A stretch of DNA of 64,000 nucleotides from Hirudinaria manillensis (lineage: Eukaryota > Annelida > Clitellata > Hirudinida > Hirudinidae): NCBI GenBank assembly GCA_034509925.1, contig CM067526.1, forward strand, positions 4,518,501 through 4,582,500. Reading direction: 5' to 3'. Position numbers and translations under genes: made by a program. This document shows positions 1 through 64,000 of this stretch, piece by piece. Positions within the stretch are counted from its first letter, which is position 1. Every line of letters starts with the position of its first letter. The notes under the pieces are model-generated. The model was not told the origin of the DNA, did no database searches, and saw only the letters and a list, made by a program, of their open reading frames with translations.

Positions 1-68
1 AATACTCTGCGTCGCAAAGCAAGGAAGAACCTTGAGTCTGGCGCCTTAGACCGCTCGGCCATCCTGAC
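1..68 (-). tRNA. tRNA-Leu-CAA: tRNA-Leu(CAA), partial at window edge
   Basis: The 5' exon (38 nt) and most of the intron of a tRNA-Leu(CAA) copy. The 3' exon lies off the left end of the window. The A box and anticodon match the complete copies. Confidence 0.9.
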
Positions 69-192
69 ACGACGCCGAACAGGAACTCCAAACTCCCTAC
101 AGCCTCGCTCTACTCCTAACGAACGCCGTTTTTGGTCGTATCCAACAAAATCGCCTCCAAAGACTCCAGCGATTTCGATCCAACGGTTTCGC

Positions 193-196
193 AAAA
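193..196 (-). terminator. Pol III T4 terminator of the reference tRNA copy
   Basis: Minus-strand TTTT begins 7 nt beyond the discriminator base (A, then CAAGGG, then TTTT). The same run follows nearly every unit. Four T residues are a minimal but sufficient Pol III stop in many animals. Confidence 0.75.
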
Positions 197-202
197 CCCT
201 TG

Positions 203-314
203 TGTCAGAAGTGGGATTTGAACCCACGCCCACATCAGTGGACCAGAATACTCTGCGTCGCAAAGCAAGGAAGAACCTTGAGTCTGGCGCCTTAGACCGC
301 TCGGCCATCCTGAC
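203..314 (-). tRNA. tRNA-Leu-CAA: tRNA-Leu(CAA) with 28-nt intron, first complete copy (reference)
   Basis: Decodes UUG leucine codons. Read on the minus strand, the 5' exon is 314-277, the intron 276-249 and the 3' exon 248-203, giving an 84-nt mature tRNA before CCA addition. The acceptor arm GTCAGGA pairs with TTCTGAC (one G-U) with discriminator A. The D arm is GCC/GGC, the anticodon stem CCAGA/TCTGG with loop CTCAAG|T, the variable arm is long (type II, stem CCAC/GTGG), and the T arm is GTGGG/CCCAC around TTCAAAT. The intron sits after position 37, the usual nuclear site, and its CCTTG can pair with CAAGG at the anticodon. Internal Pol III promoter: A box at 307-296 (TGGCCGAGCGGT) and B box at 224-214 (GGTTCAAATCC). 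Everything needed for a functional gene is present. Expression cannot be judged from sequence. Confidence 0.95.
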
Positions 315-2170
315 ACGACGCCGAACAGGAACTCCAAACTCCCTACAGCCTCGCTCTACTCCTAACGAACGCCGTTTTTGGTCGTATCCAACAAAATCGC
401 CTCCAAAGACTCCAGCGATTTCGATCCAACGGTTTCGCAAAACCCTTGTGTCAGAAGTGGGATTTGAACCCACGCCCACATCAGTGGACCAGAATACTCT
501 GCGTCGCAAAGCAAGGAAGAACCTTGAGTCTGGCGCCTTAGACCGCTCGGCCATCCTGACACGACGCCGAACAGGAACTCCAAACTCCCTACAGCCTCGC
601 TCTACTCCTAACGAACGCCGTTTTTGGTCGTATCCAACAAAATCGCCTCCAAAGACTCCAGCGATTTCGATCCAACGGTTTCGCAAAACCCTTGTGTCAG
701 AAGTGGGATTTGAACCCACGCCCACATCAGTGGACCAGAATACTCTGCGTCGCAAAGCAAGGAAGAACCTTGAGTCTGGCGCCTTAGACCGCTCGGCCAT
801 CCTGACACGACGCCGAACAGGAACTCCAAACTCCCTACAGCCTCGCTCTACTCCTAACGAACGCCGTTTTTGGTCGTATCCAACAAAATCGCCTCCAAAG
901 ACTCCAGCGATTTCGATCCAACGGTTTCGCAAAACCCTTGTGTCAGAAGTGGGATTTGAACCCACGCCCACATCAGTGGACCAGAATACTCTGCGTCGCA
1001 AAGCAAGGAAGAACCTTGAGTCTGGCGCCTTAGACCGCTCGGCCATCCTGACACGACGCCGAACAGGAACTCCAAACTCCCTACAGCCTCGCTCTACTCC
1101 TAACGAACGCCGTTTTTGGTCGTATCCAACAAAATCGCCACCAAAGACTCCAGCGATTTCGATCCAACGGTTTCGCAAAACCCTTGTGTCAGAAGTGGGA
1201 TTTGAACCCACGCCCACATCAGTGGACCAGAATACTCTGCGTCGCAAAGCAAGGAAGAACCTTGAGTCTGGCGCCTTAGACCGCTCGGCCATCCTGACAC
1301 GACGCCGAACAGGAACTCCAAACTCCCTACAGCCTCGCTCTACTCCTAACGAACGCCGTTTTTGGTCGTATCCAACAAAATCGCCTCCAAAGACTCCAGC
1401 GATTTCGATCCAACGGTTTCGCAAAACCCTTGTGTCAGAAGTGGGATTTGAACCCACGCCCACATCAGTGGACCAGAATACTCTGCGTCGCAAAGCAAGG
1501 AAGAACCTTGAGTCTGGCGCCTTAGACCGCTCGGCCATCCTGACACGACGCCGAACAGGAACTCCAAACTCCCTACAGCCTCGCTCTACTCCTAACGAAC
1601 GCCGTTTTTGGTCGTATCCAACAAAATCGCCTACAAAGACTCCAGCGATTTCGATCCAACGGTTTCGCAAAACCCTTGTGTCAGAAGTGGGATTTGAACC
1701 CACGCCCACATCAGTGGACCAGAATACTCTGCGTCGCAAAGCAAGGAAGAACCTTGAGTCTGGCGCCTTAGACCGCTCGGCCATCCTGACACGACGCCGA
1801 ACAGGAACTCCAAACTCCCTACAGCCTCGCTCTACTCCTAACGAACGCCGTTTTTGGTCGTATCCAACAAAATCGCCTCCAAAGACTCCAGCGATTTCGA
1901 TCCAACGGTTTCGCAAAACCCTTGTGTCAGAAGTGGGATTTGAACCCACGCCCACATCAGTGGACCAGAATACTCTGCGTCGCAAAGCAAGGAAGAACCT
2001 TGAGTCTGGCGCCTTAGACCGCTCGGCCATCCTGACACGACGCCGAACAGGAACTCCAAACTCCCTACAGCCTCGCTCTACTCCTAACGAACGCCGTTTT
2101 TGGTCGTATCCAACAAAATCGCCTCCAAAGACTCCAGCGATTTCGATCCAACGGTTTCGCAAAACCCTTG

Positions 2171-2282
2171 TGTCAGAAGTGGGATTTGTAACCGAGCCCA
2201 CATCAGTGGACCAGAATACTCTGCGTCGCAAAGCAAGGAAGAACCTTGAGTCTGGCGCCTTAGACCGCTCGGCCATCCTGAC
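2171..2282 (-). pseudogene. tRNA-Leu(CAA) copy with mutated T arm and B box
   Basis: Within this unit the plus strand reads GGATTTGTAACCGAGCCC where all neighbours have GGATTTGAACCCACGCCC. On the minus strand this changes the B box from GGTTCAAATCC to GGTTACAAATCC and breaks the T stem. It is probably transcribed poorly and misfolded. It is the only clearly damaged tRNA in the first 11 kb, so a local sequence error is also possible. Confidence 0.7.
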
Positions 2283-5200
2283 ACGACGCCGAACAGGAAC
2301 TCCAAACTCCCTACAGCCTCGCTCTACTCCTAACGAACGCCGTTTTTGGTCGTATCCAACAAAATCGCCTCCAAAGACTCCAGCGATTTCGATCCAACGG
2401 TTTCGCAAAACCCTTGTGTCAGAAGTGGGATTTGAACCCACGCCCACATCAGTGGACCAGAATACTCTGCGTCGCAAAGCAAGGAAGAACCTTGAGTCTG
2501 GCGCCTTAGACCGCTCGGCCATCCTGACACGACGCCGAACAGGAACTCCAAACTCCCTACAGCCTCGCTCTACTCCTAACGAACGCCGTTTTTGGTCGTA
2601 TCCAACAAAATCGCCTCCAAAGACTCCAGCGATTTCGATCCAACGGTTTCGCAAAACCCTTGTGTCAGAAGTGGGATTTGAACCCACGCCCACATCAGTG
2701 GACCAGAATACTCTGCGTCGCAAAGCAAGGAAGAACCTTGAGTCTGGCGCCTTAGACCGCTCGGCCATCCTGACACGACGCCGAACAGGAACTCCAAACT
2801 CCCTACAGCCTCGCTCTACTCCTAACGAACGCCGTTTTTGGTCGTATCCAACAAAATCGCCTACAAAGACTCCAGCGATTTCGATCCAACGGTTTCGCAA
2901 AACCCTTGTGTCAGAAGTGGGATTTGAACCCACGCCCACATCAGTGGACCAGAATACTCTGCGTCGCAAAGCAAGGAAGAACCTTGAGTCTGGCGCCTTA
3001 GACCGCTCGGCCATCCTGACACGACGCCGAACAGGAACTCCAAACTCCCTACAGCCTCGCTCTACTCCTAACGAACGCCGTTTTTGGTCGTATCCAACAA
3101 AATCGCCTACAAAGACTCCAGCGATTTCGATCCAACGGTTTCGCAAAACCCTTGTGTCAGAAGTGGGATTTGAACCCACGCCCACATCAGTGGACCAGAA
3201 TACTCTGCGTCGCAAAGCAAGGAAGAACCTTGAGTCTGGCGCCTTAGACCGCTCGGCCATCCTGACACGACGCCGAACAGGAACTCCAAACTCCCTACAG
3301 CCTCGCTCTACTCCTAACGAACGCCGTTTTTGGTCGTATCCAACAAAATCGCCTACAAAGACTCCAGCGATTTCGATCCAACGGTTTCGCAAAACCCTTG
3401 TGTCAGAAGTGGGATTTGAACCCACGCCCACATCAGTGGACCAGAATACTCTGCGTCGCAAAGCAAGGAAGAACCTTGAGTCTGGCGCCTTAGACCGCTC
3501 GGCCATCCTGACACGACGCCGAACAGGAACTCCAAACTCCCTACAGCCTCGCTCTACTCCTAACGAACGCCGTTTTTGGTCGTATCCAACAAAATCGCCT
3601 ACAAAGACTCCAGCGATTTCGATCCAACGGTTTCGCAAAACCCTTGTGTCAGAAGTGGGATTTGAACCCACGCCCACATCAGTGGACCAGAATACTCTGC
3701 GTCGCAAAGCAAGGAAGAACCTTGAGTCTGGCGCCTTAGACCGCTCGGCCATCCTGACACGACGCCGAACAGGAACTCCAAACTCCCTACAGCCTCGCTC
3801 TACTCCTAACGAACGCCGTTTTTGGTCGTATCCAACAAAATCGCCTCCAAAGACTCCAGCGATTTCGATCCAACGGTTTCGCAAAACCCTTGTGTCAGAA
3901 GTGGGATTTGAACCCACGCCCACATCAGTGGACCAGAATACTCTGCGTCGCAAAGCAAGGAAGAACCTTGAGTCTGGCGCCTTAGACCGCTCGGCCATCC
4001 TGACACGACGCCGAACAGGAACTCCAAACTCCCTACAGCCTCGCTCTACTCCTAACGAACGCCGTTTTTGGTCGTATCCAACAAAATCGCCTCCAAAGAC
4101 TCCAGCGATTTCGATCCAACGGTTTCGCAAAACCCTTGTGTCAGAAGTGGGATTTGAACCCACGCCCACATCAGTGGACCAGAATACTCTGCGTCGCAAA
4201 GCAAGGAAGAACCTTGAGTCTGGCGCCTTAGACCGCTCGGCCATCCTGACACGACGCCGAACAGGAACTCCAAACTCCCTACAGCCTCGCTCTACTCCTA
4301 ACGAACGCCGTTTTTGGTCGTATCCAACAAAATCGCCTACAAAGACTCCAGCGATTTCGATCCAACGGTTTCGCAAAACCCTTGTGTCAGAAGTGGGATT
4401 TGAACCCACGCCCACATCAGTGGACCAGAATACTCTGCGTCGCAAAGCAAGGAAGAACCTTGAGTCTGGCGCCTTAGACCGCTCGGCCATCCTGACACGA
4501 CGCCGAACAGGAACTCCAAACTCCCTACAGCCTCGCTCTACTCCTAACGAACGCCGTTTTTGGTCGTATCCAACAAAATCGCCTCCAAAGACTCCAGCGA
4601 TTTCGATCCAACGGTTTCGCAAAACCCTTGTGTCAGAAGTGGGATTTGAACCCACGCCCACATCAGTGGACCAGAATACTCTGCGTCGCAAAGCAAGGAA
4701 GAACCTTGAGTCTGGCGCCTTAGACCGCTCGGCCATCCTGACACGACGCCGAACAGGAACTCCAAACTCCCTACAGCCTCGCTCTACTCCTAACGAACGC
4801 CGTTTTTGGTCGTATCCAACAAAATCGCCTCCAAAGACTCCAGCGATTTCGATCCAACGGTTTCGCAAAACCCTTGTGTCAGAAGTGGGATTTGAACCCA
4901 CGCCCACATCAGTGGACCAGAATACTCTGCGTCGCAAAGCAAGGAAGAACCTTGAGTCTGGCGCCTTAGACCGCTCGGCCATCCTGACACGACGCCGAAC
5001 AGGAACTCCAAACTCCCTACAGCCTCGCTCTACTCCTAACGAACGCCGTTTTTGGTCGTATCCAACAAAATCGCCTACAAAGACTCCAGCGATTTCGATC
5101 CAACGGTTTCGCAAAACCCTTGTGTCAGAAGTGGGATTTGAACCCACGCCCACATCAGTGGACCAGAATACTCTGCGTCGCAAAGCAAGGAAGAACCTTG

Positions 5201-8200
5201 AGTCTGGCGCCTTAGACCGCTCGGCCATCCTGACACGACGCCGAACAGGAACTCCAAACTCCCTACAGCCTCGCTCTACTCCTAACGAACGCCGTTTTTG
5301 GTCGTATCCAACAAAATCGCCTACAAAGACTCCAGCGATTTCGATCCAACGGTTTCGCAAAAACCTTGTGTCAGAAGTGGGATTTGAACCCACGCCCACA
5401 TCAGTGGACCAGAATACTCTGCGTCGCAAAGCAAGGAAGAACCTTGAGTCTGGCGCCTTAGACCGCTCGGCCATCCTGACACGACGCCGAACAGGAACTC
5501 CAAACTCCCTACAGCCTCGCTCTACTCCTAACGAACGCCGTTTTTGGTCGTATCCAACAAAATCGCCTCCAAAGACTCCAGCGATTTCGATCCAACGGTT
5601 TCGCAAAACCCTTGTGTCAGAAGTGGGATTTGAACCCACGCCCACATCAGTGGACCAGAATACTCTGCGTCGCAAAGCAAGGAAGAACCTTGAGTCTGGC
5701 GCCTTAGACCGCTCGGCCATCCTGACACGACGCCGAACAGGAACTCCAAACTCCCTACAGCCTCGCTCTACTCCTAACGAACGCCGTTTTTGGTCGTATC
5801 CAACAAAATCGCCTCCAAAGACTCCAGCGATTTCGATCCAACGGTTTCGCAAAACCCTTGTGTCAGAAGTGGGATTTGAACCCACGCCCACATCAGTGGA
5901 CCAGAATACTCTGCGTCGCAAAGCAAGGAAGAACCTTGAGTCTGGCGCCTTAGACCGCTCGGCCATCCTGACACGACGCCGAACAGGAACTCCAAACTCC
6001 CTACAGCCTCGCTCTACTCCTAACGAACGCCGTTTTTGGTCGTATCCAACAAAATCGCCTCCAAAGACTCCAGCGATTTCGATCCAACGGTTTCGCAAAA
6101 CCCTTGTGTCAGAAGTGGGATTTGAACCCACGCCCACATCAGTGGACCAGAATACTCTGCGTCGCAAAGCAAGGAAGAACCTTGAGTCTGGCGCCTTAGA
6201 CCGCTCGGCCATCCTGACACGACGCCGAACAGGAACTCCAAACTCCCTACAGCCTCGCTCTACTCCTAACGAACGCCGTTTTTGGTCGTATCCAACAAAA
6301 TCGCCTCCAAAGACTCCAGCGATTTCGATCCAACGGTTTCGCAAAACCCTTGTGTCAGAAGTGGGATTTGAACCCACGCCCACATCAGTGGACCAGAATA
6401 CTCTGCGTCGCAAAGCAAGGAAGAACCTTGAGTCTGGCGCCTTAGACCGCTCGGCCATCCTGACACGACGCCGAACAGGAACTCCAAACTCCCTACAGCC
6501 TCGCTCTACTCCTAACGAACGCCGTTTTTGGTCGTATCCAACAAAATCGCCTCCAAAGACTCCAGCGATTTCGATCCAACGGTTTCGCAAAACCCTTGTG
6601 TCAGAAGTGGGATTTGAACCCACGCCCACATCAGTGGACCAGAATACTCTGCGTCGCAAAGCAAGGAAGAACCTTGAGTCTGGCGCCTTAGACCGCTCGG
6701 CCATCCTGACACGACGCCGAACAGGAACTCCAAACTCCCTACAGCCTCGCTCTACTCCTAACGAACGCCGTTTTTGGTCGTATCCAACAAAATCGCCTCC
6801 AAAGACTCCAGCGATTTCGATCCAACGGTTTCGCAAAACCCTTGTGTCAGAAGTGGGATTTGAACCCACGCCCACATCAGTGGACCAGAATACTCTGCGT
6901 CGCAAAGCAAGGAAGAACCTTGAGTCTGGCGCCTTAGACCGCTCGGCCATCCTGACACGACGCCGAACAGGAACTCCAAACTCCCTACAGCCTCGCTCTA
7001 CTCCTAACGAACGCCGTTTTTGGTCGTATCCAACAAAATCGCCTCCAAAGACTCCAGCGATTTCGATCCAACGGTTTCGCAAAACCCTTGTGTCAGAAGT
7101 GGGATTTGAACCCACGCCCACATCAGTGGACCAGAATACTCTGCGTCGCAAAGCAAGGAAGAACCTTGAGTCTGGCGCCTTAGACCGCTCGGCCATCCTG
7201 ACACGACGCCGAACAGGAACTCCAAACTCCCTACAGCCTCGCTCTACTCCTAACGAACGCCGTTTTTGGTCGTATCCAACAAAATCGCCTCCAAAGACTC
7301 CAGCGATTTCGATCCAACGGTTTCGCAAAACCCTTGTGTCAGAAGTGGGATTTGAACCCACGCCCACATCAGTGGACCAGAATACTCTGCGTCGCAAAGC
7401 AAGGAAGAACCTTGAGTCTGGCGCCTTAGACCGCTCGGCCATCCTGACACGACGCCGAACAGGAACTCCAAACTCCCTACAGCCTCGCTCTACTCCTAAC
7501 GAACGCCGTTTTTGGTCGTATCCAACAAAATCGCCTCCAAAGACTCCAGCGATTTCGATCCAACGGTTTCGCAAAACCCTTGTGTCAGAAGTGGGATTTG
7601 AACCCACGCCCACATCAGTGGACCAGAATACTCTGCGTCGCAAAGCAAGGAAGAACCTTGAGTCTGGCGCCTTAGACCGCTCGGCCATCCTGACACGACG
7701 CCGAACAGGAACTCCAAACTCCCTACAGCCTCGCTCTACTCCTAACGAACGCCGTTTTTGGTCGTATCCAACAAAATCGCCTCCAAAGACTCCAGCGATT
7801 TCGATCCAACGGTTTCGCAAAACCCTTGTGTCAGAAGTGGGATTTGAACCCACGCCCACATCAGTGGACCAGAATACTCTGCGTCGCAAAGCAAGGAAGA
7901 ACCTTGAGTCTGGCGCCTTAGACCGCTCGGCCATCCTGACACGACGCCGAACAGGAACTCCAAACTCCCTACAGCCTCGCTCTACTCCTAACGAACGCCG
8001 TTTTTGGTCGTATCCAACAAAATCGCCTCCAAAGACTCCAGCGATTTCGATCCAACGGTTTCGCAAAACCCTTGTGTCAGAAGTGGGATTTGAACCCACG
8101 CCCACATCAGTGGACCAGAATACTCTGCGTCGCAAAGCAAGGAAGAACCTTGAGTCTGGCGCCTTAGACCGCTCGGCCATCCTGACACGACGCCGAACAG

Positions 8201-9551
8201 GAACTCCAAACTCCCTACAGCCTCGCTCTACTCCTAACGAACGCCGTTTTTGGTCGTATCCAACAAAATCGCCTCCAAAGACTCCAGCGATTTCGATCCA
8301 ACGGTTTCGCAAAACCCTTGTGTCAGAAGTGGGATTTGAACCCACGCCCACATCAGTGGACCAGAATACTCTGCGTCGCAAAGCAAGGAAGAACCTTGAG
8401 TCTGGCGCCTTAGACCGCTCGGCCATCCTGACACGACGCCGAACAGGAACTCCAAACTCCCTACAGCCTCGCTCTACTCCTAACGAACGCCGTTTTTGGT
8501 CGTATCCAACAAAATCGCCTCCAAAGACTCCAGCGATTTCGATCCAACGGTTTCGCAAAACCCTTGTGTCAGAAGTGGGATTTGAACCCACGCCCACATC
8601 AGTGGACCAGAATACTCTGCGTCGCAAAGCAAGGAAGAACCTTGAGTCTGGCGCCTTAGACCGCTCGGCCATCCTGACACGACGCCGAACAGGAACTCCA
8701 AACTCCCTACAGCCTCGCTCTACTCCTAACGAACGCCGTTTTTGGTCGTATCCAACAAAATCGCCTCCAAAGACTCCAGCGATTTCGATCCAACGGTTTC
8801 GCAAAACCCTTGTGTCAGAAGTGGGATTTGAACCCACGCCCACATCAGTGGACCAGAATACTCTGCGTCGCAAAGCAAGGAAGAACCTTGAGTCTGGCGC
8901 CTTAGACCGCTCGGCCATCCTGACACGACGCCGAACAGGAACTCCAAACTCCCTACAGCCTCGCTCTACTCCTAACGAACGCCGTTTTTGGTCGTATCCA
9001 ACAAAATCGCCTCCAAAGACTCCAGCGATTTCGATCCAACGGTTTCGCAAAACCCTTGTGTCAGAAGTGGGATTTGAACCCACGCCCACATCAGTGGACC
9101 AGAATACTCTGCGTCGCAAAGCAAGGAAGAACCTTGAGTCTGGCGCCTTAGACCGCTCGGCCATCCTGACACGACGCCGAACAGGAACTCCAAACTCCCT
9201 ACAGCCTCGCTCTACTCCTAACGAACGCCGTTTTTGGTCGTATCCAACAAAATCGCCTACAAAGACTCCAGCGATTTCGATCCAACGGTTTCGCAAAACC
9301 CTTGTGTCAGAAGTGGGATTTGAACCCACGCCCACATCAGTGGACCAGAATACTCTGCGTCGCAAAGCAAGGAAGAACCTTGAGTCTGGCGCCTTAGACC
9401 GCTCGGCCATCCTGACACGACGCCGAACAGGAACTCCAAACTCCCTACAGCCTCGCTCTACTCCTAACGAACGCCGTTTTTGGTCGTATCCAACAAAATC
9501 GCCTCCAAAGACTCCAGCGATTTCGATCCAACGGTTTTCGCAAAACCCTTG

Positions 9552-10893
9552 TGTCAGAAGTGGGATTTGAACCCACGCCCACATCAGTGGACCAGAATAC
9601 TCTGCGTCGCAAAGCAAGGAAGAACCTTGAGTCTGGCGCCTTAGACCGCTCGGCCATCCTGACACGACGCCGAACAGGAACTCCAAACTCCCTACAGCCT
9701 CGCTCTACTCCTAACGAACGCCGTTTTTGGTCGTATCCAACAAAATCGCCTCCAAAGACTCCAGCGATTTCGATCCAACGGTTTCGCAAAACCCTTGTGT
9801 CAGAAGTGGGATTTGAACCCACGCCCACATCAGTGGACCAGAATACTCTGCGTCGCAAAGCAAGGAAGAACCTTGAGTCTGGCGCCTTAGACCGCTCGGC
9901 CATCCTGACACGACGCCGAACAGGAACTCCAAACTCCCTACAGCCTCGCTCTACTCCTAACGAACGCCGTTTTTGGTCGTATCCAACAAAATCGCCTCCA
10001 AAGACTCCAGCGATTTCGATCCAACGGTTTCGCAAAACCCTTGTGTCAGAAGTGGGATTTGAACCCACGCCCACATCAGTGGACCAGAATACTCTGCGTC
10101 GCAAAGCAAGGAAGAACCTTGAGTCTGGCGCCTTAGACCGCTCGGCCATCCTGACACGACGCCGAACAGGAACTCCAAACTCCCTACAGCCTCGCTCTAC
10201 TCCTAACGAACGCCGTTTTTGGTCGTATCCAACAAAATCGCCTCCAAAGACTCCAGCGATTTCGATCCAACGGTTTCGCAAAACCCTTGTGTCAGAAGTG
10301 GGATTTGAACCCACGCCCACATCAGTGGACCAGAATACTCTGCGTCGCAAAGCAAGGAAGAACCTTGAGTCTGGCGCCTTAGACCGCTCGGCCATCCTGA
10401 CACGACGCCGAACAGGAACTCCAAACTCCCTACAGCCTCGCTCTACTCCTAACGAACGCCGTTTTTGGTCGTATCCAACAAAATCGCCTACAAAGACTCC
10501 AGCGATTTCGATCCAACGGTTTCGCAAAACCCTTGTGTCAGAAGTGGGATTTGAACCCACGCCCACATCAGTGGACCAGAATACTCTGCGTCGCAAAGCA
10601 AGGAAGAACCTTGAGTCTGGCGCCTTAGACCGCTCGGCCATCCTGACACGACGCCGAACAGGAACTCCAAACTCCCTACAGCCTCGCTCTACTCCTAACG
10701 AACGCCGTTTTTGGTCGTATCCAACAAAATCGCCTCCAAAGACTCCAGCGATTTCGATCCAACGGTTTCGCAAAACCCTTGTGTCAGAAGTGGGATTTGA
10801 ACCCACGCCCACATCAGTGGACCAGAATACTCTGCGTCGCAAAGCAAGGAAGAACCTTGAGTCTGGCGCCTTAGACCGCTCGGCCATCCTGAC
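9552..10893 (-). tRNA. tRNA-Leu-CAA: Array segment B: 6 tRNA-Leu(CAA) copies
   Basis: Copies occupy 9552+246n to 9663+246n for n = 0 to 5, identical in structure to the reference copy. The segment is bounded on the left by the 1-bp insertion near 9538 and on the right by the copy with an internal duplication. Confidence 0.93.
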
Positions 10894-11027
10894 ACGACGC
10901 CGAACAGGAACTCCAAACTCCCTACAGCCTCGCTCTACTCCTAACGAACGCCGTTTTTGGTCGTATCCAACAAAATCGCCTACAAAGACTCCAGCGATTT
11001 CGATCCAACGGTTTCGCAAAACCCTTG

Positions 11028-11188
11028 TGTCAGAAGTGGGATTTGAACCCACGCCCACATCAGTGGACCAGAATACTCTGCGTCGCAAAGCAAGGAAGAA
11101 CCTTGAGTCTGGCGCCTTAGAATACTCTGCGTCGCAAAGCAAGGAAGAACCTTGAGTCTGGCGCCTTAGACCGCTCGGCCATCCTGAC
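11028..11188 (-). pseudogene. tRNA-Leu(CAA) copy with a 49-bp internal duplication
   Basis: The segment running from the intron through the anticodon and D-arm side (first copy 11072-11120) is repeated directly at 11121-11169, so the gene is 161 nt instead of 112. The gene keeps one A box and one B box but holds two anticodon/intron regions and cannot fold as a normal cloverleaf. The following spacer also has a 1-bp deletion near 11266. This looks like replication slippage or an assembly junction inside one unit. Confidence 0.8.
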
Positions 11189-11321
11189 ACGACGCCGAAC
11201 AGGAACTCCAAACTCCCTACAGCCTCGCTCTACTCCTAACGAACGCCGTTTTTGGTCGTATCCAAAAAATCGCCTACAAAGACTCCAGCGATTTCGATCC
11301 AACGGTTTCGCAAAACCCTTG

Positions 11322-14300
11322 TGTCAGAAGTGGGATTTGAACCCACGCCCACATCAGTGGACCAGAATACTCTGCGTCGCAAAGCAAGGAAGAACCTTGA
11401 GTCTGGCGCCTTAGACCGCTCGGCCATCCTGACACGACGCCGAACAGGAACTCCAAACTCCCTACAGCCTCGCTCTACTCCTAACGAACGCCGTTTTTGG
11501 TCGTATCCAACAAAATCGCCTCCAAAGACTCCAGCGATTTCGATCCAACGGTTTCGCAAAACCCTTGTGTCAGAAGTGGGATTTGAACCCACGCCCACAT
11601 CAGTGGACCAGAATACTCTGCGTCGCAAAGCAAGGAAGAACCTTGAGTCTGGCGCCTTAGACCGCTCGGCCATCCTGACACGACGCCGAACAGGAACTCC
11701 AAACTCCCTACAGCCTCGCTCTACTCCTAACGAACGCCGTTTTTGGTCGTATCCAACAAAATCGCCTCCAAAGACTCCAGCGATTTCGATCCAACGGTTT
11801 CGCAAAACCCTTGTGTCAGAAGTGGGATTTGAACCCACGCCCACATCAGTGGACCAGAATACTCTGCGTCGCAAAGCAAGGAAGAACCTTGAGTCTGGCG
11901 CCTTAGACCGCTCGGCCATCCTGACACGACGCCGAACAGGAACTCCAAACTCCCTACAGCCTCGCTCTACTCCTAACGAACGCCGTTTTTGGTCGTATCC
12001 AACAAAATCGCCTCCAAAGACTCCAGCGATTTCGATCCAACGGTTTCGCAAAACCCTTGTGTCAGAAGTGGGATTTGAACCCACGCCCACATCAGTGGAC
12101 CAGAATACTCTGCGTCGCAAAGCAAGGAAGAACCTTGAGTCTGGCGCCTTAGACCGCTCGGCCATCCTGACACGACGCCGAACAGGAACTCCAAACTCCC
12201 TACAGCCTCGCTCTACTCCTAACGAACGACGTTTTTGGTCGTATCCAACAAAATCGCCTACAAAGACTCCAGCGATTTCGATCCAACGGTTTCGCAAAAC
12301 CCTTGTGTCAGAAGTGGGATTTGAACCCACGCCCACATCAGTGGACCAGAATACTCTGCGTCGCAAAGCAAGGAAGAACCTTGAGTCTGGCGCCTTAGAC
12401 CGCTCGGCCATCCTGACACGACGCCGAACAGGAACTCCAAACTCCCTACAGCCTCGCTCTACTCCTAACGAACGCCGTTTTTGGTCGTATCCAACAAAAT
12501 CGCCTCCAAAGACTCCAGCGATTTCGATCCAACGGTTTCGCAAAACCCTTGTGTCAGAAGTGGGATTTGAACCCACGCCCACATCAGTGGACCAGAATAC
12601 TCTGCGTCGCAAAGCAAGGAAGAACCTTGAGTCTGGCGCCTTAGACCGCTCGGCCATCCTGACACGACGCCGAACAGGAACTCCAAACTCCCTACAGCCT
12701 CGCTCTACTCCTAACGAACGCCGTTTTTGGTCGTATCCAACAAAATCGCCTCCAAAGACTCCAGCGATTTCGATCCAACGGTTTCGCAAAACCCTTGTGT
12801 CAGAAGTGGGATTTGAACCCACGCCCACATCAGTGGACCAGAATACTCTGCGTCGCAAAGCAAGGAAGAACCTTGAGTCTGGCGCCTTAGACCGCTCGGC
12901 CATCCTGACACGACGCCGAACAGGAACTCCAAACTCCCTACAGCCTCGCTCTACTCCTAACGAACGCCGTTTTTGGTCGTATCCAACAAAATCGCCTACA
13001 AAGACTCCAGCGATTTCGATCCAACGGTTTCGCAAAACCCTTGTGTCAGAAGTGGGATTTGAACCCACGCCCACATCAGTGGACCAGAATACTCTGCGTC
13101 GCAAAGCAAGGAAGAACCTTGAGTCTGGCGCCTTAGACCGCTCGGCCATCCTGACACGACGCCGAACAGGAACTCCAAACTCCCTACAGCCTCGCTCTAC
13201 TCCTAACGAACGCCGTTTTTGGTCGTATCCAACAAAATCGCCTCCAAAGACTCCAGCGATTTCGATCCAACGGTTTCGCAAAACCCTTGTGTCAGAAGTG
13301 GGATTTGAACCCACGCCCACATCAGTGGACCAGAATACTCTGCGTCGCAAAGCAAGGAAGAACCTTGAGTCTGGCGCCTTAGACCGCTCGGCCATCCTGA
13401 CACGACGCCGAACAGGAACTCCAAACTCCCTACAGCCTCGCTCTACTCCTAACGAACGCCGTTTTTGGTCGTATCCAACAAAATCGCCTACAAAGACTCC
13501 AGCGATTTCGATCCAACGGTTTCGCAAAACCCTTGTGTCAGAAGTGGGATTTGAACCCACGCCCACATCAGTGGACCAGAATACTCTGCGTCGCAAAGCA
13601 AGGAAGAACCTTGAGTCTGGCGCCTTAGACCGCTCGGCCATCCTGACACGACGCCGAACAGGAACTCCAAACTCCCTACAGCCTCGCTCTACTCCTAACG
13701 AACGCCGTTTTTGGTCGTATCCAACAAAATCGCCTACAAAGACTCCAGCGATTTCGATCCAACGGTTTCGCAAAACCCTTGTGTCAGAAGTGGGATTTGA
13801 ACCCACGCCCACATCAGTGGACCAGAATACTCTGCGTCGCAAAGCAAGGAAGAACCTTGAGTCTGGCGCCTTAGACCGCTCGGCCATCCTGACACGACGC
13901 CGAACAGGAACTCCAAACTCCCTACAGCCTCGCTCTACTCCTAACGAACGCCGTTTTTGGTCGTATCCAACAAAATCGCCTACAAAGACTCCAGCGATTT
14001 CGATCCAACGGTTTCGCAAAACCCTTGTGTCAGAAGTGGGATTTGAACCCACGCCCACATCAGTGGACCAGAATACTCTGCGTCGCAAAGCAAGGAAGAA
14101 CCTTGAGTCTGGCGCCTTAGACCGCTCGGCCATCCTGACACGACGCCGAACAGGAACTCCAAACTCCCTACAGCCTCGCTCTACTCCTAACGAACGCCGT
14201 TTTTGGTCGTATCCAACAAAATCGCCTCCAAAGACTCCAGCGATTTCGATCCAACGGTTTCGCAAAACCCTTGTGTCAGAAGTGGGATTTGAACCCACGC

Positions 14301-17300
14301 CCACATCAGTGGACCAGAATACTCTGCGTCGCAAAGCAAGGAAGAACCTTGAGTCTGGCGCCTTAGACCGCTCGGCCATCCTGACACGACGCCGAACAGG
14401 AACTCCAAACTCCCTACAGCCTCGCTCTACTCCTAACGAACGCCGTTTTTGGTCGTATCCAACAAAATCGCCTACAAAGACTCCAGCGATTTCGATCCAA
14501 CGGTTTCGCAAAACCCTTGTGTCAGAAGTGGGATTTGAACCCACGCCCACATCAGTGGACCAGAATACTCTGCGTCGCAAAGCAAGGAAGAACCTTGAGT
14601 CTGGCGCCTTAGACCGCTCGGCCATCCTGACACGACGCCGAACAGGAACTCCAAACTCCCTACAGCCTCGCTCTACTCCTAACGAACGCCGTTTTTGGTC
14701 GTATCCAACAAAATCGCCTCCAAAGACTCCAGCGATTTCGATCCAACGGTTTCGCAAAACCCTTGTGTCAGAAGTGGGATTTGAACCCACGCCCACATCA
14801 GTGGACCAGAATACTCTGCGTCGCAAAGCAAGGAAGAACCTTGAGTCTGGCGCCTTAGACCGCTCGGCCATCCTGACACGACGCCGAACAGGAACTCCAA
14901 ACTCCCTACAGCCTCGCTCTACTCCTAACGAACGCCGTTTTTGGTCGTATCCAACAAAATCGCCTACAAAGACTCCAGCGATTTCGATCCAACGGTTTCG
15001 CAAAACCCTTGTGTCAGAAGTGGGATTTGAACCCACGCCCACATCAGTGGACCAGAATACTCTGCGTCGCAAAGCAAGGAAGAACCTTGAGTCTGGCGCC
15101 TTAGACCGCTCGGCCATCCTGACACGACGCCGAACAGGAACTCCAAACTCCCTACAGCCTCGCTCTACTCCTAACGAACGCCGTTTTTGGTCGTATCCAA
15201 CAAAATCGCCTACAAAGACTCCAGCGATTTCGATCCAACGGTTTCGCAAAACCCTTGTGTCAGAAGTGGGATTTGAACCCACGCCCACATCAGTGGACCA
15301 GAATACTCTGCGTCGCAAAGCAAGGAAGAACCTTGAGTCTGGCGCCTTAGACCGCTCGGCCATCCTGACACGACGCCGAACAGGAACTCCAAACTCCCTA
15401 CAGCCTCGCTCTACTCCTAACGAACGCCGTTTTTGGTCGTATCCAACAAAATCGCCTACAAAGACTCCAGCGATTTCGATCCAACGGTTTCGCAAAACCC
15501 TTGTGTCAGAAGTGGGATTTGAACCCACGCCCACATCAGTGGACCAGAATACTCTGCGTCGCAAAGCAAGGAAGAACCTTGAGTCTGGCGCCTTAGACCG
15601 CTCGGCCATCCTGACACGACGCCGAACAGGAACTCCAAACTCCCTACAGCCTCGCTCTACTCCTAACGAACGCCGTTTTTGGTCGTATCCAACAAAATCG
15701 CCTCCAAAGACTCCAGCGATTTCGATCCAACGGTTTCGCAAAACCCTTGTGTCAGAAGTGGGATTTGAACCCACGCCCACATCAGTGGACCAGAATACTC
15801 TGCGTCGCAAAGCAAGGAAGAACCTTGAGTCTGGCGCCTTAGACCGCTCGGCCATCCTGACACGACGCCGAACAGGAACTCCAAACTCCCTACAGCCTCG
15901 CTCTACTCCTAACGAACGCCGTTTTTGGTCGTATCCAACAAAATCGCCTCCAAAGACTCCAGCGATTTCGATCCAACGGTTTCGCAAAACCCTTGTGTCA
16001 GAAGTGGGATTTGAACCCACGCCCACATCAGTGGACCAGAATACTCTGCGTCGCAAAGCAAGGAAGAACCTTGAGTCTGGCGCCTTAGACCGCTCGGCCA
16101 TCCTGACACGACGCCGAACAGGAACTCCAAACTCCCTACAGCCTCGCTCTACTCCTAACGAACGCCGTTTTTGGTCGTATCCAACAAAATCGCCTCCAAA
16201 GACTCCAGCGATTTCGATCCAACGGTTTCGCAAAACCCTTGTGTCAGAAGTGGGATTTGAACCCACGCCCACATCAGTGGACCAGAATACTCTGCGTCGC
16301 AAAGCAAGGAAGAACCTTGAGTCTGGCGCCTTAGACCGCTCGGCCATCCTGACACGACGCCGAACAGGAACTCCAAACTCCCTACAGCCTCGCTCTACTC
16401 CTAACGAACGCCGTTTTTGGTCGTATCCAACAAAATCGCCTCCAAAGACTCCAGCGATTTCGATCCAACGGTTTCGCAAAACCCTTGTGTCAGAAGTGGG
16501 ATTTGAACCCACGCCCACATCAGTGGACCAGAATACTCTGCGTCGCAAAGCAAGGAAGAACCTTGAGTCTGGCGCCTTAGACCGCTCGGCCATCCTGACA
16601 CGACGCCGAACAGGAACTCCAAACTCCCTACAGCCTCGCTCTACTCCTAACGAACGCCGTTTTTGGTCGTATCCAACAAAATCGCCTCCAAAGACTCCAG
16701 CGATTTCGATCCAACGGTTTCGCAAAACCCTTGTGTCAGAAGTGGGATTTGAACCCACGCCCACATCAGTGGACCAGAATACTCTGCGTCGCAAAGCAAG
16801 GAAGAACCTTGAGTCTGGCGCCTTAGACCGCTCGGCCATCCTGACACGACGCCGAACAGGAACTCCAAACTCCCTACAGCCTCGCTCTACTCCTAACGAA
16901 CGCCGTTTTTGGTCGTATCCAACAAAATCGCCTCCAAAGACTCCAGCGATTTCGATCCAACGGTTTCGCAAAACCCTTGTGTCAGAAGTGGGATTTGAAC
17001 CCACGCCCACATCAGTGGACCAGAATACTCTGCGTCGCAAAGCAAGGAAGAACCTTGAGTCTGGCGCCTTAGACCGCTCGGCCATCCTGACACGACGCCG
17101 AACAGGAACTCCAAACTCCCTACAGCCTCGCTCTACTCCTAACGAACGCCGTTTTTGGTCGTATCCAACAAAATCGCCTACAAAGACTCCAGCGATTTCG
17201 ATCCAACGGTTTCGCAAAACCCTTGTGTCAGAAGTGGGATTTGAACCCACGCCCACATCAGTGGACCAGAATACTCTGCGTCGCAAAGCAAGGAAGAACC

Positions 17301-19797
17301 TTGAGTCTGGCGCCTTAGACCGCTCGGCCATCCTGACACGACGCCGAACAGGAACTCCAAACTCCCTACAGCCTCGCTCTACTCCTAACGAACGCCGTTT
17401 TTGGTCGTATCCAACAAAATCGCCTCCAAAGACTCCAGCGATTTCGATCCAACGGTTTCACAAAACCCTTGTGTCAGAAGTGGGATTTGAACCCACGCCC
17501 ACATCAGTGGACCAGAATACTCTGCCTCGCAAAGCAAGGAAGAACCTTGAGTCTGGCGCCTTAGACCGCTCGGCCATCCTGACACGACGCCGAACAGGAA
17601 CTCCAAACTCCCTACAGCCTCGCTCTACTCCTAACGAACGCCGTTTTTGGTCGTATCCAACAAAATCGCCTCCAAAGACTCCAGCGATTTCGATCCAACG
17701 GTTTCGCAAAACCCTTGTGTCAGAAGTGGGATTTGAACCCACGCCCACATCAGTGGACCAGAATACTCTGCGTCGCAAAGCAAGGAAGAACCTTGAGTCT
17801 GGCGCCTTAGACCGCTCGGCCATCCTGACACGACGCCGAACAGGAACTCCAAACTCCCTACAGCCTCGCTCTACTCCTAACGAACGCCGTTTTTGGTCGT
17901 ATCCATCAAAATCGCCTACAAAGACTCCAGCGATTTCGATCCAACGGTTTCGCAAAACCCTTGTGTCAGAAGTGGGATTTGAACCCACGCCCACATCAGT
18001 GGACCAGAATACTCTGCGTCGCAAAGCAAGGAAGAACCTTGAGTCTGGCGCCTTAGACCGCTCGGCCATCCTGACACGACGCCGAACAGGAACTCCAAAC
18101 TCCCTACAGCCTCGCTCTACTCCTAACGAACGCCGTTTTTGGTCGTATCCAACAAAATCGCCTCCAAAGACTCCAGCGATTTCGATCCAACGGTTTCGCA
18201 AAACCCTTGTGTCAGAAGTGGGATTTGAACCCACGCCCACATCAGTGGACCAGAATACTCTGCCTCGCAAAGCAAGGAAGAACCTTGAGTCTGGCGCCTT
18301 AGACCGCTCGGCCATCCTGACACGACGCCGAACAGGAACTCCAAACTCCCTACAGCCTCGCTCTACTCCTAACGAACGCCGTTTTTGGTCGTATCCAACA
18401 AAATCGCCTCCAAAGACTCCAGCGATTTCGATCCAACGGTTTCGCAAAACCCTTGTGTCAGAAGTGGGATTTGAACCCACGCCCACATCAGTGGACCAGA
18501 ATACTCTGCGTCGCAAAGCAAGGAAGAACCTTGAGTCTGGCGCCTTAGACCGCTCGGCCATCCTGACACGACGCCGAACAGGAACTCCAAACTCCCTACA
18601 GCCTCGCTCTACTCCTAACGAACGCCGTTTTTGGTCGTATCCAACAAAATCGCCTCCAAAGACTCCAGCGATTTCGATCCAACGGTTTCGCAAAACCCTT
18701 GTGTCAGAAGTGGGATTTGAACCCACGCCCACATCAGTGGACCAGAATACTCTGCGTCGCAAAGCAAGGAAGAACCTTGAGTCTGGCGCCTTAGACCGCT
18801 CGGCCATCCTGACACGACGCCGAACAGGAACTCCAAACTCCCTACAGCCTCGCTCTACTCCTAACGAACGCCGTTTTTGGTCGTATCCAACAAAATCGCC
18901 TCCAAAGACTCCAGCGATTTCGATCCAACGGTTTCGCAAAACCCTTGTGTCAGAAGTGGGATTTGAACCCACGCCCACATCAGTGGACCAGAATACTCTG
19001 CGTCGCAAAGCAAGGAAGAACCTTGAGTCTGGCGCCTTAGACCGCTAGGCCATCCTGACACGACGCCGAACAGGAACTCCAAACTCCCTACAGCCTCGCT
19101 CTACTCCTAACGAACGCCGTTTTTGGTCGTATCCAACAAAATCGCCTCCAAAGACTCCAGCGATTTCGATCCAACGGTTTCGCAAAACCCTTGTGTCAGA
19201 AGTGGGATTTGAACCCACGCCCACATCAGTGGACCAGAATACTCTGCCTCGCAAAGCAAGGAAGAACCTTGAGTCTGGCGCCTTAGACCGCTCGGCCATC
19301 CTGACACGACGCCGAACAGGAACTCCAAACTCCCTACAGCCTCGCTCTACTCCTAACGAACGCCGTTTTTGGTCGTATCCAACAAAATCGCCTCCAAAGA
19401 CTCCAGCGATTTCGATCCAACGGTTTCGCAAAACCCTTGTGTCAGAAGTGGGATTTGAACCCACGCCCACATCAGTGGACCAGAATACTCTGCGTCGCAA
19501 AGCAAGGAAGAACCTTGAGTCTGGCGCCTTAGACCGCTAGGCCATCCTGACACGACGCCGAACAGGAACTCCAAACTCCCTACAGCCTCGCTCTACTCCT
19601 AACGAACGCCGTTTTTGGTCGTATCCAACAAAATCGCCTCCAAAGACTCCAGCGATTTCGATCCAACGGTTTCGCAAAACCCTTGTGTCAGAAGTGGGAT
19701 TTGAACCCACGCCCACATCAGTGGACCAGAATACTCTGCGTCGCAAAGCAAGGAAGAACCTTGAGTCTGGCGCCTTAGACCGCTCGGCCATCCTGAC
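11322..19797 (-). tRNA. tRNA-Leu-CAA: Array segment C: 35 tRNA-Leu(CAA) copies
   Basis: Copies occupy 11322+246n to 11433+246n for n = 0 to 34. Up to about 17.4 kb the tRNA sequence is uniform. From 17526 onward a second intron allele appears (minus-strand GCGAGGC instead of GCGACGC) at 17526, 18264 and 19248. Two copies (plus-strand bases 19047 and 19539) have T for G in the A-box region (TGGCCTAGCGG), which still fits the A-box consensus. Confidence 0.93.
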
Positions 19798-19932
19798 ACG
19801 ACGCCGAACAGGAACTCCAAACTCCCTACAGCCTCGCTCTACTCCTAACGAACGCCGTTTTTTGGTCGTATCCAACAAAATCGCCTCCAAAGACTCCAGC
19901 GATTTCGATCCAACGGTTTCGCAAAACCCTTG

Positions 19933-22012
19933 TGTCAGAAGTGGGATTTGAACCCACGCCCACATCAGTGGACCAGAATACTCTGCGTCGCAAAGCAAGG
20001 AAGAACCTTGAGTCTGGCGCCTTAGACCGCTCGGCCATCCTGACACGACGCCGAACAGGAACTCCAAACTCCCTACAGCCTCGCTCTACTCCTAACGAAC
20101 GCCGTTTTTGGTCGTATCCAACAAAATCGCATCCAAAGACTCCAGCGATTTCGATCCAACGGTTTCGCAAAACCCTTGTGTCAGAAGTGGGATTTGAACC
20201 CACGCCCACATCAGTGGACCAGAATACTCTGCGTCGCAAAGCAAGGAAGAACCTTGAGTCTGGCGCCTTAGACCGCTCGGCCATCCTGACACGACGCCGA
20301 ACAGGAACTCCAAACTCCCTACAGCCTCGCTCTACTCCTAACGAACGCCGTTTTTGGTCGTATCCAACAAAATCGCCTACAAAGACTCCAGCGATTTCGA
20401 TCCAACGGTTTCGCAAAACCCTTGTGTCAGAAGTGGGATTTGAACCCACGCCCACATCAGTGGACCAGAATACTCTGCGTCGCAAAGCAAGGAAGAACCT
20501 TGAGTCTGGCGCCTTAGACCGCTCGGCCATCCTGACACGACGCCGAACAGGAACTCCAAACTCCCTACAGCCTCGCTCTACTCCTAACGAACGCCGTTTT
20601 TGGTCGTATCCAACAAAATCGCCTCCAAAGACTCCAGCGATTTCGATCCAACGGTTTCGCAAAACCCTTGTGTCAGAAGTGGGATTTGAACCCACGCCCA
20701 CATCAGTGGACCAGAATACTCTGCCTCGCAAAGCAAGGAAGAACCTTGAGTCTGGCGCCTTAGACCGCTCGGCCATCCTGACACGACGCCGAACAGGAAC
20801 TCCAAACTCCCTACAGCCTCGCTCTACTCCTAACGAACGCCGTTTTTGGTCGTATCCAACAAAATCGCCTCCAAAGACTCCAGCGATTTCGATCCAACGG
20901 TTTCGCAAAACCCTTGTGTCAGAAGTGGGATTTGAACCCACGCCCACATCAGTGGACCAGAATACTCTGCGTCGCAAAGCAAGGAAGAACCTTGAGTCTG
21001 GCGCCTTAGACCGCTCGGCCATCCTGACACGACGCCGAACAGGAACTCCAAACTCCCTACAGCCTCGCTCTACTCCTAACGAACGCCGTTTTTGGTCGTA
21101 TCCAACAAAATCGCCTCCAAAGACTCCAGCGATTTCGATCCAACGGTTTCGCAAAACCCTTGTGTCAGAAGTGGGATTTGAACCCACGCCCACATCAGTG
21201 GACCAGAATACTCTGCGTCGCAAAGCAAGGAAGAACCTTGAGTCTGGCGCCTTAGACCGCTCGGCCATCCTGACACGACGCCGAACAGGAACTCCAAACT
21301 CCCTACAGCCTCGCTCTACTCCTAACGAACGCCGTTTTTGGTCGTATCCAACAAAATCGCCTCCAAAGACTCCAGCGATTTCGATCCAACGGTTTCGCAA
21401 AACCCTTGTGTCAGAAGTGGGATTTGAACCCACGCCCACATCAGTGGACCAGAATACTCTGCCTCGCAAAGCAAGGAAGAACCTTGAGTCTGGCGCCTTA
21501 GACCGCTCGGCCATCCTGACACGACGCCGAACAGGAACTCCAAACTCCCTACAGCCTCGCTCTACTCCTAACGAACGCCGTTTTTGGTCGTATCCAACAA
21601 AATCGCCTCCAAAGACTCCAGCGATTTCGATCCAACGGTTTCGCAAAACCCTTGTGTCAGAAGTGGGATTTGAACCCACGCCCACATCAGTGGACCAGAA
21701 TACTCTGCGTCGCAAAGCAAGGAAGAACCTTGAGTCTGGCGCCTTAGACCGCTCGGCCATCCTGACACGACGCCGAACAGGAACTCCAAACTCCCTACAG
21801 CCTCGCTCTACTCCTAACGAACGCCGTTTTTGGTCGTATCCATCAAAATCGCCTACAAAGACTCCAGCGATTTCGATCCAACGGTTTCGCAAAACCCTTG
21901 TGTCAGAAGTGGGATTTGAACCCACGCCCACATCAGTGGACCAGAATACTCTGCGTCGCAAAGCAAGGAAGAACCTTGAGTCTGGCGCCTTAGACCGCTC
22001 GGCCATCCTGAC
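19933..22012 (-). tRNA. tRNA-Leu-CAA: Array segment D: 9 tRNA-Leu(CAA) copies
   Basis: Copies occupy 19933+246n to 20044+246n for n = 0 to 8, after a 1-bp T insertion in the spacer near 19861. The variant intron allele is present at 20725 and 21463. Sequence differences here repeat those of segment C at a distance of 16 units (see findings). Confidence 0.93.
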
Positions 22013-22146
22013 ACGACGCCGAACAGGAACTCCAAACTCCCTACAGCCTCGCTCTACTCCTAACGAACGCCGTTTTTGGTCGTATCCAACAAAATCGCCT
22101 CCAAAGACTCCAGCGATTTCGATCCAACGGTTTCGCAAAACCCTTG

Positions 22147-25100
22147 TGTCAGAAGTGGGATTTGAACCCACGCCCACATCAGTGGACCAGAATACTCTGC
22201 CTCGCAAAGCAAGGAAGAACCTTGAGTCTGGCGCTTAGACCGCTCGGCCATCCTGACACGACGCCGAACAGAACTCCAAACTCCCTACAGCATCGCTCTA
22301 CTCCTAACGAACGCCGTTTTTGGTCGTATCCAACAAATCGCCTCCAAAGACTCCAGCGATTTTCGATCAACGGTTTCGCAAAACCCTTGTGTCAGAAGTG
22401 GGATTTGAACCCACGCCCACATCGTGGACCAGAATACTCTGCGTCGCAAAGCAAGGAAGAACCTTGAGTCTTGCGCCTTAGACAGCACGGCCATCAGTAC
22501 ACGACGCCGAACAGGAACTCCAAACTCCCTACAGCCTCGCTCTACTCCTAACGAACGCCGTTTTTGGTCGTATCCAACAAAATCGCCTCCAAAGACTCCA
22601 GCGATTTCGATCCAACGTTATCACAAAACCCTTGTGTCAGAAAGTGGGATTTGAACCCACGCCCACATCAGTGGACCAGAATACTCTGCCTCGCAAAGCA
22701 AGGAAGAACCTTGAGTCTGGCGCCTTAGACCGCTCGGCCATCCTGACACGACGCCGAACAGGAACTCCAAACTCCCTACAGCCTCGCTCTACTCCTAACG
22801 AACGCCGTTTTTGGTCGTATCCAACAAAATCGCCTCCAAAGACTCCAGCGATTTCGATCCAACTGTTTCGCAATTCCCTTGTGTCAGAAGTGGGATTTGA
22901 ACCCACGCCCACATCAGTGGACCAGAATACTCTGCGTCGCAAAGCAAGGAAGAACCTTGAGTCTGGCGCCTTAGACCGCTCGGCCATCCTGACACGACGC
23001 CGAACAGGAAACTCCAAACTCCCTACAGCCTCGCTCTACTCCTAACGAACGCCGTTTTGGTCGTATCCATCAAAATCGCCTACAAAGACTCCAGCGATTT
23101 CGATCCAACGGTTTCGCAAAACCCTTTGTGTCAGAAGTGGGATTTGAACCCACGCCCTCACCAGTCGACCAGAAGACTCTGCTTAGAAAAGCAACGAAGA
23201 ACCTTGAGTCCTGGCGCCTTAGACCGCTCGGCCATCCTGACACGACGCCGAACAGGAACTCCAAACTCCCTACAGCCTCGCTCTACTCCTAACGAACGCC
23301 GTTTTTGGTCGTATCCAACAAAATCGCCTCCAAAGACTCCAGCGATTTCGATCCAACGGTTTCGCAAAACCCTTGTGTCAGAAGTGGGATTTGAACCCAC
23401 GCCCACATCATTGGACCAGAATACACACCCTCGCAAAGCAAGGAAGAAACCTTGAGTCTGGCGCCTTAGACCGCTCGGCCATCCTGACACGACGCCGAAC
23501 AGGAACTCCAAACTCCCTACAGCCTCGCTCTACTCCTAACGAACGCCGTTTTTGGTCGTATCCAACAAAATCGCCTCCAAAGACTCCAGCGATTTCGATC
23601 CAACGGTTTCGCAAAAACCCTTGTGTCAGAAGTGGGATTTGAACCCACGCCCACATCATGTGGACCAGAATACTCTGCGTCGCAAAGCAAGGAAGAACCT
23701 TGAGTCTGGCGCCTTAGACCGCTCGGCCATCCTGACACGACGCCGAACAGGACCTCCAAACTCCCTACAGCCTCGCTCTACTCCTAACGAACGCCGTTTT
23801 TGGTCGTATCCAAACAAATCGCCTCCAAAGACTCCAGCGATTTCGATCCAAACGGTTTTCGCAAAACCCTTGTGTCAGAAGTGGGATTTGAACCCACGCC
23901 CACATCAGTGGGACCAGAATACTCTGCGTCGCAAAGCAAGGAAGAACCTTGAGTCTGGCGCCTTAGACCGCTCGGCCATCCTGACACGACGCCGAACAGG
24001 AACTCCAAACTCCCTACAGCCTCGCTCTACTCCTAACGAACGCCGTTTTTGGTCGTATCCAACAAAATCGCCTCCAAAGACTCCAGCGATTTCGATCCAA
24101 CGGTTTCGCAAAACCCTTGTGTCAGAAGTGGGATTTGAACCCACGCCCACATCAGTGGACCAGAATACTCTGCCTCGCAAAGCAAGGAAGAACCTTGAGT
24201 CTGGCGCCTTAGACCGCTCGGCCATCCTGACACGACGCCGAACAGGAACTCCAAACTCCCTACAGCCTCGCTCTACTCCTAACGAACGCCGTTTTTGGTC
24301 GTATCCAACAAAATCGCCTCCCAAAGACTCCAGCGATTTCGATCCAACGGTTTTCGCAAAACCCTTGTGTCAGAAGTGGGATTTGAACCCACGCCACATC
24401 AGTGGACCAGAATACTCTGCGTCGCAAAGCAAGGAAGAACCTTGAGTCTGGCGCCTTAGAACCGCTCGGCCATCCTGACACGACGCCGAACAGGAAACTC
24501 CAAACTCCCTACAGCCTCGCTCTACTCCTAACGAACGCCGTTTTTGGTCGTATCCAACAAAATCGCCTACAAAGACTCCAGCGATTTCGATCCAACGGTT
24601 TCGCAAAACCCTTGTGTCAGGAAGTGGGATTTGAAACCCACGCCCACATCAGTGACCAGAATACTCTGCGTCGCAAAGCAAGGAAGAACCTTGAGTTCTG
24701 GCGCCTTAGACCGCTCGGCCATCCTGACACGACGCCGAACAGGAACTCCAAACTCCCTACAGCCTCGCTCTACTCCTAACGAACGCCGTTTTTGGTCGTA
24801 TCCATCAAAAATCGCCTACAAAGACTCCAGCGATTTCGATCCAACGGTTTCGCAAAACCCTTGTGTCAGAAGTGGGATTTGAACCCACGCCCACATCAGT
24901 GGACCAGAATACTCTGCGTCGCAAAGCAAGGAAGAACCTTGAGTCTGGCGCCTTAGACCGCTCGGACATCCTGACACGACGCCGAACAGGAACTCCAAAC
25001 TCCCTACAGCCTCGCTCTACTCCTAACGAACGCCGTTTTTGGTCGTATCCAACAAAATCGCCTCCAAAGACTCCAGCGATTTCGATCCAACGGTTTCGCA

Positions 25101-28100
25101 AAACCCTTGTGTCAGAAGTGGGATTTGAACCCACGCCCACATCGTGGACCAGAATACTCTGCCTCGCAAAGCAAGGAAGAACCTTGAGTCTGGCGCCTTA
25201 GACCGCTCGGCCATCCTGACACGAACGCCGAACAGGAACTCCCAAACTCCCTACAGCCTCGCTCTACTCCTAACGAAACGCCGTTTTTGGTCGTATCCAA
25301 CAAAATCGCCTACAAAGACTCCAGCGATTTCGATCCAACGGTTTTCGCAAAACCCTTGTGTCAGAAGTGGGATTTGAACCCACGCCCACATCAGTGGACC
25401 AGAATACTCTGCGTCGCAAAGCAAGGAAGAACCTTGAGTCTGGCGCCTTAGACCGCTCGGCCATCCTGACACGACGCCGAACAGGAACTCCAAACTCCCT
25501 ACAGCCTCGCTCTACTCCTAACGAACGCCGTTTTTGGTCGTATCCAACAAAATCGCCTCCAAAGACTCCAGCGATTTCGATCCAACGGTTTCGCAAAACC
25601 CTTGTGTCAGAAGTGGGATTTGAACCCACGCCCACATCAGTTGACCAGAATACTCTGCGTCGCAAAGCAAGGAACGAACCTTGAGTCTGGCGCCTTAGAC
25701 CGCTCGGCCATCCTGACACGGACGCCGAACAGGAAACTCCAAACTCCCTACAGCCTCGCTCTACTCCTAACGAACGCCGTTTTTGGTCGTATCCAACAAA
25801 ATCGCCTCCAAAGACTCCAGCGATTTCGATCCAACGGTTTCGCAAAACCCTTGTGTCAGAAGTGGGATTTGAACCCACGCCCACATCAGTGGACCAGAAT
25901 ACTCTGCGTCGCAAAGCAAGGAAGAACCTTGAGTCCTGGCGCCTTAGACCGCTCGGCCATCCTGACACGACGCCGAACAGGAACTCCAACTCCCTACAGC
26001 CTCGCTCTACTCCTAACGAACGCCGTTTTTGGTCGTATCCATCAAAATCGCCTACAAAGACTCCAGCGATTTCGATCCAACGGTTTCGCAAAACCCTTGT
26101 GTCAGAAGTGGGATTTCGAACCACGCCCACATCAGTGGACCAGAATACTCTGCGTCGCAAAGCAAGGAAGAACCTTGAGTCTGGCGCCTTAGACCGCTCG
26201 GCCATCCTGACACGACGCCGAACAGGAACTCCAAACTCCCTACAGCCTCGCTCTACTCCTAACGAACGCCGTTTTTGGTCGTATCCAACAAAATCGCCTC
26301 CAAAGACTCCAGCGATTTCGATCCAACGGTTTCGCAAAACCCTTGTGTCAGAAGTGGGATTTGAACCCACGCCCACATCACCGGAACATATCACTACCGT
26401 TCTCAAAGCAAGGAAGAACCTTGAGTCTGGCGCCTTAGACCGCTCGGCCATCCTGACACGACGCCGACGCGAACAGGAAACTCAAACTCCCTACAGCCTC
26501 GCTCTACTCCTAACGAACGCCGTTTTTTGGTCGTAATCCAACAAAATCGCCTCCAAAGACTCCAGCGATTTCGATCCAACGGTTTCGCAAAAAACCCTTG
26601 TGTCAGAAGTGGGATTTGAAACCCACGCCCACATCAGTGGACCCAGAATACTCTGCGTCGCAAAGCAAGGAAGAACCTTGAGTCTGGCGCCTTAGACCGC
26701 TAGGCCATCCTGACACGACGCCGAACAGGAACTCCAAACTCCCTACAGCCTCGCTCTACTCCTAACGAACGCCGTTTTTGGTCGTATCCAACAAAATCGC
26801 CTCCAAAGACTCCAGCGATTTCGATCCAACGGTTTCGCAAAACCCTTGTGTCAGAAGTGGGATTTGAACCCACGCCCACATCAGTGGACCAGAATACTCT
26901 GCGTCGCAAAGCAAGGAAGAAACATGAGTCTGGCGCCTTAGACCGCTCGGCCATCCTGACACGACGCCGAACAGGAACTCCAAACTCCCTACAGCCTCGC
27001 TCTACTCCTAACGAACGCCGTTTTTGGTCGTATCCAACAAAATCGCCTCCAAAGACTCCAGCGATTTCGATCCAACGGTTTCACAAAACCCTTGTGTCAG
27101 AAGTGGGATTTGAACCCACGCCCACATCAGTGGACCAGAATACTCTGCCTCGCAAAGCAAGGAAGAACCTTGAGTCTGGCGCCTTAGACCGCTCGGCCAT
27201 CCTGACACGACGCCCGAACAGGAACTCCAAACTCCCTACAGCCTCGCTCTACTCCTAACGAACGCCGTTATTTGGTCGTATCCAACAAAATCGCCTCCAA
27301 AGACTCCAGCGATTTCGATCCAACGGTTTCGCAAAACCCTTGTGTCAGAAGTGGGATTTGAACCCACGCCCACATCAGTGGACCAGAATACTCTGCGTCG
27401 CAAAGCAAGGAAGAACATAGAGACTGGCGCCTTATACCGCTCGGCCATCCTGACACGACGCCGAACAGGAACTCCAAACTCCCTACAGCCTCGCTCTACT
27501 CCTAACGAACGCCGTTTTTGGTCGTATCCACCAAAATCGCCTACAAATACTCCAGCGATTTCGTTCCTACGTTTTCGCAAAACCCTTGTGTCAGAAGTGG
27601 GATTTGAACCCACGCCCACATCAGTGGACCAGAATACTCTGCCACAAAGCAAGGAAGAACCTTGAGTCTGGCGCCTTAGACCGCTCGGCCATCCTGACAC
27701 GACGCCGAACAGGAACTCCAAACTCCCTACAGCCTCGCTCTACTCCTAACGAACGCCGTTTTTGGTCGTATCCAACAAAATCGCCTCCAAAGACTCCAGC
27801 GATTTCGATCCAACGGTTTCGCAAAACCCTTGTGTCAGAAGTGGGATTTGAACCCACGCCCACATCAGTGGACCAGAATACTCTGCCTCGCAAAGCAAGG
27901 AAGAACCTTGAGTCTGGCGCCTTAGACCGCTCGGCCATCCTGACACGACGCCGAACAGGAACTCCAAACTCCCTACAGCCTCGCTCTACTCCTAACGAAC
28001 GCCGTTTTTTGTTCGTATCCATCAAAATCGCCTCCAAAGACTCCAGCGATTTCGATCCAACGGTTTCGCAAAACCCTTGTGTCAGAAGTGGGATTTGAAC

Positions 28101-30409
28101 CCACGACCACATCAGTGGACCAGAATACTCTGGCGTCGCAAAGCAAGGAAGAACCTTGAGTCTGGCGCCTTAGACCGCTCGGCCAACCTGACACGACGCC
28201 CGAACAGGAACTCCAAACTCCCTACAGCCTCGCTCTACTCCTAACGAACGCCGTTTTTTGGTCGTATCCAACAAAATCGCCTCCAAAGACTCCAGCGATT
28301 TCGATCCAACGGTTTCGCAAAACCCTTGTGTCAGAAGTGGGATTTGAACCCACGCCCACATCAGTGGACCAGAATACTCTGCGTCGCAAAGCAAGGAAGA
28401 ACCTTGAGTCTGGCGCCTTAGACCGCTCGGCCATCCTGACACGACGCCGAACAGGAACTCCAAACTCCCTACAGCCTCGCTCTACTCCTAACGAACGCCG
28501 TTTTTGGTCGTATCCAACAAAATCGCCTCCAAAGACTCCAGCGATTTCGATCCAACTCGTTGGAATTACCCTTGTGTCAGAAGTGGGATTTGAACCCACG
28601 CCCACATCAGTGGACCAGAATACTCTGCGTCGCAAAGCAAGGAAGAACCTTGAGTCTGGCGCCTTAGACCGCTCGGCCATCCTGACACGACGCCGAACAG
28701 GAACTCCAGAAACCATACAGACTAGCTCTACAACTAACGAACTCACTTTGTGGGCGTATCCAACAAAATCGCCTCCAAAGACTCCAGCGATTTCGATCCA
28801 ACGGTTTCGCAAAACCCTTGTGTCAGAAGTGGGATTTGAACCCACGCCCACATCAGTGGACCAGAATACTCTGCCTCGCAAAGCAAGGAAGAACCTTGAG
28901 TCTGGCGCCTTAGACCGCTCGGCCATCCTGACACGACGCCGAACAGGAACTCCAAACTCCCTACAGCCTCGCTCTACTCCTAACGAACGCCGTTTTTGGT
29001 CGTATCCAACAAAATCGCCTCCAAAGACTCCAGCGATTTCGATCCAACGGTTTCGCAAAACCCTTGTGTCAGAAGTGGGATTTGAACCCACGCCCACATC
29101 AGTGGACCAGAATACTCTGCGTCGCAAAGCAAGGAAGAACCTTGAGTCTGGCGCCTTAGACCGCTCGGCCATCCTGACACGACGCCGAACAGGAACTCCA
29201 AACTCCCTACAGCCTCGCTCTACTCCTAACGAACGCCGTTTTTGGTCGTATCCAACAAAATCGCCTCCAAAGACTCCAGCGATTTCGATCCAACGGTTTC
29301 GGGGGGGGCAAAACCCTTGTGTCAGAAGTGGGATTTGAACCCACGCCCACATCAGCGGACCAGAATACTCTGCGTCGCACCGCAAGCAAGAACCTCGAGT
29401 CCGGCGCCCGACTCTCTTCGGATATCCTGACACGACGCCGAACAGGAACTCCAAACTCCCTACAGCTCGCTCTACTCCTAACGAACGCCGTTTTTGGTCG
29501 TATCCAACAAAATCGCCTCCAAAGACTCCAGCGATTTCGATCCAACGGGTTCGCAAAACCCTTGTGTCTGAAGTGGGATTTGAACCACGCCCACATCAGT
29601 GGACCAGAATACTCTGCCTCGCAAAGCAAGGAAGAACCTTGAGTCTGGCGCCTTAGACCGCTCGGCCATCCTGACACGACGCCGAACAGGAACTCCAAAC
29701 TCCCTACAGCCTCGCTCTACTCCTAACGAACGCCGTTTTTGTCGTATCCAACAAAATCGCCTCCAAAGACTCCAGCGATTTCGATCCAACGGTTTCGCAA
29801 AACCCTTGTGTCAGAAGTGGGATTTGAACCCACGCCCACATCAGTGGACCAGAATACTCTGCGTCGCAAAGCAAGGAAGAACCTTGAGTCTGGCGCCTTA
29901 GACCGCTAGGCCATCCTGACACGACGCCGAACAGGAACTCCAAACTCCCTACAGCCTCGCTCTACTCCTAACGAACGCCGTTTTTGGTCGTATCCAACAA
30001 AATCGCCTCCACTGACTCCAGCGATTTCGATCCAACGGTTTCGCAAAACCCTTGTGTCAGAAGTGGGATTTGAACCCACGCCCACATCAGTGGACCAGAA
30101 TACTCTGCGTCGCAAAGCAAGGACGACCCTTGAGTCTGGCGCCTTAGACCGCTCGGCCATCCTGACACGACGCCGAACAGGAACTCCAAACTCCCTAACA
30201 GCCTCGCTCTACTCCTAACGAACGCCGTTTTTTGGTCCGTATCCAACAAAATCGCCTCCAAAGACTCCAGCGATTTCGATCCAACGGTTTCGCAAAACCC
30301 TTGTGTCAGAAGTGGGATTTGAAACCCACAACATCAGAATACTCGCGTCGCAAAGCGTCGCAAGGAAGAACCTTGAGTCTGGCGCCTTAGACCGCTCGGC
30401 CATCCTGAC
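22147..30409 (-). tRNA. Array segment E: 34 tRNA-Leu(CAA) copies with frequent indels
   Basis: Copies start (3' end) at 22147, 22390, 22635, 22882, 23129, 23376, 23624, 23873, 24120, 24368, 24615, 24864, 25110, 25359, 25605, 25854, 26100, 26346, 26601, 26849, 27095, 27343, 27589, 27833, 28080, 28329, 28575, 28821, 29067, 29320, 29565, 29809, 30055 and 30304. Spacing varies from 240 to 255 bp because of scattered single-base and short indels, many in homopolymers, with a few substitution clusters (23160-23200, 26380-26400, 28705-28755, 29380-29420). Several copies still have an intact tRNA (for example 24864, 28329, 29067). Others lose a base in the tRNA or spacer. The block may be real decay or uncorrected long-read error, so individual copies should not be scored as genes or pseudogenes without read support. 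Confidence 0.75.
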
Positions 30410-30543
30410 ACGACCACGAACAGGAACTCCAAACTCCCTACAGCCTCGCTCTACTCCTAACGAACGCCGTTTTTGGTCGTATCCAACAAAATCGCCTCCA
30501 AAGACTCCAGCGATTTCGATCCAACGGTTTCGCAAAACCCTTG

Positions 30544-33113
30544 TGTCAGAAGTGGGATTTGAACCCACGCCCACATCAGTGGACCAGAATACTCTGCGTC
30601 GCAAAGCAAGGAAGAACCTTGAGTCTGGCGCCTTAGACCGCTCGGCCATCCTGACACGACGCCGAACAGGAACTCCAAACTCCCTACAGCCTCGCTCTAC
30701 TCCTAACGAACGCCGTTTTTGGTCGTATCCAACAAAATCGCCTCCAAAGACTCCAGCGATTTCGATCCAACGGTTTCGCAAAACCCTTGTGTCAGAAGTG
30801 GGATTTGAACCCACGCCCACATCAGTGGACCAGAATACTCTGCGTCGCAAAGCAAGGAAGAACCTTGAGTCTGGCGCCTTAGACCGCTCGGCCATCCTGA
30901 CACGACGCCGAACAGGAACTCCAAACTCCCAACAGCCTCGCTCTACTCCTAACGAACGCCGTTTTTGGTCGTATCCAACAAAATCGCATCCAAAGACTCC
31001 AGCGATTTCGATCCAACGGTTTCGCAAAACCCTTGTGTCAGAAGTGGGATTTGAACCCACGCCCACATCAGTGGACCAGAATACTCTGCGTCGCAAAGCA
31101 AGGAAGAACCTTGAGTCTGGCGCCTTAGACCGCTCGGCCATCCTGACACGACGCCGAACAGGAACTCCAAACTCCCTACAGCCTCGCTCTACTCCTAACG
31201 AACGCCGTTTTTGGTCGTATCCAACAAAATCGCCTACAAAGACTCCAGCGATTTCGATCCAACGGTTTCGCAAAACCCTTGTGTCAGAAGTGGGATTTGA
31301 ACCCACGCCCACATCAGTGGACCAGAATACTCTGCGTCGCAAAGCAAGGAAGAACCTTGAGTCTGGCGCCTTAGACCGCTCGGCCATCCTGACACGACGC
31401 CGAACAGGAACTCCAAACTCCCTACAGCCTCGCTCTACTCCTAACGAACGCCGTTTTTGGTCGTATCCAACAAAATCGCCTCCAAAGACTCCAGCGATTT
31501 CGATCCAACGGTTTCGCAAAACCCTTGTGTCAGAAGTGGGATTTGAACCCACGCCCACATCAGTGGACCAGAATACTCTGCCTCGCAAAGCAAGGAAGAA
31601 CCTTGAGTCTGGCGCCTTAGACCGCTCGGCCATCCTGACACGACGCCGAACAGGAACTCCAAACTCCCTACAGCCTCGCTCTACTCCTAACGAACGCCGT
31701 TTTTGGTCGTATCCAACAAAATCGCCTCCAAAGACTCCAGCGATTTCGATCCAACGGTTTCGCAAAACCCTTGTGTCAGAAGTGGGATTTGAACCCACGC
31801 CCACATCAGTGGACCAGAATACTCTGCGTCGCAAAGCAAGGAAGAACCTTGAGTCTGGCGCCTTAGACCGCTCGGCCATCCTGACACGACGCCGAACAGG
31901 AACTCCAAACTCCCTACAGCCTCGCTCTACTCCTAACGAACGCCGTTTTTGGTCGTATCCAACAAAATCGCCTCCAAAGACTCCAGCGATTTCGATCCAA
32001 CGGTTTCGCAAAACCCTTGTGTCAGAAGTGGGATTTGAACCCACGCCCACATCAGTGGACCAGAATACTCTGCGTCGCAAAGCAAGGAAGAACCTTGAGT
32101 CTGGCGCCTTAGACCGCTCGGCCATCCTGACACGACGCCGAACAGGAACTCCAAACTCCCTACAGCCTCGCTCTACTCCTAACGAACGCCGTTTTTGGTC
32201 GTATCCAACAAAATCGCCTCCAAAGACTCCAGCGATTTCGATCCAACGGTTTCGCAAAACCCTTGTGTCAGAAGTGGGATTTGAACCCACGCCCACATCA
32301 GTGGACCAGAATACTCTGCGTCGCAAAGCAAGGAAGAACCTTGAGTCTGGCGCCTTAGACCGCTCGGCCATCCTGACACGACGCCGAACAGGAACTCCAA
32401 ACTCCCTACAGCCTCGCTCTACTCCTAACGAACGCCGTTTTTGGTCGTATCCAACAAAATCGCCTACAAAGACTCCAGCGATTTCGATCCAACGTTTCGC
32501 AAAACCCTTGTGTCAGAAGTGGGATTTGAACCCACGCCCACATCAGTGGACCAGAATACTCTGCGTCGCAAAGCAAGGAAGAACCTTGAGTCTGGCGCCT
32601 TAGACCGCTCGGCCATCCTGACACGACGCCGAACAGGAACTCCAAACTCCCTACAGCCTCGCTCTACTCCTAACGAACGCCGTTTTTGGTCGTATCCAAC
32701 AAAATCGCCTACAAAGACTCCAGCGATTTCGATCCAACGTTTCGCAAAACCCTTGTGTCAGAAGTGGGATTTGAACCCACGCCCACATCAGTGGACCAGA
32801 ATACTCTGCGTCGCAAAGCAAGGAAGAACCTTGAGTCTGGCGCCTTAGACCGCTCGGCCATCCTGACACGACGCCGAACAGGAACTCCAAACTCCCTACA
32901 GCCTCGCTCTACTCCTAACGAACGCCGTTTTTGGTCGTATCCAACAAAATCGCCTACAAAGACTCCAGCGATTTCGATCCAACGGTTTCGCAAAACCCTT
33001 GTGTCAGAAGTGGGATTTGAACCCACGCCCACATCAGTGGACCAGAATACTCTGCGTCGCAAAGCAAGGAAGAACCTTGAGTCTGGCGCCTTAGACCGCT
33101 CGGCCATCCTGAC
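30544..33113 (-). tRNA. tRNA-Leu-CAA: Array segment F: 11 tRNA-Leu(CAA) copies
   Basis: Copies start at 30544, 30790, 31036, 31282, 31528, 31774, 32020, 32266, 32511, 32756 and 33002 (each 112 nt). The tRNAs are intact; two spacers lack one G (AACGTTTCGC for AACGGTTTCGC, near 32494 and 32739). The variant intron allele is at 31582. The order of variants between 30988 and 31582 repeats that of 20131-20725. Confidence 0.93.
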
Positions 33114-33247
33114 ACGACGCCGAACAGGAACTCCAAACTCCCTACAGCCTCGCTCTACTCCTAACGAACGCCGTTTTTGGTCGTATCCAACAAAATCGCC
33201 TCCAAAGACTCCAGCGATTTCGATCCAACGGTTTCGCAAAACCCTTG

Positions 33248-33345
33248 TGTCAGAAGTGGGATTTGAACCCACGCCCACATCAGTGGACCAGAATACCAAC
33301 AGGAACTGCAAAGTAACTTCAACTTCACTTTATTCCTTGAGTATT
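33248..33345 (-). pseudogene. Terminal, internally deleted tRNA-Leu(CAA) unit at the array edge
   Basis: The 3' exon and the first bases of the intron are intact to 33296. The rest of the intron and the whole 5' exon with the A box are missing. The sequence then continues with CAACAGGAACTGCAAAG, a diverged form of the spacer sequence GAACAGGAACTCCAAAC, and similarity fades by about 33345. A deletion has joined the intron to the spacer, so this copy cannot be transcribed from its own A box. Confidence 0.8.
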
Positions 33346-35790
33346 TTTATTTATTTCTATTAATGCTGTTTTTTAACGTTCTTTTTATTTTATATAGATT
33401 TTTTTGCTTATTATTTGTTTTTTAAGGAGTTTTATATTGGACCCATATTTATGCTATAGTTGTTATATATATTTTTTTGTGAAACTTTCGATAACATAAC
33501 TCCTGCTTCTTCCATTATAATTACATAAGTTATAATCCACCGTCATTGAAATTTGAAATGACACGAAATTGTTCATTCAATGAACTAATTGCACAAACAA
33601 ACCTTTCTTCTCAAGGTCTGACACGGAAACTGCCATGTATTTTGCTAATGCTGGCAGACATGGTATATATTATGGTTGTGGATCAGTATGGACCATATCA
33701 CCGGTCACCTCCAACGCATAGCGTACACAATTGTGCATTTGTTTTAAATTTTCAAGCCTGTGTCACATTTTAATAATCCATGGGTCAGTTGAAGAATTTT
33801 TTTTCAAATTACTGAGTATTCCAACGGAATTATATTAAACATTGTTTTGAACATTCAAATAATGCTTTAAAGCATCCTAGAATTATTTGTTATTCATAGA
33901 TTTATTATTATCTTTTGATTAGTCGAACCTCATATTTAAGCTTCAAATTCTTTTTCACCTCGACAGTTCATTCTTATCAGGTTTCAGCAGGCGCTCCAAC
34001 CATATGAGACGGTGATTGCTTAGATAAATTTATGGCAGAATCGGGTTCTTCCACAAAACAGGTGGAGGATGGCTTAATGGAAATATTGCAGGTAGAAAAT
34101 GGTCAGGTAGAAATTCAGTTTGAAATGAATTGTAAAATTGTTATGGCAGAGTTTATGATGTCAATCGGTACTTTCATTCTACTTTAAATTTGACAAATAA
34201 AATATTTGTTTAGTTCGTGAATATTGTGTCTGTCAATTATTGTATCGTCGGATTGTATGATTGTATGGGTTTTCACAGTTTGTCCATTTATGTCAACAAA
34301 TGGAATGTTAGACTTTACAAATAAACGAAATCACGAAATCTTCTGATGTGATAATTTGCGAAGGCAAGACTTATCTTTTGTGATTTCACTCATGACTAGT
34401 TTGCAATTACTCGGTCCTTGATCACAGAAGCAATTCAAAACTAAGCCGAGTCACATCTGACAAAGTCCAATTTAACATTGAAAACTTCCGTATTTTAAAA
34501 GCTTATTTCGTTTCCAACACAAAATGGTGTATTGTTTTAATTTGTGAATCCCTTCTTGTGTTCGATGGAGATGTGTTTGCGATCTGTCATCAAAGCTGCC
34601 AGAGCAAAGGATGGTAACATTCTCTCGTGTATGTATGAATGCATGGTAGATTATTTAAATTTATTTTTGCTCTGTCAAAAACACACGGCCTTTGTTCGCA
34701 CAAATGCTCATTTGAAGAAAAATATTCTCCGAATTATTTTCAAGATGGTCTTTGTGTTAAACTTGGCAAAATCTTGGGAGGCCTCGGCTTACAAATATTT
34801 TACTTTTATGTCAGACGTTTCCGAGCTCCAGACTAATCAATCTTGATTTGCCGCCGAATTTCAAAATAAGAAGTCATGACGACTGTGACTCGATGTTGAT
34901 TTCAAGTTTTTCACCGTTTTCGTGATCAACCAGAATTCCAGAAATAAAAGAATTCCGACGAATTACAATAATCTACTATTATTATTATAAAAAATAATAA
35001 TGGTATTTATAATAATAAAATTCTGGTAGCATGATATAATAGTAAATTATTATACAGAATAATAATAATAATAATAATTTCCGACACCTCTCCAAACATC
35101 ATAATTAATGCCGTCATTTAAATCCGAGATAATCCACATTGTAATTCATAATTCCCTTTAGCAGGATTTCATAGACTTCAGTAAATCAACAGATAACCAG
35201 AGAGTCTTATCATCGGAAATTTCATAAAGATTTACTCTCTCGCAACTTACAAGTGATTCCTTTAAATCGTAAACCACATGTAGTCAGCAATTAAAATGGT
35301 CGTCAGGCCGTAAATATTCCATTCGTTAGTTCTTCGTATGAAACATCTTTTGGGGTCGAAGACAATGCATTTAATAGAATTAAAAAGGTTTTTTTTTAAA
35401 TTTATTTTAAATTTCAATTGTGATGGTAATAAGATTTAAATTGCTACCTCAAATAAAATGTTTAAAATATTTCCTATCGACAATTATCAAACCCCTAATA
35501 TAATTTAAACCATTGTGTTAAATGGCTTGATTTCCCCGATAACTTTAATGACATCATAAACCATTTAAAATATTTAACCTTGAGACTAAAAATTCATTTA
35601 GATGTATTTAAGTTTTGTATCGTCTGCAAATGAGGCATGAAACTTTTATTACGTAATGAACAGTTAAGGATTTACAATTTTATCTCCGGACAAAAGCTGG
35701 CGGTTCAGTTCAAAAGAATTTAATATTGGTCATTTCACAGGTTACTTGGACATTTTTCATGATTACTCCACCTCAAAAAAATGAATGAAG
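33346..35790. other. AT-rich intergenic stretch, nothing recognised
   Basis: Unique AT-rich DNA between the array and the T-box gene. It holds short AAT/ATT runs around 34980-35080 and a few short open frames (33546-33773, 34544-34846) that lack recognisable protein features. I see no tRNA, transposase or clear splice-flanked exon here. Confidence 0.5.
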
Positions 35791-35799
35791 TTCCACTGG

Positions 35800-35990
35800 C
35801 CAATCGCTAAATTTACAATAAGCTAGCCACGCCTTCCTGGAATCTCATTGGTAGCGAAGCATTCCAGAAAGATGAATGGAGATGGGAGAGAAAGAGAGTG
35901 TGTTTCGGAAGAGGAGAAATGCAATATCTCGAATCCCTGCCTCGAATGCTGTTTATTTAAACCTTTGTTTTCTGGTTCTCCAGTCAGTAA
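35800..35990 (+). promoter_or_regulatory. Predicted core promoter of the T-box gene
   Basis: A TATTTAAA box at 35954-35961 lies 32 bp upstream of an initiator-like TCAGT (A at 35986), the classical metazoan TATA-to-start spacing. CCAAT (35800-35804) and its inverse ATTGG (35847-35851) lie further upstream. The first coding ATG is at 36109, giving a 5' leader of about 120 nt. Spacing and position are seen directly; promoter function is inferred. Confidence 0.45.
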
Positions 35991-36108
35991 TTTTACTGGT
36001 TCTTCATTCACAGCAGTACTTCAGATTTAGCGAGGATAGATTGTGAGCCGCGGGTTGATTCAGACTGAAAATATTTACTTAATTTTTTAAAGAAAACCGG
36101 TTTCTTTT

Positions 36109-39100
36109 ATGGAGAATACATCCAAGACGTCTTTCGTCATAAGGTCCATCGTATCAGACTCCATTTCAGATGCTCTTGAAAATTCTCCGAACTTCCATAC
36201 CCACGAAGATCGTCTGACAAAATCGGAAAACTCTTTACAAGAAATTTTCTCCAGCCATCTCCATTGGTCATCCAATCACAAGGACTTCTTCTCTGAAGAA
36301 AACAAGGCGAATCATTACTCTGAATCTCCAAGCTCGCCTACAAGTGAGTCGATGTTTTTTTTTTAATAAATCGGATTATATTTTAATATAAGTTTTCCAA
36401 TTAAACCTATAGTAGAGATTTTTACTGTGAAACATTGTGAGAGTGATTGTCACAAAGTTTGAAGTGGTGTCAGGACATTTTTAAAAATGGTTATCTTCTT
36501 CCAAATAACTGATATTTGTTGGAGTTCTCAATTCATCCAACTTGTTCTTGATTTATCTACCAACAGAACTGCGGGAAGAGAAGGTTTATTCTCTAAACTG
36601 ATTAGTTACATATAATTAGTTATATATATAATGTATATTATACATATTATTATAGGGTTATGGCTAAGATTCTATTTTCCGTTCGATCGGAGTTCCAACG
36701 TGTGCTTACCACCTGCCTAATTTTAACCCATCCAAAGCATTCCAGATATTAATTTACTTGCAGTTTTAAATTTAAATTTCTTAATGTAACTTGATTTTTA
36801 CCCGGTGCGAGCCTTTTATAATGCAATTAATCGTATTCTTCTTGCTAAATTCAACATGGAAGCACAATAGTCATCTCATCAGTGAGTGTAAAGCGTGCAA
36901 ATATCACGACAAGTGTCACCTATTAACAACATGATAAAAATACCTTTTATTTTCCTCGTGGGCAGAAATAGTTATCAATTAATGAGTAATTAGCATGAGA
37001 ATAAATCAATGAGATGACACTCGATATTACGGCAGACTTCATTTGGTCTGTCGAGGGATTGAAACGGCAGATCAATTATCAGCTTGAAGCCAATTGATTG
37101 AAAGTTAATCGAGGATGAAGGTCGGTCTAGGAGCTTTCAAAGTTGCTGTGAAAATTTGTTTGAAGAAACAAATCGCTTTAAGAGCTGTTTAGGTGAACTC
37201 TTTTTCTGCTTTTGTCCGGCGTAAACAAATTTCTGACCATGCCAAAGTGCAAGGAGCTGGAAAGATTATTTAAAATTGCATCAAACGCTCCGCGATACCG
37301 CAAATGATGATCGCGTTTTTGATAATCTTGCCACCTCGAATGAGGTTTGATGTTTTAGAGGAGATGAGTCACGCGATTCCAGTACCAGTCAGAAGCATGC
37401 TCGGGGTCTTATCAAGTCCATATCTTAATTTGGAATTAAAATAATTTATAAACGCTAAACAAAGATGACATCTCTCTTGTAATGTGAAACATGCCTTTAA
37501 ATGAAGAATTTTATGCTTAATCTATAAAAACAAGTTTCGCACAAAAGAAAATTTATTCTGCGCTCTGCTGGAGGTGTTTGTAAACAATTGAAAAGTCTTG
37601 AATTTTCGAGGCACGACACAGCTGTCGAAAAGATAAATATTTTTTAGTGCCATTTTATTTCCAATCGTCTGCAAATAGCGAGTAATTTTTCCTATAAAAA
37701 TTCTTGAAACAAAAGCTGAAAAGGAGGCCGGCGAGCAACGGCAATTTCGCCTCAATTAACGGTAAAGTTTCGAGGTGACCAACGGACAATTACCTCGGTG
37801 CCACTGATTAGAAGCAGATAACCAATACCAGGTCCACTCGCGTCTTTGAACTAATTAAAACAACCTTGCCAATCTCTCGATCCTGCAGAGGAATATTCAT
37901 CATTTATTTAGGAAAAAAAAATTTCTTTTTAAAGTTTCCGTTCGATTTTATCCGACGCATTCAAGAATAGGAACGAAAGCCATCGAGAAATAGAGCACTT
38001 CTGAATGTCATTTAATGGCTTTATAATGCTTCCATGCCAAGAGATTGGAGCAAACAAACAACTCCCCAAGATTTCCGAGACTAAAAATATGATTTCTTTT
38101 CCGAGTTAATAAAATCCTAATAAAAATTCTAAATCCAATGACGAAGAGGGTCTTATCTTCCTGGTAGCGATTTTGCGCACCTAATTACACCTCTTATCTC
38201 GATCACTCTGCCTTAAAAATAGTGCTCGCGTTATGGCCAGAGAAACTTTTCAATAAACTTTGATCTCCAGCGCCAAGAATTCTTACTGACCTGAGATCCA
38301 GATAACTTTGTGACCCAACGAGAGGTCGACCGCATTAAAAGGCATTAACGTTCGTCCGCACGCTGTAAGTTATGCCAAGGTCAGCGGCATAAAACTTGAA
38401 AGACAATACTTAGGTTACATTCGGGATGGAAGTGTCCGGATTTGACATCCTATGCAGCCGAGAGATTCGATTATTCCTCGTGGATCTCCGGGAAGAGATA
38501 GTGTCACCTGAATCTGAGGAGGAACAGGTCTTAATGGTTGGTGCGGGGTGCAGCTAAATGACACTTGTTTCCTTTCCCTCGTTACAAAGCGATCCCAGTG
38601 CATGACAGAGTGGTAGCTATCAGACGCCGGTCTTGTCTTATCTGTAATTTGGTAAGTGACTTGCGAATCTCCATCATTTCAATTTGATTTATTTCAATGA
38701 CAGGATTTTCATCCCCGGGTGCAAACCACTTTTTCTCACCTTCAAAGCACAACAAGGAGATGAAACCACACAGCTGCTACAATCCTCCGTCCCATAATTC
38801 CAGCTATTTGTCAGATCCGTGCCTCCCCATTTCTCAGTCTCTCGTCGATTCTCAAAGCCCTCAACTCATTCAAACTCCAGAACAACAAAATTTCATCCAT
38901 CAACAACAAATGCAACAACAGCATTTCGCGTCCAGTTGCCGAATGACTTCTTCCGGAACTGGAGTCGAAAGCACTCGTCCGAATTGCTACACCCCCAGCA
39001 AGTCGCCCTCGGTCATCTCTGGATTCGAACAGGGCTACAACCAACCTCACCAGCAAACGTCGATCAAACAACACCCGTCAAAACAATCGACAATCAGAAA

Positions 39101-42100
39101 AAGATCGACAGATTCCTTGGATGACTCGGAAGAGGAGGATGCGAACGATGATTTTAAGCTCAGGAGTTGCGCTGTCAGCGCCACACGAAATCCGTCGGTG
39201 GGAAGTGAACCGACGAACCAGGTTTTGGCCTCTAATCAAGCATCGAGCAAAACTTCTCCTAGTTCCTCATCGAAGGCCAAAAAGGCGAGACGCGAATCTC
39301 CTCAACTTCAGTCCGATTCCGAGAGCAGACCGACGGAAACAAATCCCGCCTCTTTGCCGAGGCAACCGGAAAAACCACTCCACCACAAACTGGTCAACGT
39401 CGGAGCCCAGCTGGAAATGAAGAGTTTGTGGGATGAATTTGATTCTCTTGGCACTGAGATGATCGTAACGAAGGCAGGGAGGTTGGTTTTGTTAATGATT
39501 ACTAATTAGTTTTGTTATTTATAAGTTCACGTTATTAATTATCAGTTGGTGTTTATTATCTATCTGTTGCTGTTAATAATTAGCAGTTTGTTTTTCCATT
39601 TATCAGTTAATTTTAGAATTTATCGGTTTGTTTTTTTATGTGTCGAGTTTCTTTACGAAAATCATTAAGTTTTATTTTACAACAAAGTGCAGCTCATCAG
39701 TTTGGGTTTAGAAATTTAATTGTAAGAAATTAATTATTTTTTCCCGAATTTTATTAAATAAATTTTAATTAAAAAGACATTAAAATAAATAATAATAATA
39801 ATAATAATTCAGGTTATTGATGATAATATTTGCATTTCTGAGACATTTAAATCGATTTAAAATGGTTTTTAATGGAAAATCTCAAAATTCCTCCTCATCA
39901 ACGTAAATAGTGAGGAACCGCCCAAATGAATAAATCACATTCCAAGGGGAGGAGCTTCATCCAGATTGAACCAATAGCACTTCACCTGCCTGAACTTTGT
40001 GGGTAATTCTTAATAAAGCAATAAAGAGCGAATGAGTTGAGATAACAGAAAGGCATGTGTTCAATGGTTGGTTACATTGAAGGATCATCATCATCCTCCT
40101 CCTCTTCGTCATCATCATCATCATCCAGCCTTATCTACCGCTACAATTCCTTTGTCGTGCTTTTTTGTTGTTCAAAACTCTGCTCAAATTTCTCCAGCAC
40201 GAGCCATAAAGCAACACTTAATTCGAGTTTGTCTCTGAGAAAGTTGAGTCGTTTGTATTTTTATTCTCAACACTGTTGCTTTTGTTGTCGACCGTAGTAT
40301 TTGGTGTTTTGTAACTGATGTGATGATGCTGATGATGATGTTTGTTGATGTTGGTGGTCGTGACGGTGATGATTGTCATCATCATCATCGTGTTGATGGT
40401 GGTGATGACGGCCGTGAAGGCGATAATAAGATGATGGTGATGATAGTGAGGGTGTTAATAACAATGAATGAGTGCATATCGTCATCATTATCATTATTAT
40501 TATCGTCTTCATCGTCCTCCTCATCATCATCATCATCATCCTCTATTACTCTCGTTATCGGAGGCCGACCTGTGATGTGCTCTGATATTCCTTAATATAG
40601 CTCAAAATGTTATGCAAGCTGGTTTCATTATGAGAGCGATTCTGATGTTATTGAAAGATGTGCTTCAACGTCCTATGGCTGTGTTGATATTATTATAATA
40701 TTTGATTAACATTTATTAATAACTTGAAGGAAGCTTTGATAAGGAGCCTTGCCTTAGAGAGACTAATTTCGTTTTGTGTTCTTCCATGTAATCTTTCTCA
40801 ATGAAAGATTCTCCGTTGCGTAAAACATTCTAAACTGATGAAATTTGTATTTATAATGAGTTAATAAGACCGTATCACGTTGCCAGTTGGTTATAAATAA
40901 TTTAAATTACTTAACAATTAAAATAAATTAAATAAATAAATGTAATTAATTCGAGTCGATCGTAGAAGTTAGAGAAAGGCTTTAAAATAAAAATTAAAAA
41001 CTCTGATCGCTCCAAAATATCTTCTGTCGTTGTTGCTTTGTTTACTTCCTGTCCGAGCAGTTTTATTCCGATCTTTCGTCAATGCTGGCAAGCTGACATT
41101 TCATTAGAAGACCCGACACATTGAAATGTTACAGAGTATGCATCATTCCTCCTCAGTTCACTCCTTCTGTTTTTCTCCGGCAACCCAGCACCTGTCAGAC
41201 GATTGAGGTTCGTCTGGTGGACTTGGAAGTTCTTTGATTTTTTCGTCTGCATGCTTTCGCGGGTTTTGTGAATAATAATAATAATAATAATAATCATCAT
41301 CATTTGATGAATTGTGCGCAACATTTTATCTTATTTAATGTCAAGGGATGGATATAAATTCATAATTCCAGGCTTATATCTCCTCTATGAAGAAGATTCC
41401 TACGTTATCACTACAACGGCTGAATGATGCGGCTTGAGATTAGGAGTTCATGAAGATCATCATCACCATCGTCGTCGTCATCGTCACCGTCAGCATCTTC
41501 ATAGTCATCATCATCTTCATCATCAACGCTGCAAACATCAATCTCGTCATGTGATGTTATGAATTGCTATGTTTGAATAGCAGTTACAGTTGCCGTTGTA
41601 TTCCGGCTACGGACGCGTGCAACTTGGTGCAATGTTCACATTCTTTGTCCGAGTGAGGAACAAGTAGGAGTACGTTCTTATCACTTGAATGTGGATGTTA
41701 TCATATCATCGCCAAACAAAGGGTTTCGCTTGGAAATGTTGCTGGATGAAGACATCTAGTACGATCACATCATCGTCGGATTGAGAGAGAGAGAGAGAGA
41801 GAGAGAATGAGTAAAGCCGAGGGGAGGTCACATGATCCGTGTGATCGATGGCAGGTTGTATGAAACATTAGAGGTTCACCAATGTTTGGAGGTCTGCCCC
41901 GCGGTTCAAATTTCACCCCGGATTTCGTGTCCGACGTGCCTAATGAGCATCTAATTGTGGGAGGAGTTTGTCGTGCGTGTGATGTCCGCGATTGAAACTC
42001 ATCTAGCGCGTGCGTGTGTGTTTACATTCTCAGACGGGAGATGAAAATGTTTACGGCGTTCATTACCGAGTATCCAATGTTGTTTGGTTCTCATCGATTG

Positions 42101-45100
42101 GAGTTCAAAGTTCAAGCTCGTGTTGGAATACGAAAGCGAAACCGAGATAACTTCTTAACACCATCGTCGTCATCATTATCACCTCCCGTGCACAAATGTT
42201 CAGAAAGAATACCGATTTTCTACCGATGTTGTATTAATATTTTTCAGTTCTCCAAACGCACGTTGTGAAGCCACACTGGCGTTGGTTGCACGAAATGATT
42301 AGCGATTTATTGGAGATAATTTTTTTTTATTCGTCAACTCCAAATACTTGGAACAAATACTTTTACAAATACTTTCACAAATACTTCCGCGTTCATAAAA
42401 TTAATTCCTTTCTAAAGAAACTCACAAAGTTTCATTCATCGAGGGCTTCGTAGACGCCCGTCCTGACGGTGGCATAAGGTCAAAGGTCAGGCGCTGTAAG
42501 TGCGTGGCATCGGATTGCTCGGGTCAACATCTTAATTACATCTGGCCAATCGTAGCTCTGGAATGTATTAATAATGGATTATTGAATTGTTAATAATGAA
42601 TTACTGGATTAATTATTAAAATAAATTAAAATCAAATTATTGTTCAACAAATAGGAGGATGTTTCCAACGTTCCAAGTCCGTCTATACGGTTTGGATCCC
42701 AACTGCGATTACATGTTGATGATGGATTTCGTACCGTGTGACGACAAGCGCTACAGATACAGCTTCCACAGTTCCAACTGGGTGGTTGCGGGTTGGCATT
42801 CCATTGTTTTGCTTTGTTTTGCTTTGTTTTAAATGCTTTGTTTGATCTGCTTTTTAAGTATTGCGTTCGCGTTAAATTATGGATAGAATTGGTTCAGTTA
42901 TTGATTACTTTTAGCGCTGGATTTGCCGAATCCTACTGACGATGTAGTGTTTGTGTTGTCGCTGAGTATTTATGTAAATTATTATATTTTACTTTGTGCT
43001 TAGATTCGTAATATCATTAATAATATTTACGTAGATTGAAGTTTTTGCAAGTTCACTTAAAAAAATCCCATTTAGACAAATTAACTTCATCAAATGGAAC
43101 CATTTAGCTCAATATTGGTTAAAATAAAATAAATATTTCAATTAAAGTTATATTAATTAAATCAATTTAATCAAAATTATACTTCAAAACAGGCAAAGCT
43201 GACCCTCACATGCCAGGAAGAATCCACGTCCATCCAGATTCGCCTGCCAAAGGTTCTCAATGGATGAAACAAATCGTCAGCTTCGACAAACTTAAACTGA
43301 CCAACAACCTGATGGACGATAATGGACACGTTAGAATTCATTCTTTGTTTTGTTATGTTTACATTAGTCACATTTTTAGCCAGATGATTGATTGATAGAT
43401 AGATCGATAACTTGTTGGTTGGTCGGTCGGTGATCGGTCATTCGATCGATATAGCTCTGAGCAGTCTAAATAGTTGCCATTCTGATTGATGCTTCGACAA
43501 ATAAATTTATCTCGGGGCAAGTCGAAAGATCAGCAGTTAAGAGTGAAACATGCGACGAGGAACAAGAGGACTTGACCCCTGGCTAACATTCCGGCAGAAA
43601 GTTGACCCACACGAATATAAACAAGCAGTCATCTTTCACTGAGGCCGTAAATTACCCGCGCCTTCGTTCGATCCCTCCTCGTCTCGAGGATGTTTCGCAG
43701 TCCGATGCCAACTTTTCTCAAAAGAGTTGAATCCCATTTGTCATCCTTTCCACTGAAAACATTGCAAGTCGAACGAAACTTGGTAGTTCCATAAACAAGG
43801 AGGCGATCGATGAATATTTACGAACGACGACGACGACGGTGATGATGATGATGATGATGGTGATGATGACGACGATGACGACGACGGCTGTTGACGAACC
43901 GCTAAAACTAAGACTGTGTAGCAGTCTTGGTGGTCGAAAAATCAAGCAAAATTTCCGAAAAGATGGATAACAGTGTTCCAGCGCTAGATAAATTGATCCA
44001 TGACACGTTTGTAAACAATGGCATGGCCAATCACGACGAGAATAAAGGCCGTAAAAAGAGACTGCGATTGTTCGTACCTGTCGATTCCTTGCTCACCTGG
44101 CATAAATCCTCTATTCCTTCATTAAGTCCTCGTTATATTTCCTCGTAAATTTGAAAGAAAAATTCCAACCATCAACGAAGAAGTTTCGTTATCTTTGCAG
44201 AGTTTGTGCAGCTGCGATGAGAAATCTCTCGGATGCATAAAATATTAATTATTGTCATTCGAACATAATTTATGCAAACCTTCTCAGAGTTTGTTATCGT
44301 TTAAAATTAATATTAATATTACTACTACTACTGCTAATAATAATAATAATTTATTACTGTTATTAGTACATCGATTTTTATGAATATTTACGGATGATTT
44401 TCCTCTCGAACATTATGAATAATGGCAGTAATATTAATAATAATCGAGGCAATGTAAATCAGAGTCTAACTCAATTTGTTAGCCGCATTTTCTTATCTTT
44501 CTGATATTTCTATCATTTGTCATGCGAGCATATATGCCGAGTGATAAATGTGTTATTTATGGCACAATCTTTTGAACATGGCTTCCAAGTTGAAAGATAA
44601 TGGCAGAAATTCCCGCCATTACAAAGGCTTCCAAGCATTTCTGACAGACGATTTTTATAAATTATTGATAAAGAGCCCAAAAAAAAAACGGGCCTCGCAA
44701 AATGTTTTGCAAACAAAAAATGCGCTCTTATATTTTTCAGAGGTGACTTTGCATGCGAACGATAATTATTTATTGTTATAATAATAATACCTAATAAATA
44801 ACAATGTCGATTTTTATTTATTTTTATTATTTATTATTCACGATTTGATCCTACTTGCGTCCGTAACCGATCATATTTTCTTTCCTGCTAATACTACTTT
44901 TAAACAAAACAAAACAAAAAATAAGAAACAATACAAAGGCCTGAAGTACAGCCTGACGAAGTACGACTCGATTTTAGATAATCCTCAACTCCATGCACAA
45001 GTACCAACCACGATTCCATGCTGTATACGTCCATCCCAAGTCCGAAGACGTCTCTCAGACTGAAAACTTCAAGACTTTCATTTTTCCGGAGACGAAGTTT

Positions 45101-46350
45101 ACTGCCGTAACCGCATATCAGAACCACAGGGTTAGGAAAGGATTGTGATCTTTTAACTAATTGTATTAATCTTAAATTGATTAGCAGAATTAATTATCAT
45201 TGGCTAATTATGATGTATTTAACCGCCTATAATTTTTTAAATATTTATCGTGATGATTATGATGTATTTGTCAATTGAAGATCACCCAGTTAAAAATTGC
45301 AAGCAATCCCTTCGCCAAAGGGTTCAGAGACTGCGATCCTGAGGATTGGTGAGGAGAAGAAATAGTTAACTTTAAAATATATTTGTATTTTATTATATTA
45401 TATTACAAAAAATATATAGTTTAAATTTAAAAGTAAAGATAGACAGACATTAAATCTAAACTTAGAAATAATGAAATGATTTGAGGGATGATAATGTTAG
45501 CAATAAATATTATGACACTAATTTATTAGAGAAAATAATTAATGAAATAATATGCAATTAATCAGTTATTGTTTTTAAATCAGTTATCCTTTTATAATTA
45601 TTAAATATTGATTGGAATTTAATGAATAAAATGATTTTCTAGCAACGTGGTGGAGGTGTTGAGCCAATTGAACCAGTCCCAAAGGTCTCGGAGCCACCAC
45701 CGCCCGAGTTCCCTTCAAATGTTTCCTATGTCAGGGGCACCCATTAAAGCCAAACAGTCCCCTCCATATTCGTGCAACAGACGTCAGTTTAATAATTTAT
45801 TTTTAAAGATTTAATTTTATAAACAAATAATTGAGCGCTATTTAAAGTCTAGTACATTTAAGTATATAAAGAAAATTAAAATTAATAAACATAAGTTAAT
45901 AAAATATTTACAAGAGAACAATCTAATGCACCTACGACCTCTATTGATCCAACAGTTAGCGAAAGTCCTCTGGGTCTACCGTGCAGTTCGAGTCTTGTAG
46001 GAAGTCAATGCGAGTCTACCTCACAACAACAACAACAGCAGCAACAGATGATGATGAACAAGATGTACCCTCCCACACCTGTAGGCAACGGTTCCTACTC
46101 CTCCATAGGCATTTGCCCCACGGACGCCCAGAGATTCCCTGGCTACCCTCCATCAACTGCCTACGCGTCCGATCCCTTGGCCTATTCACCTTATTCGGCC
46201 ATGGATCCATATTTGGGTGCGGCCAAGGTTAGGCCTTCGCCGTACTCCATCAACCCTGATTATTCTGCTGCCGCTTACTTCTCACGCGTGGCCGGTCTTC
46301 ATTCGAGAGGCCACCATCCCCACTTGGGCTTTGAGTACGGTTCAGGGTGA
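36109..46350 (+). CDS. Tbx1/10: T-box transcription factor, TBX1/10 (org-1) type, eight exons
   Basis: Exons: 36109-36343, 38704-39481, 42655-42791, 43193-43329, 44978-45130, 45281-45348, 45643-45782, 45956-46350 (last acceptor could be 45917). All junctions are GT-AG and phases join into 680 aa. It should be a nuclear DNA-binding regulator. The T-box spans about residues 314-502, starting [11 protein letters not shown] and including [64 protein letters not shown] and [16 protein letters not shown]; these match TBX1 much better than TBX15/18/22, TBX2/3 or Brachyury. Exon 1 has an eh1-like motif (FVIRSIV, residues 9-15), known in other T-box and homeobox proteins for Groucho binding. A basic run (KAKKARR, 269-275) may be a nuclear signal. 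The C-terminal PYLGAAK..RPSPY motif (634-645) resembles the TBX1 tail. Exon 1 is assigned by its donor and matching phase; an ATG at 38697 is the alternative start. Confidence 0.88.
36344..38703 (+). other. T-box gene intron 1
   Basis: 2360 bp between CCTACAA|gtgagt and caatgacag|GATTTT. No coding exon recognised. AT-rich around 36600-36660, otherwise less repetitive than the other introns, so it is the most likely place for intronic enhancers. That is inference only. Confidence 0.5.
39482..42654 (+). other. T-box gene intron 2, microsatellite-rich
   Basis: 3173 bp that split the T-box after KAGR. It holds TCA/TCC runs (40085-40125), GAT/GTC-type imperfect repeats (40318-40550, 41455-41530), an AAT run (41274-41294) and a (GA)n run (41783-41806). 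Open frames here are poly-Met, poly-Ser or poly-Ile products of these repeats and are not counted as genes. Confidence 0.6.
43330..44977 (+). other. T-box gene intron 4
   Basis: 1648 bp between GGACAC|gttaga and gattttag|ATAATC. Contains GAC/GAT repeats (43825-43890), GGTC/GATC-type low-complexity sequence (43380-43450) and AAT runs (44320-44350). No coding exon recognised. Confidence 0.55.
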
Positions 46351-46661
46351 TTCTAGGGAATGATGTCTGGGAGTCTGGGAGATTTTGCTGCCTTAAGTTT
46401 TTTTTTCACAAACTCGAAGAAATTTTTTCTCTGGGGTTTGTGTTGCTTAATGTGATATGTACACTACATTACATTGCATTACAATGCATTGCACTGCGTT
46501 GCGTCGTATTGCATAACGTTACTTTATTACATTGCAAGGCCAATGCGTGCTCTCGTGTACATAAAATGTCTCACGATGTACAGACCTTTGAAGTCAGTCG
46601 AAATGTTTTTGCCGTGAAATTGCACTTGATGTCTTCAGGTCTGATCGGTGCCACTTTTTGT

Positions 46662-46701
46662 AATAAAATCGTTTACATTCACGGAATGGTGTTCCAATAA
46701 A
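46662..46701 (+). terminator. Poly(A) signals of the T-box gene
   Basis: Two AATAAA hexamers at 46662-46667 and 46696-46701 lie 312-351 nt after the stop codon. Either could direct cleavage; the second is followed by A-rich sequence. Confidence 0.5.
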
Positions 46702-48962
46702 AACGCAATAAGAACGTTGCAATAGCACGAATAATAAGGCAACCCAAAGGATCGCCAACAAACAACAAAAGATTTAGTGGGAAACAAAGCCTGGTAATTC
46801 AGTCAAGACAAACTGCTTCCCGGCTCTAAGTGGAAACACATTCGGGAATTTTGGAATTAATAAGACATCAAACGATTCGCTCCGTTTCATGTCCAGTCGA
46901 CTGAGACCACACGCGGCCACTCGATGGATGAGCAGCCACCCGTCCCTGACCGCCCTCAAAATTGGCCTCTCGTTTGCTTCAATTTCTCGGAGACGAAAAC
47001 TTCGGGATTTGATGAACGAGAGTTAAATGACTCGACGCGTGTTTCACCTGCTGCTAAAACAAGTCTTCGGCAAACATTGTTAAGGTCTGGAAAGGATTGC
47101 TTTGATCGCTTGCTCATCAAAGAATCCTTTGTTCGGCAAAACAATTCTTCGTGTGAACTGGCTGTCATTCAGCGATGATATTTCTAATTAACTTTTCCCA
47201 TCAAGAGGAATGTTGCGCAAGCGAGCCAAATCGGCAAGAATTGAGTGGCAGTGGGTGAGGGAAGGGGTGCACCTGGGGGTCCGTGGAAGGTAATAAATCA
47301 GTTTCCAATGCGAGGTTGTTATTGGAAGCAGATTCTGCGATGCCAGCGGAATAAAACTTTTGGAAAATTCAAACTCCGTGTGGCATTCGTTGCGAGTTTT
47401 TTACTCCTTTGTCGGAATGAGATGCAAGTCAGTTGGAGGAGTTGGGCATTTATCTTCCTGTGACTCGATTAGGCGCCAATATTTTCACCTGAAACTGAAA
47501 ACAGATGCCTCGCTGTGCCTCCGTTCTGTCTGTTCGAGCATCCTTCAGTTCATCCATCCATCCAGCGTGCGCTGCCGAGAGCGGAGTCCCTCCGTCCCGT
47601 GCTCTTTCCATCGTAAACAAATTGAATGTAATTGCAAATTTAGTGGCAAGTCGGACGAGCCACGAGACAGAAGCGTGCAGTGGGCGATAAACGAGCAATA
47701 AGCATGAGCAATAAAAGCTGCCACAGAACTCAGAATTTGTTATTCTTTGTCCGTTGACCAATGACAGTTGAGCTCGTAAAATAAATGTCAAGAAGTCGAG
47801 GGCACCGACTTCTGACCACGGTCGAGAGCGGATGAACGGAACGCAGAATAGAGGAGCGAAGCGGAAAAGACGTCAGGAAGGATTGAATGTTTCCAGGAGG
47901 AAGACAAGCTTGATTAATGCGCAGAAGTTCTCGTGTGGCGTCTTGGGTCAATTGGTTACAGTTTCACTGTCTGCTCTTAGAAAGCCAAGCAATTACTGGA
48001 TTCATTTAAGAGATTCGCATTACGTAATGGATTTACAGTGCATTCATTCAGGGATAGTTCGATACTTTTATCAAATTATTTTCAAAGGTTATTGATATCG
48101 CAGCGTAAACAAATGAATTGAATGACGTTTCGTGATGATTCATGAGATGAATTATAGTTTCTCTTTGTTGAGATTCTAAAATTTCTGATGCGTTCAGAAT
48201 TCGTAAAGAATATAAACATCCAAGGGCTTAGTTCCAGCTTTTAGGAAGGCCAATCAATTCAGCCCTCCAACAACCTGACGATCACACATCTTGCTTCTCG
48301 ACAATAGCCATGAGGGAGTCTCCCTAAAAGCGGAGACCCTGTAAAAAAATTCTTTTAAACTTTCAATTTCCATTAAATATAAATCATCATCATCATAACT
48401 TTTACAACAGCAGAGAGCTTGAGGAATTTGAAATGGAACGCACTATTTCTAACCAACCAATCGAAAGGAAGATTTCAATCGAGTGATTGATGGTTGCGTT
48501 GATTGCAGCCATTATTTTTAACGTCACTCCTGACATCTATCGAACATAATGTAAATTCACAAAATATTTCAAATCAATCCAGAAAGCCTAGCCACAAACG
48601 GCCATTGTTTTCATCGTCATTAATCGCTACTACCAGCATCATCATCATCATCATCATTACCATCAACTTGTCATCACAATCATAACCATCATCGCAGTCA
48701 TCATCATCATCGTCGTTATCATCATCAGCACCGCGTACGGCACTGACAGGGATGTTGAGGGAGCGAATGTTCAGTTCAATGGAAATTATTGGACGATCAA
48801 CTGTGCTTCGGTCTTGCATCATCGTCGGTCATCGTCGTCGTTCTGTAATTGTTTCAATTAAAATGTAAATAATAAGGCGTAATTAATAATAGTCGTTGCT
48901 GTAATGAAATTGTTGATGATATAATAATAATAATAATTATAATACTAATATTGATAATATTA

Positions 48963-48966
<4 letters not shown>

Positions 48967-49034
<68 letters not shown>
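48967..49034. repeat. (AAT)n microsatellite
   Basis: About 22 uninterrupted AAT units. Frames through it give only poly-Ile, poly-Asn or stops. Confidence 0.9.
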
Positions 49035-49083
49035 TCAATAATCAAAAGCACAAAGCATGGAAACCATCTGACGTCCGCTCGAA

Positions 49084-49467
49084 ATGATTTCTTCAAGAAG
49101 AGTTCTCGTTTCCATGGCAACCTCGTTGTTGATCGTCGTCGTCGTCTGCTTCTCCGCACTCCACTCCATCTGCCGAGGAGTTGGAAGCGACTCTCGTGTT
49201 GACGGAAACAATGTTGTTGTTGTTGGTGTTGGTGGTGGACATGTTGCCGCAACTACCGAAGAAGTCCAACACAACATCGAAGACAACAACGACGACAACA
49301 ACAACAACAGCAACAAGTTCGAGAGTGATGTTGACAATTCCTTTGACGAGAACAACAATTATTCCGTGGACGATTATGATGATCATCCGCAAACGCAGTT
49401 ATCAGCTCCCGAGTACATCGGTTTTTATCAGGACACAACTGAACAAGAGGTGTTTATGTCAGCTTAA
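49084..49467 (+). CDS. Candidate small secreted acidic Asn/Asp-rich protein (weak)
   Basis: A 127-residue open frame. Residues about 10-31 form a basic start followed by a hydrophobic stretch (LLIVVVVCFSALHS) that looks like a signal peptide. The rest is rich in Asn, Asp and Glu with runs such as NNDDNNNNSNK and ends at TAA. No family is recognised. It lies in a region of GAC/AAC-type simple repeats, and overlapping frames are open on the minus strand too, so it may be a by-product of low-complexity DNA. It could also be the first exon of a spliced gene or of the gene downstream. Confidence 0.22.
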   Translation: MISSRRVLVSMATSLLIVVVVCFSALHSICRGVGSDSRVDGNNVVVVGVGGGHVAATTEEVQHNIEDNNDDNNNNSNKFESDVDNSFDENNNYSVDDYDDHPQTQLSAPEYIGFYQDTTEQEVFMSA

Positions 49468-49904
49468 AAGTCTCTTTAATAGAACATGAATGATCTCTAC
49501 CTGATCCATCGTCGTCGTCATCATCATCTATCATGTTCGGTCATCATCGTCATCGTCGTTCCACGGTCGTCCATCATCGTCGTCGTCGTCATCGTCATCG
49601 TTCCACGGTCGTCCATCATAGTTACGTCATAGTCGGCGTCATCCTTCTTTCAATTTATGCCAATTGAATTGTTCAAATCGATTGCGTGACGTCACGTACT
49701 TGAAAGTGTTAATTGCGTTAAGCGAGACTTTTAATGGACCAGCCAGAGAGAGGGCACCCTCACCTGACTGGCCTCATCTCCATTTTTTTTCCTTTCGACA
49801 GCCAATCGGACGCTGGGGCTGGTTTCCGGTTGTTTGTTATTGTCCAATTGGCTTTGAAATTGTAAAATTACAAATTGAAACATGTTTTAATTGGGGTAAT
49901 TACA

Positions 49905-49962
<58 letters not shown>

Positions 49963-49979
49963 TAATAATAATAATAATA
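49905..49979. repeat. (AAT)n microsatellite
   Basis: About 25 AAT units with one interruption (AAC near 49960). Confidence 0.9.
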
Positions 49980-50265
49980 GTGCAGTGCGTATGTGAAACA
50001 TCAATTCTTATTCAGAAGATTACAAATATCTGAATAAAGACACGGCTTACTTTCATCTGAAAGACAAAGAGTATTACATCACAATGTTATTATTATTATT
50101 GTTGTTGTTGTTGTTGTTGTTATTACTATTAATATTAATAATAATAATAATAATAATACTATTGTTATTATTATATTTCATTTCTTATTATTCTGCTCGG
50201 ACATTTTTTGATGTCATCCTGATTATTTCCAATGACAACATTAATATTGTTGCAATCAGACTTGT

Positions 50266-50315
50266 GGTACCTGGTCCAGGTACCCAAGTTGTACCTAAGT
50301 ACTTTTTCAAGTACT
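50266..50315. repeat. Cluster of short inverted repeats
   Basis: GGTACCTGG-T-CCAGGTACC (50266-50284) is a perfect 9-bp inverted repeat around one base. It is followed by AGTACTT-TTTC-AAGTACT (50298-50315, 7-bp arms, 4-nt loop) and another AAGTACT at 50329-50335. This resembles subterminal repeats of cut-and-paste DNA transposons, but no terminal inverted repeats or transposase are seen. Confidence 0.4.
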
Positions 50316-51364
50316 GGATACTGAAATCAAGTACTGTTATAATGTTCTTTATTCATAAAAAAATATAAGTTTGAGATATTACAATCTTCGAATTGAATTA
50401 CCGATGTTTCTTATCAGTTTGTGGTTCCTTAAAAATGGAAACAATGCCGAGGAATCTTTATTGAGAGCGAATAACTTGGAACACGTGCGCGCCCACACAC
50501 CCTCACACACGCACACACGCACGCGGAGCGGTTTCAATCTGCTCCTTCGAATATATCACCGTCATCCGCCGTTGGAAATTCCCTCAAATTCCACATCACG
50601 TGATGAGATCCGGAGGCTCATTGGCAGCAACTGGGATGAAGATGTCGATTGTGGAAAAGAAGGAATGAGGATAGTGATGATGACGACGACGACGTGGATG
50701 TCGATTGCAGAGGTGATGATAATGATGATGAGAGGGGGTCGTGATGACGACGACGACGATGGTAAAGGTGGTGAGAGGTTGATGTTTGCATCTCTTAGCG
50801 ATTAAGTTTTTCTTGGGACCGACGATGGAAGCGATCGTCGTATATGTAAATATTCAAGTCCTAATTGGAAACAGGAATCATACCAGCTCCCATTCCAAAT
50901 CCAGTTACAGTTGATTTAGTAGTTCGAGGAGAGCGTAGAGAAACTGGAAAAGAGTTTGTATCATTCATTCCACTAATTGGTGCCTTCTTCTTTATAGGAT
51001 AACAAAGCATCTGCAGGTCTCAACCGCTCCTCACGTGGACATCTTGGAATTCAGAACGAGAATTGTCGTTGCTGTTGCTGTTGTTGTTGTTTTCAAAGAA
51101 ATTATGTTTTATCCGTAATTACCTTTATTGATTGAATCTAAAAACGTTTTGGTTATATATGTGTAATATATGCATTTTGCAATTATCTGTTGTTGTTGAT
51201 TCTGCATCTTAAGGGATTTCCTTGTGATGTGAATTATAACATCTAAATTATTTGCTATCCCATGCTTACTCTCTCAACGTGACAGAATATTGAGCTATAA
51301 TTAATGAATGAATTAATTAATTTTTCTCAATGACACCCAATTACTTATTATTCATAAGCCTGCC

Positions 51365-51496
<132 letters not shown>

Positions 51497-52908
51497 ATCC
51501 ATGCTTAATGCAATCCATTAATTGCAAATCACTGGCCCCACTGGCCAATGAGCGTCGTAATGCAGAACGTGGATAATTCTTCCCTGATGGTCCAATTAAT
51601 CTCTAATGACCTTCTAATCGCCTCTTATTTGACCTTCTCGTGACCTAATGTGGTAGTGGTAGAGCTGGTGGTGGCGATAGTAATGGTAAGTTGTTATTGT
51701 TGTTGTTGTTGTTGCTCTAAGGTTGGGGTGAGGAAAGTAGTGAAATATCAACCAACCAGTACTTAAAGATTAACCAATCGATTTTCTTTTTCTTTATTAA
51801 AGTAACTAATTAGGTGATAAATCTCACTTCGAGTATCAAATTCATTGCTCAAATGATTGATACGAAGACGATAACAACGCCGACGACGACCTCGGCGATG
51901 ATGATGATGATGACGACGGTAACGATGAAGGCATCAGTAGATACGTGATTACAATGCTGACCCTAGTGGTAATGATGACGACGACGACGATGATGACAAG
52001 GTTCCAGTCCTGTGTTTCGTGTCGGGCGATGATAACTCCACTGGCACAGAATGTGCCTTTCAAGTGGCAGTTATTACAAAGGATGCATCGTTGGGGTCAT
52101 GAAACATCGCCCTATTATCGCTTTCTGACCTTCGCTTGAACTGTCCGCTGACGTCATAAATCATAGATTTAAAATATGCGAGATATAATAATAATAATAA
52201 TAATAATGTCATCAGAAAATAATTATTTCGCAAACTTCTATCACGCTGAGAGAGTAAGTGTGGCGTAATACATACTGTAGATGACATAATCCACATTTAA
52301 AAAAAGACATTAACAAACAGAATAAAATAATATACACCATTTCTTCTATTCGGCTCCTCCGACAAATCATCGGCGACGATAATTAGAGATCCATCTCGTG
52401 TTCCTGATTGCGATACGAACGTGCCACTTCCGGGAGCACGGTCGATTCCATAGATAGGTGTGATTCCGTTCAGGCGTGAACAGAACTCTCTTTCATGTCG
52501 TCCAGTCACTTCTCCGGTGCACCCACGTTACCCAACTTTCTCAAACTCTTTCATTTTCACTTTCAGGCCATTCTACTCTAGAGCAATTACTCAAATGTCA
52601 TTTATTATTAGCTTAGGTAAATGGAGCGTTTCAATTTTGTAATTCGGTCGACAACAAGGAAGTTTTAAAACTTTTCTTAACTTTTACTTCGATGATTTTT
52701 GGTCTTAAAATTATAGTTGAAGAGGTAACGGATGAAGGAAAGCTTCCGTCCGAATAATGGAGAGGACAATCTCTGAAAAGCATCTCTTCACAATCGGAAA
52801 GAAGCAGTCTCAACTGCGCATAGATGTGACGGTTAGAAAGTAATCGATATCTCAATTAATTCAATCGACACCGAAAATCTACACTTAATTATTCAAACCG
52901 GTCGACAG

Positions 52909-55900
52909 ACTCAGGATAGTTTCATGTACGGCACTATCAGGAAGAAGGGCACGGTACGAATCCTGGCAGACAAATACGACAAGTGTTCAAGACCTCCGAT
53001 CATCATTCCCAAGTCCATGGACTCCTCCAAATCACCGGATCGTCTGAACAATCGAACGGTATCCTCCAAATTTTCCAGGAAGTTATCGTTGCCATCTGGC
53101 GATGAAGGCGGGAAGGTCGCGGATAAGTTTCACACCGTCAGAGAACACAGGTCGAAAGAACACAGAGTACCGGTGAATGGGAATCGAATTTTCATGGATC
53201 CTGATACCTTGTATTCCTTGGAAAGCAAGCCACCAGATCGTAAAGAAAATAGTTCAAGTTAGTTATCAACTTTATAAACGCCGACTTAACTTCAATTATA
53301 ATTTAATTATTAATTCGTAAATTAACTACTCAAGCGGTCGACAACCATTATTACGAGAAGATGTACGAGTTGGACGTCCAAAGCCAAACACCGCCAATCG
53401 GCTTGGAAGAGTTGGCAACCGACAAATATCGGCGCACCACGAGATCTGCTAAAGCCAAAGACGGAGATTCCATGATCGTTACCAGGATTCCAACGTTATA
53501 CCCCAAACCATTTCGTCAAAAAATGCCCGATCTTTTTGACATATCGGTTGGTCTACTCAGCTTAACTTCTACGAAACCTGAACCTTTTTCTTACATTTGT
53601 CTTCTTCTCTTCTTCAGAGAAACAACACGCAGAGGTCCTCCAAAAAAGTTACTCCACCATGCGATGATAAACTCGATAACAATCTGGATTTTCCGAACGA
53701 AATCAGCCCATTTGTTCGAAGCGACTCAAAAAGACAGGAAAATGAGGAGCTATTTACAGAGCTCATTTATGAAGAACCCGTTGCCGTCGACAAGTTCAAG
53801 TCCGAAAAGACGGATTCTGATGAAGAGGAGACTTCTTCTTATTTTCAAGTCTTATTTTTGAAGAACCAGGACAACTTTCACAGCTTACCGAGATTCTCAA
53901 GGGTGCGTTTTATTAACGATTGAATTAATTGTAATCTAGAATTTCAAGAATAATCCTTTCGGGCTGGATTAACTACGGAGCTAATGGAACTACAGACTTA
54001 GGCTCTGACAAAATCTGCGAAACTCTTTATATAACTCTTGTGGAACTAAGCATATTATGTAAAATTATGAAAACACATACTTCAATAAATGTAGCATTAA
54101 CCTGTAGATTTCGCAAATTTCAACAACAGTTGGGCTTTTCCAAAATTGATTAAAACGTTTATGTATAATTGTGGTATGTACGAAAAAAAGAATGTCACTA
54201 AAACTCACAGCCATGATTACGAATCTACTGAGTCACTTGACAAGAAAATAAATGCGATGATGAGGTTATTTGCAGCCTTAGGTTTACAGGACTCTTAATC
54301 CGGTCCTGATTTCGATTATGTATTAATCAAAACCCATGATGGGGTGAATACATTTTTATTTTTATTTCTATAAGTGACCAATTACTTCATTACTAAAGAA
54401 GTAATAAAAAAACTCTCAAACGTTAAATGTGCTAAAATTAGTTGTTATTTTTTATCACCAGAGAAACTGTTCTATCGATGAAGGGAGCATCATTTTATCG
54501 AAAAGATACACTCACAGACCGTTACCGGATCTAAGTATGTTAATTCTTTATTATTATTTATGTAATATGATTAATCATTTTCACTTTCTTGTTTTTGTTG
54601 TTTTTTTTTTACAATACGTAACTTATTTTCCACGAGGTAACACTTTCCATTAATTTATTTCAAGGCACATTCACAAACGACCAACAGAAAAATACTAATG
54701 TAAGTTTTGAATTTTAAGTTGTCTTAAGTTATGAAAATGAAGACCATGTCAAGCAATTTTAAGAAGATAAAGATTATAGCGATATTCATTTTGCTATTCT
54801 TAAGCTTAATTAATTTTTAAATTATTGATGAAACTATGTCATAATTAATAAAAGGCTAGTTAAGATAAATTTCCATTTCACAGAGCATTGAGATAAAATT
54901 CGCTCCAATAAAATATCCATTATCATTATTATTGTTATTACTTTTAATTGCGTTGTTTGAGACAAGCTGCTGATTATTATTTTAGAGAATTTGAGATGAT
55001 TTGATAGGATCAGATTTAAAAGTAATGTTTTATGTGAATCCCAAATCCTTATGGGAACTAATTATGACGAATTCACTTTTCAACGAATCAGCTTGATAAA
55101 GTTCTCGAAACCAGGAGGAAACACACAATAATTAACATAATCATCAGCGAAAAAAAGTATCTTGCCGTTCTCGAAGTTATATCCCAAGTACGTCGTAAGA
55201 AATTGTGCAGCTTTTATTTAGTTATTTTTTCTTTAAATTTCTTGGTTTGTTTTGGAACATTTGAACCAACTTGTTGACCAAATGTTGATCAAAAACGTAC
55301 CTGCATTAGCTAAGATGAAAACAAAGTAACTGGAAATGGATGGTTATTATTAATAATTAGTCAAAAATTGTATGTGGCTGGTTTTTTGCTAAAAATTGTT
55401 TTAATGCTTATATATAGTTACATTGTATGTTGCTCTTTTTTGTTTTTGGATGACCAAGTGGTTAATCGTTGGTGGTAAAATGTTTGGCAAATGAGTCAAT
55501 TACAATGCACATAATGGAGCTTCTCAATTCTTAGTCAATGGTTGCTAATAACAGTCTGCAGAGGTCTTTATCTGTTCACAAATTAATAACATTCATTGTC
55601 ACAACTTATTAACTTTCCACAAGTACAAAGATTCGTTCGAAAAATCCTTGAGTTCCTCCTCGTATTTGTCTGCTGCCAACATCAACCTGCTCTTTGATGA
55701 CTGCATTCTGCTCCTCGAGAAGCATTTTTCCGCTGCCAGGTCCTTTGCCTCCCTGGAAGAACGACTTGCCACAAAAAATGATGTCCAAATCGGAAAACTC
55801 ATCCTGGAACTCGTGAGCTTTGCTTTTTCGATTCTACTTTTTCTTGATGTTCAATTTGAGTTGTTTGTTTTTAAATTCTAATTTTTTATTTATTTATTTT

Positions 55901-58900
55901 GTCGCATCATTTTTGTCGTTTAAATTTAATTAGCATCCTGGTTTCGAGGAGCGTAATTATATTTGCTGCGGTTGATGTTGCAATTAAAGTTAATTTGTCG
56001 TTTCAGGCCGTTTCCGAGTTTGAGATTGGGAAGCGTTACCTCACCTTGTTTCCAGAAATTAAAAAGTTGTTGCAACGGTTGATGTCCAATGAAGCCAAAT
56101 ACAGGGAACTCATAAAGGTTGCCACGACAAATGACTTAATCTCACTACATTGCTACGTTATTTATGTTCAATATGTAGTCTATGATAACATTAGTTATTA
56201 TATGCATCCCGTGTCGTGTAATATTAACGTTTAATGTTAATAATTAATAATAATGTTGTTTATTATTATAATGTGACTGCATATACAAAATAATTTCAAC
56301 TGAATCTTAAACGAATGCACTTTCAGAACGTTTGTTTAACTAACCTGGCTGATGTGAAGCTGGAAGGTTAGTGACTTAATTAATGCTTTAATGAGTAATT
56401 TTTTGTGTCTGAAATTTTGACAATGTAATGTTTATTGAACATAAATATTTAACATTTAAATTAAATTTTTGTTGAATTAAGTGTTTATATTATTTATATT
56501 CAGAATTATATGTTTATATTATTCTTCATACAGAATTACTCTTCAAGCCCATATTTCAGTTGCAAAAGAACATTTCATTGTGGTCGGTGAGTGACCTCTC
56601 AAAAAGCAGACGACTTTTGTTCATCTTAACTACTTAACATAATCGAGAGGTCCTATTATTCGTAGGATCTCCTCAGTGTAACTTCCGAAGGTCATCCGGA
56701 CCACAAACCTCTGCTTCAAGTCAACAAATTGGCAGAATCCTTTCTCTCTCAAGTTAACTCCGCCTCCTGTGAGGTAACTGCCTCCGAATATTGATGTTGA
56801 ATATTCAATTGTATGTTAATGGTCCAATCATTAATAATGGATTAATTAAATGATTTCCCTTAACTGATAACTTAAGCCTTCCAATTTAATAATTTTCACC
56901 ACCAGGGGGAGCAAGTGCATTTCATATGTGCATTTCATATGTGCTCATATTATAGTGTGCACATTTAAAAATATTATTATTTATATTTGTGTTATTAAAT
57001 ATTTAAATATTATGAATTAATGGAGTTTTGTCTCGTTTGTTGAGACCAACGAGGAGAGGCTTCTGAAGCAAGGAGTTCTCGTGGAAAAGGGAAACAAGGG
57101 AAAGAAACTGGTGAAGTTGTTTCTGTTCAAAGAAGTTCTCATCTGCACCAAGGAAAAGATCTCCAACGGGTTCGTCGTATCTTCGTCCTTCTTCGCATTT
57201 GCATTTGCATCATCAACAACATCAACATCAGTTCGTAATCGATTAGAATCGAGTAGTTATCGTTTAGTGGTTAACTAAGTTAATCATAAATTAACGATTT
57301 TTGTCGACAGAATAAACATCAGTCGGACGGTCAAGTGGTTCATCGCGCTTTGTAACTTGAAATTGGAAGCGATTCCAAAGGGTGAGATCGTCTCGTTTGT
57401 ACTGAAACTTCTGCCGAAAACAATTATCGTTGTTGTTGTTGTTGTTATTGTTGTGATGACTAATTGGTCGATCATTAGTTGGTCATTAGTCGGTACATTA
57501 GTCATGCTGCATTCGAGATTATTGTTAGTCATTCGTTATAATATTAACATCAGTCGTTGTTATTATTAATATTATTAATTGATTTAAATTAAATATTAAT
57601 TATTTAATATTATTATTAATATTATTTGTTTATTTTCCTTAATAAAAAATTAAGTCTAGATTTGAAAGTTCAAGAGCTTTTGGATCACATAGAGGATTGT
57701 ACAAAATGATATTTAACAATACATAAATATGGACCAACATATAAAGGGGGAATAATATAACAATAATTATTTCCATATCATTTAATTATTTTGATTAAAA
57801 GTGAAACGAATGTTGAGGAAGTTAAGACATGAAAGTCACTTGATGTGTCATTTTTTTATTTTTCAAACGAAATAAATAGTTGTCTAAATATAGTTCATTA
57901 TTCATAATTATTAATTAATTATCAATTATGATTTACTTGTTGGCAACAAATTTATCATTTTATCTTAAATTTACTTTAAATTTAACATTTAAACGTCCTC
58001 ATTCGTGACGTCGTGAATGCTTTACTTCCTCGATTCATCGCAGACTTCATCGATGCTCATTCGGCGATGGAACACGAGAACGAAATGAACGAGTTGCAGC
58101 AGGAACTGACAAAACTCCAATTGGAACACGAAACTGAACTTCAAAACACCTGCAACGTCGTAAGATTCTCCATCGAGTTTCTTTGATTTGAAAGTAAACA
58201 GGATTAAATTAAACAATTTAATTAAAAAGCATTTTCACCTTTCTGTTTGAATTCTAAAACAAACAAATATTTTTATTTTCTTTTCTGTAAATTTCATTCT
58301 CGTACGTTTGTTTAACTGCAGGACAACAGGCCTGTGTTCGTCCAATCTCTGATGAACAGAAAGATCGAAGCACTACAGAAGAAGATCGAGAAGCAGGTCC
58401 TAGTTGGCGACTCGGAGTCTCGTCCGATTCTCTCTCGAATCCGAAAAAAAAAGACCCTCAGACTCCAAATTTATTTTAATTTTTTTTTGCAGGAAGTTTT
58501 GCTTTCCCTGTCGCTTCCAATTCTGCCTCTCGTGGTGACCAACAAGTCAACCAGGAAGTCCTACCACCTCCTCATTTCCTCACCTTACGACCAGGCTCAG
58601 TGGATCGAAGCCATAGGGGATGCCATCGACAAAGGTGAGGTTGTTTTTGTTTACATTTCAAGGCTGCAATGGAGACGGTGAGGTATAAATATCAATGGTG
58701 TTTACGAGATTTATGACTTTATTGCAGGATTTATTGCTTTAAATAACATTTCTATGGTGTTATCTGTAATAATATTTAGTACTAATTACATGGTGAATTA
58801 TGATGATGATTTTGGCAATACTTTGGTATTCCTGTCACATATTCTACATATTTGTCATGAATCTTATGGCATATGTTTCAAAACAGCACCCAAGTCTTCG

Positions 58901-61900
58901 CGGTTGAGTCTGACGGAGATCACTGGAATGGTGAACGTGGACAAGGTGGTTTGGACTTTTGTTTGTTTGTTTGTTGCAAACTGATGTTTGGAATGTCTTT
59001 GTTTGCTTTTGTGGTTGTTAATTTTGTAAACATGCATTGCATTTAGTGTATTTATTATATTTAATGTATTTATTGTTTTATGCATCAGTCCAATAGTATG
59101 AGAAGGTACTTCTTCATTGATCTGCCATTTGCTTGGAATAACAGCACATGCATCTGTTAAGTGATAATGCATGATAACCATTTTGAAGTGAATTGTTTCA
59201 TGCATTTCATTCTATTCTTGTTTCAGTTCACCACAGCAAAATTTCAAAACACAGAAAATTCAGGCAAGGAATTTGAATTTAATAAAATAATAAATTTTAA
59301 TCAACTTTAGTTAGAAATGATTTTAATTTTGATATTCAGACTGGAAGGGCATGTCAACAGGTAGTCTGAACATAATAATACACAAAATGGTTGGACTCAA
59401 GGAAAAGTCGAGTGAGTTTTGAATTTTTTTTTCTTTCCCTTCAATTTCTTATTATTTAAAATCAATAAACAAACCAATTTAACAAAGAAATTGTGAAATT
59501 CAAAATAAAATCTCTCTTTCATAGGAGTCGCTTGTGCAATTGAAACTGACGTTTTGGGTCACTTCCTGATGAAGGAGCAGACGAACACCGTTGAAAGTAA
59601 AGAACCTGAGTGGAATGAGGTCGGTGTGACACGGAAAAAAGTATTTTATGATCTGACTTAATTACAATATTTTATAATTCAATTTAATTAAAATATTTAG
59701 AATTCAATTGAATTAAAATACTTCCAATGAAGCATTTATTGGCCATTTTCAGATTTAAGGAAGCAATTTCTCCTGAAAATGCTTGAATTTTGTCACAGTT
59801 TTTCTGACAAATTGTTGAACATTTTATTATTAGTATTAAATAATTATCAATAATTATAATTAATATTTAATAATATATTAATTATTATTAATATAAATTT
59901 AATAATTTTAAGTTATTTTCTCATGCTAAAATGATTATTCTTTCCAGAGTTTTGACATTGACATGGAAGGAGTGAAGATGTTGAGGATTTTTGCCTACAA
60001 AAAGGAAAAAGTTGACGTACTCCTCGGGAAGTGCACTTTGGAGGTGAAAGATTTTGTTTTAGGGTTCAGTTGTTGATGTTCTTGAAGTGATTGTAGTCCA
60101 GGTCTTTAGTCATTCCAATCAATAGTTAAGTGATTCTAGTCCAGGTCTTTAGTCATTCCAATCGATAGTGAAGTGATTCTAGTCCAGGTCTTTAGTCATT
60201 CCAATCGATAATGAAGTGATTGTAGTCCAGGTCTTTAGTCATTCCAATCAATAGTGAAGTGATTCTAGTCCAGGTCTTTAGTCGTTCCAATCAATAGTGA
60301 TTGTAGTCCAGGTTCTTAATTGCCTTGCTTTCTCATTCAGCTCGACAGGGGTTGGCTGTCAGACAACGTAACTTCCCAGAATCTCATGTTGGACAAAGAA
60401 GTAATTCATGTTTTCGTTCAAATGTTCAGCATAATTATGGTTATTATTAAGTGATTAAAAATATTGTTGTTGTTGTTGCTGATGCCATTGTTGATGTTGT
60501 TGTTGTTGTTGTTGATATTACAAACATTTGTGAACGTATTGCAAACACCTGAACGATCATTTCCCCTGTCGTGAATAACATGAAAATTCTTTCTTTAACT
60601 TCCTTTCCAACTTTCACGACTCCAACAACAACTCGTTGTGTTGCAGTTGCAGTTGTTGGTGTCGTTGAAGTTTTCACCTCATCAGGTCATGAGGAGGAAG
60701 GTGGTTGTGGTGCAACCTGGTGGAGTGTTTGGTGTCAGCCTCAAGAAGATCACCAGGTTGATTGGAAAAATATGCATTGGTGGTGGTGATGATGATGATG
60801 GCAGTGTTGGTGGTAGTGATGATGATGATGTTGAATGTTATATAAATGCTGGTATATAAAATGATTGGAAAAATACATAATTGCATAACAATTGTTCATT
60901 ATTATTTGTTCTCAGTGTTTCTATTATTATTATTATTATTATTATTATTTGTTTGCCTTTTGTGCTCGTGCGCTGTTGCGACTGATTCCCACATTGTCAT
61001 TTAGGAGGGAAGGTGTTTTGGTTCCTTCTGTTATCAAGTACTGCGTCACAGAAATCGAAAGGAGAGGTCAGTTCTTGATTGGTGATGATGACGACGACGA
61101 TGATGGTGACGGTGATGATGATGATGATGAATGTAAGGTTGAACTTTTACTTTTAAATTGGAAAATATTTCTGATGTTCAAAAGGTGTGCCATAATTTAT
61201 TATTATTATTATTATTAAAAATTATTATTATTATTATCATTGTCGTTGTTGTGTTGGCAATATTTTTGTTTGTTGTTGTTTTGAATGTTAAATATTGAAA
61301 TAACAAATAAAATGAGTAGAAACCAACATGAAATTCTTGCAGGACTGAAGGAGGAGGGGATCTACAGGGTGAGTGGACTCATGACGGAAATCAACAAAAT
61401 CAAGTCTTCTTTCGACAGAGGTTTAGCCGGGAAATTTTCATCGAATATTTTGTGAATGTTTAAAAAAAAAATGTTGTTTTTAAATGATTTATTAAATCAC
61501 CTGTTTATCTATTTTTGAATTTCTTACGACGACGATCTCGTGCAGGTGACACGGAGACGTCTCTGAAACTCCTGCAAAGTGCAGACGTGAATGTCGTCAC
61601 GAGTCTCCTCAAACTCTTCCTCAGGGAACTCCCCGAAGCCCTCTTCACCGATTCGAGATATGCAGACTTTGTGCAGGCTTTAGGTGATTTTTAATTGTCG
61701 CTGTTGTTGTTTAAGGATTGTTGTTGTTTTTAATTGTCGTTGTTGTTTTCAATTGTTGTTGTTTTTAATTATTGTTGATAAATGTTGTCACCTTTGAAAA
61801 TTCTTTTCGATTGCGGTCGACAGATGTCAAAGATGAAGACAAACAGTTCGAAATCTTCATCAACCTCTTCAAAGGTTTGCCTTCCTGCAACTCTGCCTCC

Positions 61901-62247
61901 ATTTCCTACCTTCTCAGACACATTCTGAGGTTTGTCGATTTCTCATCTGACGTCTTAAATTTATCTCGATTCACAGAAGCGTGAATTCTCGAAGTTTAGT
62001 TCGCTCGTTAACGACGACGATTCGTCCTCGCAGGGTGGCCGAAATGAGTGCCGTCAACAAGATGTCCTTGGCCAACCTGGCCACCATGTTCGGTCCCACC
62101 CTCCTCAGACCCGCGATTTCCGAGGGCCACGAGGCGAGCTGCGAGTCGCTAAAAATTGCCCGAGAAACGAGTTGGGTGGCCAAACAGGCAGACGTTCTTC
62201 TCTTTTACCTCCGAAACGTTCGCCACCTCTCCAAGTGGCATCCGTGA
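52909..62247 (+). CDS. BCR/ABR: BCR/ABR-type RhoGEF-RhoGAP protein, at least 28 exons
   Basis: Exons: 52924 (or 52909)-53257, 53335-53546, 53618-53902, 54462-54534, 54665-54699, 55092-55187, 55624-55812, 56007-56117, 56327-56366, 56534-56586, 56666-56773, 57045-57169, 57311-57381, 58044-58159, 58322-58396, 58493-58634, 58887-58945, 59227-59263, 59340-59411, 59525-59619, 59948-60043, 60341-60400, 60647 (or 60653)-60756, 61005-61066, 61343-61420, 61546-61683, 61824-61929, 62034-62247. All phases join in one frame; from the ATG at 52924 it is 1063 aa. Order is DH, PH with coiled-coil insert, C2, RhoGAP, which is diagnostic of BCR/ABR. Such proteins load GTP on Rho-family GTPases through DH-PH and hydrolyse it on Rac/Cdc42 through the GAP domain, at the cell cortex. 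Residues 1-313 are polar, basic and Ser-rich with no domain recognised. A good acceptor (gtcgacag) at 52908 suggests that upstream exons may exist; a BCR N-terminal kinase/oligomerisation region is not visible. Confidence 0.9.
55092..56773 (+). other. DH (RhoGEF) domain, residues about 314-512
   Basis: Six exons. The first gives [12 protein letters not shown], matching the opening helix of DH domains (BCR has a comparable SEETYLSHLEAL). Later come [33 protein letters not shown] (the conserved KP-motif helix that contacts switch regions) and [18 protein letters not shown], close to the BCR segment ahead of the PH domain. Catalytic competence cannot be judged without an alignment. Confidence 0.82.
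57045..58634 (+). other. PH domain with coiled-coil insertion, residues about 513-688
   Basis: The first strands are [23 protein letters not shown] and [17 protein letters not shown]. They are followed by a long charged helix ([20 protein letters not shown], then [14 protein letters not shown]). The PH fold then resumes with [20 protein letters not shown], whose Trp is the invariant PH C-terminal helix residue. BCR and ABR have the same kind of Lys/Glu-rich insert between PH strands. Confidence 0.85.
59340..60756 (+). other. C2 domain, residues about 720-864
   Basis: Starts at [14 protein letters not shown], continues with [53 protein letters not shown] and ends at [14 protein letters not shown]. 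This parallels the BCR C2 region ending QTGVFGVKI. It probably gives membrane association. The aspartates of classical Ca2+-binding C2 loops are only partly evident, so Ca2+ dependence is doubtful. Confidence 0.8.
60085..60313 (+). repeat. 43-bp minisatellite, about five copies, in a BCR/ABR intron
   Basis: Unit AAGTGATTCTAGTCCAGGTC followed by TTTAGTCATTCCAATCGATA and GTG, repeated about 5.3 times with a few substitutions. It lies inside the intron 60044-60340 within the C2-coding part. No coding frame is kept across it. Confidence 0.9.
61005..62247 (+). other. RhoGAP domain, residues about 865-1063
   Basis: Begins [20 protein letters not shown]. The arginine finger is R894 in GIYRVSG. Further motifs are [17 protein letters not shown] and [19 protein letters not shown], including the conserved Lys (K1002) and Asn (N1007) of RhoGAPs. 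All catalytic landmarks are present, so GAP activity is expected. The reading frame ends at TGA 62245-62247 after HLSKWHP. Confidence 0.92.
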
Positions 62248-62305
62248 AGCGGATGCTGCTTCGTTTCTGAACGGCGGAGGAGGAAAAAAATGTTTGTTTT
62301 TTCAG

Positions 62306-62399
62306 GGAACGACAGAGCAAGTTGTCGTTATTGATGAAAGTTAATCTATCGATATTTATTTTTAATGCACGATATATCAGAGGAAGGAACCACTTCTGA
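62306..62399 (+). other. Possible alternative last exon of the BCR/ABR-like gene
   Basis: A strong acceptor (gttttttcag|G at 62305) follows the stop. A donor inside the last codons (CATCC|gtgaag, exon end 62243) would remove a 62-bp intron and the normal stop. It would add PERQSKLSLLMKV and further residues to a TGA at 62397-62399. The RQS that follows resembles the KRQS just before the PDZ-binding tail of vertebrate BCR. This rests on splice sites only. Confidence 0.35.
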
Positions 62400-62759
62400 T
62401 AGACGGATTCGAATGCGAACTTAAGATCTGCGGCCGGCACTGGTTTCCGGAAAACACAAAAAACGGGAGCTGGAAACTCAAAGGGCGTCTGAGAAGAAGA
62501 AGATTTTTTTTACTGCAAAGTCAGAATTAATCGAGGAATATTTCATGAAGGGAAGGAATATGAAATTCAGACTGAAATTGAAACATGAATCGAAAATCCT
62601 GTCCACACAAATAATAATAATAAATAATAATAATAATTAATAAATTATTTAAATAAGTTAGAATTAACTTAAATGGGTAGGATTTTTATTCATTTTTATA
62701 GGTGATGTCTTTGACGGAGATGACTCCTTTTTCTTTTTTCCTTTCTTTCGTTTTCTTTG

Positions 62760-62765
62760 AATAAA
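62760..62765 (+). terminator. Poly(A) signal candidate for the BCR/ABR-like gene
   Basis: AATAAA 513 nt past the main stop codon. AAT-repeat sequence at 62611-62640 contains other AATAAA matches, so the real cleavage site is uncertain. Confidence 0.4.
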
Positions 62766-62823
62766 ATGTTTCCATATCTTTGTTGCGGGCGATAATTGAT
62801 TTCGCGTGCACTCGAAGATTACC

Positions 62824-62865
62824 ATGACGACGAACACCTGTTACGAACCGCAGCTCGTGGAATTG
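62824..62865 (+). CDS. Possible first coding exon of the next plus-strand gene (weak)
   Basis: ATG in good context (ATTACCATGACG) opens 14 codons (MTTNTCYEPQLVEL) and ends at a strong donor TTG|gtaaga. No matching downstream exon is identified in the remaining 1.1 kb, so this is only a candidate. It is too short to assign to any family. Confidence 0.2.
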
Positions 62866-63605
62866 GTAAGAAGCGTTACATCAGCGGCTAGAGCGAGGTT
62901 GACGAAAATTCTTAATTTTGAGGTCAATTGGTGCACTCGTTGGTTTGTGTTGTTGTTGTGGTAGTGGTGTTATTGTTGTTGTTGTTTCGTGTATCATGCA
63001 ACAGGAGAAGATGTTTTATTGTTGTAATGATGTATTGAACGATGATTGTTTGTGTTACTGTAGACGAAGTTCCATGGAATAAGCAAAATTGTTGCTACTT
63101 TAATCGAGATACTGCTTAGGATGGAACAGTTGTACATTAGTATCATGTTATATAAAATTTAATACGTAAAATATAATATTATCTACATTATAATATATTA
63201 TATAGGTCTTTATTATAAATTTTTTTATTATAAATTTACATTTATTTTAGAATTAATTTAATATCACAGAACAAATATCGGTAGCTTTTTCTGTTTTTCT
63301 TTCTTTCAGCTAAACACTCAAGTTATTGATTGCAAAACAGTGAATACAAAGTCAAATACAAAGCAAAATAAATACAATACAAAGTAAATGCAGAGTAAAT
63401 AAGCTTCGAAAGCGCCATCTGTTTCACATTTGCAAGTTGCGTAAATTATTTCATCTTCAAAGATGCCGCATTTAAAAGCAAAAAGATGGAAATTTCGAGA
63501 ACTACGACAATTCAACAACTTGAAGTTCTTTGAACACAAACACGGAGTCATTTCACGTGTTCAGGGAGGAAAAGAAAACTGCAGTTCGTGTTTAAATGTT
63601 TGTAT

Positions 63606-63858
63606 TTAAATGTTGCCAAAAACATTTTTTGTTGATTCTAAACTTCTGAGAAATGGCGTCTGAAATGATTTTTCATTTGGATTTGTTATTGATTTATTGG
63701 CCACCAACCAACTGCTGTAGTTGTTATTGTTGTTGATGTAGCTACTGCTGTCGTAGTTGCTCTTGTTGTTGTTGTTGAGGAAGTGTTGCGTTCGTTGGAT
63801 GTGTTGTTGCAGATTTCTTTTCGTCAAGTGAACATCACCACAAACAAAGCAAACATTT
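63606..63858 (-). CDS. Probable last exon of a gene with one C2H2 zinc finger, partial
   Basis: On the minus strand a good acceptor (TTTTTATTCCAAG, ending at 63859) opens 84 codons that end at TAA (63608-63606). The start encodes CFVCGDVHLTKRNLQQHIQRTQH, spaced Cys-x2-Cys-x12-His-x5-His with the conserved Leu. The usual Phe is replaced by His, as in a degenerate C2H2 finger. After it comes an Asn/Ser-rich tail (FLNNNNKSNY, YINNNNNYSSW) from CAA/AAC-type repeats. Upstream exons would lie beyond 64000, so the gene would run toward the BCR/ABR-like gene and converge with it. No family is assigned. Confidence 0.4.
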
Positions 63859-64000
63859 CTTGGAATAAAAACAAAACAAAACAAACAATCACCTTAAGTT
63901 ACACAAAAAACAATTGTAAACAATGCTATCAAAAAGTTTGAATTGATGGAACGAGTGGGAATGATGGAGAAGCGTGAAAAAGAAAACTGGTTTACCAAAG

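What the first reader, a model, noticed from the sequence alone, without database searches (positions are those of the whole stretch)
1..33345. Single-isoacceptor array of at least 134 intron-containing tRNA-Leu(CAA) genes
A head-to-tail array of one tRNA gene per 246-bp unit, running off the window, is very unusual. Known eukaryotic tRNA arrays (for example in Entamoeba or Xenopus) usually mix several tRNAs per unit. Nearly all copies outside 22-30 kb keep both promoter boxes, the intron, a folded cloverleaf and a T4 terminator. Either an exceptional dose of tRNA-Leu(CAA) is being maintained, or a functional-looking tRNA gene has become a satellite DNA.
Basis: partly seen in the sequence, partly recalled or inferred. 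Interest (0 to 1): 0.88.

Follow-up and report, generated by a model that had tools for sequence, protein, structure and literature searches.

The report
Leech tRNA-Leu gene array
In what is very probably the Asian buffalo leech, the gene for one leucine transfer RNA is repeated about 255 times in a row at one chromosomal site, and several other transfer RNA genes of the same animal sit in similar long repeats, an arrangement best known from the amoeba Entamoeba.

Summary
The 246-bp unit carries an intron-containing tRNA-Leu(CAA) on the minus strand. The array runs 29.4 kb beyond the left window edge: C1:4489066-4551796, 62.7 kb, about 255 units. Of 251 units with both tRNA ends, 228 encode the same mature tRNA and 237 pass an integrity test. 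Genome-wide, 246 sites match the tRNA 5' half with up to 3 mismatches, and 246 lie in the fetched locus, so no other copy that close exists. The longest exact internal repeat is 4.0 kb, so ~19-kb HiFi reads could resolve it. The array is not alone: seven further arrays carry Leu(CAG)+Thr, Gly(TCC), Asn+Asp, Val+Glu+Val, initiator Met, Phe and a Leu-like tRNA. Assembly statistics fit the leech Hirudinaria manillensis (PMC10671345, passages). Best reading: working tRNA genes kept alike by concerted evolution, an Entamoeba-like organisation in an annelid. In a small sample copy number does not follow codon use. Neither 'exceptional TTG dose' nor 'tRNA turned satellite' fits well. Expression was not testable.

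The parts
1..33296 (-). Tandem array of 246-bp units, each with one tRNA-Leu(CAA) gene; it continues 29.4 kb to the left outside the window
203..314 (-). Example unit, pre-tRNA-Leu(CAA): 5' exon 314-277, 28-nt intron 276-249, 3' exon 248-203; A box about 307-295, B box 224-214
   Evidence: cmscan 48.4 bits; fold; exon borders follow the canonical site after position 37, and box names are recalled
193..196 (-). TTTT Pol III terminator of the example unit, 6 nt after the tRNA
   Evidence: TTTT in 253 of 255 units
11028..11188 (-). Copy interrupted by a 49-bp internal tandem duplication
22000..31600 (-). Divergent block of 39 units near the right end of the array, with 11 of the 14 copies that fail the integrity test
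33298..33337 (-). Likely decayed remnant of unit spacer just outside the regular array
   Evidence: score 30 against a maximum of 23 in 200 base shuffles
38688..46350 (+). Neighbouring Tbx1/10-type T-box gene, exon pieces; shows that the window is from an animal, by best named relatives a lophotrochozoan
   Evidence: the last piece (45895-46350) is assigned by eye

Best explanation
This is the animal's tRNA-Leu(CAA) gene set: about 255 head-to-tail copies at one locus, kept alike by unequal crossing-over and gene conversion (concerted evolution). It is one of at least eight such tRNA arrays in the genome of a leech. Shown: array, homogeneity, intact internal promoters, intron pairing in the predicted fold, terminators, no other copy within 3 mismatches in the 5' half, and sister arrays of other tRNAs. 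Inferred: TFIIIC and Pol III read at least part of the array, TSEN removes the 28-nt intron, and the product decodes TTG. Also inferred: copy number drifts with recombination and is well above need, so many copies are probably silent or used only at some stages, rather than each being needed for a TTG dose.
For: Array of 62.7 kb, 228 of 251 copies with identical mature sequence; 237 of 251 intact. Genome-wide matches to the 5' half with up to 3 mismatches: 246, equal to the 246 in the fetched locus. The two main unit types differ at one base and are intermixed along the array: 137 and 47 of 256 pieces, as unequal exchange would produce. Decay sits toward the right edge. Anticodon-intron pairing CAAGG/CCTTG in the predicted pre-tRNA fold. 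Other tRNAs in the same kind of array: Leu(CAG)+Thr(AGT) 585 bp x75; Asn+Asp 499 bp, 78 Asp copies; Val(AAC)+Glu(CTC)+Val(CAC) 683 bp, at most 74 and 73 Val copies; Gly(TCC) 293 bp; initiator Met 185 bp x80; Phe 400 bp; a Leu of AAG/TAG type 326 bp x58. Codon use does not predict copy number in a small sample.
Against: No expression data. Inside the array, exon sites are not clearly spared: distinct substitutions per 100 nt are 10.7 in exons, 3.6 in intron and 14.9 in spacer outside the divergent block, and 29.8, 64.3 and 30.6 inside it. So selection on single copies is not visible. TTG is the commonest Leu codon in the small sample, 72 of 272, which leaves a dosage role open. Lys(CTT) gave only 4 non-array matches, so not every tRNA seems arrayed. 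The 'only source' claim covers copies within 3 mismatches over 38 nt.
Confidence: 0.74

Rival explanations
1. Dosage: about 255 copies are kept by selection because the animal needs very much tRNA-Leu(CAA), for TTG-rich abundant proteins or for a bulk phase such as egg production.
For: Leu(CAA) has the largest copy number of the arrays counted; TTG is the commonest Leu codon, 72 of 272; most copies are intact.
Against: Copies per unit codon use differ about 7-fold between arrays, from 1.4 for Asp to 10.5 for Leu(CAA), with no significant rank correlation (small sample, several copy numbers assumed). Exons are not clearly spared from mutation. Lys(CTT) shows only 4 matches to its anticodon arm.
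Confidence: 0.13
2. Satellite: a tRNA gene has become structural satellite DNA and its tRNA function is incidental.
For: Very regular, homogeneous, 62.7 kb, with higher GC than the flanks; exon variants nearly as frequent as spacer variants.
Against: No other copy within 3 mismatches in the 5' half. Seven other arrays of tRNA genes show the same layout at separate loci. The array ends 5.4 kb from the first exon piece of a T-box gene.
Confidence: 0.07
3. Assembly artefact: a short array expanded by the assembler.
For: Long homogeneous repeats are a known assembly hazard; reads were not available here.
Against: Longest exact repeat 3,967 bp in the 62.7-kb array and 2,309 bp in the Leu/Thr array, against a mean HiFi read of 18.73 kb reported for the matching assembly (PMC10671345, passages). 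The two unit types form an irregular order.
Confidence: 0.04

Closest known systems
Entamoeba tRNA gene arrays (PMC2652664; abstract, passages and section 29 seen)
   Same: Many tRNAs in separate tandem arrays whose units hold one to a few tRNA genes; some units hold a single isoacceptor; low-copy dispersed genes exist for some tRNAs; no link to codon use was reported there; homogenisation by concerted evolution is proposed.
   Different: Here an animal. The blocks of many short repeats seen between genes in E. histolytica and E. dispar are absent: TRF at score 30 or more finds only a 1.9-copy 14-bp repeat in Leu(CAA) units, a 2-copy 8-bp repeat in some Leu/Thr units, and none inside the Gly, Asn/Asp and Val/Glu/Val units examined. 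Whether almost all tRNAs are arrayed is not established; 5S in units was not tested.
[quoted passage not shown]
   Same: Animal tRNA genes in long tandem arrays.
   Different: Adjacent tRNA pairs in the clawed frog are mostly heterogeneous (PMC2888827, section 6 seen); the leech units read hold one to three tRNAs in 246-683 bp; stage specificity unknown here.
Large tRNA clusters in Nematostella and teleosts (PMC2888827, section 6 seen)
   Same: Animal clusters of fifty and more tRNA genes.
   Different: Pairs in Nematostella and zebrafish are described as mostly heterogeneous; regular single-isoacceptor units are not described in the section seen.
Arabidopsis Ser-Tyr-Tyr tRNA cluster (PMC12308677, abstract seen)
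   Same: Tandem tRNA units; shows that such a cluster can be silent in most tissues and active in certain root cells.
   Different: Plant, Ser and Tyr tRNAs together, overlapping heterochromatin; other genes encode the same tRNAs (recalled).

Membership tests
Nuclear tRNA-Leu(CAA) gene | Cloverleaf with long variable arm, anticodon CAA, A and B boxes, T-run terminator, intron after position 37 | tested here: met
   cmscan, fold, integrity in 237 of 251. Against: ARAGORN with introns labels the genes Met(CAT) with a 28-nt intron; I read that as a shifted intron border, because the leech's own Leu(CAG) unit matches at 96% over 28 nt and 90% over 42 nt. Similarity to human Leu(CAA) is recalled.
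Nuclear tRNA-Leu(CAA) gene | Transcribed, spliced and charged | not testable with these tools
   No RNA data
Entamoeba-type tRNA array system | Separate tandem arrays with units of one to a few tRNA genes | tested here: met
Entamoeba-type tRNA array system | Almost all tRNA genes arrayed | tested here: inconclusive
   Arrays for Leu, Thr, Gly(TCC), Asn, Asp, Val, Glu, initiator Met and Phe; Lys(CTT) only 4 non-array matches and elongator Met only 3 scattered motif matches; the other tRNAs were not resolved
Entamoeba-type tRNA array system | No link between copy number and codon use | tested here: inconclusive
   Spearman 0.27, p 0.42, n 11, 2,972 codons; small hand-picked sample
Entamoeba-type tRNA array system | Short tandem repeat blocks between genes (E. 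histolytica and E. dispar only) | tested here: not met
   other Entamoeba species also lack them (PMC2652664, abstract)
Satellite DNA | Long homogeneous tandem repeat | tested here: met
Satellite DNA | No genic function of the unit | tested here: inconclusive
   Intact tRNA genes and no other copy within 3 mismatches; expression untested
Xenopus-type oocyte tDNA arrays | Arrays active in oocyte and early embryo while dispersed genes serve the soma | not testable with these tools
   Motif matches outside the arrays exist for initiator Met (3), the AAG/TAG-type Leu (6), Gly(TCC) (1 seen) and Phe (1 seen); none for Leu(CAA). They were not read as full genes, except that the Gly one also has the array B box at the same distance.

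The most novel reading that the evidence does not exclude
This leech has a two-tier tRNA gene system: dispersed single genes for everyday use, and high-copy homogenised arrays switched on when very large tRNA stocks are built, such as in oogenesis or early cleavage. Copy number may be held near a set point, since arrays on three contigs count 75, 78 and 80 units and a fourth at most 74, and Leu(CAA) has lost its dispersed copies altogether. That would be an independent animal counterpart of both the Entamoeba and the Xenopus arrangements.
Probability: 0.25. Interest if true: 0.78.

Novelty: new variant of a known kind. Interest (0 to 1): 0.62.

Why it matters
Tandem tRNA arrays of this regular kind were first reported in Entamoeba and have no agreed function. 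A leech with chromosome-scale long-read data and several arrays at mapped loci would allow direct tests. Is array copy number set by demand or by recombination? Are all copies read? Can an animal rest a whole isoacceptor on one recombining locus? The array also suggests that short-read leech genomes undercount tRNA genes: the draft of another leech, H. medicinalis, reported 429 tRNA genes (PMC7303139, passages), while the Leu(CAA), Leu/Thr, Asp and initiator-Met genes counted here already give 251 + 150 + 78 + 80 = 559.

Tried and rejected
Considered and rejected: chance or low-complexity origin (regular array, intact genes); assembly expansion (longest exact repeat 4.0 kb); TTG dosage as main reason (no correlation); purifying selection visible inside the array (not seen). 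A mobile-element origin was not tested specifically; the only dispersed piece found was a 62-nt fragment, 92% identical, at C12:549775 that runs from the intron into the trailer, and skips very common words. The two long ORFs read across the array end have no Pfam match and are by-products.

Limits. Codon counts come from ten hand-picked stop-to-stop ORFs out of 264, plus three T-box exon pieces. Pfam support was found for the T-box, PDZ (406 of 831 aa tested), Fuseless, FKBP and Ras-like ORFs; the 486-aa ORF had none, and the other four were taken by eye. In that table Phe (173), Gly (191), Glu (74) and both Val numbers are assumed from genome-wide motif counts or unit structure, not from fully read arrays, and the 58-copy Leu array is assumed to be AAG. 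Pattern searches list only the first 100 places: of the Val matches 22 of 147 were seen, all on C11; of the Phe-type matches 100 of 179; of Gly(TCC) 100 of 193. The rest were counted but not located, and the Phe and Val patterns can also match other tRNAs. A codon table for highly expressed genes was planned but its search did not complete.

Literature: listings of nine searches showed no paper whose title or abstract start deals with leech or annelid nuclear tRNA arrays. Among leech genome papers I saw passages of three: PMC10087013 mentions tRNA in methods, abbreviations and references only (main text; supplements not seen); PMC10671345 has no 'tRNA' in its main text; PMC7303139 gives counts only. 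Subscription journals are largely absent from that library.

Full report
1. The observation. TRF finds one array over window 1-33296, period 246, 135.0 copies, and cmscan places 128 tRNA matches above gathering there, all on the minus strand. The unit encodes a type-II tRNA with anticodon CAA and a 28-nt intron. The predicted pre-tRNA pairs CAAGG of the anticodon region with CCTTG in the intron, and the spliced form folds as a cloverleaf with a long variable arm. ARAGORN without introns finds nothing; with introns it labels the copies Met(CAT). I take the label as a shifted intron border, since the leech's own tRNA-Leu(CAG) unit aligns at 96% over 28 nt and 90% over 42 nt. TTTT stands 6 nt after the gene.

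2. Extent. The window is C1:4518501-4582500 of a 148.4-Mb, 23-contig genome. Fetched flanks show the array spanning C1:4489066-4551796, 62,731 bp. BLAST with the consensus gives 256 pieces, 251 with both tRNA ends. Of these 251, 228 have the same mature sequence and 237 pass a test of stems, B box, anticodon and exon gaps; in the window it is 119 of 131. The longest exact repeat inside is 3,967 bp.

3. Which animal. The neighbouring gene at window 38688-46350 is a T-box gene of Tbx1/10 type. The assembly statistics (23 contigs, 148,429,096 bases, C1 of 14,755,599) fit the Hirudinaria manillensis assembly: 22 scaffolds of 148.59 Mb, longest 14.76 Mb, 13 chromosomes, mitochondrion assembled apart, mean HiFi read 18.73 kb (PMC10671345, passages). 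The totals differ by about 0.16 Mb. I treat this as a strong but indirect identification.

4. Only source. A search for the 38-nt 5' half with up to 3 mismatches gave 246 sites genome-wide, all on one strand (100 listed). The same count made on the fetched 194-kb locus is 246, so none lies elsewhere. A DNA search, which skips very common words, showed only a fragment on C12 and partial matches to the Leu(CAG) array. A more diverged gene is not excluded.

5. Not alone. Units read in fetched DNA: Leu(CAG)+Thr(AGT) 585 bp, 75.2 copies, C1:5585418-5629428, 150 tRNA genes by ARAGORN; Gly(TCC) 293 bp; Asn(GTT)+Asp(GTC) 499 bp; Val(AAC)+Glu(CTC)+Val(CAC) 683 bp. Counts: Asp 78, all listed on C8; the rest of that pattern's 225 matches, 73 and 74, are Val where listed (22 places on C11); initiator Met motif 80 of 83 matches in C6:2218592-2233207 with a 185-bp period, the other 3 on C2; Phe-type motif 179 matches, 99 of the 100 listed in a 400-bp array on C2; Gly(TCC) 193, 99 of the 100 listed in C1:3362143-3405791; a Leu of AAG/TAG type, anticodon not read, 58 of 64 in C1:5141355-5159938 with a 326-bp period, 6 dispersed. 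Lys(CTT) gave only 4 irregularly spaced matches and an earlier Lys/Met pattern nothing above control (4 against 3). B-box-like sites number 4,708 against 1,003 in the reversed-pattern control, far more than the arrays above explain, so more arrays or dispersed tRNA-like sequences are likely.

6. Variation. Two unit types differing at one base (137 and 47 of 256) are intermixed irregularly. A 39-unit block at window 22-31.6 kb is much more diverged, and a likely decayed spacer piece follows the array. Exons are not clearly spared: distinct substitutions per 100 nt in exon, intron and spacer are 10.7, 3.6 and 14.9 outside the block, and 29.8, 64.3 and 30.6 inside. This is what redundancy plus homogenisation predicts, and it gives no support for selection on each copy.

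7. Dose. In 2,972 codons from a small hand-picked set of ORFs, TTG makes up 72 of 272 Leu codons. Across 11 tRNA-codon pairs, several with assumed copy numbers, copy number and codon use do not correlate significantly (rho 0.27, p 0.42); copies per codon range from 1.4 to 10.5. In Entamoeba, too, no link between codon use and gene number was reported, and silent copies were proposed (PMC2652664, section 29).

8. Reading. The array is best seen as the leech's tRNA-Leu(CAA) gene set, maintained by concerted evolution, and one of several arrays of this kind. Clusters of fifty and more tRNA genes are known in Nematostella and teleosts (PMC2888827, section 6). Xenopus has oocyte-specific tandem tRNA arrays (PMC11500080, passages), and Arabidopsis a cluster active mainly in root cap cells (PMC12308677, abstract). 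The leech combines regular one-to-three-gene units with apparent dispersed copies for some tRNAs and none found for Leu(CAA). Whether the copies are read, and when, is open.

Noticed in passing
G000 C6:2218592-2233207, C8:2930669-2969109, C1:5585418-5629428, C11 from 4070643: Arrays on different contigs have nearly the same copy number: 80, 78, 75 and at most 73-74, while others have 58, up to about 175, up to about 193 and about 255.
   Followed up: no
G000 C1:3.36, 4.49, 5.14 and 5.59 Mb: Four tRNA arrays, three of them with leucine tRNAs, lie within 2.3 Mb of one contig.
   Followed up: no
G000 C1:3378854-3393929: The Gly(TCC) array also has an inner stretch where exact matches become sparse and spacing irregular, like the diverged block in the window.
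   Followed up: no
L001 1492-1553 (C12, about 549.8 kb): A dispersed 62-nt copy of intron end, 3' exon and trailer of the tRNA-Leu(CAA) unit, 92% identical.
   Followed up: partly
Units of five arrays (window 1-33296, L031, L032, L034, C1:5585418): All five units have GC 0.53-0.58 and CpG observed/expected 1.15-1.43. The flanks of the window array have GC 0.34, with CpG observed/expected 0.76 on the left and 1.22 on the right, so the GC contrast is clear but a methylation difference is not.
   Followed up: partly
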